Of a DNA stretch of 39,551 nucleotides, positions 1-39,551 are shown piece after piece. Source of the DNA: Flavobacteriaceae bacterium (GTDB taxonomy: Bacteria > Bacteroidota > Bacteroidia > Flavobacteriales > Flavobacteriaceae); contig JAKITY010000006.1 in the NCBI GenBank assembly GCA_021647835.1, positions 1 through 39,551 of the forward strand, given 5' to 3'. The number at the start of each line of letters is the position of its first letter. Within the stretch, counting starts at the first letter, position 1. A program made the position numbers and the translations under genes. The notes under the pieces are model-generated. The model was not told the origin of the DNA. It searched no databases and saw nothing but the letters and a program-made list of their open reading frames with translations.

Positions 1-66
1 TAACTCGCTAAAGATAAAAAATAGTATTGAAAAAATTACCAACTATTTTTGGCACCATTACCATTT
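1..66 (-). repeat. Left copy of a 65-bp inverted repeat, promoter-like
   Basis: The reverse complement of this stretch matches 38950-39014 along its whole length, with only one T gained or lost in a homopolymer. Read on the minus strand it has TTGG (42-39) and TATCTTTA (16-9) separated by 22 bases, close to the Bacteroidota promoter pattern TTG-N19-23-TAnnTTTG. It lies just beyond the terminator of the exb operon, so it probably begins the next minus-strand transcript, which leaves the window. The identity is seen directly; the promoter role is inferred. Confidence 0.8.
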
Positions 67-71
67 TGTGT

Positions 72-109
72 AAAAAACGGCAACCAAAATTTGATTGCCG
101 TTTTTTTTT
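72..109 (-). terminator. Terminator of the exb operon (bidirectional)
   Basis: Stem AAAAAACGGCAA (72-83) pairs with TTGCCGTTTTTT (95-106), and a T run follows on either strand. It lies just after the stop codon of the last exbD gene. Confidence 0.85.
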
Positions 110-124
110 AAATTTATAGAAACT

Positions 125-586
125 CTACTTATCAGTACCCTGACGCGTAGCGTAGGTAACTTTCAAAGCATTAATTTCTCTTAATTCCTTTTCAATATCA
201 TTGATAGTTCCAACTGTACTTTTCTCATCAGATTTTATTAATGTAGTCATAGCGCTTTGCTCATCTTGAGCAACTGCATCTCGGGCTGCATACATAAAAT
301 TTCTAATATCACCTACACTTGCTATCTTGTCATTTAACTGAATCTTATCACCATCACCATACTTTTTAGTATCTGTTGCTGGACCAACATAGATAGTGCT
401 TATCAAACGTTTCTCAGACAACTTCTTTATTTCAACTGCTGTTGGTAACTTTTGACTTACCAAAGGAGAAACTTCTCTCATGGTTGTAGCAACCATAAAA
501 AAGAACAACAACATAAATACAATATCTGGTAAAGAGGCTGTATTAATTGGTGGTAATCCTTTTTTCTTCTTTTTAAATTTAGACAT
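125..586 (-). CDS. exbD: Biopolymer transporter ExbD (second copy in operon)
   Basis: 153-residue inner-membrane protein of the ExbD/TolR family, part of the proton-driven motor that energises TonB-dependent outer-membrane uptake. A basic cytoplasmic N-terminus (KKKKK) is followed by one membrane helix at about residues 20-37 that carries Asp21. This is the family's proton-carrying aspartate, in the motif LPDIVFMLLFFFMV. The rest is a periplasmic domain. It is the last gene of an exbB / unknown / exbD / exbD operon, 17 bases after the preceding exbD, and a strong terminator follows. Paired, divergent ExbD proteins are normal in Flavobacteriaceae. The family call is secure; the substrate system it serves is not visible here. 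Confidence 0.93.
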   Translation of the reverse strand: MSKFKKKKKGLPPINTASLPDIVFMLLFFFMVATTMREVSPLVSQKLPTAVEIKKLSEKRLISTIYVGPATDTKKYGDGDKIQLNDKIASVGDIRNFMYAARDAVAQDEQSAMTTLIKSDEKSTVGTINDIEKELREINALKVTYATRQGTDK

Positions 587-603
587 TTTCGCTATACTTT
601 AAA

Positions 604-1245
604 TTATTTGTTTTCTGATTTTGTAATAATCTCAGGATACATCACTTTTATTTTCTTGATGTTATCTTTTAACCTCTGACTTGGCTCTACAAGGTTTTTT
701 TCTTCCTTAACCATTTCTGAATACGTTTTCCCAAACTCTTTCATCGCCAATCTATTTCTTAAGAAAATATAAGCCTTTCCTAATTCATCTTGAACCGCAA
801 TAAATGTACCCATTTCAGTACTTCTATCAGTCTTTATAGAAATAACTGCTTTGTTAGGATGGTCTGATGATTCTGGGTCTTTTCCCCCTTCACACCAAGA
901 GCATTCTGTACCTACAGACCCTAAAGGTTCTCCAAATAATTCAATAGGGTTTCCTATTTTCCCTCCATTATCAATAAAGTCAATAGCTAACTGTTTTATT
1001 TCGTTAACTTTTCTGTACTCATTCTCTACAAGTATTTCATTGTTCCTATTGATATTTATTTCAAAAACATTACGTTCCTTAATAATTGGCGGTGGTGGAG
1101 CATCTATTGGCAGTTTTTCTGGTAATCTTCTTGAGATACCAGCATCTACGTCCATCGTGGTTGTTACTAAGAAAAATATCAATAGTAAAAACGCGATATC
1201 TGCCATAGATCCTGCATTAATTTCTGGTGTTTCTCTTCTTGCCAT
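604..1245 (-). CDS. exbD: Biopolymer transporter ExbD (first copy, extended)
   Basis: 213-residue ExbD/TolR-family protein. The short N-terminus contains the helix motif SMADIAFLLLIFFLVTTTM with the conserved Asp16. The periplasmic part is longer than in the companion ExbD. It carries a Cys pair (TECSWCEGG) in an insertion around residues 113-125, absent from the second copy, that may form a disulfide. It shares the operon with the ExbB homologue and is separated from the upstream four-TM gene by 15 bases. The two ExbDs probably form a hetero-oligomer within one ExbB ring, by analogy with other multi-ExbD systems. The family call is firm; the disulfide is inference. Confidence 0.92.
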   Translation of the reverse strand: MARRETPEINAGSMADIAFLLLIFFLVTTTMDVDAGISRRLPEKLPIDAPPPPIIKERNVFEININRNNEILVENEYRKVNEIKQLAIDFIDNGGKIGNPIELFGEPLGSVGTECSWCEGGKDPESSDHPNKAVISIKTDRSTEMGTFIAVQDELGKAYIFLRNRLAMKEFGKTYSEMVKEEKNLVEPSQRLKDNIKKIKVMYPEIITKSENK

Positions 1246-1260
1246 AATTAATATTTGTTT

Positions 1261-1713
1261 TTATTTAGAAAACATTCCTTTTAAACCTCCCCAAACAATT
1301 GTTGCTAAAGTTATTGCACCTAATATATAGGTGTATTTTATCATTGCTCCAACTCTCTTAGGAATTATACCTTCAGAACCACCATCTTTTAAAACAGTAC
1401 CATAAGTATCTGTAACAGCATCACTGCTTGCAAGTGCATACGCTAAGAAGAATAAACCTCCTAAAACACCTAAACTAATTAGTGTTTGCTTTAATGCTCC
1501 TGGAGTTTTAAAAATTCCAATAACTGAAAAGAATACAGTAACTACTACCGTTAATCCTACAAGAATCATTGAAAATGAAATTAATGGATGTGTTGCGCTT
1601 GAAACTGCTTCTACATCATCTCCTGCCATTGCTACTCTAACAAATAGACCTATACCAATCAATGCAATTAGAGCTACAACAATTTTAACTATGTTATATA
1701 ATTTGCTATTCAT
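1261..1713 (-). CDS. Conserved four-TM protein of the exb operon, function unknown
   Basis: 150-residue hydrophobic protein with four predicted membrane helices, roughly at residues 8-28, 42-66, 75-95 and 127-146. It has no recognisable catalytic motif. It sits between exbB (9 bases upstream) and exbD (15 bases downstream), so it is almost certainly co-transcribed and translated with the motor. I recall hypothetical proteins at this position in other flavobacterial exb operons, but I do not recognise a named family. An accessory subunit of the ExbB/ExbD complex is the simplest guess; no sequence motif proves it. Confidence 0.85.
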   Translation of the reverse strand: MNSKLYNIVKIVVALIALIGIGLFVRVAMAGDDVEAVSSATHPLISFSMILVGLTVVVTVFFSVIGIFKTPGALKQTLISLGVLGGLFFLAYALASSDAVTDTYGTVLKDGGSEGIIPKRVGAMIKYTYILGAITLATIVWGGLKGMFSK

Positions 1714-1722
1714 GATTTTATT

Positions 1723-2454
1723 TTATTTGTTATGCTTAACTAATAAGTCTACTAAAGAAATAGATGCATCTTCCATATTGTTTACAATACTATCAACTTT
1801 TGCGATGATGTAATTATAAAAGATTTGTAAGATTATTGCAACAATTAGACCAAATACTGTTGTTAATAGTGCAATTTTAATACCACCTGCAACAGTTGCT
1901 GGGGACATTTCATTAGATACAGCAATATCATCAAAGGCTTTAATCATACCAATTACAGTTCCCATGAACCCAAGCATTGGTGCTAATGCAATAAATAAAG
2001 ATAGCCAAGAAATGTTTTTCTCTAACAATCCCATTTGAACTCCACCATAACCAACTACGGCTTTTTCAACTGATTCAATTCCATCATCTGAACGCATTAA
2101 ACCTTGATAAAAGATTGATGCAACAGGTCCTTTAGTGTTACGTGCAACTTCTTTTGCTGCTTCTACACCTCCTGATGCTAAAGCGTCTTCAATACCATCT
2201 ACTAATTTCTTAGTATTTGTAGATGCCATATTAAGGTAAATGATTCTTTCAATAGCAATTGCTAAACCTAATATTAAGGTAATTAATACAATTCCCATAA
2301 AACCTGCACCACCTTCAATAAAACGTTGCTTTAATTCTTGATGAAAAGTTTTGTCAACTTCTTCTGTTTGTGCTGCATCTTGTGCATGCATACTTTGAGT
2401 AGTTCCTAAAAACAATAAACCAGTGATTGCTAGGATAGTAAATAATTTTTTCAT
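1723..2454 (-). CDS. exbB: MotA/TolQ/ExbB proton-channel family protein
   Basis: 243-residue ExbB/TolQ homologue, the stator-type channel subunit that works with ExbD and TonB. A signal-like N-terminus (about residues 1-24, ending MHAQDA) is followed by a membrane helix at 50-70. A cytoplasmic segment comes next, then the paired helices of the MotA/ExbB domain with the motif MLGFMGTVIGMIKAFD and a final helix near 195-215. An N-terminal signal-like extension is common in Bacteroidota ExbB. It is the first gene of the minus-strand operon. The 72 bases upstream separate it from tRNA-Ser and hold only a weak TATATTTA element. The assignment is firm. Confidence 0.93.
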   Translation of the reverse strand: MKKLFTILAITGLLFLGTTQSMHAQDAAQTEEVDKTFHQELKQRFIEGGAGFMGIVLITLILGLAIAIERIIYLNMASTNTKKLVDGIEDALASGGVEAAKEVARNTKGPVASIFYQGLMRSDDGIESVEKAVVGYGGVQMGLLEKNISWLSLFIALAPMLGFMGTVIGMIKAFDDIAVSNEMSPATVAGGIKIALLTTVFGLIVAIILQIFYNYIIAKVDSIVNNMEDASISLVDLLVKHNK

Positions 2455-2526
2455 TGTGTAATAGTTAATTTAATTATTAGTTTACGGGTTAAATATATAA
2501 CTTTTTTTGCAAAAAAAAGAATTCAG

Positions 2527-2613
2527 CGGAGAGAAAGGGATTCGAACCCTTGATACAGTTTCCCATATACATGCTTTCCAAGCATGCGCCTTCGACCACT
2601 CGGCCACCTCTCC
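2527..2613 (-). tRNA. tRNA-Ser (anticodon GGA)
   Basis: 87-nt class II tRNA with a long variable arm. The acceptor strands are GGAGAGG and CTCTCC plus discriminator G. The T-loop is GGTTCGAATCC, and the anticodon GGA lies at 2579-2577 within CTTGGAAAG. CCA is not encoded. It stands alone between exbB and the asparaginase gene. The 179 bases beyond it (2614-2792) are AT-rich and show nothing I can name. Confidence 0.95.
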
Positions 2614-2792
2614 TAACTCTTTGCGAATGACAAGTAACAAAAAAATGTTGAAGTGCGAAAATTTAATTTTTTAAATCCTTATTTTTTTTATTCTTTCTAA
2701 TGAATTTTTACAGACAACCTATTTATTATCAATTTTTTAATGAAAATCTTTAAACTAATTTTTTTTCTTAAAAAAAACTAAAAGAAACTGGT

Positions 2793-3824
2793 TTAATTAG
2801 CCATTTCTCCTCTTAATGGTGTTTCAAAAACTTGTTTAAACTCTGCATCTGGAATTTTTTCACCTAATAGATACATCAATTTTGCTAAAGCAGCCTCAGT
2901 CGTGATGTCTTTTCCACTTATCAATCCTATTTTTTGAAGTTGTACACTTGTTTCATATTGCCCTAATATTACTTCTCCTCCTGAGCATTGTGTAACATCT
3001 ATAATTTTAATTCCTTTTTTCAGGATTTTTTTTAGCAAATCAACAAACCATTTGTCTGTTGGTGCATTTCCCGAACCGTAGGTTTCTAAAACAACTCCTT
3101 TTAAACCCTTTATCTCTAAAACACTTTTTACCACGTTTTCAGTAATTCCTGGAAACAACTTTAGCAAAACTATATTTTCTTCTATTTTTTTTCTAATTTT
3201 TATGTGTTTTGATTTTCTTGACCTATATAATAAGGTGTCATAAAATTTTAAATGGACGCCACTTTCTGCTAAATGTGGATAGTTGGGCGATGCAAATGCT
3301 TGAAAATGTTCGGCGTTTACTTTTGTAGTCCTATTTGCCCTATATAACTTGTATTCAAAATACAAACACACTTCTGAAATTATAGGTTTTCCATTTTTTT
3401 GTGCAGCAGCAATTTCTATAGAAGTAATCATATTTTCTTTGGCATCGGTTCGCAAATCTCCTATTGGCAGTTGAGAACCTGTAAAAATAACAGGTTTCGA
3501 TAGGTTTTCAAACATAAAACTAATTGCAGATGCAGTATAAGACATCGTATCAGAACCGTGAAGAATTACAAAACCGTCAAATTTTTCATAATTATTTTCA
3601 ATGATTTCTGTTATTTCTACCCAATATGTAGGGTTCATATTTGATGAGTCTATAGGTTCGTCAAAAGAAACGCTATCAATTGTACAGTTTAAATGCTTGA
3701 GTTCTGGAATATATTTTAGCAATTCATCAAAATTAAATGCTTTCAAAACGCCAGTTTCATAATCTTTCGCCATTCCTATAGTTCCGCCTGTATAAATTAA
3801 TAAAATATGAGGTGTTTTTGCCAT
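2793..3824 (-). CDS. ansA: Type I L-asparaginase
   Basis: 343-residue cytoplasmic asparaginase that hydrolyses L-asparagine to aspartate and ammonia. The N-terminal nucleophile motif YTGGTIGM places the catalytic Thr at residue 15. The second active-site block reads HGSDTMSYTASA (89-100), so Ser91 occupies the position of the usual second Thr. I believe this is a frequent variant in Bacteroidota. FTGSQLPIGDLRTDA follows as expected. No signal peptide is present and the length matches the type I family (about 340). It is transcribed alone and divergently from the zinc peptidase gene. The start is ATG at 3824. Confidence 0.93.
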   Translation of the reverse strand: MAKTPHILLIYTGGTIGMAKDYETGVLKAFNFDELLKYIPELKHLNCTIDSVSFDEPIDSSNMNPTYWVEITEIIENNYEKFDGFVILHGSDTMSYTASAISFMFENLSKPVIFTGSQLPIGDLRTDAKENMITSIEIAAAQKNGKPIISEVCLYFEYKLYRANRTTKVNAEHFQAFASPNYPHLAESGVHLKFYDTLLYRSRKSKHIKIRKKIEENIVLLKLFPGITENVVKSVLEIKGLKGVVLETYGSGNAPTDKWFVDLLKKILKKGIKIIDVTQCSGGEVILGQYETSVQLQKIGLISGKDITTEAALAKLMYLLGEKIPDAEFKQVFETPLRGEMAN

Positions 3825-3885
3825 TTTGTCGTACCTGTTTTTTTTGGAATAATTTATGCTATAAAACTAATAACAATTTTTTGAT

Positions 3886-3893
3886 TAACTTTG
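3886..3893 (+). promoter_or_regulatory. -7 element TAACTTTG of the zinc-peptidase gene
   Basis: TAACTTTG is a perfect match to the Bacteroidota -7 consensus TAnnTTTG, 21 bases before the ATG at 3915. I see no good -33 TTTG at standard spacing. Confidence 0.55.
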
Positions 3894-3914
3894 TAAAAAT
3901 AAAACTTTAAAATT

Positions 3915-4589
3915 ATGATGTTTGGATATGTAATATTTGGTGCAATTGCTTTGTTTGGTTGGTTAGTTCAATCGAGATTAAAAAGCAAATTTAAAAAATA
4001 CTCAAAATTAACGTTGCAAAACGGTTTGTCGGGAAGAGAAATTGCCGAAAAAATGTTGCAAGACAACAACGTTTATGATGTGAAAGTCATTTCGACTCCT
4101 GGGAGATTGACAGATCATTACAATCCAAAAGATAAAACGGTAAATTTAAGTGAATCTGTATATAATGAGCGAAATGCAGCAGCAGCAGCAGTTGCTGCGC
4201 ATGAAGTTGGACATGCGGTACAGCATGCAACTTCTTATTCTTGGTTACAATTTAGATCTAGTTTGGTGCCAATGGTAAATATTTCAAGTAAATTATCTAT
4301 GTGGATTATCATGGCTGGATTATTTATTCAATCATTTCCTATTTTACTTCCTGTAGGAATTGTATTATTCGCTGCAACAGTATTTTTCAGTTTTGTAACA
4401 TTACCTGTTGAATATGATGCGAGTAACAGAGCTTTGGTTTGGTTGAGCAATGAAAATATGCTTACAGATGAAGAACAAGCAGGCGCAAAAGATGCTTTGA
4501 AATGGGCTGCAAGAACTTATGTAGTTGCTGCGATTGGTGCGTTGGCAACCTTACTTTATTATGTAATGATTTATATGGGTAGAGATTAG
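3915..4589 (+). CDS. Membrane zinc metallopeptidase (Zn_peptidase_2 / YugP type)
   Basis: 224-residue integral membrane protease. An N-terminal helix covers residues 3-18. The metal-binding HEVGH motif is at 96-100, preceded by an alanine-rich stretch. Two central helices lie at about 122-138 and 142-160, followed by the family-typical LPVEYDASNRA motif (about 163-173) and a C-terminal helix near 202-220. This layout matches the YugP/DUF2265-like neutral zinc peptidases; the substrate is unknown. ATG codons stand at 3915 and 3918, and either could be used. It is monocistronic and reads towards the Lrp gene. Confidence 0.9.
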   Translation: MMFGYVIFGAIALFGWLVQSRLKSKFKKYSKLTLQNGLSGREIAEKMLQDNNVYDVKVISTPGRLTDHYNPKDKTVNLSESVYNERNAAAAAVAAHEVGHAVQHATSYSWLQFRSSLVPMVNISSKLSMWIIMAGLFIQSFPILLPVGIVLFAATVFFSFVTLPVEYDASNRALVWLSNENMLTDEEQAGAKDALKWAARTYVVAAIGALATLLYYVMIYMGRD

Positions 4590-4608
4590 GTTTGGCGAAG
4601 AAAGACAG

Positions 4609-4626
4609 TTTTTTCTGCGAGAATCT
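4609..4626. repeat. Copy of a short dispersed repeat
   Basis: This 18-base stretch (TTTTTTCTGCG followed by AGAATCT) matches the reverse complement of 33694-33711 at 16 of 18 positions. A second TCTGCGAAA follows at 4632-4640. Such CTGCG/CGCAG modules are scattered in the intergenic DNA of many Flavobacteria. Confidence 0.45.
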
Positions 4627-4667
4627 ATGTTGTCTGCGAAAAAAAATATGCGCAACTCAAACTCTGG

Positions 4668-5132
4668 CTACAGACTTATCTGTCTATCAATTTGTTGATC
4701 TAATGAAATAAAAGTTTCTGTTCGTGCAACACCTTTTATGGATTGAATTTCTTTATTGAGCAAGTTCATCAAATGTTCATTGTCTTTACATAGTATTTTG
4801 ATGAAAATAGCGTAATTTCCTGTTGTATAATGACTTTCTATCACTTCAGGAATTTCTTTCAATCGACTTATTGCTGCGGAATACTTACTTGCCGAATCTA
4901 AAAATATTCCGACAAAAGCCAATGTTTTATAACCTAAAACTTTAGGGTTTAATATAAATTTTGATCCTGTAATTAATCCTGAGGCTTCTAATTTTCGTAG
5001 TCGTTGATGAATTGCTGCTCCTGAAATACCAATTTCACGTGCAATACTCAAAATAGGTGTACGAGCATCAGCAATTAAATTTTTTAGAATTATTTTATCA
5101 ATCCCATCAATATGTAAGTCTTTTTTCTTCAT
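4668..5132 (-). CDS. Lrp/AsnC family transcriptional regulator
   Basis: 154-residue regulator of amino-acid metabolism type. An N-terminal winged helix-turn-helix (IDKIILKNLIADARTPILSI, then the recognition helix around GISGAAIHQRL) is followed by a RAM ligand-binding domain (about residues 70-150). I chose the ATG at 5132. An upstream in-frame ATG at 5174 lies inside the accC terminator hairpin and upstream of a perfect -7 element TATATTTG at 5157-5150. That promoter would give a short leader of about a dozen bases. The target genes are unknown. Confidence 0.9.
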   Translation of the reverse strand: MKKKDLHIDGIDKIILKNLIADARTPILSIAREIGISGAAIHQRLRKLEASGLITGSKFILNPKVLGYKTLAFVGIFLDSASKYSAAISRLKEIPEVIESHYTTGNYAIFIKILCKDNEHLMNLLNKEIQSIKGVARTETFISLDQQIDRQISL

Positions 5133-5163
5133 TACTGTAAACTTGAAATCAAATATAAAAAAT

Positions 5164-5189
5164 AAAGGATACAATTTTTTGTATCCTTT
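5164..5189 (-). terminator. accC terminator abutting the lrp promoter
   Basis: Perfect stem AAAGGATACAA / TTGTATCCTTT with a 4-base loop. On the minus strand it is followed by ATTTTTT. The T run touches the TATATTTG promoter element of the next gene (5157-5150). Confidence 0.85.
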
Positions 5190-5218
5190 TCTTATTTCTT
5201 ATAAAAACAAAATTATTT

Positions 5219-6568
5219 TTAATCTTCAATAGGTTTCATCACAAAATCTTCCATAAATTTTGTGGTATAATTTCCTGCCACATAATCTGGATGATCCATC
5301 AACTGACGGTGAAAAGGAATTGTAGTCTTTATTCCTTCAATATGAAACTCATCTAATGCACGTTTCATTTTATTGATTGCTTCTTCGCGAGTTTGCGCTG
5401 TTGTAATTAACTTTGCAATCATAGAATCGTAGTTTGGCGGAATACTATATCCTGCATATACGTGTGTATCTAAACGAACTCCGTGTCCTCCTGGAGCGTG
5501 TAAAACTTCAATTTTTCCAGGCGATGGGCGAAAATTATTGTATGGGTCTTCGGCATTAATTCTACATTCTATGGAGTGTAATTTTGGAATATAATTTTTT
5601 CCAGAAATTGGTACTCCTGAAGCAACCAAAATTTGTTCACGAATCAAATCAAAATCAATTACTTGTTCCGTAATTGGATGTTCTACTTGAATACGAGTAT
5701 TCATTTCCATAAAGTAAAAATTGCGATCTTTATCAACCAAAAACTCTACAGTTCCAGCTCCTTCGTACGCAATATATTCTGATGCTTTTACGGCTGCATC
5801 ACCCATTTTTTTACGAAGTGCTTTGGTCATAAATGGCGAAGGAACTTCTTCTGTCAATTTTTGATGACGGCGTTGAATAGAACAATCTCTTTCTGACAAA
5901 TGACATGCTTTTCCATACGAATCTCCAACAACCTGAATTTCAATATGGCGTGGCTCTACAATCAGTTTTTCCATGTACATTGTGTCATTATCAAAACATG
6001 CTTTGGCTTCTTGACGTGCATCGTCCCATCCTTTTTTCAAATTTTCTTTTTCCCAAACGGCACGCATTCCTTTTCCACCGCCGCCTGCAGTTGCTTTTAG
6101 CATTACTGGATAGCCCATTTTATCGGCTAATTTTTCGGCTTCTTCGTAGGTTTCTAAAATTCCGTCAGAACCTGGAACGCAAGGTACTCCTGCTTCTTCC
6201 ATAGTTGCTCTGGCAGATGCTTTGTCTCCCATTCTATTAATCATTTCGGGACTTGCTCCAATAAATTTAATGTTATGGTCTTCACAAATCTTTGAAAATT
6301 TAGCATTTTCAGATAAAAATCCATATCCCGGATGAATAGCATCTGCATTTGTTATTTCTGCTGCTGAGATGATATTAGACATTTTTAAATAGGACTCACT
6401 ACTTGGTGCAGGACCAATACATACTGCTTCATCGGCGAATTTAACGTGTAAACTATCGGTATCGGCAGTAGAATATACAGCGACTGTTTTAATTCCCATT
6501 TCTTTACACGTTCGTATAACACGCAGTGCTATTTCTCCTCTATTTGCTATTAATATTTTTTTAAACAT
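5219..6568 (-). CDS. accC: Biotin carboxylase subunit of acetyl-CoA carboxylase
   Basis: 449-residue biotin carboxylase, which carboxylates the biotin on AccB using ATP and bicarbonate, the first half-reaction of malonyl-CoA synthesis. It starts with the biotin-carboxylase signature [17 protein letters not shown]. The ATP-grasp glycine loop GGGGKGMR is at about 162-169. The metal and substrate motifs [16 protein letters not shown] and RINAED are present, and the length equals the E. coli enzyme. accB lies upstream, 78 bases away across a small repeat. fabH is further upstream, so the cluster joins malonyl-CoA supply with fatty-acid initiation. Confidence 0.96.
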
Positions 6569-6589
6569 AACTCTATAGAAATTATAAAT

Positions 6590-6645
6590 TACGAATTGCG
6601 AATTCAGAACTAAATTTTCTGAACACGAATTCTAAATTCTGAATT
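6590..6645. repeat. Palindromic AT-rich repeat between accB and accC
   Basis: Two inverted pairings share the same arms. AATTCAGAA (6601-6609) can pair with TTCTGAA (6617-6623) or with TTCTGAATT (6637-6645). ACGAATT occurs twice (6591, 6625). It resembles the common Flavobacteria ACGAATT intergenic repeats and fills the accB-accC gap. Confidence 0.55.
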
Positions 6646-6646
6646 A

Positions 6647-7120
6647 TTAAGAAGGATCAACTAAAAATAATGGCTGACCAAATTCTACTGGAGAAGACTC
6701 ATCTACTAATACTTTTACAATTTTACCTGAAACTTCTGATTCAATTTCATTAAATAACTTCATTGCTTCAATAATACATACTATGGTGTCTGGCTGAACA
6801 GCATCTCCGACTTCTGCAAAATTCGGCTTATCAGGAGATGGCTTTCTATAAAAAGTTCCAATAATTGGTGATGTAATTGTTATGTATTTTGAATCCTCCT
6901 CTTTCTCTGCATTAGATTCAGTAGGAGTCATTGCTGTTTGAACTGCTGGCGTTGCTATTACAGGTGCTTGTGCAACTGGTGCTTGATGTACAATCGTAGT
7001 TTCAGGAGTTCCTTTTCCAGTTTTAATTGTTATCTTAAAGTCTTCTACTTCAAGTTTAACTTCATTTACGCCTGATTTTGCGATAAACTTTATGAGGCTT
7101 TGAATTTCTTTTAAATCCAT
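6647..7120 (-). CDS. accB: Biotin carboxyl carrier protein of acetyl-CoA carboxylase
   Basis: 157-residue BCCP. The N-terminal domain (about residues 1-35) is followed by a flexible Ala/Pro/Thr-rich linker (about 36-75). The C-terminal biotinyl domain has the canonical EAMKL motif with biotinyl Lys121. It ends FGQPLFLVDPS, as BCCPs do. It lies 35 bases downstream of fabH and upstream of accC, on the same strand, and is probably co-transcribed with both. Confidence 0.96.
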   Translation of the reverse strand: MDLKEIQSLIKFIAKSGVNEVKLEVEDFKITIKTGKGTPETTIVHQAPVAQAPVIATPAVQTAMTPTESNAEKEEDSKYITITSPIIGTFYRKPSPDKPNFAEVGDAVQPDTIVCIIEAMKLFNEIESEVSGKIVKVLVDESSPVEFGQPLFLVDPS

Positions 7121-7155
7121 AAATAATATTTTTAGTTAGTAGTTTTTATAATTTT

Positions 7156-8148
7156 TTAATATGCCCATTTAAAATAGATGGCTCCCCAAGAGAAACCTCC
7201 TCCAAATGCTGCAAAAATAATTGTATCGCCTTTTTTAAGTTGCGATTCATAATCGTCCAATAATAATGGTAAAGTAGCCGAAGTTGTGTTTCCATATTTT
7301 TCAATATTTGTCATCACTTTTGCTTCTTCTAACCCTACTCTATTGGCAGTTGCATCAATAATTCTTTTGTTTGCTTGATGTGCAGCAAGCCATGTAATAT
7401 TTTCTTTTGTAAGGTTATTTTTTTCTAAAACTTTCTCACATACATCTGCCATATTAAAGACTGCATTTTTAAACACAGTACGCCCTTCTTGGTGTACAAA
7501 ACAATCTTCACCTCCAAAAACATCTCCTTTTTTAAACGAATTGGCAGAACCTCCTTTTGCAACTTGTAAAAACTCTCTTCCACTTCCATCAGTTCGTAAA
7601 TATTCATCTTGCAAGCCTAACCCTTCTGTATTTGGTTCAAATAAAACGGCTCCAGCACCATCACCAAAAATAATACATGTTGCACGGTCACTATAATCAA
7701 TCATTGAAGAGTTTTTATCTGCTCCAATCAACAATACTTTTTTATATTTTCCTGTTTCTATATAACTTGCAACAACTGACATTCCGAATAAAAAACTAGA
7801 ACATGCAGAATCTAAATCAAACGAAAATGCATTTGTCGCACCAATATTTGAGGCAACAAAAGAGGCTGTAGATGCTGCTTGCATATCTCTTGTTGCAGTT
7901 GCTACAACAATTAAATCTATTTCTTTTGGATCTGTTTTTGACTTAGAAAATAAATTTTCAACAGCTTTTATAGCCATAAATGAAGTCCCTTTACCTTCTT
8001 CTTTTAAAATCCTTCTTTCTTTTATCCCTGTTCTCGAAACAATCCATTCATCGTTGGTTTCAACCATCGTTTCTAAAATTTTGTTTGTCAACCTATATTC
8101 TGGGAGATATTTTCCAACAGCCGTAATTGCGGCAGTAATTTTAGTCAT
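7156..8148 (-). CDS. fabH: 3-oxoacyl-ACP synthase III (KASIII)
   Basis: 330-residue FabH, which condenses an acyl-CoA starter with malonyl-ACP to begin fatty-acid synthesis; branched starters are likely in this phylum. The catalytic triad is visible as Cys116 (DLDSACSSFLFG), His257 (AAHQANKRI) and Asn287 (EKYGNTTSAT). Full family length. rpmF is upstream, but a strong terminator lies between them. FabH therefore probably has its own start site; a TTACTTTG-like element is present about 30 bases before the ATG. It heads the fabH-accB-accC unit. Confidence 0.96.
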   Translation of the reverse strand: MTKITAAITAVGKYLPEYRLTNKILETMVETNDEWIVSRTGIKERRILKEEGKGTSFMAIKAVENLFSKSKTDPKEIDLIVVATATRDMQAASTASFVASNIGATNAFSFDLDSACSSFLFGMSVVASYIETGKYKKVLLIGADKNSSMIDYSDRATCIIFGDGAGAVLFEPNTEGLGLQDEYLRTDGSGREFLQVAKGGSANSFKKGDVFGGEDCFVHQEGRTVFKNAVFNMADVCEKVLEKNNLTKENITWLAAHQANKRIIDATANRVGLEEAKVMTNIEKYGNTTSATLPLLLDDYESQLKKGDTIIFAAFGGGFSWGAIYFKWAY

Positions 8149-8242
8149 ATTTAAAAAGGTTTACTTTTAAAAGTGTGTCAAAGTAATGAAATATTTTTCA
8201 TAAAAAAGACAAAAAATGTCATTTTTAACTCATTTTTCGATT

Positions 8243-8287
8243 AAAAACACAAAAAAACCCTCAAAATTGAGGGTTTTTTTGTGTTTT
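8243..8287 (-). terminator. Terminator after rpmF (bidirectional)
   Basis: A long near-perfect palindrome has the core CCCTCAA/TTGAGGG flanked by complementary A and T runs and by CAC/GTG. It directly follows the rpmF stop codon and splits the cluster into an rpmF unit and a fabH unit. Confidence 0.85.
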
Positions 8288-8301
8288 TGTACTATTTGTT
8301 A

Positions 8302-8499
8302 TTATGCTTCCGCAGTTGCAGTTGCATCGATAACAATTTGTCCTCTATAGTATAATTTCCCTTCGTGCCAATGTGCTCTATGGTATAAATGCGCTTCTCC
8401 TGTTGTTGGATCTACAGCAATTTGAGGAACAGATGCTTTGTAATGAGTTCTTCTCTTATCTCTTCTTGTTTTCGAAATTTTTCTCTTAGGATGTGCCAT
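8302..8499 (-). CDS. rpmF: 50S ribosomal protein L32
   Basis: 65-residue L32 starting [19 protein letters not shown], the standard N-terminus. The four zinc-binding cysteines of the C+ form are absent; the equivalent region reads [20 protein letters not shown]. This is therefore a zinc-free L32, as I recall for Bacteroidota. It starts 2 bases after the DUF177 gene, the conserved yceD-rpmF pairing, and is followed by a terminator. Confidence 0.96.
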
Positions 8500-8501
8500 C
8501 T

Positions 8502-9026
8502 TTATTCTTTTTTATTCGATTGTAATTCTTTTAATTTCTCCCAACGAGGATCAATTGTGTCTTCTTTAATTTTATATTCTTCTAATTTTTTCAATATTTC
8601 TGATTGTAATGTACCATCTTCAACTCCAGGATGAACCCTTTTAACAGGTAAGGATAGTATAATCATCTCATAAATTAAGTGTGATATATCTAATTGAAAT
8701 TGATTATGCGGAATAATTAACACCTCATCATTATCATCATTGTACTCTTCACCAAATTTCACAATTAATGGCAAATCTCCTTTGATTATAAGGTCAAAAG
8801 GTTCGCTGGTCATATCGCAAGCGACTGTTACAACTCCTTTTGAATCAAACATAAGATTAAACATATTGTGCCTTTTCTCAAATTCTAAATCAATCTTTAT
8901 ATCAGCATTTTCAAATTCATGATATTGAAAATATTCAAAGAACGTATTGTCAATTTTATATTCAAATTGATGTTTTCCTAATTTTAGTCCTGTAAAAGAT
9001 ATGTTGAATTCTTTTAAGTCTTTCAT
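8502..9026 (-). CDS. DUF177 / YceD-family protein
   Basis: 174-residue member of the DUF177 (YceD) family, usually encoded just before rpmF and linked to 23S rRNA or ribosome maturation in plants and bacteria. The family signature is the cysteine-containing [22 protein letters not shown] region, seen here at about residues 70-92, preceding an acidic loop ([13 protein letters not shown]). I prefer the ATG at 9026 over the in-frame TTG at 9038. A perfect -7 element TATATTTG lies 22 bases before this ATG. Confidence 0.88.
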
Positions 9027-9048
9027 TTTGAATGTCAATTTGAGCGTG

Positions 9049-9056
9049 CAAATATA
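9049..9056 (-). promoter_or_regulatory. -7 element TATATTTG of the DUF177-rpmF unit
   Basis: Perfect TAnnTTTG on the minus strand, 22 bases before the chosen DUF177 ATG. No clear TTTG at -33. Confidence 0.6.
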
Positions 9057-9107
9057 TAAAAATATCAGATATATTTATAGTTATTTCGCTTTTTTATTCT
9101 ACCCTTT

Positions 9108-10136
9108 TTATTTTAATGCTCCTTGAATTAATGCTTTGTGGTTTGAACGCATTTTATAGATTTTAATTGCTTTAAAAAGCGCTGCTTTAAAAGAACTTTC
9201 ATTTGCTATTCCTTGCCCTGCAATTTCATAGGCTGTGCCATGATCTGGAGATGTTCTTATCTTACTCAATCCTGCAGTATAATTAACTCCTTTACCAAAA
9301 GATAGCGTTTTAAAAGGAGCCAATCCTTGATCGTGATACATTGCTAAAATGGCATCGAATTTCTTATATGTTTCTGATCCAAAAAAACCGTCAGCAGCAT
9401 AAGGGCCATATACCAACTTCCCTTCTTCTTGAATTTCTGCAATCGTTGGTCTTACAATTGTGTCATCTTCGCCTCCTATTACTCCTTTATCTCCACAATG
9501 TGGATTTAACCCTAAAATTGCAATTTTTGGTCGTGGAATTTCAAAATCTTGCACCAATGTTTTATACATTACAGCGACTTTGCTCTTTATTAATTCTGGT
9601 GTAATTGTTTTAGAAATATCAGCAACTGGAATATGACCTGTGATTAAACCGACACGCAATTCATCAGTCATTAAAATCATTAAACTTTTCCCTTCTAATT
9701 TGTCTTCTAAAAACTCTGTATGTCCAGCAAATTTAAATGCATCAGATTGAATGTTTTCTTTATTAATTGGCGCAGTAACCAACACATCTATCTGATTGTT
9801 TTTTAGCGCTTTTACAGATTCATCTAAAGAAATTAAAGCATATTTACCTCCTATATCATTGGATTTTCCAGGTGTAACCTCAACATCCTCTTGCCATACA
9901 TTCAATACATTTATTTTATCTTCTTTAACTTGATGTAGATTAGAAATAGAATGGACTTGTATATTTTGATTGACTATTTTTTTATAATATGAGACAACTT
10001 TAGTAGATCCAAAAAGTATTGGAGTACAAAAGTCTAACATCCTATTATTAGCAAATGTTTTTAAAACAACCTCAACACCTATTCCGTTAATATCTCCTAT
10101 TGAAATTCCAACTTTTATTTTACTCTCTTTATTCAT
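9108..10136 (-). CDS. pdxA: 4-hydroxythreonine-4-phosphate dehydrogenase
   Basis: 342-residue PdxA of the DXP-dependent pyridoxal phosphate pathway, which oxidises 4-phosphohydroxy-L-threonine with NAD+. Diagnostic stretches are GISIGDINGIGVEV at the N-terminus, VTAPINKENI, FAGHTEFLE (a metal His), GLNPHCGDKG (a metal His) and AMYHDQGLAPFK (a metal His). No catalytic residue appears lost. It is divergent from ribE with a 59-base gap. The DUF177 gene lies 81 bases downstream behind its own -7 element. Confidence 0.95.
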   Translation of the reverse strand: MNKESKIKVGISIGDINGIGVEVVLKTFANNRMLDFCTPILFGSTKVVSYYKKIVNQNIQVHSISNLHQVKEDKINVLNVWQEDVEVTPGKSNDIGGKYALISLDESVKALKNNQIDVLVTAPINKENIQSDAFKFAGHTEFLEDKLEGKSLMILMTDELRVGLITGHIPVADISKTITPELIKSKVAVMYKTLVQDFEIPRPKIAILGLNPHCGDKGVIGGEDDTIVRPTIAEIQEEGKLVYGPYAADGFFGSETYKKFDAILAMYHDQGLAPFKTLSFGKGVNYTAGLSKIRTSPDHGTAYEIAGQGIANESSFKAALFKAIKIYKMRSNHKALIQGALK

Positions 10137-10154
10137 TCAGTAGTTTATTATTCT

Positions 10155-10162
10155 TATCTTTG
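10155..10162 (+). promoter_or_regulatory. -7 element TATCTTTG of ribE
   Basis: Perfect TAnnTTTG in the pdxA-ribE divergent gap, 33 bases before the ribE ATG. The -33 box is weak. Confidence 0.6.
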
Positions 10163-10195
10163 ATACATCAAAAGTAATCAATAAATTTGACACGT

Positions 10196-10777
10196 ATGTT
10201 TACTGGAATCATAGAAATTTTAGGAATTGTTCAAAAAATAGAACGAGAAAATGACAATCTTCATATTTCTATTAAAAGTGATATTACATCAGAATTAAAA
10301 ATAGATCAAAGTGTCGCTCATAATGGAATTTGTCTGACTGTTGTTGCCCTTGAAAATGACATTTATACTGTAACCGCTATTCAAGAAACATTAGACAAAA
10401 CCAATCTTTACGCTCTCAAAATTGGTGACGCTATGAATCTTGAACGCGCAATGAAACTCGGAAATCGGTTGGATGGGCATATTGTTCAAGGACATGTAGA
10501 TCAAACTGCAACTTGTATTGAAAAAAAATCTCAAAACGGAAGTCATATTTTTACTTTTAAATATGATTCTAATAAAAATAATATCACAATAGAAAAAGGA
10601 TCTATAACGATAAATGGCGTGAGTTTAACTGTTGTAAACTCTGAAAAAGACAGTTTTAGTGTTGCTATAATTCCATATACAATAGAAAATACCACTTTTA
10701 AAGGCATGCAAATCAATGATATTGTAAACTTAGAATTTGATGTTATTGGGAAATATGTTGCAAGGTTAATGCAGTAA
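10196..10777 (+). CDS. ribE: Riboflavin synthase, alpha chain
   Basis: 193-residue enzyme that dismutates two 6,7-dimethyl-8-ribityllumazines to riboflavin. It consists of two tandem lumazine-binding barrels. The first begins MFTGIIEILG, the family's invariant N-terminus, and contains NGICLTVV. The linker carries GHIVQGHVDQTA, and the second barrel contains INGVSLTVV. The start is the ATG at 10196, since the catalytic N-terminus is MFTGII. The in-frame TTG at 10187 would add three residues. Confidence 0.96.
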   Translation: MFTGIIEILGIVQKIERENDNLHISIKSDITSELKIDQSVAHNGICLTVVALENDIYTVTAIQETLDKTNLYALKIGDAMNLERAMKLGNRLDGHIVQGHVDQTATCIEKKSQNGSHIFTFKYDSNKNNITIEKGSITINGVSLTVVNSEKDSFSVAIIPYTIENTTFKGMQINDIVNLEFDVIGKYVARLMQ

Positions 10778-10783
10778 TAAAGA

Positions 10784-11002
10784 TTATTCTTCTTTTCTAC
10801 GAAGTTTATTAATAGCGTAAATCAAACCTGAACTTAATAAGAAAATTGCGCCTCCATCTATTGGTAATCCTGGCGGATTAGGCGGATTACATGGTGGACT
10901 TGTACATGGACCAGGACCTCCTCCAGGACCTTGGGCATACGATACAAATGTGATTGAAGTAAAGACTACAATCAAAAAAAGTTTCTTTAAACTCTTTTTC
11001 AT
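10784..11002 (-). CDS. Secreted mini-protein with PID-CTERM sorting tail
   Basis: 72-residue protein consisting almost only of signals. An N-terminal signal peptide (MKKSLKKLFLIVVFTSITFV, cleaved near SYAQ) leads to a short Gly/Pro/Cys-rich linker with two cysteines. The C-terminus carries the motif LPIDGG, a hydrophobic helix and the basic end NKLRRKEE. This tripartite tail matches what is annotated as the PID-CTERM domain in Flavobacteria, thought to be recognised by an exosortase-like enzyme. The ATG at 11002 was chosen because it begins the signal peptide; a -7 element lies 21 bases upstream. It is convergent with ribE, 6 bases apart. The function of the mature peptide is unknown. Confidence 0.8.
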   Translation of the reverse strand: MKKSLKKLFLIVVFTSITFVSYAQGPGGGPGPCTSPPCNPPNPPGLPIDGGAIFLLSSGLIYAINKLRRKEE

Positions 11003-11022
11003 ATTCACTTTTTGGGGTTTTA

Positions 11023-11030
11023 CAAATATA
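11023..11030 (-). promoter_or_regulatory. -7 element TATATTTG of the PID-CTERM gene
   Basis: Perfect TAnnTTTG on the minus strand, 20 bases before the ATG at 11002. It supports that start over the upstream ATG at 11044. Confidence 0.6.
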
Positions 11031-11076
11031 GTATAATTTTTCAAACAGCCTAAATTTGTAACTACTTTTTCAATAG

Positions 11077-11150
11077 TGGTCCCACAAGGGCTCGAACCTT
11101 GGACCCCCTGATTATGAGTCAGGTGCTCTAACCAGCTGAGCTATGGGACC
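11077..11150 (-). tRNA. tRNA with CAT anticodon (elongator Met or Ile2)
   Basis: 74-nt cloverleaf with acceptor GGTCCCA/TGGGACC and discriminator A. The D-arm is AGCTCAGCTGGTTAGAGC, the anticodon loop CTCATAA (CAT at 11116-11114), and the T-arm GGTTCGAGCC. CCA is not encoded. It lacks initiator features (a mismatched first pair and three G-C pairs in the anticodon stem), so it is not tRNA-fMet. Elongator Met and lysidine-modified Ile cannot be separated by eye. Confidence 0.93.
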
Positions 11151-11277
11151 TAAATGTGGGTGCAATATTACTATTATTTTACTTTATGCACAATATTTTT
11201 TTGTTATTAATATTCAAAAAAAAGATTTTATACAAACCAACTCTTTTTATTACATTAGCATAAAATATTATTACATT

Positions 11278-11781
11278 ATGAATAGAAACGTATTTTTAAT
11301 AAGTTTATTACTCATTTTCAGCAATCTAAGTCTAGATGCTCAAAATTCTGATGATAATTTTTGGGATAATGTTCGATTTGGAGGAGGATTTAATGTCGGT
11401 TTTGGAAGTAATTACACAACACTTGCTATATCTCCAAGTGCTATTTATGATTTTTCTGATGAGTTTAGTTCTGGATTTAGTTTGAGTTATTTATATTCTA
11501 AAAATAAAAACTTTAATACTACAGCAAATGTTTATGGCGCAAGTATTATTTCTCTATACAATCCATTTGATAACTTTCAATTCTCTGGAGAATTTGAAGA
11601 ACTAAATATTAACTTCACTGATGGTTTAAATCAAAATTCTTATTGGAATCCTGCTTTATACTTTGGTGTAGCTTATAGAACAGGAAGGATTTCTGTCGGA
11701 CTGAGATATGATGTCCTGTACAAGGAGAATAAAAGCATTTATAGTTCTGCAATAACACCTGTTTTTAGAATTTACTTCTAA
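11278..11781 (+). CDS. Small outer-membrane beta-barrel protein
   Basis: 167-residue exported protein. The signal peptide MNRNVFLISLLLIFSNLSLD ends at about residue 22 (AQNSD). Alternating, aromatic-terminated strands follow (FGGGFNVGFGS, SSGFSLSYLYSK, PALYFGVAYRTGRISVGLRY). The last strand ends in Tyr-Phe, the usual BAM recognition signal. About eight strands are expected. The reading frame continues upstream into the tRNA, but only the ATG at 11278 gives a signal peptide. The last 17 bases overlap the convergent gene at 11765. No specific function is recognisable. Confidence 0.85.
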   Translation: MNRNVFLISLLLIFSNLSLDAQNSDDNFWDNVRFGGGFNVGFGSNYTTLAISPSAIYDFSDEFSSGFSLSYLYSKNKNFNTTANVYGASIISLYNPFDNFQFSGEFEELNINFTDGLNQNSYWNPALYFGVAYRTGRISVGLRYDVLYKENKSIYSSAITPVFRIYF

Positions 11782-12100
11782 TCCATACTTTTTGCCATTC
11801 GCGTTTTAAAATCAAGTACACTATTTGTTCTACATCAGAAGATTCTATTTGTTTTAATCGACCTTCAGAAACATCTATGCGATACATTAAGTTTAAATAC
11901 TCCGAATAATTATTGCTTATCAGTTTATAAATGGTGTTTTGAAGTTGGCTAATCAATGATTTAGGAGTGATTTCTAATAAAAATCCCTCTTCAATTCCAG
12001 TCATTTGAAAATCCTTATTAAGTTGCTTAATCAATTTTATGTACAACTGATTGTCTGTAATTTCAGAAATAAATTGAAATGAAGTGCTAAGTTTAGACAT
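11765..12100 (-). CDS. Conserved protein of unknown function beside the prenyl synthase
   Basis: 111-residue soluble, mostly helical protein with no signal, membrane helix or catalytic motif that I recognise. Its start overlaps the end of the polyprenyl synthase gene by 8 bases, so the two are translationally coupled on one mRNA. Its 3' end overlaps the convergent beta-barrel gene by 17 bases. Conservation of the pairing elsewhere in Flavobacteriaceae would suggest a link to isoprenoid metabolism, but the sequence itself says nothing about role. Confidence 0.8.
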   Translation of the reverse strand: MSKLSTSFQFISEITDNQLYIKLIKQLNKDFQMTGIEEGFLLEITPKSLISQLQNTIYKLISNNYSEYLNLMYRIDVSEGRLKQIESSDVEQIVYLILKREWQKVWIRSKF

Positions 12101-13061
12101 TTCTATTCATTAAATTCTCTCCAAAATCTCTCAATAATTGCTTTTTATCATTAGAAATTGAAATCGTTTCTAATATTTTAAATGCTTGTTGTGTATATTT
12201 TTTTATTGCTTGTTTTGTTTCTTCGGATGCTTTTGAAGTATCAAAAATAGACTTCACCTCTTCTATTTTTTGCTGATTGTCATTTAATTTTGATGAAAAC
12301 AACGCTTCCAATCTTTTCTTTTCTGATGGATTGCAATTTTCTAAAGCCGTTAAATATAAATACGTTTTCTTATTCTCTATAATATCTCCTCCAACTTGCT
12401 TTCCAAAGGTTTTTGGATCGCCAAATGCATCTAAATAATCATCTTGTAATTGAAAGGCAATACCTAAATTCAAGCCAAAATCATACATTTTATTTGATTC
12501 TTCCTCTGAAACTTCAGCAATAACAGCACCCATTTTTAAGGTTGAGGCTACCAAAACAGACGTTTTAAGTGTAATCATTTTCATATATTCATCAATAGAC
12601 ACATCGTTTCTCGTTTCAAAATCAATATCTAATTGTTGTCCTTCACAAACTTCAATTCCTGTTTTGCTAAATAATTGCGTCAATTTTTTAAAAACGGCTG
12701 GTTCGTAACTTTCTAAATATTGGTATGCAAGAATCAACATAGCATCTCCAGACAAAATTCCAGTATTTGTATCCCATTTTTCATGTACCGTGATTTTTCC
12801 TCTCCGCAAAGGTGCGTCATCCATAATATCATCATGAATTAAAGTGAAATTATGAAAAACCTCTATTGCCAACGCAACATCCAACGCTTTCTTATAATCA
12901 ACTCCAAAAGCATCGGCACTTAGTAATGCTAAAATAGGGCGTAACTTTTTTCCGCCAAGACTCAATATATATTCTATAGGTTGGTATAGATTTTTAGGCT
13001 CTCTAACTCCTACTTTTTCTTTTAAATACTCTTCAAATACTGATTTATAAACTGCTAACAC
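12093..13061 (-). CDS. Polyprenyl (farnesyl/geranylgeranyl-type) diphosphate synthase
   Basis: 322-residue trans-prenyltransferase that extends allylic diphosphates with isopentenyl diphosphate. Both aspartate-rich motifs are present: the first in LIHDDIMDDAPLRRG and the second in FQLQDDYLDAFGD. GGKKLRPIL occurs near the N-terminus. I chose GTG at 13061, preceded by AAGGA, because it gives the usual family length. The longer in-frame ATG at 13172 would add a 37-residue tail and start within the tetR promoter region. The product chain length cannot be read reliably from sequence here. Confidence 0.92.
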   Translation of the reverse strand: MLAVYKSVFEEYLKEKVGVREPKNLYQPIEYILSLGGKKLRPILALLSADAFGVDYKKALDVALAIEVFHNFTLIHDDIMDDAPLRRGKITVHEKWDTNTGILSGDAMLILAYQYLESYEPAVFKKLTQLFSKTGIEVCEGQQLDIDFETRNDVSIDEYMKMITLKTSVLVASTLKMGAVIAEVSEEESNKMYDFGLNLGIAFQLQDDYLDAFGDPKTFGKQVGGDIIENKKTYLYLTALENCNPSEKKRLEALFSSKLNDNQQKIEEVKSIFDTSKASEETKQAIKKYTQQAFKILETISISNDKKQLLRDFGENLMNRNV

Positions 13062-13135
13062 TATCCTTATTTTTTTGTAAAAATAATTTGTCCTAATAAA
13101 TAAAACACTAAAAAACAGAAAAACTTTGGAAACTT

Positions 13136-13167
13136 TTTGTGTATTTAAAGTTTCCTTCTTATATTTG
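13136..13167 (+). promoter_or_regulatory. Promoter of the TetR-RND efflux operon
   Basis: TTTG (13136-13139), 20 bases, then TATATTTG (13160-13167) is an ideal Bacteroidota promoter. The ATG of tetR follows 20 bases later. Autoregulation by TetR is likely, but I see no convincing dyad. Confidence 0.8.
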
Positions 13168-13187
13168 CGCACTATTATAGAACTATT

Positions 13188-13793
13188 ATGAAAAGTAAGA
13201 TTTTAGAAAAATCAATAGAAATGTTCTTAAACTACGGGTTTAAAAGTGTAACTATGGATGATATTTCTGAACAGTTAGGTATTTCTAAAAAAACAATTTA
13301 CGCACATTATAAAAACAAAACAAAACTTGTAGAGGCCACTACAATGGCGGTTTTTGAATTAATTTCAAGTGGAATTGATTGTATTTGTGAACTCAACAAA
13401 AATCCTATCGAAGAGTTGTATGCTATTAAAAGTTTTGTAATGAAGCATTTAAAAGATGAAAAATCTTCGCCACAATACCAACTTCAAAAATATTATCCTG
13501 AATTATTTCACGCATTGAAAAAAAAACAATTAGAGATTATGCAAGAATGTGTTACTAATAATTTGAAAAAAGGTGTTGGTCAGGAATTATATCGTAGTGA
13601 AATTGATATTGACTTTATCTCAAGAATCTATTTCAGTGGAATTATTGGTATTAAAGACGAGGAAACTTTTCCTCACGATGTGTTTACTCCAAATTACCTT
13701 TTAGAAAACTATTTAGAGTACCATATTAGAGCAATTGCTACCGAAAAAGGATTAAAAACATTGCAAAATTTATTATCAAAAAATGAAAATTAA
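13188..13793 (+). CDS. TetR/AcrR family transcriptional regulator of the efflux operon
   Basis: 201-residue TetR-type repressor. The N-terminal helix-turn-helix spans about residues 15-50: FKSVTMDDISEQLGISKKTI, then YAHYKNKTKLVEA. The C-terminal ligand-binding region is helical and unspecific. It is the first gene of a four-gene efflux operon; its last 11 bases overlap the start of the TolC-like gene. Local control of the pump is therefore the natural reading. The inducer is unknown. Confidence 0.93.
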   Translation: MKSKILEKSIEMFLNYGFKSVTMDDISEQLGISKKTIYAHYKNKTKLVEATTMAVFELISSGIDCICELNKNPIEELYAIKSFVMKHLKDEKSSPQYQLQKYYPELFHALKKKQLEIMQECVTNNLKKGVGQELYRSEIDIDFISRIYFSGIIGIKDEETFPHDVFTPNYLLENYLEYHIRAIATEKGLKTLQNLLSKNEN

Positions 13794-15120
13794 ATTATTA
13801 CTATTAACATTCATATTTGCGCTACAAATAAATGCACAAGAAAATTATTCTTTTAGTTTAGAAGAAGCAATTGATTACGCATTAGAACACAATAGAACTG
13901 TTATCAATTCTAAGAAAGACATTGAATCTGCAAAAAAACGAAAATGGGAAACTACAACTATTGGTTTGCCACAAATTAATGCAGAAATTGATTATAAAAA
14001 CTGGTTAAAACAACAAGTCTCTTTAATTCCTGCAGAGTTTTTTGGGGGAAATCAAGGCGAGTTTGCTGAAATTGCTTTTGGCACAAAACAAACAATAAAT
14101 GCTACAGTAACTTTAAGTCAATTACTATTTGACGGTTCATATTTAGTTGGTTTACAATCTGCAAAAGTATTTTTAGAAATTTCTAAAAACGCAAAAGAGA
14201 AAACAGATTTAGAAGTTAGAAAGGTTGTCATCAATGCTTATGGAAATGTTTTGATGGCTGAAGAAAGTATAAGAATCTTAGAAAAAAACCTTGTTGTTTT
14301 AGAGAAAACACTCTTTGAAACCACAAAGATTTATGAAAATGGATTAGCCGAAGAAGAAAGTGTTGAGCAACTACAAATCACACTATCGAGTATAAAAAGT
14401 AATTTAAACAAAACTACAAGGCTTAAAAAATTAGCGTATCAAATGCTGAATATTACGCTAGGAATTGACTTGAATAACACAACTATTTTAACCGATACTT
14501 TAGAAAATCTAACAACAGACAATATTGTTTTAGATTTATTAAACGCTCCTAGTTCTGTTAAAAATAACATCGACTATAAAATCGCTACAAATGATAAACG
14601 TGCAAAAGAATTACTGTTAAAGCTTGAAAAAAGTAAAGCATTGCCAAGTTTAAGAGCCTTTATAAATGGAGGTTATCTTGCAAATAGTGATAATTTTAAT
14701 TTCACAAATAGCAATCAAAAATGGTTTGGATCATCTCTTTTTGGTGTGAGTATGAATGTCCCGATTTTTAGCTCAGGATTGAGAAGCGCTGCAACACAAC
14801 GCGCAAAAATAAACCTTGAAAAATCAGAAGAAAATCTAACAGAAACTGAACAGAAATTAAAATTACAAGTTGCATCTGCTAAAAGTGATTACCAGTTTGC
14901 AATAGAAGAGTACGAGAATAAAAAGCAAAACTTAAATTTAGCCGAACGCATAGAAAAGAAAAATCAAATCAAATATTTTGAAGGTATTTCTTCTAGTTTT
15001 GAATTGCGTCAAGCACAAACACAACTATACGCTAGTCAACAAGGATTTTTACAAGCAATGCTTAATGTAATTAATAAAAAAGCAACTTTAGAAATGGCTC
15101 TTAATACTCCAATAAACTAA
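13783..15120 (+). CDS. TolC-family outer-membrane efflux protein
   Basis: 445-residue outer-membrane channel of the tripartite pump. The signal peptide is MKIKLLLLTFIFALQINAQ. Two OEP repeats with long helices follow, the second ending in heptad-rich ERIEKKNQIKYFEGISSSFE. The motif family LRQAQTQLYASQQ near the C-terminus is typical of Bacteroidota TolC homologues. It overlaps tetR and is followed after 12 bases by the membrane-fusion protein gene. Confidence 0.93.
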   Translation: MKIKLLLLTFIFALQINAQENYSFSLEEAIDYALEHNRTVINSKKDIESAKKRKWETTTIGLPQINAEIDYKNWLKQQVSLIPAEFFGGNQGEFAEIAFGTKQTINATVTLSQLLFDGSYLVGLQSAKVFLEISKNAKEKTDLEVRKVVINAYGNVLMAEESIRILEKNLVVLEKTLFETTKIYENGLAEEESVEQLQITLSSIKSNLNKTTRLKKLAYQMLNITLGIDLNNTTILTDTLENLTTDNIVLDLLNAPSSVKNNIDYKIATNDKRAKELLLKLEKSKALPSLRAFINGGYLANSDNFNFTNSNQKWFGSSLFGVSMNVPIFSSGLRSAATQRAKINLEKSEENLTETEQKLKLQVASAKSDYQFAIEEYENKKQNLNLAERIEKKNQIKYFEGISSSFELRQAQTQLYASQQGFLQAMLNVINKKATLEMALNTPIN

Positions 15121-15132
15121 AAAATCAAACAA

Positions 15133-16302
15133 ATGAAAAAAATATTATCACTAACATTTATAATACTTCTTTTTATTTCTTGTGGAAATAAAAACGAGCA
15201 ATCTATAGAAGACCTTATTACTTCTAATAATTTAGAGCAAATCCGAGTGAAAAAATCTGAATTAGACAAAAAGCAGCAAGAAATTAAGGCGCAATTAGAA
15301 AGATTGGAAGTGAAAATTAAAGAATTAGATCCTTTAGAAAAAATCCCTCCAATTACAACGCTTATAGTAAAAGAAAGTATTTTTAATCACTATTTAGAAC
15401 TGCAAGGAAGTGTAAATACAAAGCAAAATTTAGTTGTATTTCCTGAATATTCTGGAATTCTTACTCGTGTGTATGTAAAAGAAGGACAACATGTAAATAA
15501 AGGGCAAATTCTTGCGAAAATTGATGATGGTGGATTAAGCCAACAGTTAGCACAAGTACAAATACAAACAGATTTGGCTAAAACAACTTTTGAACGTCAA
15601 GAACGCCTTTGGAATCAAAAAATAGGTAGTGAAATTCAATACTTACAAGCAAAATCTACCTACGAAGCGCAACAAAAAGTAGTAAATCAATTGCAAATAC
15701 AGATAGGTAAAACAATAGTACGTGCACCCTTTTCTGGAACTATAGATGACGTAATTACCGAACAAGGAAGTGTTGTTGCGCCTGGTCAATCACAATTATT
15801 CAGAATTGTAAATTTAAGCAATATGTATATTGAAACCGATGTTCCAGAACGTTACTTAACTACTGTTACTAAAGGAAAACTTGTTGAAGTTAATTTTCCA
15901 ATTCTTGGAAAAACAATAAACTCAAAAATACGTCAAGCAGGAAATTTTATCAATCCTGCAAATAGAACCTTTAAAGCCGAAATTGCAGTGCCAAATAAAG
16001 ACAAATCTATTAAACCTAATCTTACTGCGAAACTAAAAATAAACGATTACACTAATGATAAAGCAATATTAATTCTACAAAGTATTATTTCCGAAAATGC
16101 CGAAGGGCAACAATATGTTTACACTATAACCAATAAAAATGGCAATAAGGCAAAAGCAAAACGTGTTATTATTGAAACAGGAAAAACACAAGGTGATTAT
16201 ATTGAAATTCTTTCTGGTTTAGAAAATGGAAGCGAAATTATAAATGAAGGAGCACGAAGTGTGAAAGACGGACAAGACGTAAAAATTCTTTTAGCAGAGT
16301 AA
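15133..16302 (+). CDS. RND efflux periplasmic adaptor (membrane-fusion) lipoprotein
   Basis: 389-residue HlyD/AcrA-like adaptor. The lipobox FISCG puts the acylated Cys at about residue 17. A charged coiled-coil segment covers about 33-68. A barrel/lipoyl half (VFPEYSGILTRVYVKEGQHV) leads to the alpha-hairpin with Gln-rich heptads. The second lipoyl half (IVRAPFSGTIDDVITEQGSV) and beta-barrel follow. It lies between the TolC and RND genes. The extra coiled coil before the first lipoyl half is a feature of this subfamily. Confidence 0.93.
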   Translation: MKKILSLTFIILLFISCGNKNEQSIEDLITSNNLEQIRVKKSELDKKQQEIKAQLERLEVKIKELDPLEKIPPITTLIVKESIFNHYLELQGSVNTKQNLVVFPEYSGILTRVYVKEGQHVNKGQILAKIDDGGLSQQLAQVQIQTDLAKTTFERQERLWNQKIGSEIQYLQAKSTYEAQQKVVNQLQIQIGKTIVRAPFSGTIDDVITEQGSVVAPGQSQLFRIVNLSNMYIETDVPERYLTTVTKGKLVEVNFPILGKTINSKIRQAGNFINPANRTFKAEIAVPNKDKSIKPNLTAKLKINDYTNDKAILILQSIISENAEGQQYVYTITNKNGNKAKAKRVIIETGKTQGDYIEILSGLENGSEIINEGARSVKDGQDVKILLAE

Positions 16303-16320
16303 ACCTAAAGATTACAACTT

Positions 16321-19300
16321 ATGAGTAACAAAATAAATAAAGAATTTGGTCTTTCATCTTGGGCAATAAACAACAAAACGACCATGTATGTTTTGATTGC
16401 CTTGATATTGTATTTAGGTACTTCTGCATACTTTAGTATGGCAAGAGAAAGTTTTCCTGAAATTAAAGAAACCAAAATATATATTAGTTCTGTTTTTCCA
16501 GGAAATACAGCCGAAGACATTGAAAAACTGATTACAAATCCTATTGAAGACAGGTTAAAAACCGTTAGTAATGTAACTGAAATTACTTCAAATTCTCAAG
16601 AGGATTTCTCAATGGTTATTGTAGAATTTGATGAAAATATTACTGTTGAAGCAGCCAAACAAAAAGTAAAAGATGAACTCGATACAGAAACCTCAAATGA
16701 AGATTGGCCAACTTTTAACAATGCTAAAGTTGAACCAAATGTATTTGATTTAAATATTTCTGAAGAATTCCCGATTCTTAATATCAATGTTTCTGGAGAT
16801 TATCCTGTAGATAAATTAAAAGAATATGCAGAATACCTTCAAGATGAAATTGAAAACCTTCCAGAAATAAAGATAGTTGACATTCGTGGCGCACAAGATA
16901 AAGAGGTAGAAGTTGCAGTTGATATTTTTAAAATGATGGCTGCTAAAGTGAGTTTTGACGATGTTATCAATACTATCAGTAGAGAAAATACAACAATTTC
17001 AGCTGGGAATTTAATCTCAAGTGGACAACGTCGTACTATTCGTATTATTGGCGAAATAGAATCTCCTGACCAGTTAAATAATTTTGTTGTAAAATCTGAA
17101 AACGGACACCCTATTTATATTAGAGATATTGCAAAAGTCACTTTTAAAGACGAAGATAAAACATCTTATGCAAGAGAATTTGGTGCTCCTGTAGTAATGC
17201 TTGACGTAAAAAAACGTTCAGGAAAAAACATGGTTGAAGCTGTTAAAAAAATCTTAAAAATTAAAGATGATGCCATTAAAAATGTGTTTCCACAAGACTT
17301 AATAATTACTGTTGCAAACGATCAGTCTGCAAAAACGGTTGGTCAGGTTGATGATTTGGTAAACAATATCATCTTCGGAATTATTTTGGTAGTTATTGTT
17401 TTAATGTTTTTCCTCGGATTTAAAAATGCACTCTTTGTTGGTTTTGCAATTCCTATGTCAATGTTTATGTCTTTAATGATTTTAAACGCATTAGGATACA
17501 CCATGAATACCATGATTCTTTTCGGATTAATTATGGGTCTTGGTATGCTTGTAGATAACGGAATTGTGGTTGTAGAAAATGCCTATAGGTTGATGGAAGA
17601 AGAAGGTATGAGCAGAATTGAAGCCGCAAAAAAAGGAATTGGAGAAATTGCGTTTCCTATTATTATTTCTACAGTAACAACTGTTGCGGCATTTATTCCT
17701 TTAGGTCTTTGGCCAGGAGTTATGGGACAGTTTATGATTTATTTTCCTATAACATTATCGGTTGTTTTAGGGTCGTCATTGTTTGTTGCCATTTTCTTTA
17801 ACTCTGTGATGGTATCACAATTTATGACAATAGAAGATGAAAATATGCCTCTAAAACGTATCATCATTATTTCTATCACTTTGTTGATTATTGGCTTGTT
17901 AATTTTCTTTTTAGGAAGCGCCTATAAAGCCATAGGAACTATAATGGTCTTTACTGCTATAATGTTGTGGGCTTATAGACTGTTTTTAAGGAAATGGGCA
18001 AACTATTTCCAACGAAAAATATTACCTCGTTGGGAACGTTTTTACGAAAATCTATTACGTGCTTCTCTAAAAGGATGGAGACCTTATGTTATCACATTAG
18101 GTACAATTGCATTATTATTTATTGCTTTTGCTGGTTTTGGATCATCAATTGAAAAGAAGCGAACAAAAGTTGAATTTTTCCCAGATAATACACCAAATCA
18201 AATTATTATATATGTAGAATATCCTCAAGGTACAGATATTGCAAAAACCAATAGAATTACCAAAAATATTGAAGAGCGTGTTTATACAATAATCAACGAA
18301 GAAGTGTATAAAGAAGATGGTTACAATTTTTTAACCGAAAGTGCTGTTTCGCAAGTTGGTGAAGGCTCTGGAAATCCACAAACAGATGCGGGATCTGCTG
18401 ATGCCATGCCACATAGAGCCAAAATTACTGTAACACTACGTGAATTTAAATTCAGGCGTGGTGCTGATAGTAAAGAACTTCAAAAGAAAATCCAAGAAGC
18501 CTTAAAAGATGTATATCCAGGAATCGCTATTTCTGTAGAAAAAGATGCAGTTGGTCCTCCTGTTGGTTATCCTATCAATATAGAATTCGAAGGAAATGAT
18601 TATTCAGAATTGATTAATACTGCCGAAAGAATGCGTGATTTTATCAACTCTAAAAATATTCAAGGTATTGATGAACTAAAAATCGATGTAAGCAAATCAA
18701 AACCATCAATGGAAGTAGTTGTTGATCGAAAAAAAGCAGGAAAATTGGGTGTAACAGCAGGTCAAGTTGGTCAGCAATTACGTAATTCTATTTTTGGTGC
18801 TAAAGCAGGAATTTATAAAGAAGATGGTGATGATTATGATATTTATATTCGTTTTAACAAAGAAGATAGGTATAGTACAAGTGCGCTTTTTAATCAAAAA
18901 ATAACATTTAGAGATCCAGCATCAGGAAAAATCAAGGAAGTGCCTGTATCTTCTGTAACTACGCAAAAGAATACATCTGGATTTAGTTCTATAAAACACA
19001 AACAGACTAAACGTATTGTAACTGTTTATTCTGCGCTTTCTCCTGGGTTTGTTGATGCTAAAATTATTGTAGATCAAATTCAAAACGAGATGCATTCATT
19101 TACTGAAAAACCAAAGGATGTTAAAATCGATTATACAGGACAAATTGAAGAGCAAGACAAACAAATGAAATTTTTAATGGGAGCATTTTTTACAGGATTG
19201 GGCTTGATTTTCTTTATTTTGATTTTCCAGTTTAATTCTGTTTCAAAACCTGCAATTATTATGCTTGCTATCTTTTTGAGTTTAATTGGTGTATTTGGAG

Positions 19301-19797
19301 GGCTTATCATTACAGGTAATTCTTTTGTAATTATGATGTCTATGATGGGAATTATTTCGCTCGCAGGAATTGTGGTAAATAATGGTGTTGTACTCTTAGA
19401 TTACACACAATTATTAATAGATAGAAAAAAAGATGAACAGAATTTAGAAAAAGATGAATATGTTGATAAAGGAATACTTCTCGAAGCTATAGTAAAAGGA
19501 GGGAAAGCACGTTTACGCCCTGTATTGTTAACTGCAATTACAACTATTCTTGGTTTAATTCCGTTAGCTACAGGATTAAACATTAACTTTTTTACACTTG
19601 CAAGTGATTTTAATGCCAATATATATGTTGGAGGAGACAATGTTATTTTTTGGGGACCTTTAGCAGAAACTGTTATATATGGATTATTTGTAGCAACTTT
19701 TTTAACTCTAATTATAGTCCCTATTTTATTTTTCTTAGTTACAAGTTTTAAAATGTGGTTGCGAAATAAAACAACTCAAAAAACAATTACAGTGTAG
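16321..19797 (+). CDS. RND multidrug efflux permease (AcrB family)
   Basis: 1158-residue inner-membrane proton antiporter. TM1 is at about residues 24-42. TM2-TM6 begin at about 350, with the proton-relay motif GLGMLVDNGIVVVENA in TM4. The second half repeats the pattern, with MGIISLAGIVVNNGVVLLDY in the TM10 region. It is longer than AcrB (1049). Part of the excess is an additional hydrophobic pair (about 518-533 and 540-552) between TM6 and TM7, where AcrB has only an amphipathic helix. Last gene of the operon; a terminator follows. The substrate is unknown. Confidence 0.95.
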   Translation: MSNKINKEFGLSSWAINNKTTMYVLIALILYLGTSAYFSMARESFPEIKETKIYISSVFPGNTAEDIEKLITNPIEDRLKTVSNVTEITSNSQEDFSMVIVEFDENITVEAAKQKVKDELDTETSNEDWPTFNNAKVEPNVFDLNISEEFPILNINVSGDYPVDKLKEYAEYLQDEIENLPEIKIVDIRGAQDKEVEVAVDIFKMMAAKVSFDDVINTISRENTTISAGNLISSGQRRTIRIIGEIESPDQLNNFVVKSENGHPIYIRDIAKVTFKDEDKTSYAREFGAPVVMLDVKKRSGKNMVEAVKKILKIKDDAIKNVFPQDLIITVANDQSAKTVGQVDDLVNNIIFGIILVVIVLMFFLGFKNALFVGFAIPMSMFMSLMILNALGYTMNTMILFGLIMGLGMLVDNGIVVVENAYRLMEEEGMSRIEAAKKGIGEIAFPIIISTVTTVAAFIPLGLWPGVMGQFMIYFPITLSVVLGSSLFVAIFFNSVMVSQFMTIEDENMPLKRIIIISITLLIIGLLIFFLGSAYKAIGTIMVFTAIMLWAYRLFLRKWANYFQRKILPRWERFYENLLRASLKGWRPYVITLGTIALLFIAFAGFGSSIEKKRTKVEFFPDNTPNQIIIYVEYPQGTDIAKTNRITKNIEERVYTIINEEVYKEDGYNFLTESAVSQVGEGSGNPQTDAGSADAMPHRAKITVTLREFKFRRGADSKELQKKIQEALKDVYPGIAISVEKDAVGPPVGYPINIEFEGNDYSELINTAERMRDFINSKNIQGIDELKIDVSKSKPSMEVVVDRKKAGKLGVTAGQVGQQLRNSIFGAKAGIYKEDGDDYDIYIRFNKEDRYSTSALFNQKITFRDPASGKIKEVPVSSVTTQKNTSGFSSIKHKQTKRIVTVYSALSPGFVDAKIIVDQIQNEMHSFTEKPKDVKIDYTGQIEEQDKQMKFLMGAFFTGLGLIFFILIFQFNSVSKPAIIMLAIFLSLIGVFGGLIITGNSFVIMMSMMGIISLAGIVVNNGVVLLDYTQLLIDRKKDEQNLEKDEYVDKGILLEAIVKGGKARLRPVLLTAITTILGLIPLATGLNINFFTLASDFNANIYVGGDNVIFWGPLAETVIYGLFVATFLTLIIVPILFFLVTSFKMWLRNKTTQKTITV

Positions 19798-19820
19798 TAG
19801 TTATCAATATTGTTTTTATA

Positions 19821-19850
19821 ATCCGAAGTTTTTACTTCGGATTTTTTTTT
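19821..19850 (+). terminator. Efflux operon terminator
   Basis: Stem ATCCGAAGT / ACTTCGGAT with a TTTT loop and eight or more Ts after it, 23 bases past the RND stop codon. Confidence 0.9.
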
Positions 19851-19864
19851 CATTAATATTAAAG

Positions 19865-19872
19865 TTACTTTG
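19865..19872 (+). promoter_or_regulatory. -7-like element TTACTTTG immediately before recX
   Basis: One mismatch to TAnnTTTG, with only five bases to the recX ATG. Transcription would start at or near the A of the ATG. Confidence 0.45.
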
Positions 19873-19877
19873 CAATA

Positions 19878-20351
19878 ATGAATCCTCAAAAATCATATAC
19901 AGTTGAAGAAGCAAAACGTGCATTGGAACGCTATTGTGTATATCAAGATAGATGTCATAAGGAAATCATCTCTAAATTGTATGATTACAGAATGATTCCT
20001 GAAACTCATGACATTATTATTGTACATCTTATCGAACACAACTTTTTAAACGAAGAACGTTTTGCTAAAAGTTACGCAAGAGGTAAATTCAGAATAAAAA
20101 AATGGGGGAAATCACGTATTGTTCGTGAGTTGAAATTCAGAGATATATCTGCTTATAATATCAAAACAGCATTAAAAGAAATAGGTAACAAAGAGTACAT
20201 CAAAACCTTTAACGAACTTGCTCAAAAACGATTTGATGCAATCAAAGAAACAAACAAACAAAAAAAGAGAAAGAAGTTAGCCGATTATTTACTATATAGA
20301 GGTTGGGAATCAAATTTAATTTATAGTAAAATCAATGAATTGGTTAAATGA
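19878..20351 (+). CDS. recX: Regulatory protein RecX
   Basis: 157-residue RecX, which binds RecA filaments and limits their activity in the cytoplasm. It is built from three-helix repeats. ALERYCVYQDRCHKEIISKL forms the first, NFLNEERFAKSYARGKFRIK the family's best-conserved second, and LADYLLYRGWESNLIYSKI the last. recA is not in the window. It is monocistronic between the efflux terminator and a weak terminator shared with the convergent M13 peptidase. Confidence 0.92.
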   Translation: MNPQKSYTVEEAKRALERYCVYQDRCHKEIISKLYDYRMIPETHDIIIVHLIEHNFLNEERFAKSYARGKFRIKKWGKSRIVRELKFRDISAYNIKTALKEIGNKEYIKTFNELAQKRFDAIKETNKQKKRKKLADYLLYRGWESNLIYSKINELVK

Positions 20352-20366
20352 AAAGTTAAAAAAATA

Positions 20367-20392
20367 AAGGCTTCACTTTGAGTGAAACCCTT
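20367..20392. terminator. Probable shared terminator between recX and the M13 peptidase
   Basis: Stem AAGG-TTCACT / AGTGAA-CCTT with small internal mismatches, between convergent stop codons. T runs are short on both sides. Confidence 0.5.
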
Positions 20393-20421
20393 ATATCATT
20401 TATTAATCTATCAAAAATAGA

Positions 20422-22506
20422 TTACCAAATTCTTACTCTATCTTTTGGCGAAATATACATTGCATCACCTTCTTTTATATCAAATGCTGCATAAAAAGCA
20501 TCTACATTTTGAAGAGGCATTACTGCTCTATACATTCCTGGAGCGTGCGTATTCGTTTTTATTTGATTTCTCAAAGCATCATCTCTATATTTCGTTCTCC
20601 AGATTGTTCCCCAAGACATAAAGAAACGTTGTTCGGGTGAAAACCCATCAATATCTTCAGGTCTTCCGCTATCGTTCATTGCTATTTGTAATCCATCATA
20701 AGCAGCACTTACGCCTCCTAAATCTCCAATATTTTCACCTAAAGTAAACTTTCCGTTTAGGTATGTTTCAGGAAGCGCTTCAACTGCACTATACTGATCT
20801 TCAAGTTGCTTCCCTAAAGCAGAAAACTTTGTTAAATCTTCATCTGTCCACCAATTATTAAGGTTTCCATCTGCATCGTATCTTGAACCAGAATCATCAA
20901 AACAATGAGAAATTTCATGACCAATAACTGCTCCAATGCCACCATAATTTACAGCGTCATCTGCTTGATAATTATAAAAAGGTGGTTGCAAGATTGCTGC
21001 TGGAAATACGATTTCGTTATATGGAGGCATAAAATATGCATTCACAACTTGTGGAGCCATCATCCATTCACTTTTATCAACTTCTTTTCCTAACTTTGCT
21101 AAACCTTCTTTAAAATTCCATTTCTTTAAGTTTAATGTATTGTCAAAATAAGATCCTCCATTTTTAACACTTGTAGATTCTAATGCTGAGTAATCTTTCC
21201 ACTTATCTGGATATGCAATTTTTACAGTCATTTTATTTAACTTCTCCTTTGCCTTTTCCTTAGTTTCAGGAGTCATCCAATCTAAATTGTTAATTCTATT
21301 TTCAAAAGCCAGCATTACGTTTTTAATCATTTTTGCGGCTTTTTCCTTTGCTTCTGGCGGAAATTTCTTATCAACATATAATTTACCAAGAGCCTCTCCA
21401 ATAGTACCATTTAAAGTTCCTAAAGCTCTTTCTTCTCTATCACGCATCGCTTTTGCGCCTCTCAAATCTCTTCCGTAAAATTCCCAATTTACTCTATCTA
21501 ATTCTGTTGTCAATTGTCCTGCTGCACCATCAATCAATGACCAACGTAAATAGTTTTTCCAGTCTTCTACATTGTTTTCTTTTAAGATTTTATCCAACGC
21601 AACAAAATATGCTGGATCCGTTACAATTACTGTATCTAAACTTGATGCTCCAAGACCATCAAAATATGCTTTCCAATCAATTGAAGGTGTCATTTTATTT
21701 AAATCTGCAATTGATTTTGGGTTAAAACGTTTACGAGCATCTCTTCTATCTTCCTTTGTCATTCTTGGCGCTGCCATACGAGTTTCAAATGCTAAAATAT
21801 TATCCGAATTTACTTTTGCTTGCTCGTCAGTATCTCCTAAATGTTTCATCATACGAGCAATATGAGAACGGTACTTTTCTCTTTTTGCTTTGGTATCATC
21901 ATCCATATCTACATAATAATCTCTTGACAATCCAAGAGTTCCTCCTCCTAAATATCCAGCATTTATATTACTGTTTTTTGGATGTGAACCAACACCAACA
22001 CCAAAAAAACCTGCACCTCCATAAGGTTCCATTTCAATTAATAATTTTTGTAAATCATCAATATTTTGGATTTTGTTAATTTTTGCTAAATATGGTTTCA
22101 AAGGGTTTATTCCTTGTTTATCTCTCGCAACTGTATCCATGATAGACTCAAAAAGATTTACTGCTTTTTGTTGATCTGTCATTGTTTTTACATTTGCAGC
22201 ATCTTTTAATGTAGATTCTCCATTTGCAATTGCTTCTTTTAAAATTGCCAATGCATCTGCATCTGTTTTCTTACGTAATTCATCAAAACTTGACCATCTT
22301 GTTCTGTCTGACGGTATTTCAGTGTTTTTTAACCAATTACCATTAACGTATTTAAAGAAGTTATCACTTGGTTTTACGTTAAGGTCCATTTTTGTTACAT
22401 CGATTCCTGGAGTTTTTGGTGCCTCATCTTTTTTACAAGAATTTAAGGTAACACCAACTGCTATTACAATTGTTAGCAGTCCTACTTTCATATAGTTTGT
22501 TTTCAT
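20422..22506 (-). CDS. M13-family metallopeptidase lipoprotein (PepO/neprilysin type)
   Basis: 694-residue zinc endopeptidase. The signal ends in lipobox LNSCKK, so it is lipid-anchored. An M13 N-terminal lobe starts with PSDNFFKYVNGNWLK. The catalytic zinc motif HEISH is near residue 530, and the third zinc ligand sits in GENIGDLGG near 590. The NAYFMPPYNEIVFPAAILQPP stretch is diagnostic of the family, and the C-terminus ends in a short Trp motif (VRIW). Bacterial M13 enzymes cleave short peptides. It is transcribed alone; the 179 bases upstream (22507-22685) contain no other gene. Confidence 0.95.
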   Translation of the reverse strand: MKTNYMKVGLLTIVIAVGVTLNSCKKDEAPKTPGIDVTKMDLNVKPSDNFFKYVNGNWLKNTEIPSDRTRWSSFDELRKKTDADALAILKEAIANGESTLKDAANVKTMTDQQKAVNLFESIMDTVARDKQGINPLKPYLAKINKIQNIDDLQKLLIEMEPYGGAGFFGVGVGSHPKNSNINAGYLGGGTLGLSRDYYVDMDDDTKAKREKYRSHIARMMKHLGDTDEQAKVNSDNILAFETRMAAPRMTKEDRRDARKRFNPKSIADLNKMTPSIDWKAYFDGLGASSLDTVIVTDPAYFVALDKILKENNVEDWKNYLRWSLIDGAAGQLTTELDRVNWEFYGRDLRGAKAMRDREERALGTLNGTIGEALGKLYVDKKFPPEAKEKAAKMIKNVMLAFENRINNLDWMTPETKEKAKEKLNKMTVKIAYPDKWKDYSALESTSVKNGGSYFDNTLNLKKWNFKEGLAKLGKEVDKSEWMMAPQVVNAYFMPPYNEIVFPAAILQPPFYNYQADDAVNYGGIGAVIGHEISHCFDDSGSRYDADGNLNNWWTDEDLTKFSALGKQLEDQYSAVEALPETYLNGKFTLGENIGDLGGVSAAYDGLQIAMNDSGRPEDIDGFSPEQRFFMSWGTIWRTKYRDDALRNQIKTNTHAPGMYRAVMPLQNVDAFYAAFDIKEGDAMYISPKDRVRIW

Positions 22507-22685
22507 GTGTTTGTTTTATTGTTTTTAAATGTCACATGTGTTCGCTATTAATCATCCTTTTTGTGATAAAGCTAATAACATGCTCGGCTCGTCTGATTAA
22601 AATTTAGTTTTATTTTTTTGCTAATTTAACCTAAATCTATGCTTGTTAATGGTTTGAAAACGTTTATTAACATTTATTTAAGAGT

Positions 22686-23330
22686 TTATTCCTTTTTAAA
22701 ATTTCTCTTTTTCAATGGCATTAATTTCTTTGGTTTTTCAAATTTTCCTTTTTTGAAAACTTTAATTTCTTTCTTCTTTGATGGCGTTTTAATTTCTGAT
22801 ATTTCTATTGGTTCAGAAACAATATCTAATTCTTGTTCATACTCTTCAATCTTATAAATAACATTGATTTTTTCATTTACTGCCGAAAAAGCATCTAAAA
22901 TACTCGTAACTTCAGCCATTACTTCTTCTTCTGAAATACTTAGAATTGTTGACATATCATCCAATCGTAACGCATGATTACGTAACACATTAAATCTGAT
23001 TTTTATATCAGGACGATCTAATTTAGCAACTTCAATAGTGTCAGAAGCATTCTCAACCAATTCTGCTAATTCCATAGCGTTTAACAAAGCTTGACTCATA
23101 GTTGTCTTATTATATCCATTAATTTTAGATTGTATCATCTGATACTCCAACCAAGTTTCTGTTGCTTGTCTTGCTTTTGGTGATAACGTGATTCCGATAC
23201 TACTCACATTCACATCTTGCTGCTCAAGACTATCAGTAGAATCGTTGGTAATTTTAACATCTTTTTTGTCTGGTTTACAAGAAACCATCAAAAGCAATAC
23301 TAATAATATGTAAACTATCTGTCTATTCAT
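22686..23330 (-). CDS. Conserved lipoprotein of unknown function
   Basis: 214-residue exported protein. MNRQIVYILLVLLLMVSCK is a lipoprotein signal with Cys at residue 18. The central helical region includes SEEEVMAEVTSILDAFSAVN, and the C-terminus is very Lys-rich (KKKEIKVFKKGKFEKPKKL). I placed the start at the ATG at 23330 because the longer frame (to 23414) would bury the signal peptide. It is divergent from the gene at 23433. I do not recognise the family. The basic tail could contact a polyanion or the membrane, which is a guess. Confidence 0.85.
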   Translation of the reverse strand: MNRQIVYILLVLLLMVSCKPDKKDVKITNDSTDSLEQQDVNVSSIGITLSPKARQATETWLEYQMIQSKINGYNKTTMSQALLNAMELAELVENASDTIEVAKLDRPDIKIRFNVLRNHALRLDDMSTILSISEEEVMAEVTSILDAFSAVNEKINVIYKIEEYEQELDIVSEPIEISEIKTPSKKKEIKVFKKGKFEKPKKLMPLKKRNFKKE

Positions 23331-23398
23331 CTTTTTTTTGAAGATTGTAAAAATAGCAATTATTCTATTCTTACTAAAAGTTTTAACAATTGTTTCTC

Positions 23399-23406
23399 TA
23401 CTTTTG
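23399..23406 (+). promoter_or_regulatory. -7 element TACTTTTG
   Basis: Perfect TAnnTTTG, 26 bases before the ATG at 23433 in the divergent gap. The -33 box is weak. Confidence 0.55.
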
Positions 23407-23432
23407 CGACACATAAATAATCACTACTAAAT

Positions 23433-23915
23433 ATGTTTGTTGACTTTACTAAACTTCCCAATGATTCTAAAATTTGGATTTACCAATCGAGTAGAAAGTT
23501 TTATCCAAAAGAAATCATAGAAATCATTCAAAAAATAGAGAGCTTTTTAACTTCTTGGAATGATGATGGTGCTGAAATTATTGCATCTTATCAATTAAAA
23601 TACGACCGTTTTATCATCATTGCTGCTGACCAAACTTTAGAACACATTTCTGTGAATGCTATTGACGAATCTGTTCTATTTATTTTAGATTTACAAACAA
23701 TTTATGAAGTAGAACTTCTTGACAAGTTAAATGTGTCTTTCAAACAAGGTGAATATGTACAGTATAAAGACTTAAAAGAGTTTAAAAAATTGGTAAAAAA
23801 GAAAGCCGTTTCTGCCAAAACTATTGTTTTTGATAACCTAATCAACACAAAACAAGAATTGGAAGACAATTGGGAAATACCAATTACTGAGAGTTGGCAC
23901 AATCGGTTTTTGTAA
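23433..23915 (+). CDS. Conserved cytoplasmic protein, often mislabelled ABC transporter ATPase
   Basis: 160-residue soluble protein without a signal, membrane helix, Walker A, Walker B or ABC signature. The frame starts MFVDFTKLPNDSKIWIYQS and ends with a conserved-looking ESWHNRFL. I recall near-identical flavobacterial proteins carrying the name ABC transporter ATPase, which this sequence cannot support. It has its own promoter, opposite the lipoprotein gene. Function unknown. Confidence 0.85.
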   Translation: MFVDFTKLPNDSKIWIYQSSRKFYPKEIIEIIQKIESFLTSWNDDGAEIIASYQLKYDRFIIIAADQTLEHISVNAIDESVLFILDLQTIYEVELLDKLNVSFKQGEYVQYKDLKEFKKLVKKKAVSAKTIVFDNLINTKQELEDNWEIPITESWHNRFL

Positions 23916-24014
23916 ATATTCCCTGAAAATTAATTTAGTTTGTTTCTTGATGTGAAAAACGTTATCTTCGCTTTTGAACGATAAAATCAATTGAAAGTGA
24001 ATTTATATTAACCG

Positions 24015-24856
24015 TTGGCAGTTATTACAAAACAGAGCCCAAAATAATGAAATCAGAACAAAATTATATAGAAATAAATAAGCAATCTTGGAACAAAAGG
24101 ACTGCTTCACACCTTAAGTCAGATTTTTATGATGTTGCAGGGTTTTTGAATGGAAAATCTTCACTAAATGAAATTGAATTAAATTTACTTGGTGATGTTA
24201 AAGGAAAAAGTATTTTACATTTACAATGCCATTTTGGACAAGACACAATTTCATTAGGTAGATTAGAAGCAAATGTAACGGGAATCGATTTGTCCGACAA
24301 AGCGATTGAAAGTGCTAATAACCTTTCGGAAAAAGCAACTATTGAAGCAACATTTATATGTTGTAATATTTATGATTTACCCAATCATTTAGATGAACAA
24401 TTCGATATTGTATTCACAAGTTACGGAACAATTAGTTGGTTACCTGATATTGATAAATGGGCGAAAATTGTTGCTAAATATTTGAAACCAGATGGCAAAT
24501 TTGTTTTTGCAGAATTTCATCCAGTAGTTTGGATGTTTGATGATGATTTTAACAAAATTAAATATAAGCATTCTAATTCTGAAGCAATTATAGAAACTGA
24601 AAGTGGAACATATGCAGATAAGGAAGCCGAAATCAACCTAGAATGCATATCTTGGAACCACGGAATTGGAGAAGTTGTCAATAGTCTTATAAAAAATGGT
24701 ATTGAAATTAATTCACTAAAGGAATACGATTATTCACCTTATGATTGTTTTAATGGAACTATTGAATTTGAACCAAAAAAATATCGAATAAAGAAAATGG
24801 GGAATAAAATCCCAATGATCTATTCAATCGTTGGGAAAAAGAAAAACAACTGCTAA
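24015..24856. repeat. 12-bp imperfect inverted repeats flanking the methyltransferase
   Basis: TTGGCAGTTATT (24015-24026) and AACAACTGCTAA (24845-24856) are inverted copies at 10 of 12 positions. They frame the methyltransferase gene tightly; the right copy includes its stop codon. The left one sits in a CCGTTGGCAG context that I recall as frequent in front of lone acquired genes in Bacteroidota. They may mark a mobile single-gene cassette. Confidence 0.45.
24047..24856 (+). CDS. Class I SAM-dependent methyltransferase
   Basis: 269-residue Rossmann-fold methyltransferase. Motif I is ILHLQCHFGQDTISL at about residues 62-76, with the acidic end of strand 2 in VTGIDLSDKAIE (about 85-96). The substrate pocket follows FDIVFTSYGTISWL. 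HLQCHFGQDT in place of the common GCGxG loop is typical of one methyltransferase_11/25 subgroup. No partner gene hints at a substrate. It is flanked by AT-rich non-coding DNA (23916-24046 and 24857-24979) and short inverted repeats, so horizontal acquisition is possible. Confidence 0.88.
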   Translation: MKSEQNYIEINKQSWNKRTASHLKSDFYDVAGFLNGKSSLNEIELNLLGDVKGKSILHLQCHFGQDTISLGRLEANVTGIDLSDKAIESANNLSEKATIEATFICCNIYDLPNHLDEQFDIVFTSYGTISWLPDIDKWAKIVAKYLKPDGKFVFAEFHPVVWMFDDDFNKIKYKHSNSEAIIETESGTYADKEAEINLECISWNHGIGEVVNSLIKNGIEINSLKEYDYSPYDCFNGTIEFEPKKYRIKKMGNKIPMIYSIVGKKKNNC

Positions 24857-24979
24857 TAAAAAATATATGTAATTGCGGTTTTTGTGCTAACTTCAAAGTT
24901 TGTATCTTTTAATCAAGTTTAATTGATAAACCCAAAATTAAGTGCCTTGAAATCCGCAACTACGCATACCAAAAGTGAA

Positions 24980-25678
24980 CTACCCCAACTCTTCAATAAA
25001 ACCTTCAACACTTTGGGCTTCATTAACCAAAAAATTACCAATCTTCGTTCTTCTGAGTGTAGATAAATATGCTCCAGAATTTAATGCTTTTCCAAAATCA
25101 AAAGCCAAAGAGCGAATGTATGTTCCTTTACTACACACAACTCTAAAATCTATATTTGGCAAGTCAATATTGGTGATTTCAAAAGTCGAAATTGTGATTT
25201 TTCGCGTTTTTATTTCTACCGTTTCTCCTGCTCTTGCAATCTCATACAGTTTCTTTCCATCTTTTTTAATTGCCGAGAAAATTGGTGGTTTTTGATCTAT
25301 TGTTCCAATAAATTGTTGTGTAGTTTTGTGTATCAAATCATCAGTAAGATGGTCGATTAGAAAAGTTTCGTTGATTTCAGTTTCAAGGTCATAACTTGGT
25401 GTTGTTTCGCCAACAGTTATGGTTCCTGTATATTCTTTTTCTTGCGCTTGGTATGTGTCAATTTTCTTGGTAAATTTTCCTGTGCATAAAATCAACAAAC
25501 CTGTTGCTAAAGGATCAAGCGTTCCTGCGTGACCAACTTTTATTTTCTTGATATTGAATTTTTGACGTATTTCCCAACGTAATTTATTCACTACTTGAAA
25601 AGACGTCCAATTTAATGGCTTATCAATCAATAAAACTTGTCCGTTTTGAAAATTTTCGAGTGTTTTTAGACTCTTCAC
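24980..25678 (-). CDS. truB: tRNA pseudouridine-55 synthase
   Basis: 232-residue TruB, which makes pseudouridine 55 in the T-loop of tRNAs. The catalytic aspartate is Asp55 in GHAGTLDPLATGLL. The preceding LLIDKPLNWTSFQVVNKLR and the later KGTYIRSLAFDFG are family hallmarks. The C-terminal PUA extension of E. coli TruB is missing, as in other short forms. The start appears to be GTG at 25678, 16 bases after uppP. It closes the ftsX-DUF3098-uppP-truB operon. Confidence 0.94.
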   Translation of the reverse strand: MKSLKTLENFQNGQVLLIDKPLNWTSFQVVNKLRWEIRQKFNIKKIKVGHAGTLDPLATGLLILCTGKFTKKIDTYQAQEKEYTGTITVGETTPSYDLETEINETFLIDHLTDDLIHKTTQQFIGTIDQKPPIFSAIKKDGKKLYEIARAGETVEIKTRKITISTFEITNIDLPNIDFRVVCSKGTYIRSLAFDFGKALNSGAYLSTLRRTKIGNFLVNEAQSVEGFIEELG

Positions 25679-25694
25679 GTTGTTCAGAATAATA

Positions 25695-26489
25695 TTAATT
25701 CATTAAAGCGTAAGTTATTGCAATTACTCCAACAACAGCACAATATAAAGCAAAATAAGAAAGTTTGCTCTTTTTAACCAATGAAATCATCCACGTACAA
25801 GCAAATAATCCTGAGATAAATGCGGCTAAAAATCCAACAGAAAAAATTCCTATTTGTGAACTTTCAAAACTAATTTCTCCACCTAAAATGTCTTTGGCTA
25901 CTTTCCCGAAAATTAATGGAACGACCATCAAAAAAGAAAATTTTGCAGCTTTTGTTCTATCAATCCCTAATAAAACCGCTGTCGATATTGTTGCTCCTGA
26001 ACGTGAAATTCCTGGCAACATGGCTATCGCTTGTGAAACGCCAATCACAAATACGCTAAAAAAAGTGGTGTTTTTATCGGTATTTTTGGCTTTATCAGCA
26101 AATAAAAGTAATAAAGCTGTAATAATTAGCATAAAACCTACGAGAAGAATTTGTCCGCCAAAAAAAGATTCTAATTTATCTTCAAAAAAGAAACCAATCA
26201 TCGCTGCAGGAAGCATCGAAAATATAATTTTTAATGAGAACTGTGTTTCTTCATTCCATTTAAATTGAAACAATCCTTTAAATATTTCTACAATTTCTTT
26301 TCTAAAAATTGCCATTGTACTCAATGCTGTTGCAAAGTGTAAAATAACAGTAAAAGTAAGGCTTTCTTCAGGTAATGAATTGTTGCCCAAAATCGCTTTC
26401 ATCAATTCTAAATGTCCGCTTGATGAAACTGGTAAAAACTCGGTTAATCCTTGAATTAATCCTAAAATAATAGCTTCTAAATAACTCAT
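25695..26489 (-). CDS. uppP: Undecaprenyl-diphosphate phosphatase
   Basis: 264-residue polytopic membrane enzyme (BacA family) that regenerates undecaprenyl phosphate, the lipid carrier of cell-wall synthesis. The active-site blocks are GLTEFLPVSSSGHLEL (about residues 14-29) and LPGISRSGATIS (about 158-169). About eight membrane helices. Its ATG overlaps the end of the DUF3098 gene by 4 bases, indicating translational coupling. Together with ftsX it forms a cell-envelope and division operon. Confidence 0.95.
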   Translation of the reverse strand: MSYLEAIILGLIQGLTEFLPVSSSGHLELMKAILGNNSLPEESLTFTVILHFATALSTMAIFRKEIVEIFKGLFQFKWNEETQFSLKIIFSMLPAAMIGFFFEDKLESFFGGQILLVGFMLIITALLLLFADKAKNTDKNTTFFSVFVIGVSQAIAMLPGISRSGATISTAVLLGIDRTKAAKFSFLMVVPLIFGKVAKDILGGEISFESSQIGIFSVGFLAAFISGLFACTWMISLVKKSKLSYFALYCAVVGVIAITYALMN

Positions 26490-26734
26490 TGTTTTTTAGG
26501 CTTTGCAAATATCGCATACGCCTCAATAGCCAAACCAATCAACACCAAAGTTGGTGCTAATCTAATTCTTTGAAAATTATAAATCTCTTCGTTAAACACG
26601 TTTGGATCGTCACTTCCGCCTCCAGACATTAGTATAAAGCCAAGTGCAATAACTGCTAATCCTATAAGCATTATTGTATAATTTTTCTTTTCAAAAAGAA
26701 ATGTCTCTTTCTTTTTTTTCTCTTGATTTTTCAT
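26486..26734 (-). CDS. DUF3098-type two-TM protein
   Basis: 82-residue membrane protein. A Lys-rich cytoplasmic start (KKKKET) leads to a helix at about residues 20-40 (MLIGLAVIALGFILMSG), a short GGGSDDPN loop and a second helix at about 57-75. The size, position between ftsX and uppP, and the GG-SDDPNVFNEEIY-FQR loop match the DUF3098 family of Bacteroidota. No activity is known. The conserved placement beside ftsX and uppP suggests an envelope role. Confidence 0.85.
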   Translation of the reverse strand: MKNQEKKKKETFLFEKKNYTIMLIGLAVIALGFILMSGGGSDDPNVFNEEIYNFQRIRLAPTLVLIGLAIEAYAIFAKPKKQ

Positions 26735-26737
26735 GTT

Positions 26738-27616
26738 TTAATAATATAAATCTTCGGTTCTTAAATTTAAGAAACGCCTTGTTGCAAAAAATGTACTGAG
26801 CAATGTTATGAATATTCCTATCAATAAAATTGCGCCAAACAAAACTCCTAATAATAATTTATCATCTAATATCCTTAATTCTGGAAGGGTTTTGTTCATA
26901 TAATAAACAACGCCAGCAATTCCTGAAACTGCTAATAAAGAACCTAAAACACCAAGTTGAATCCCTTTCCAAAGAAACGGTTTTCTGATAAATCCTTTTG
27001 TAGCGCCAACCATTTGCATTGTTTTAATGGTAAATCGTTTTGAATAAACTGATAATCTGATTGCACTGTTAATCAATACAACTGCAATCAGCATAAATAA
27101 TCCGCTAAAAATCAACACCCAAAGACTAATACGTTGAATGTTTTTGGTTAACAAATCAATCAATGATTTGTCATACGACACTTCAAAAACATTTTTGTTT
27201 TTTGATAATTCTTTATCAACTTCTGACATTTTTTCTGGTGTTACAAAATCAGATTTTACATATATATTTATGGCGTTTTTCAAAGGATTTTCTCCTAAAT
27301 ACTCCATAAAATCTTCACCAATATCTTTACTGTATTCTTTTGCAGCCGTTTCTTTTGATACAAAATCAACTGCTTTTGCATAGTCCTGCTTTTCTAAATT
27401 TGATTGTAACTCCTTGATATCTTTCTCTTTGGCGCTATCATTTAAAAAAACGGTGATCGCAACTTGCTCTTTAAAATGATCTGAAATTGTTTTGGTTTTT
27501 AAAACCAACAACCCCAGTAATCCTAATAAAAATAGCACTAAAGCAATACTTACAACTACCGAAAAATACGATGAGCGCAAGCGACGTTTTTGATATTTAT
27601 CAAATGATTTAGACAT
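26738..27616 (-). CDS. ftsX: Cell division protein FtsX
   Basis: 292-residue permease-like protein that couples FtsE ATPase activity to peptidoglycan hydrolases at the septum. The cytoplasmic N-terminus is followed by TM1 (about 16-42), an extracytoplasmic domain (about 43-165) and three C-terminal helices (about 168-190, 215-238, 258-280). The FtsX/LolE core motif is KTMQMVGATKGFIRKPFLWKG. It heads the ftsX/DUF3098/uppP/truB operon with 3-base or overlapping junctions. ftsE is not adjacent, which is usual for this phylum. Confidence 0.93.
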   Translation of the reverse strand: MSKSFDKYQKRRLRSSYFSVVVSIALVLFLLGLLGLLVLKTKTISDHFKEQVAITVFLNDSAKEKDIKELQSNLEKQDYAKAVDFVSKETAAKEYSKDIGEDFMEYLGENPLKNAINIYVKSDFVTPEKMSEVDKELSKNKNVFEVSYDKSLIDLLTKNIQRISLWVLIFSGLFMLIAVVLINSAIRLSVYSKRFTIKTMQMVGATKGFIRKPFLWKGIQLGVLGSLLAVSGIAGVVYYMNKTLPELRILDDKLLLGVLFGAILLIGIFITLLSTFFATRRFLNLRTEDLYY

Positions 27617-27677
27617 TTATTCTTTAGAAATTTTGTGCAAGATACAAATATTACTAACGAAAATTAAACTATAAATA

Positions 27678-28079
27678 TTATTCAATTTCTTGACATAATT
27701 CTATTAAAACGCCATTTGTAGATTTTGGATGCAAAAAAGCAACTAATTTATTGTCTGCACCCTTTTTTGGTTTTTCATTCAACACTATAAACCCTTCGGA
27801 TTTTAATCTTTTCATTTCTGATACTATATCTGTAACTGCAAAAGCAATATGATGCACACCTTCGCCTTTTTTTTCAATAAATTTAGCTATTGGACTATCT
27901 TCCTTTGTTGCCTCTAGCAATTCAATTTTATTTGATCCAACTTTAAAAAATGATGTTTTGACACCTTCACTTGCTACCTCTTCTGTTTTGTAGTGTTTTT
28001 TTCCAAAAAGAGAAGCGTATAATTTATTTGATACTTCTAGGTTTTTTACAGCAATACCAATATGTTCTATATTTTTCAT
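27678..28079 (-). CDS. mce: Methylmalonyl-CoA epimerase
   Basis: 133-residue VOC-fold metalloenzyme that interconverts (R)- and (S)-methylmalonyl-CoA on the propionate route. IEHIGIAVKNLE gives the first metal His. VHHIAFAVTDI carries the second, and the catalytic Glu lies near the C-terminal GVLIELCQE. I set the ATG at 28079 because the upstream ATG (28097) lies on the far side of the promoter element TATCTTTA (28092-28085). The mRNA would then be essentially leaderless. The mutase genes are not in the window. Confidence 0.92.
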   Translation of the reverse strand: MKNIEHIGIAVKNLEVSNKLYASLFGKKHYKTEEVASEGVKTSFFKVGSNKIELLEATKEDSPIAKFIEKKGEGVHHIAFAVTDIVSEMKRLKSEGFIVLNEKPKKGADNKLVAFLHPKSTNGVLIELCQEIE

Positions 28080-28084
28080 AGTGT

Positions 28085-28092
28085 AAAGATAA
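28085..28092 (-). promoter_or_regulatory. -7-like element TATCTTTA of mce
   Basis: One mismatch to TAnnTTTG. It ends five bases before the mce ATG, so a leaderless transcript is likely. Confidence 0.45.
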
Positions 28093-28108
28093 AACATCTG
28101 AAATAAAA

Positions 28109-28136
28109 AACACCTTATCTAAACTGATAAGGTGTT
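28109..28136 (-). terminator. Terminator facing the minus strand with no gene upstream
   Basis: Perfect 11-bp stem AACACCTTATC / GATAAGGTGTT with a 6-base loop. The T run follows only on the minus strand (28110-28105). It would stop leftward transcription coming from 28137-28420, where no minus-strand gene is visible. Alternatively it insulates the mce promoter. Confidence 0.75.
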
Positions 28137-28159
28137 ATAGCAATTTTCCCTTCGGTATA

Positions 28160-28405
28160 TTTTAGTAGTTATAATAGAGTTCCCCAAAAACTCTGGCACA
28201 AAGTTGTGCTAAAAGAAACTTACTCACAAGAGGAAAAACCCTTTTTAAAAAAGGGGGAAAACCCTTATTTTTTAAGAATACAATAATAATATTGATTTAA
28301 CGGATTTACTGTAAGTGTTTTACATGAATTTGAGTTGACCTAAAAAAAAATAAACTCAATTATACTCTAATTAAATTATGTATATTAGCAGTATAACTAC
28401 TAAAA
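28160..28405. other. Gene-free structured region bounded by 14-bp perfect inverted repeats
   Basis: TTTTAGTAGTTATA (28160-28173) and TATAACTACTAAAA (28392-28405) are perfect inverted copies 218 bases apart. Between them lie hairpin AGAGTT/AACTCT (28176-28194), hairpin GCACAA/TTGTGC (28196-28209), and CCCTTTTT/AAAAAGGG (28239-28255). The last overlaps an alternative AAGGG/CCCTT stem followed by ATTTTTT (28251-28272). Two direct repeats of the type GAGG/GGGG-AAAA-CCCTT lie at 28230-28244 and 28253-28265. No open frame of note. It leads into the lipoprotein gene, with a TATATTAG element at 28381-28388. Operator array, leader RNA and MITE remnant are all possible. Confidence 0.6.
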
Positions 28406-28419
28406 ACATATAAACTATT

Positions 28420-28908
28420 ATGAAAACCCTTAGCCGATTAAACAACTTTTTATTATTGGTAATCTTTGTTTCATTTATTTCTTGTGGAAATATAGCGCAA
28501 GATCCTCCTGTGCCTAAAGACAAGTTAATTTCTACCAAAACTGCTGAAAAATATATTGCGCAGTACAACTCTATAAAATACAAAGCAATAAGCGAAGTAA
28601 CAGGAAAACCAGATGCTTTAGAGTTTTATTATACCATTGCAGAGCTAGAAGGCTACCTTGCGTATGTAAAAAAGGAAGCTAACAAACAAGGAATAATCCC
28701 TAAAGGACTTGCTATCTCATTAGCCGCATACCCTAAGGATGTGCATGTAAAACAACAACAAAATGGGTTGACTACAATTATTTTAAGACCTTATGGTCAA
28801 AGAATGATTAATAAAGCTGGTTTTTTAGCGCCACCTCCTAATAATGATGAGATTATTAAAACGATTTCTCCTATGAATGACGCTGGCTCTACACCTCCTT
28901 TTGATTAA
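28420..28908 (+). CDS. Lipoprotein heading the two-component gene set
   Basis: 162-residue exported protein. Signal MKTLSRLNNFLLLVIFVSF ends in lipobox ISCGN (Cys at about residue 22), followed by a Pro-rich start (QDPPVPKDK). The mature part has a helical half (YIAQYNSIKYKAISEV, ELEGYLAYVKKEANKQGI) and a half with strands (GLTTIILRPYGQRMI). It ends in an Asn/Pro-rich tail. I do not recognise a domain. It lies 19 bases before the multi-TM gene and is probably co-transcribed with that gene, the kinase and the regulator. A ligand-binding or signalling partner is plausible but unproven. Confidence 0.85.
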   Translation: MKTLSRLNNFLLLVIFVSFISCGNIAQDPPVPKDKLISTKTAEKYIAQYNSIKYKAISEVTGKPDALEFYYTIAELEGYLAYVKKEANKQGIIPKGLAISLAAYPKDVHVKQQQNGLTTIILRPYGQRMINKAGFLAPPPNNDEIIKTISPMNDAGSTPPFD

Positions 28909-28927
28909 TTAAAGTCTCACAATTGCA

Positions 28928-29599
28928 ATGTTTGAAGATTTAAGTTTTTGGTCTCTTTTTAGAATGTCTTTAAGGTACTTAGAGTTGTTAAGCGCTATCA
29001 TAGGCACATTAATGTTCTATAAATACAAGCATACTTTCTTAAAGTATTTTTTAATATTACTATGGTACACTGCGCTCAATGAATTCTTAGGGAAATATAT
29101 TATAGATTATCAATTAGAAAACAACTTAACGGGCAATAATAGAATTATCTATAATATATACAACACCATTAATTTTGTTGTTTTGCTACTTATTTATAAG
29201 CACTATATACAATCAAAAACTTTTAAAAAGTGGATTGTTGGTTTTATCGCTACATATTTAATTTCATTAATTATCTCAGGATTTTATGAAAACTATTTAG
29301 TTGTCGGTCAAAGTACTTCCTACATCGTTGGTGCAAGTTTTTTAATCATTTCTATTGCATATTACTTTATTGAAATTCTTAATTCAGATAAGGTGTTAAA
29401 TATTCAGAAAAGTTTACTTTTTTGGATAAGTGTAGGTTTACTACTATTTCATATTGGTAGTATTCCGTTTGCGGTCGTAAGTAATTATTATGCATCTATT
29501 CCTGATTTAAAGTATATGTTTTATGTAAGGTTCGTTTTGATTGCTATTTTATATTCACTTTATATTATTGGTTTTATATGGAGCGAGAAGGAGGAATAG
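28928..29599 (+). CDS. Multi-TM membrane protein, candidate sensor of the two-component set
   Basis: 223-residue integral membrane protein with about six or seven helices (roughly at residues 14-30, 38-56, 74-92, 100-118, 130-150, 160-180, 200-218) joined by short loops. It has no transporter signature. Its 3' end overlaps the histidine kinase start by 22 bases, implying coupled synthesis. The kinase has one TM helix and no sensory domain, so this protein is the obvious candidate for signal perception. Similar multi-TM genes precede LuxR-type pairs in other Flavobacteria as far as I recall. Family name unknown. Confidence 0.85.
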   Translation: MFEDLSFWSLFRMSLRYLELLSAIIGTLMFYKYKHTFLKYFLILLWYTALNEFLGKYIIDYQLENNLTGNNRIIYNIYNTINFVVLLLIYKHYIQSKTFKKWIVGFIATYLISLIISGFYENYLVVGQSTSYIVGASFLIISIAYYFIEILNSDKVLNIQKSLLFWISVGLLLFHIGSIPFAVVSNYYASIPDLKYMFYVRFVLIAILYSLYIIGFIWSEKEE

Positions 29600-30327
29600 C
29601 AGTTTTAATTTCTATAGGAGTATTGGTACTACTATGTGTTGTAGTCATCTTTCTTTTTGTGATTTTTCAGAGAAGGAAAAACACATTATTGCAAGAACAA
29701 GAAGATGCGCAAAAACAGTTTGAAAAAGAAATTGCTGAAACTCAAATAGAAATACGAGAGCAAACGCTAAAGAACATTAGCTGGGAATTACATGACAATA
29801 TTGGTCAATTATTAACACTTGCCAAAATACAGTTGCAAGTAGCAACTCCTGACAATATAAAAGAAGTAAGCGGTACAATAGGTAAAGGTTTGCAAGAAGT
29901 GCGTGCGTTATCAAAATTGATTAATCCTGACTTTATAAAAAATATTGAACTTTATAAGGTTGTACAACTCGAAATTGATCGTTTTAATCGATTAAATTTC
30001 ATCAAATCAGACCTGAATATTATTGGCGAAGCACATAAATTAGATTCTAAAGTCGAAATTATTTTATTTAGAATTTTACAAGAGTTTTTCTCTAATACTA
30101 TCAAACATTCAAAAGCAACAACGTTGAATGTCATTTTAGATTATCAAAAAAGTTCTTTACATATAACTGCCGAAGATAATGGTGTTGGTTATGATACTTC
30201 TAAAGATACTAAAAAAGGAATAGGGTTATTAAACATCCAAAACAGAGCAAAATTAATCAATGCAAAAATAGATTTTAACTCTGAAATAGGAAAAGGAACA
30301 AAATTAAAAATTATTCACTACTTTTAA
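29578..30327 (+). CDS. Histidine kinase (HisKA_3 / NarX-DesK type) without sensor domain
   Basis: 249-residue membrane-bound kinase. One helix at about residues 7-30 leads to a short coiled coil (about 31-66) and the HisKA_3 dimerisation helix with phospho-acceptor His72 in ELHDNIGQLLTLAKIQ. The HATPase_c domain has the N-box around EFFSNTIKHSKA, the G1-type EDNGVGYD and a GIGLLNIQNR turn. There is no periplasmic or PAS domain, so input must come from a partner, most likely the preceding membrane protein. The response regulator gene follows after 3 bases. Confidence 0.94.
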   Translation: MEREGGIAVLISIGVLVLLCVVVIFLFVIFQRRKNTLLQEQEDAQKQFEKEIAETQIEIREQTLKNISWELHDNIGQLLTLAKIQLQVATPDNIKEVSGTIGKGLQEVRALSKLINPDFIKNIELYKVVQLEIDRFNRLNFIKSDLNIIGEAHKLDSKVEIILFRILQEFFSNTIKHSKATTLNVILDYQKSSLHITAEDNGVGYDTSKDTKKGIGLLNIQNRAKLINAKIDFNSEIGKGTKLKIIHYF

Positions 30328-30330
30328 ACT

Positions 30331-30975
30331 ATGCAAAAATATACTGTAGCTATTGTAGAAGATCATTTGTTGCTTTCGCAAGCAATAGGAAATATTGTAG
30401 ATTCATTTGATGAGTTTGAAGTCATTTGTTTATGTAATAATGGTAAAGAACTGATTGATAAATTTTCTGATTCAAATAAAAATATAACTCCAGATATTAT
30501 TTTAATGGACATTAATATGCCAATAATGAATGGTATTGAGACTACAGAATGGCTTACAAAACATCATTCGGATGCAAAAGTTTTAGCACTTTCTGTAGAA
30601 GATGATGAAATTACAATTTTAAAAATGCTTCGTGCAGGCGCAAAAGGATATTTACTAAAAGACACCGAAAAATCTATTTTAGAACATGCCTTATTAGAAG
30701 TTATCAAAAACGGATTTTATCATACTAGAGATGTTACAAATATATTAATGAATTCAATTTCTGGAGAACAAAAATCAATACAACTCAAGGAAAAAGAATT
30801 GATTTTTATAAAGTATGCCTGTACAGAAATGACCTATAAAGAAATTGCTGATAAAATGTTCTTGAGTCCTAAGACTATTGATGGTTATAGACAGGTATTG
30901 TTTGAAAAATTAGGCGTTAAAAATAGAATTGGATTAGCCATGTATGCTATCAGAAATAAAATATTTACACCTTAA
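30331..30975 (+). CDS. NarL/LuxR-family response regulator
   Basis: 214-residue regulator. The receiver domain has acidic pair Glu10-Asp11, phospho-acceptor Asp60 (ILMDINMPIMNG), the switch Ser in ALSVEDD and Lys in GYLLKDTEKS. The LuxR-type helix-turn-helix at the C-terminus is MTYKEIADKMFLSPKTIDGY followed by RQVLFEKLGV. It is the partner of the kinase 3 bases upstream. The direct repeats at 28230-28265 before the first gene of the set are candidate binding sites. Confidence 0.95.
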   Translation: MQKYTVAIVEDHLLLSQAIGNIVDSFDEFEVICLCNNGKELIDKFSDSNKNITPDIILMDINMPIMNGIETTEWLTKHHSDAKVLALSVEDDEITILKMLRAGAKGYLLKDTEKSILEHALLEVIKNGFYHTRDVTNILMNSISGEQKSIQLKEKELIFIKYACTEMTYKEIADKMFLSPKTIDGYRQVLFEKLGVKNRIGLAMYAIRNKIFTP

Positions 30976-31006
30976 TGTCAATAATTTTCTAACTTCTGGT
31001 CTGGTT

Positions 31007-31042
31007 TTTGAGTACCAGTATCGAATTTAAACCTTATTTTTG
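31007..31042 (+). promoter_or_regulatory. Promoter of rbfA with leaderless start
   Basis: TTTG (31007-31010), 24 bases, then a perfect -7 TATTTTTG (31035-31042). Only four bases separate it from the rbfA ATG at 31047, so transcription would begin at the start codon. Confidence 0.6.
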
Positions 31043-31046
31043 CCAA

Positions 31047-31442
31047 ATGGAAGAAACAAACAGACAGAAAAAAATTGCGGGAGTCTTACAAAAAGACTTA
31101 GTTGATGTGCTTCAAAAAGCAGCACAAGATGGTATGAAAGGCGTTTTAATCTCTGTTACTAAAGTGCGTGTTACTACAGATCTATCTGAAGCAAAGGTAT
31201 TTATCAGTGTTTTTCCGTCAGAAAAAAGAGAAGAATTGTTAAAAGGAATTATTTCTAATACTATAACTATTCGTCATGAATTGGCAAAACGAACAAGACA
31301 TCAATTGCGTAGAATGCCACATTTATCATTTTTTGCTGATGATTCTTTAGATTATATTGATGGAATTGAAAGTGCTTTAAAAGGCGATAGAGACAATCCT
31401 ATTACAAACCCTGAGGTATTAGACAAACGCCAAAAAAAATAA
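31047..31442 (+). CDS. rbfA: 30S ribosome-binding factor A
   Basis: 131-residue RbfA, a KH-fold protein needed for late maturation of the 30S subunit and 16S rRNA 5' end. Family hallmarks are RQKKIAGVLQKDLVDVL at the N-terminus, LISVTKVRVTTDLSEAKVF in the core, and LRRMPHLSFFADDSLDYIDG near the end. I use the ATG at 31047. An upstream in-frame ATG at 31008 lies before the promoter element and would add 13 atypical residues. Followed after 3 bases by the LolC/E-type permease gene. Confidence 0.94.
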   Translation: MEETNRQKKIAGVLQKDLVDVLQKAAQDGMKGVLISVTKVRVTTDLSEAKVFISVFPSEKREELLKGIISNTITIRHELAKRTRHQLRRMPHLSFFADDSLDYIDGIESALKGDRDNPITNPEVLDKRQKK

Positions 31443-31445
31443 AAC

Positions 31446-32648
31446 TTGAATTTTCCACTGTACATTGCAAAACGTTATTTGTTTTCAAAAAGCAGTAATA
31501 ACACCATAAATATTATTACAATTATTGCTACAATTGGTGTTATTATTGGTACAATGGCATTATTTATTGTTCTTTCCGGATTTTCTGGATTAAAAACATT
31601 CAGTATAAATTTCTTAAAAACTTCTGACCCTGATTTTAAAATATCAGCAATAAAAGGAAAAACTATCGAGTTTTCTGAAAGTATAAAGTCTAAAATTGAA
31701 GAAGTTAATGGTATTGCTCATTACACCAAGGTGATTGAAGAACGTGCTTTTTTTGATTTTAAGAACAAAACACATCTTGCATATATAAAAGGCGTAGAGG
31801 AAAATTTTCTAAAGATAAATAACATCGACACTGCAATTGTTGTTGGTAATTGGATTGATTTTAACTTTACCAACAATGCAGTTATTGGAAACGGAATTTC
31901 TAACAAACTTTCGATGGGAATTAACGACTATCTTGAACCACTAAAAATCTATGTTCCAAAAGCAGGAAGCGGTTATGTAGAAAGTATTAAAAAAGATGTA
32001 AATGCTATTTATACACAGCCTACAGGTATATTTATGCTCAATGAAGAACTCGATAAAAAGTATGTTTTTATTCCGATAGCACTTGCACAACAATTATTGA
32101 GTTATTTGCCTAATCAAATTAGTGCGATCGAAGTAAAAGTTGACAACCTTGACGATAGAGAAAATACTATCGAAAATCTACAAAAAACACTTGGAAATAA
32201 TTATAAAATTCAAACAAGAGAACAACTAAATGCTGTTTTTTATAAGATGCTAAACACCGAAAACTTGGCTTCATATCTTATTTTTACACTAATTTTAATC
32301 ATTGCTTTATTTAATGTTATTGGTGCATTGATTATGATGATATTTGACAAAAAAAGCAATTTAAAAACACTTTATAATTTAGGTACAACAATAAAAGAAA
32401 TCAGAAAAATATTTGTTTTACAAGGTTTTTTACTCTCCTTTTTTGGATTGATATTTGGACTAACGCTCGCAATAATATTGGTATTCGTTCAACAACGTTT
32501 TGGCTTTTTTATGATTACGAAATCGCTTGCTTTTCCAATAGAATTTCAACTATTTAATGTAATTGTAGTCTTTTTTACAATTCTTGTTTTGGGTTATATC
32601 GCTTCGTTAATTGCGAGTAGTAGGATTACTAAAGAGGCTCTAGAGTAA
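31446..32648 (+). CDS. ABC transporter permease, LolC/LolE-like (FtsX domain)
   Basis: 400-residue inner-membrane permease of the lipoprotein-releasing or MacB-like class. The N-terminal motif YIAKRYLFSKSSNNTINIIT is the standard LolC/E start. TM1 lies at about 22-46, then a large periplasmic domain (about 50-265), then three helices (about 270-293, 318-345, 365-388). The FtsX loop reads DKKSNLKTLYNLGTTIKEIR. The start is TTG at 31446, three bases after rbfA, an uncommon but well-supported start. The ATPase subunit is not in the window. Lipoprotein sorting is likely, not proven. Confidence 0.9.
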   Translation: MNFPLYIAKRYLFSKSSNNTINIITIIATIGVIIGTMALFIVLSGFSGLKTFSINFLKTSDPDFKISAIKGKTIEFSESIKSKIEEVNGIAHYTKVIEERAFFDFKNKTHLAYIKGVEENFLKINNIDTAIVVGNWIDFNFTNNAVIGNGISNKLSMGINDYLEPLKIYVPKAGSGYVESIKKDVNAIYTQPTGIFMLNEELDKKYVFIPIALAQQLLSYLPNQISAIEVKVDNLDDRENTIENLQKTLGNNYKIQTREQLNAVFYKMLNTENLASYLIFTLILIIALFNVIGALIMMIFDKKSNLKTLYNLGTTIKEIRKIFVLQGFLLSFFGLIFGLTLAIILVFVQQRFGFFMITKSLAFPIEFQLFNVIVVFFTILVLGYIASLIASSRITKEALE

Positions 32649-32661
32649 GGTACCTAAAGAA

Positions 32662-33642
32662 TCACCCAAACTTCTGTAATACTTCATCCAAAACATCATA
32701 TACATCTTGTGCAGAGTCTGAAGTAACCATTTTAAGCCTATAAGGTTTAAAATTAGGAATTCCTTTAAAATAATTGGTGTAATGACGTCTTGTTTCCATT
32801 ACGCCAACAATCTCAACTTCTTTCCATGCAATTTCCATTTCAAGATGTCTTTTTGCCATTGCAACTCTATCTGCAATAGAAATTTCTGGTAAGTGTTCTT
32901 CTGTTTCAAAAAAATGTTTTACCTGCTTAAAAAACCAAGGGTTACCTATACTTGCTCGTCCAATCATGGCACCGTCTAATCCGTATTTATCACGCATTTC
33001 TACGGCTCTTTCAGGTGTATTTACATCTCCATTTCCAAAAACAGGAATGTGCATTCTTGGATTATTTTTTACCTCAGCAATTGGTTTCCAATCAGCATCT
33101 CCTTTATACATTTGTGCGCGTGTACGACCGTGAATAGCAATTGCTTTACAACCAACATCTTGAATTCTTTCGGCAACCTCAACAATTTTTATTGAATCAT
33201 GATCCCAACCTAAACGCGTTTTTACAGTAATTGGCAAATCTGTATGTTTTACCATTGCTTCAGTCAAAGAAACCATTAAATCGATGTCTTTTAATATTCC
33301 TGCACCTGCGCCTTTCGACACTACTTTTTTCACAGGACAGCCAAAATTAATATCAATAATATCTGGTTTCGATTGCTCTACAATTTCAATTGTACGCAAC
33401 ATAGAATCGAGGTTTGCTCCAAAAATTTGTATTCCTACAGGACGCTCTTTTTCATAAATATCCAACTTTTTTATGCTCTTTGCAGCATCACGAATCAAGC
33501 CTTCTGAAGAAATAAACTCGGTATATACAACATCTGCGCCTTGCTCTTTACACAATGCTCTAAATGGTGGGTCACTTACATCTTCCATTGGCGCAAGTAG
33601 TAATGGAAAGTCGGGTAACTCTATGTCGCCTATTTTTATCAA
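32662..33642 (-). CDS. dusB: tRNA-dihydrouridine synthase (DusB family)
   Basis: 326-residue flavoenzyme that reduces specific uridines in tRNA D-loops. It has a TIM-barrel with the N-terminal LLAPMEDVSDPPFRALC. The active-site Cys is in INFGCPVKKVVSKGAGAGIL, FMN/substrate residues lie in ITVKTRLGWD and AIHGRTRAQMYKG, and FGNGDV is followed by GAMIGRASIGNPW. The start is TTG at 33642, which gives the expected N-terminus. It is convergent with the permease gene, 13 bases apart. The upstream spacer is a patchwork of repeats. Confidence 0.94.
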   Translation of the reverse strand: MIKIGDIELPDFPLLLAPMEDVSDPPFRALCKEQGADVVYTEFISSEGLIRDAAKSIKKLDIYEKERPVGIQIFGANLDSMLRTIEIVEQSKPDIIDINFGCPVKKVVSKGAGAGILKDIDLMVSLTEAMVKHTDLPITVKTRLGWDHDSIKIVEVAERIQDVGCKAIAIHGRTRAQMYKGDADWKPIAEVKNNPRMHIPVFGNGDVNTPERAVEMRDKYGLDGAMIGRASIGNPWFFKQVKHFFETEEHLPEISIADRVAMAKRHLEMEIAWKEVEIVGVMETRRHYTNYFKGIPNFKPYRLKMVTSDSAQDVYDVLDEVLQKFG

Positions 33643-33758
33643 TGTTTTGGGTTTTCAGTTGGCAGTGTTCAGCATCTTTATTTTTCTTCCCGCAGATTTA
33701 CGCAGAAAAAATTAGCGAAAATCAGCAATATCTTCGGGAAATGTTAGCAGAGTCAAAT
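33643..33758. repeat. Composite of degenerate dispersed repeats
   Basis: The dusB/M28 spacer joins two modules I recall from many Flavobacteria. One is a TTTTCAGTTGGCAGTGTTCAG stretch near 33651-33671. The other is a CCCGCAGATTTACGCAGAA block (33689-33707), followed by TTAGCGAAAATCAGC. The second module has a diverged inverted copy at 4609-4626. No coding sense. Confidence 0.5.
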
Positions 33759-34985
33759 CTAAAAAGTAACGTTTAGCGCTACTTCTTTTCCATCGCGAAT
33801 GATAATCACTTTTATTGTTGCTCCTTTTTCAAATTTAGATAAAGACTTTACATAATCCATCATTGAATTTACTTCAATATCACCCATTTTCACAACAACA
33901 TCACCTTTTTTTATTCCTGCTTTATGTGCTGATTTCTCTTCTGTAACACCACTAATTTGCATTCCTTTTCCATCAAATAAATAATCGGGAACAACACCTA
34001 AGGTTACTTTAAAACCTGCGCCTTTTTTAGTTTCATTTTTGGTCTTCGTAAATGTTAATTTTGCATCATCATCTAAATCAGAAATAATAGCAAAAAGATA
34101 TTCAGAAATTAAATTCATCCCTTCATAATTCAGCAAATCTGTATCGTCTGTAGGCTTGTGATAATCTTCGTGTTGTCCTGTAAAAAAGTGTAATACAGGG
34201 ATATCAGCTAAATAAAAACTTGTGTGATCTGAAGGTCCAACTCCAGATTCTTTTAAAACTAAACGAAATTTATTTTTAGGGTCTTCTTCTAATGTTTTTT
34301 TGAATATTGGAGATGTTCCAACGCCATAAACGGCCAAAGCACTATCCTTTTTCAATCTTCCAACCATATCCATATTTACCATATAATTAACCGATTTCAG
34401 GTCAATTGTAGGGTTTTTTACAAAATAATTAGAACCCAATAAGCCCATTTCTTCAGCAGAAAAAGCCATAAATAAATAGTTGTTTTGAGTGTTTTTATTT
34501 TTCAACTTACTAGCCAAATTTAAAAGTACTGCAATTCCACTAGCGTTGTCATCTGCGCCATTGTGAATTTGCTTTTCTTCGCCTCTATACAACGAACCTT
34601 CACCTCCATAACCTAAATGGTCGTAATGCGCTCCAATAATAATTGTTTTATCGGCTTTATTGTCAAGATATCCAATTATATTGTTTCCTGTAATTGTTCC
34701 GTCTATATTTTCTGTAAATTTTACCTCTTCATGCGGATGCGATTTAGGCTTAAAAGAAAATGGCTGTAAGAAATTTGCCGTTCCTTTCGGTTCTAAGCCT
34801 AATTCTTTAAAGCGTTTTGAAATGTAATCTGCCGCTTTTTTTTCGCCTTCAGTTCCTGTTTGTCTTCCTTCTAATTTGTCATCAGCCAAGAAAGAAACAT
34901 CTTCTTTAATTTTGTTTTCTGGTTTGTACTCCTCTTTACATCCGAATAGCGATATAAAAATTATTAATAGCGATACTTTCTTCAT
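33759..34985 (-). CDS. M28-family aminopeptidase lipoprotein with PDZ domain
   Basis: 408-residue lipid-anchored zinc exopeptidase. Signal and lipobox are IIFISLFGCKEEYK (Cys at about residue 15). The M28 zinc ligands are IIGAHYDHLGYGG, NGADDNASGIAVLL, SAEEMGLLGSN, NMDMVGRL and the late SDHTSF-LADIPVLHFFTG. A PDZ domain follows (about residues 318-405, with GKGMQISGVTEEKSAHKAG). The ATG at 34985 begins the signal peptide; the in-frame ATG at 35030 would start within the divergent promoter. It is divergent from the propeller lipoprotein. Confidence 0.93.
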   Translation of the reverse strand: MKKVSLLIIFISLFGCKEEYKPENKIKEDVSFLADDKLEGRQTGTEGEKKAADYISKRFKELGLEPKGTANFLQPFSFKPKSHPHEEVKFTENIDGTITGNNIIGYLDNKADKTIIIGAHYDHLGYGGEGSLYRGEEKQIHNGADDNASGIAVLLNLASKLKNKNTQNNYLFMAFSAEEMGLLGSNYFVKNPTIDLKSVNYMVNMDMVGRLKKDSALAVYGVGTSPIFKKTLEEDPKNKFRLVLKESGVGPSDHTSFYLADIPVLHFFTGQHEDYHKPTDDTDLLNYEGMNLISEYLFAIISDLDDDAKLTFTKTKNETKKGAGFKVTLGVVPDYLFDGKGMQISGVTEEKSAHKAGIKKGDVVVKMGDIEVNSMMDYVKSLSKFEKGATIKVIIIRDGKEVALNVTF

Positions 34986-34996
34986 CTTATATGTCT

Positions 34997-35014
34997 TAGT
35001 TTTGCACAAAACTA
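34997..35014. promoter_or_regulatory. Palindromic overlapping divergent promoters
   Basis: TAGTTTTG on the plus strand (34997-35004) and TAGTTTTG on the minus strand (35014-35007) form an inverted repeat with two bases between. Each is a perfect TAnnTTTG. Transcripts starting 5-7 bases later would begin inside the opposite element. Confidence 0.6.
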
Positions 35015-35030
35015 CTAATAAAATCAACAA

Positions 35031-36140
35031 ATGAAATATATTTATTCGCTTTTTTTTATAACGTTACTTTTTTCTTGTAAAACTGAAAAAAAAGATTCGC
35101 AAAACGAAGATGCTGTTGCTGGAGCAACAAAAATTGTAAACGAGACACACTATCCGCAAGAGAAACATTTAAAAAACATCAAGCAGTTGACCTTTGGAGG
35201 CGATAATGCGGAAGCTTATTGGAGTTTTGATGGTAAAAAACTTGTTTTTCAGGCTTCCAACCATTGGGATTTAGAATGTGACCAAATTTTTGTTATGAAT
35301 GCTGATGAAATTTTACCAGAAGGAAAAGTTCCGCAAATGGTAAGCACAGGAAAAGGACGTACAACCTGTAGTTATTTTCTTCCAGGCGATGCTACAATTG
35401 TATATTCATCTACACATTTGGGCGATGAGACTTGTCCAATAGTTCCTAAAAAAGAAGATTTTGGAGGGAAATATATTTGGCCTGTTTATGATACATTCGA
35501 TATTTTTGTTGCTGATACTAAAGGAAACCAACTAAAACAATTGACTTTTGAAAAAGGCTACGATGCTGAACCAACTGTTTCGCCAAAAGGTGATAAAATT
35601 GTATTTACCTCTACTCGATCTGGAGATTTAGAACTTTATACAATGAATATTGATGGCTCTGATGTAAAACAAATCACCTTTGAATTAGGTTATGACGGAG
35701 GCGCATTCTTTTCTCCAGACGGCACAAAAATAGTCTTTAGATCTTCTCGCCCTAAAACGGAGAAAGACATTAAAGAGTATAAAGATTTATTAGCACAAGG
35801 ATTGGTAATGCCAACCTATATGGAAATATATGTGTGTAATGTTGATGGAAGTGATTTACAAAAAATTACCGATTTAGGAGGTGCAAATTGGGCGCCATTT
35901 TTTCATCCAAGTGGAAAGAAAATTATCTTCTCAACCAATCATCACAAAGAAAAACATGATGGGTTTAATCTATTTATGATAGATATTGATGGTAAAAATT
36001 TGGAACAAATCACTTTTGATGGTGTTTTTGACGCATTCCCAATGTTTTCTCCTGATGGAACAAAATTAGTTTTCTCTTCTAACCGTAATAATGGTGGAGG
36101 AAAAGACACAAACCTTTTTACTGCTGAATGGGTAGATTAA
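35031..36140 (+). CDS. PD40/TolB-like beta-propeller lipoprotein
   Basis: 369-residue exported protein. Signal and lipobox are SLFFITLLFSCKTEKK (Cys at about residue 16). Repeated PD40 blades follow, with motifs such as AYWSFDGKKLVFQ, PTVSPKGDKIVFTSTRSGD, AFFSPDGTKIVFRSSR, PFFHPSGKKIIFSTNHH and PMFSPDGTKLVFSSNR. Five or six blades are visible. TolB-type propellers bind proteins or peptides. The divergent M28 peptidase suggests a joint role in peptide handling, by context only. It ends before a terminator shared with the DUF998 gene. Confidence 0.92.
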   Translation: MKYIYSLFFITLLFSCKTEKKDSQNEDAVAGATKIVNETHYPQEKHLKNIKQLTFGGDNAEAYWSFDGKKLVFQASNHWDLECDQIFVMNADEILPEGKVPQMVSTGKGRTTCSYFLPGDATIVYSSTHLGDETCPIVPKKEDFGGKYIWPVYDTFDIFVADTKGNQLKQLTFEKGYDAEPTVSPKGDKIVFTSTRSGDLELYTMNIDGSDVKQITFELGYDGGAFFSPDGTKIVFRSSRPKTEKDIKEYKDLLAQGLVMPTYMEIYVCNVDGSDLQKITDLGGANWAPFFHPSGKKIIFSTNHHKEKHDGFNLFMIDIDGKNLEQITFDGVFDAFPMFSPDGTKLVFSSNRNNGGGKDTNLFTAEWVD

Positions 36141-36143
36141 GCG

Positions 36144-36180
36144 AAAATCAAGGTTCTATATAAAAGACCTCATGATTTTT
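36144..36180. terminator. Terminator between convergent genes
   Basis: Arms AAAATCA-AGGT and ACCT-(CA)-TGATTTT with a small bulge. A T run follows on the plus strand. Confidence 0.6.
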
Positions 36181-36185
36181 AAAAT

Positions 36186-36815
36186 TTATGAAGTTTTTTG
36201 ATTTCTTATTAAAATTGATAGAACAACAATACTTATAATAAAAGAGATTTCTATAATTCGTTGGTATAACCCTATAAAATGTGAAGTTAAATTTGTAAGT
36301 AAAATGCCTACAAATAAAACTGAAATACTTCCAAAAATAATAATCACTTGAGGTGTTTTTTTATAACTTTCTAGTTTTTGTAATCCAACACCAATTAATA
36401 AAAGACTTATAGGCACAAATAGATAAGTAAGCATTCCCGTTAAATTATGTATTATCTGTGAAATACTTGGCGTAACTAATTCGCTTCCGCAACCAGAATC
36501 ACATGGAAATAGTCCAACGATTATTGTTCCTATTCCATAAAAAACACCAAGTCCAATAAAACCAGTTTTAATTAATTTTGATTTAGGAAGTTTTTTAAAT
36601 CCAACAAAAGAAAAAATTGCTATTAAAATACCACTTGGAATATAACCGAAATAACGAAAAATCTTTCCGTAAGGAGTATCAATAGCCATTGACTCACTAA
36701 TAAACTGAGACATTTGATTATAATCATCAAACTGAAAACCTCCTAAAATTGAAGCAAGTCCAAAAAAGGTTACTCCAAATATTCCAATCAAATAAACGGT
36801 TTTGTTATTCATCAT
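36186..36815 (-). CDS. DUF998 family membrane protein
   Basis: 209-residue protein with about six membrane helices (roughly 7-24, 54-71, 84-102, 124-146, 156-174, 184-203). The central motif GLFPCDSGC is the DUF998 hallmark, preceded by GIGTIIVG and followed by a histidine in the next helix (QIIHNLTGM). Adjacent ATG codons at 36815 and 36812 are both usable. The function of DUF998 is unknown. The gene stands alone with 317 non-coding bases upstream that contain REP-like hairpins, so a recent arrival is possible. Confidence 0.88.
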   Translation of the reverse strand: MMNNKTVYLIGIFGVTFFGLASILGGFQFDDYNQMSQFISESMAIDTPYGKIFRYFGYIPSGILIAIFSFVGFKKLPKSKLIKTGFIGLGVFYGIGTIIVGLFPCDSGCGSELVTPSISQIIHNLTGMLTYLFVPISLLLIGVGLQKLESYKKTPQVIIIFGSISVLFVGILLTNLTSHFIGLYQRIIEISFIISIVVLSILIRNQKTS

Positions 36816-36963
36816 TTGTTTATTGGTCCCAAATGGAGTTAAAACTATGTACTTTAGTGCATCTCGCTTTAGCTTCTAAAAATTTTATTCAGTTTCGTTA
36901 AAAGAAAATTGAGTTCAGAAATGATTTTTTATCTCCAATTTTCATTCGAGTAATCACGTATTG

Positions 36964-37008
36964 CTGACTTTAGTCAGATTTAAAAACCTATGGACTTGTA
37001 GTCCATAG
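36964..37008. repeat. REP-like pair of hairpins
   Basis: CTGACT-TT-AGTCAG (36964-36977) and CTATGGACT-TGT-AGTCCATAG (36988-37008) are two short perfect palindromes 10 bases apart. They lie in the 317-base gap between the DUF998 gene and lepA. This spacing and the GGACT/AGTCC core resemble REP elements mobilised by Y1-type (RAYT/IS200-like) transposases. No such transposase is in the window. The rest of the gap (36816-36960) is AT-rich and shows only a weak AAAATTG/CCAATTTT pairing. Confidence 0.6.
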
Positions 37009-37078
37009 TGGTTTAGTTATTAGAGACGATTAAGACGTTGTTTTGTAACTTTTAAAGTGATAATGTTCCTGCAATCAA

Positions 37079-37111
37079 TTGCAAATAACTCCTATTAATA
37101 AGGTATATTTG
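37079..37111 (+). promoter_or_regulatory. lepA promoter
   Basis: TTG (37079-37081), 22 bases, then a perfect -7 TATATTTG (37104-37111), with the lepA ATG 21 bases further. Confidence 0.7.
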
Positions 37112-37132
37112 CAAACTGAACGAAGATATAGG

Positions 37133-38929
37133 ATGAAGCACATTAGAAATTTTTGCATAATTGCACATATTGATCACGGAAAAAGTACACTTGCCGATAG
37201 ATTACTCGAATTTACAGGAACGATAACGGATAGAGAAAAGAAAGATCAGTTATTAGATACAATGGATTTGGAACGTGAACGTGGAATTACTATAAAATCG
37301 CACGCCATTCAAATGGAATATACTTTTGAAGGTCAAGAATATGTTTTAAACCTTATTGATACTCCTGGACACGTAGATTTTTCTTATGAAGTCTCTCGTT
37401 CTATTGCTGCTTGCGAAGGCGCACTTTTAATTGTTGATGCAGCACAAAGTATTCAAGCGCAAACCATTTCTAATTTATATTTAGCCTTAGAAAACGATTT
37501 AGAAATAATTCCTATTTTAAATAAAGTAGATTTACCAAGCGCCAATCCAGAAGAAGTTACAGATGATATTGTAGATTTATTGGGTTGCGATCCAGAAGAG
37601 GTAATTCATGCAAGTGGAAAAACAGGCTTTGGAATTGATGCCATTTTAGAAGCAGTTATAAAAAGAGTTCCTGCTCCAAAAGGCGATGTAAATGCGCCCT
37701 TACAAGCCCTAATTTTTGATTCGGTTTACAATACTTTTAGAGGAATTGAAACGTATTTTAGAGTTTTTAATGGCGAAATAAAAAAAGGGCAACGTATTAA
37801 ATTCGTTGCAACAGATAACGAATATTTTGCTGATGAAGTTGGGACATTAAAGTTAGAACAAGTTGCAAAACAATCAGTAAAAGCAGGAGATGTTGGTTAC
37901 CTTATTACAGGAATAAAAACTGCAAAAGAAGTAAAAGTTGGAGATACTATTACTGATGCAAAAACTCCTACAACCAATATAGTAGAAGGTTTTGAAGATG
38001 TAAAACCAATGGTTTTTGCAGGGATTTATCCTGTGGACACCGAAGATTATGAGGAATTGCGAAATTCTATGGAAAAATTGCAATTAAATGATGCTTCCTT
38101 AGTTTTTCAGCCAGAAAGTTCGGCTGCATTAGGTTTTGGTTTTCGTTGTGGATTTTTAGGAATGCTACATATGGAAATCATCCAAGAGCGTTTGGAACGT
38201 GAATTTAATATGACCGTAATTACAACGGTTCCCAATGTTTCATATCATGCGTTTACCAATAAAAATCCAGATGAAGCATTTATCTTAAACAATCCTTCGG
38301 ATTTACCAGATCCATCGACTCTTAATAGAATTGAAGAACCGTTTATCAAAGCATCTATTATTACAAAAGCCGACTTTGTTGGAAATGTAATGTCTTTATG
38401 TATTGAAAAACGTGGAATGATAACCAATCAGACCTATTTAACAACCCAACGTGTAGAATTAACATTCGATATGCCTTTGGCAGAAATTGTTTTTGATTTT
38501 TATGATAGATTAAAAACCGTTTCTAAAGGATATGCTTCGTTTGATTATTCACCAATTGGAATGAGAGAATCGAAATTGGTGCGTTTAGATATTTTATTAA
38601 ATGGAAATTCTGTAGATGCGCTTTCTGCTCTTATTCATGCTGATAATGCACAGAATATTGGTAAAAAAATGTGTGTAAAGTTAAAAGAATTGATACCAAG
38701 ACAACAATTTGACATTCCAATTCAAGCAGCAATTGGCGCAAAAATTATTTCTCGTGAAACCATTAAAGCACTTCGAAAAGATGTAACTGCAAAATGTTAC
38801 GGAGGAGATATTTCTCGTAAAAGAAAATTGCTTGAAAAACAGAAAAAAGGGAAAAAACGTATGCGCCAAGTAGGAAATGTAGAGATTCCTCAACAAGCAT
38901 TTATGGCTGTTTTAAAGTTAAACGACTAA
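37133..38929 (+). CDS. lepA: Elongation factor 4 (ribosomal back-translocase LepA)
   Basis: 598-residue translational GTPase that acts on stalled or maturing ribosomes. It begins [20 protein letters not shown] (G1), followed by ERGITIK (G2), DTPGHVDF (G3) and NKVDLPSA (G4). EF-G-like domains and the LepA-specific C-terminus with [20 protein letters not shown] follow. The ATG at 37133 gives the canonical start. An in-frame ATT/ATA-rich extension upstream (from 37079) overlaps the promoter and is not translated. No gene follows on the same strand, only the repeated promoter-like sequence. Confidence 0.97.
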
Positions 38930-38949
38930 TTTATAAACTTAATTACAAT

Positions 38950-39014
38950 AAATGGTAATGGTGCCAAAAATAGTTGGTAATTTTTTCAATACTATTTTTA
39001 TCTTTAGCGAGTTA
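38950..39014 (+). repeat. Right copy of the 65-bp inverted repeat, promoter-like
   Basis: Inverted copy of 1-66 with a single-base length difference. It contains TTGG (38974-38977), 21 bases, then TATCTTTA (38999-39006), ending right at the predicted transcription start of the candidate RNA. Conservation of exactly the promoter interval at both sites supports a duplicated transcription unit. Confidence 0.8.
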
Positions 39015-39120
39015 ATCCGAAAAGGACATGAGCAATGCTGAGGAGCAACTTATTAGCGATAGGATTATCTTTATACAGTAATGAAAAGGGCTTTCTTTTT
39101 AGAGTCCTTTTTTCATTACT
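39012..39120 (+). ncRNA. Candidate small RNA gene
   Basis: About 109 bases beginning at the end of the promoter-like repeat. TAATCC (39013-39018) pairs with GGATTA (39062-39067) and encloses a 43-base domain with AGC-AAT-GCT (39031-39039) and purine-rich loops. A terminator hairpin closes the unit at 39077-39120. No open reading frame fits. It is not tRNA, tmRNA, SRP RNA, RNase P or 6S by any hallmark I can see. A covariance search, including the Flavo-1 motif of Rfam, would test identity. Promoter, folded body and terminator make an RNA gene likely; its function is unknown. Confidence 0.5.
39077..39120 (+). terminator. Terminator hairpin of the candidate small RNA
   Basis: Long stem AGTAATGAAAAGGGCT against AGTCCTTTTTTCATTACT, imperfect by one or two bases, with a short loop. 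U-rich on its 3' side. Confidence 0.65.
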
Positions 39121-39144
39121 GGTAAGTTTATGGCTAATAAAAAC

Positions 39145-39485
39145 CTACATCTTATTTTTAAAGTACAAATACCACATTAAATATTGTTTTCTATGATTAT
39201 AAGACAAGCCTCGATGTATGTTTAAGTGCCCTTTCATGTGACCAAAAAATGATTCTATAGAATTGGATGATTTCGGGGTATTAGGATTGTCTAAATAATG
39301 AAACATATTTGGTAATGCTCTTTTGATAGTCATGAAAGATCTTCTAACCATTTTGTGTGTAAACCAATATCTATCTGTTTCCAAATTATAACTTTTTTCA
39401 TTGATATAATCTTTAGGGCATCTCTAAAAACTCTTAATTTCATTTGAGTGTTATTTTCCACTAATTTTTTTGAATTACTATTTTT
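39145..39485 (-). pseudogene. C-terminal remnant of a transposase (IS256/IS1249-like)
   Basis: The readable end includes RYWFTHKMVRRSFMTIKRAL, then TPKSSNSIESFFGHMKGHLN, then IHRGLSYNHRKQYLMWYLYF. This is the pattern of the last third of a DDE transposase, with the final catalytic Glu in SIES. Going upstream, the frame shifts by one base near 39410-39414: KLRVFRDALK continues in frame as DYINEKSYN only if one base is restored. An in-frame stop at 39488-39486 ends the readable part. It is truncated and frameshifted, hence inactive unless the window edge hides an intact copy. Family assignment is approximate. Confidence 0.7.
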
Positions 39486-39551
39486 CTATTTTAAATCTCA
39501 TTTGATTCACAATCAGTTAGTTGTATTTTAATAATTTCTAAAATAGACGGA

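What the first reader, a model, noticed from the sequence alone, without database searches (positions are those of the whole stretch)
1..39014. The same 65-bp promoter-like sequence lies at both ends of the window in inverted orientation
1-66 and 38950-39014 are inverted copies with one homopolymer difference. In each case the sequence directly follows the end of a conserved operon (exb on the left, lepA on the right) and points away from it. It contains a TTGG/TATCTTTA promoter pair at 21-22 base spacing. Near-perfect conservation across a promoter suggests a duplicated RNA or gene driven by it. A pair of this kind could also recombine and invert the 39 kb between.
Basis: partly seen in the sequence, partly recalled or inferred. 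Interest (0 to 1): 0.62.

Follow-up and report, generated by a model that had tools for sequence, protein, structure and literature searches.

The report
Transposon end carrying a structured RNA
The repeated 65 bases are the end of a jumping DNA element, and just inside that end lies what looks like the gene for a small folded RNA that several kinds of jumping element in this bacterial phylum carry, with a job that is still unknown.

Summary
The repeat is real (1-66 and 38950-39014, inverted, one homopolymer difference). It is the right end of an insertion sequence (IS): window 38954-39415 holds a terminal repeat, a noncoding stretch and the last ~89 codons of an IS256 "Zn-variant"/IS1249-like transposase; complete relatives have both ends. 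Nine genus relatives read at each site lack it. The contig stops at base 1, so the left flank cannot be read.

The promoter-like pair points into 39010-39144, a structured RNA unknown to Rfam. Pairs covary even on a sequence-only alignment (341 double changes against 131 shuffled). A model from five copies hit 59 of 395 genomes of the class. The RNA occurs with IS256-, IS3/IS481- and IS110-type transposases, mostly convergent; target duplications or whole-element alignments place it inside the first two kinds. A hairpin and a 3' motif outside the model recur.

Function is inferred: most likely a trans-acting IS-borne small RNA. Expression is untested.

The parts
1..62 (-). Left copy: right end of the IS, cut by the contig end; terminal inverted repeat at 38-62; bases 1-5 are the first 5 nt of the RNA core
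63..70 (.). Host flank next to the left IS end, just after the exbD terminator hairpin
   Evidence: the terminator hairpin is like that of relatives, the sequence after it differs from the nine relatives read
38954..39415 (.). Right copy: remnant of the IS (right end, RNA module, 3' end of the transposase gene)
38954..38978 (+). Terminal inverted repeat of the IS right end, GGTAATGGTGCCAAAAATAGTTGGT
   Evidence: exact pattern match; variants at both ends of complete relatives
38974..39006 (+). Bacteroidota-type promoter-like pair (TTGG 38974-38977; TATCTTTA 38999-39006) pointing into the RNA
   Evidence: sequence; survey of loci; promoter consensus recalled
39010..39071 (+). RNA core with helices P1 (39013-39018/39062-39067), P2 (39028-39032/39049-39053), P3 (39036-39039/39044-39047) and tetraloop GAGG (39040-39043)
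   Evidence: (75.8 bits, E 7e-16)
39076..39121 (+). P4: two-tier hairpin with a T6 run in its 3' side, terminator-like
   Evidence: (z -6.0)
39130..39144 (+). Conserved 3' motif ATGGCTAATAAAAAC; ATGGCT 39130-39135 complementary to core AGCGAT 39055-39060 (candidate pseudoknot)
39145..39415 (-). Truncated 3' end of the transposase gene (stop at 39145-39147; the frame stays open to 39423)
   Evidence: (NF048019 E 2e-11, NF033544 E 3e-8)
39416..39551 (.). End of a second multicopy element that interrupts the transposase gene and in which the contig stops
   Evidence: boundary read by eye

Best explanation
SHOWN by sequence: the inverted 65-bp repeat is the right end of a Bacteroidota IS of the IS256 Zn-variant/IS1249-like type, present twice. 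Just inside that end sits a compact RNA module: a promoter-like pair, a 62-nt core of three stacked helices (P1-P3) with conserved loops, a hairpin P4 with a T-run, and a conserved 3' motif complementary to an internal-loop strand of the core. The same module occurs with transposases of other families, usually between the IS end and the transposase stop codon and reading towards the transposase gene. INFERRED: it is transcribed as a ~110-nt RNA (ending at the P4 T-run) or a ~135-145-nt RNA (through the motif). The helices vary while the loops are nearly constant apart from two classes, so no guide stretch is evident in the core, and the RNA should act through one conserved partner of the host rather than by pairing with a particular target gene. 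The tetraloop is GGAG or GAGG in 65 of 77 distinct copies, so the ribosomal anti-Shine-Dalgarno sequence or an RNA-binding protein is a natural candidate. Its most likely role is to hold down transposase output or otherwise tune transposition for whichever IS carries it (my probability for this role: about 0.35). The confidence below is for the identity (IS end plus structured RNA module shared by several IS families), not for the role.
For: IS end: the transposase fragment matches NF048019 at 2e-11 and NF033544 at 3e-8, near the C-terminal end of NF048019. The two Emticicia plasmid ISs (L176, L177) and G501:C3 (L190) have variants of the same terminal repeat at both ends; in 8 of the 9 IS256-Zn 'A' loci, window included, the transposase frame ends 136-140 nt from the RNA start. 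Nine relatives at each site lack the insert after exbD and lepA. RNA: on five copies 12 of 17 pairs change on both sides, 0/500 shuffles; on a MAFFT alignment of 74 copies made without structure, 83.9% of cells pair against 63.8% shuffled, 341 double changes against 131, score 0.552 against 0.200, slid controls at most 0.194; on the model-fitted alignment 92.4% and 362. Distribution: 59 of 395 genomes of the class at E<=0.01, 28 of the 59 with more than one match. Unfitted features: P4 z<-2 in 51 of the 54 linkers examined (those with a motif-like match downstream) and lower energy on the RNA strand in 49 of 54; strict 3' motif in 45 of 70 downstream regions against 106 of 3400 random stretches; motif-to-core pairing 46 of 49 at its main variable position against 27.2 shuffled, 0 of 5000. 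Carriers: of 83 distinct loci, 34 have a transposase gene, recognised with ten representatives, convergent with the RNA, 7 have it upstream on the same strand, 1 downstream; families named by NCBIfam. Target duplications lie outside the RNA-bearing element in 7 of the 17 elements laid out (L190, L207, L247, L255, L261, L265, L271).
Against: The window's own IS is a remnant, so this copy may be inactive. Of 83 distinct loci 25 have no transposase hit nearby (only ten representatives were used) and 16 run off the contig within 400 nt. Seven are on the transposase strand, so a purely convergent logic does not cover all. Ten of the 17 elements show no target duplication. Only 2 of 4 IS256-Zn elements found transposase-first carry the RNA, and two non-Bacteroidota relatives of the transposase lack it. 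In a phylum-wide draw only 9 of 353 genomes matched at E<=0.001. A strict promoter -7 match lies within 14 nt of the core in 31 of 76 loci (113 of 3950 random); adding TTG at the -33 spacing leaves 6 of 76 (29 of 3950). For the core alone, predicted energies barely favour the RNA strand (28 of 54 lower, 23 higher), and G.U against A.C counts are 74 to 42 on an alignment fitted to that strand. The pseudoknot rests mainly on one covarying position that largely separates two classes; its fourth position pairs in only 4 of 49; 21 of 70 loci did not fit the pattern and were left out.
Confidence: 0.82

Rival explanations
1. Antisense control in the manner of RNA-OUT: the RNA base-pairs with transposase mRNA and blocks its translation or makes it unstable.
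For: In 34 of 42 loci with a recognised transposase gene the RNA is convergent with it, and in many the 3' motif lies at or inside the transposase stop region (by eye).
Against: The overlap is with the 3' end of the message, not its start; predicted pairing with the IS's own 5' region is no better than with other ISs' 5' regions (18 ISs, cognate ranks from 1 to 18, mean 9 of 18, composition not corrected). Seven loci are on the same strand. The loops, which should vary with the target, are the most constant part.
Confidence: 0.22
2. Only a DNA-level or transcription-insulating device: the conserved stretch is a terminator or a transposase-binding subterminal region and the RNA itself does nothing.
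For: P4 is terminator-like (T-run of 4 or more in the 3' half in 45 of 54), and ISs often carry terminators near their ends (recalled).
Against: The P1-P3 core, with conserved loops and covarying helices, is not needed for a terminator; different transposases with different terminal repeats share it; P4 folds better on the RNA strand in 49 of 54.
Confidence: 0.12
3. Guide RNA for transposition or DNA targeting, like bridge RNA or omega RNA.
For: Structured RNA at an IS end; four loci lie beside IS110 recombinase genes, a family that uses a bridge RNA (PMC11208160, passages).
Against: No variable guide-like segment was seen in the core: loops are conserved across ISs of different families; most recognised carriers belong to other families; in the IS110 loci the RNA core ends 257-312 nt from the recombinase frame, so a separate bridge RNA could fit in between (not tested).
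Confidence: 0.05
4. Assembly artefact: the left copy is a false inverted join at the contig end.
For: The contig ends inside the repeat on the left; the genome is a fragmented, 69% complete assembly.
Against: The left copy follows the exbD terminator cleanly, in a place where relatives carry other sequence, and has its own one-base difference and a different flank; contigs ending within 400 nt of this RNA are common in other genomes (16 of 83 distinct loci), as expected of a multicopy IS.
Confidence: 0.06
5. One reading: a duplicated host RNA or gene behind a host promoter, with the pair able to invert 39 kb.
For: Inverted near-identical copies.
Against: Terminal repeat, transposase remnant and IS relatives; no reads or flanks to test inversion.
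Confidence: 0.04

Closest known systems
IS256 family, Zn-binding variant (NF048019) / IS1249 (NF033544)
   Same: Transposase profile; 1.27-1.29 kb in three complete relatives with terminal repeats at both ends; 8-bp target duplications in L190 and L207
   Different: The window copy is a remnant; I found no mention of the RNA module in the family models used
ISPpu9 sRNAs Asr9 and Ssr9 (PMC8450116; abstract and passages read)
   Same: Small RNAs of an IS, one of them encoded downstream of the transposase gene, with copies found away from the IS
   Different: Ssr9 is on the transposase strand and Asr9 is complementary to the 5'-UTR; they belong to one IS. Here one structured RNA goes with several IS families
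IS10 RNA-OUT and IS200 antisense RNA (recalled)
   Same: IS-borne RNAs that regulate transposition
   Different: They pair with the transposase mRNA start (recalled); no cognate pairing was found here
IS110 bridge RNA (PMC11208160, passages) and omega RNAs (recalled)
   Same: Structured RNA encoded at the end of an IS
   Different: No guide segment seen in the core; most recognised carriers are not IS110
Mobile/repeat sequence candidate motifs, e.g. MRSC-65-2 (PMC11109978, passages)
   Same: Multicopy structured motif, sometimes near transposases
   Different: Here the motif lies inside ISs of several families, with promoter-like and terminator-like parts; supplements of that paper could not be read, so overlap is not excluded

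Membership tests
IS256 Zn-variant / IS1249-like IS | Transposase matching the family profile | tested here: met
   Fragment only: E 2e-11 at profile positions 226-299 of 304, below the whole-protein cut-off of 150 bits, as expected of a fragment; complete relative L201 152.7 bits against the 150 cut-off
IS256 Zn-variant / IS1249-like IS | Terminal inverted repeats at both ends | tested here: inconclusive
   Only the right end is in the window; both ends present in L176, L177 and L190
IS256 Zn-variant / IS1249-like IS | 8-bp target duplication | tested here: inconclusive
   Left ends are missing in the window. Among its 'A' relatives: L190 and L207 8 bp, Emticicia L177 7 bp and L176 6 bp, L201 and L204 none seen
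Any Rfam 15 RNA family | Score at or above a family's gathering threshold at the RNA | tested here: not met
   (window and 39 loci, one of which, L196, has no RNA copy); at the window RNA the best was STnc370, 23.1 bits against a threshold of 54
RNA-OUT-type antisense RNA | Complementarity to the transposase mRNA start | tested here: not met
   18 full ISs, cognate pairing not preferred; a rough energy test without correction for composition
Bridge RNA / omega RNA | Variable segment matching target or donor DNA | tested here: inconclusive
   Core loops conserved; P4 loop and 3' flank not tested against targets
IS-borne small RNA | Transcript detected | not testable with these tools
   No transcriptome data held

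The most novel reading that the evidence does not exclude
A single structured RNA class, unknown to Rfam, has been taken up by ISs of at least five named families in three transposase groups (IS256 and its Zn variant; IS3 and IS481; IS110) across Bacteroidota and works in trans through one conserved host partner, so that ISs with different transposition chemistry share a common RNA control (or protection) device and can affect one another through it.
Probability: 0.4. Interest if true: 0.88.

Novelty: new variant of a known kind. Interest (0 to 1): 0.72.

Why it matters
The IS-borne RNAs known to me serve one IS (RNA-OUT, Asr9/Ssr9) or guide one nuclease or recombinase. A covarying RNA shared by different IS families would mean that transposons exchange a regulatory RNA as a module, and would point to a common host step that many transposons need to touch. 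It gives a ready covariance model, dozens of copies, some with defined IS boundaries, and a named plasmid-borne pair (Emticicia oligotrophica DSM 17448) in which expression and function can be tested. It may also explain contig breaks in metagenome assemblies of these bacteria.

Tried and rejected
Host-gene duplication: rejected on the IS evidence. Short matches to the 65 bp in the genus: read; most look like chance matches in coding sequence (by eye); L005 and L008 resemble the terminal repeat. Rfam: nothing at the RNA at threshold; in L219 a group II intron match above threshold lies elsewhere in the locus. BLAST with a consensus of the RNA against plasmids and phages: no match; a 42-nt version gave only matches at E 0.5 or worse, taken as chance. 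Viral contigs: no transposase relative, one terminal-repeat pattern match without transposase or RNA, none for the RNA pattern. Cognate antisense pairing with the transposase 5' region: not seen. A small-peptide reading of the core was considered and dropped: the two Emticicia copies are identical over 33 nt without silent changes, and the frame has no shared start or stop (my reading; not a computed test). Idea that an IS110 merely inserted beside the RNA: left open; L279, L289, L290 and L212 share an outer boundary close to CTTCTATGTTGTAATC beyond the RNA (L227 does not), which suggests that the RNA is inside, but IS110 ends were not proven. A tetraloop count by regular expression was misaligned and is replaced. 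Literature: ten searches showed no listing or passage describing such an RNA; the library lacks most subscription papers and all preprints, and supplements could not be read.

Rows dropped before counts: of 87 matches, 79 were oriented and used; left out were the repeat copies L236, L241, L283, L285, L286 and L233:4348-4409, and two 16-bit matches (L204:1333, L233:4180; these two did go into model R2). Six matches were added later, giving 83 distinct loci. Searches fetched a chosen part of the matches, not all. Alignment A4 used 74 of those 79 (left out: L229, L240, L271 and L274 as near-duplicates, L250b as a poor match) and none of the six.
Full report
Observation. The two copies exist as described and are the only matches at E<=0.001 in the assembly. 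The window is a whole contig of a fragmented genome (69% complete, 115 contigs), from the Flavobacteriaceae judged by its closest lepA relatives.

What the repeat is. To the right of 39014 a frame on the minus strand encodes ...NSIESFFGHMKGHLNIHRGLS..., matching the IS256 Zn-variant (2e-11) and IS1249 (3e-8) transposase profiles, at positions 226-299 of 304 in the first. Its closest relatives in the plasmid collection are two transposases of Emticicia oligotrophica DSM 17448 (59.5% and 55.7% identity). Those genes lie in elements of 1287 and 1289 bp whose two ends carry close variants of the sequence at 38954-38978 and 38-62 of the window. A third complete element, G501:C3, has such ends and an 8-bp duplication TTAATTTT. 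Nine genus relatives were read at each site, two of them for under 120 nt past exbD because their contigs end there: none shows the repeat after exbD or lepA; in six of nine the same gene start (an outer-membrane-protein-like reading, by eye) follows the exbD terminator. So an IS end sits after the terminator of one operon and after lepA. The window IS is itself broken: at about 39416 a second multicopy element begins, whose end recurs near the ends of other contigs of this genome.

An RNA inside the IS end. The noncoding ~190 bp between terminal repeat and transposase stop is conserved among five elements (window, two Emticicia, G501, and a solo end in G590). Folding showed the same stacked helices. 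On five sequences 12 of 17 pairs change on both sides (18 cells; shuffled mean 6.8; 0/500). In a phylum-wide draw the second model matched 9 of 353 genomes at E<=0.001, five of them not among the earlier 59 (G565, G597, G670, G722, G733). Ninety held stretches, 0.84 Mb (80 lepA loci, 8 genus stretches and the two Emticicia loci), gave the two Emticicia copies and otherwise nothing better than E 0.54.

Covariation free of model bias. The model-fitted alignment gives 92.4% paired cells and 362 double changes, but such an alignment leans towards its structure. A MAFFT alignment of 74 copies made from sequence alone gives 83.9% against 63.8% shuffled, 341 double changes against 131, and a score of 0.552 against 0.200; sliding the partners drops the score to 0.194 or less. 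P1 is less well paired there (71%), P2 and P3 stay at 92% and 98%. Related sequences can exceed shuffles without structure, but the slid controls keep relatedness and fall away. The copies themselves were found with a structure model, so some lean remains.

Parts outside the model. Downstream comes a hairpin (P4): of 54 linkers (loci in which a motif-like sequence was found further down) 51 have z below -2, 45 have a T-run of at least four in the 3' half, 49 fold more stably on the RNA strand and 4 less, and in 32 at least four pairs close outside the T-run. Then comes ATG(G/C)CTnArAAAACyCA, in 45 of 70 downstream regions under a strict pattern against 106 of 3400 random stretches. Its first six letters are complementary to the core segment AG(C/G)xAT; at the main freely varying pair 46 of 49 match (C-G 13, G-C 29, U-A 1, G-U 3) against 27.2 shuffled, while the next pair seldom forms (4 of 49). 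The search pattern largely fixed the other positions, and 21 of 70 loci did not fit and were left out, so this is a candidate pseudoknot only. In the window the pair is AGCGAT 39055-39060 with ATGGCT 39130-39135. Upstream, a Bacteroidota-like -7 element is seen in 31 of 76 loci (113 of 3950 random positions); with a TTG at the -33 spacing, 6 of 76 (29 of 3950).

Carriers. Of 83 distinct loci, 34 have a recognised transposase gene convergent with the RNA, 7 have it upstream on the same strand, 1 has it downstream, 16 end within 400 nt and 25 show none; recognition used ten representatives taken from these same loci. NCBIfam names the tested carriers IS256 Zn-variant/IS1249 (L201, L218, L255), IS256 (L271), IS3 (L219, L231, L243, L246, L251), IS481 (L287), IS110 (L227, L279, L289, L290) and, once, IS30 lying downstream (L217). 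These are not all unrelated: IS256 and its Zn variant cross-match, as do IS3 and IS481, so I count three transposase groups. Of 17 elements laid out, seven (L190, L207, L247, L255, L261, L265, L271) have target duplications of 8 or 9 bp outside the RNA-bearing element, read by eye with the ends set a few bases beyond the aligned repeat in some; ten show none. For IS3 two copies align over the whole element including the RNA (91.7% over 1542 columns), and for IS481 likewise over 1166 columns. For IS110 the boundary evidence is weaker. Seen transposase-first, 2 of 4 IS256-Zn elements in 395 family genomes carry the RNA.

Working. The helices vary while the loops are nearly constant apart from two classes; the tetraloop is GGAG (46) or GAGG (19) in 65 of 77. 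That is the pattern of an RNA that binds one conserved partner. It argues against a guide RNA and against an antisense matched to each transposase; a rough test of pairing with the transposase 5' region showed no cognate preference. I therefore favour a trans-acting regulator; the partner and the direction of the effect are unknown. Two 3' ends are possible, at the P4 T-run or beyond the motif.

Known or new. No Rfam family reaches its threshold at the RNA (window and 39 loci, one of them without the RNA). Ten literature searches showed none (listed in Tried and rejected). Passages read: ISPpu9 sRNAs (PMC8450116), a Flavobacterium psychrophilum transcriptome that reports 85 new RNAs and does not use the word transposase in its main text (PMC9723704), structured-RNA surveys (PMC2864571, PMC11109978), bridge RNA (PMC11208160) and Mutator-type transposases (PMC3942029). 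The 65-bp repeat as such is ordinary; the RNA module is what deserves attention. I file it as a new variant of a known kind (IS-borne RNA) because function is untested; the bold reading would make it more than that.

Noticed in passing
39416-39551; G000 contigs C109, C105, C58, C69, C92, C70 (read); short matches at similar places in C48, C27, C54, C76, C4, C37 (not read): The end of a second multicopy element (AGTTTTTAGAGATGCCCT) lies near other contig ends of this genome and cuts the IS256-type transposase in the window; inside L172-L174 the reading resembles an IS5-type transposase start (recall, not tested).
   Followed up: partly
G000:C94:8317 to contig end (L196): The left end of an IS with terminal repeat GGTTTAATAGTCAAAAATAGTTGGT is followed by a zinc-ribbon transposase start that looks like IS1595 (by eye); it shares the inner repeat CAAAAATAGTTGGT with the window IS.
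   Followed up: partly
G005:C5:1-110 and G003:C58:1-57: In two genus relatives the contig also ends just past exbD, close to the place where the window ends.
   Followed up: no
L223; L250 (3479-bp contig with two copies of the RNA): The RNA also occurs without a transposase hit, beside a gene that looks like a plasmid replication protein (by eye).
   Followed up: no
L181 (G125:C232) and L178 (G125:C238): Two IS256-Zn elements of one genome: one has the RNA (51.7 bits with R2), the other does not.
   Followed up: partly
L190, L195, L196, L207 left ends: A long hairpin followed by a T-rich stretch (for example AGTCAATTGAAAACGGTTTCAATTGACTTTTTT) lies just inside the left terminal repeat, possibly a guard against read-through.
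   Followed up: no
2527-2613 (-) and 11077-11150 (-): Two tRNA genes in the window.
   Followed up: no
L219:2108-2184 (-): Rfam group II intron match just above threshold beside an RNA-bearing IS3.
   Followed up: no
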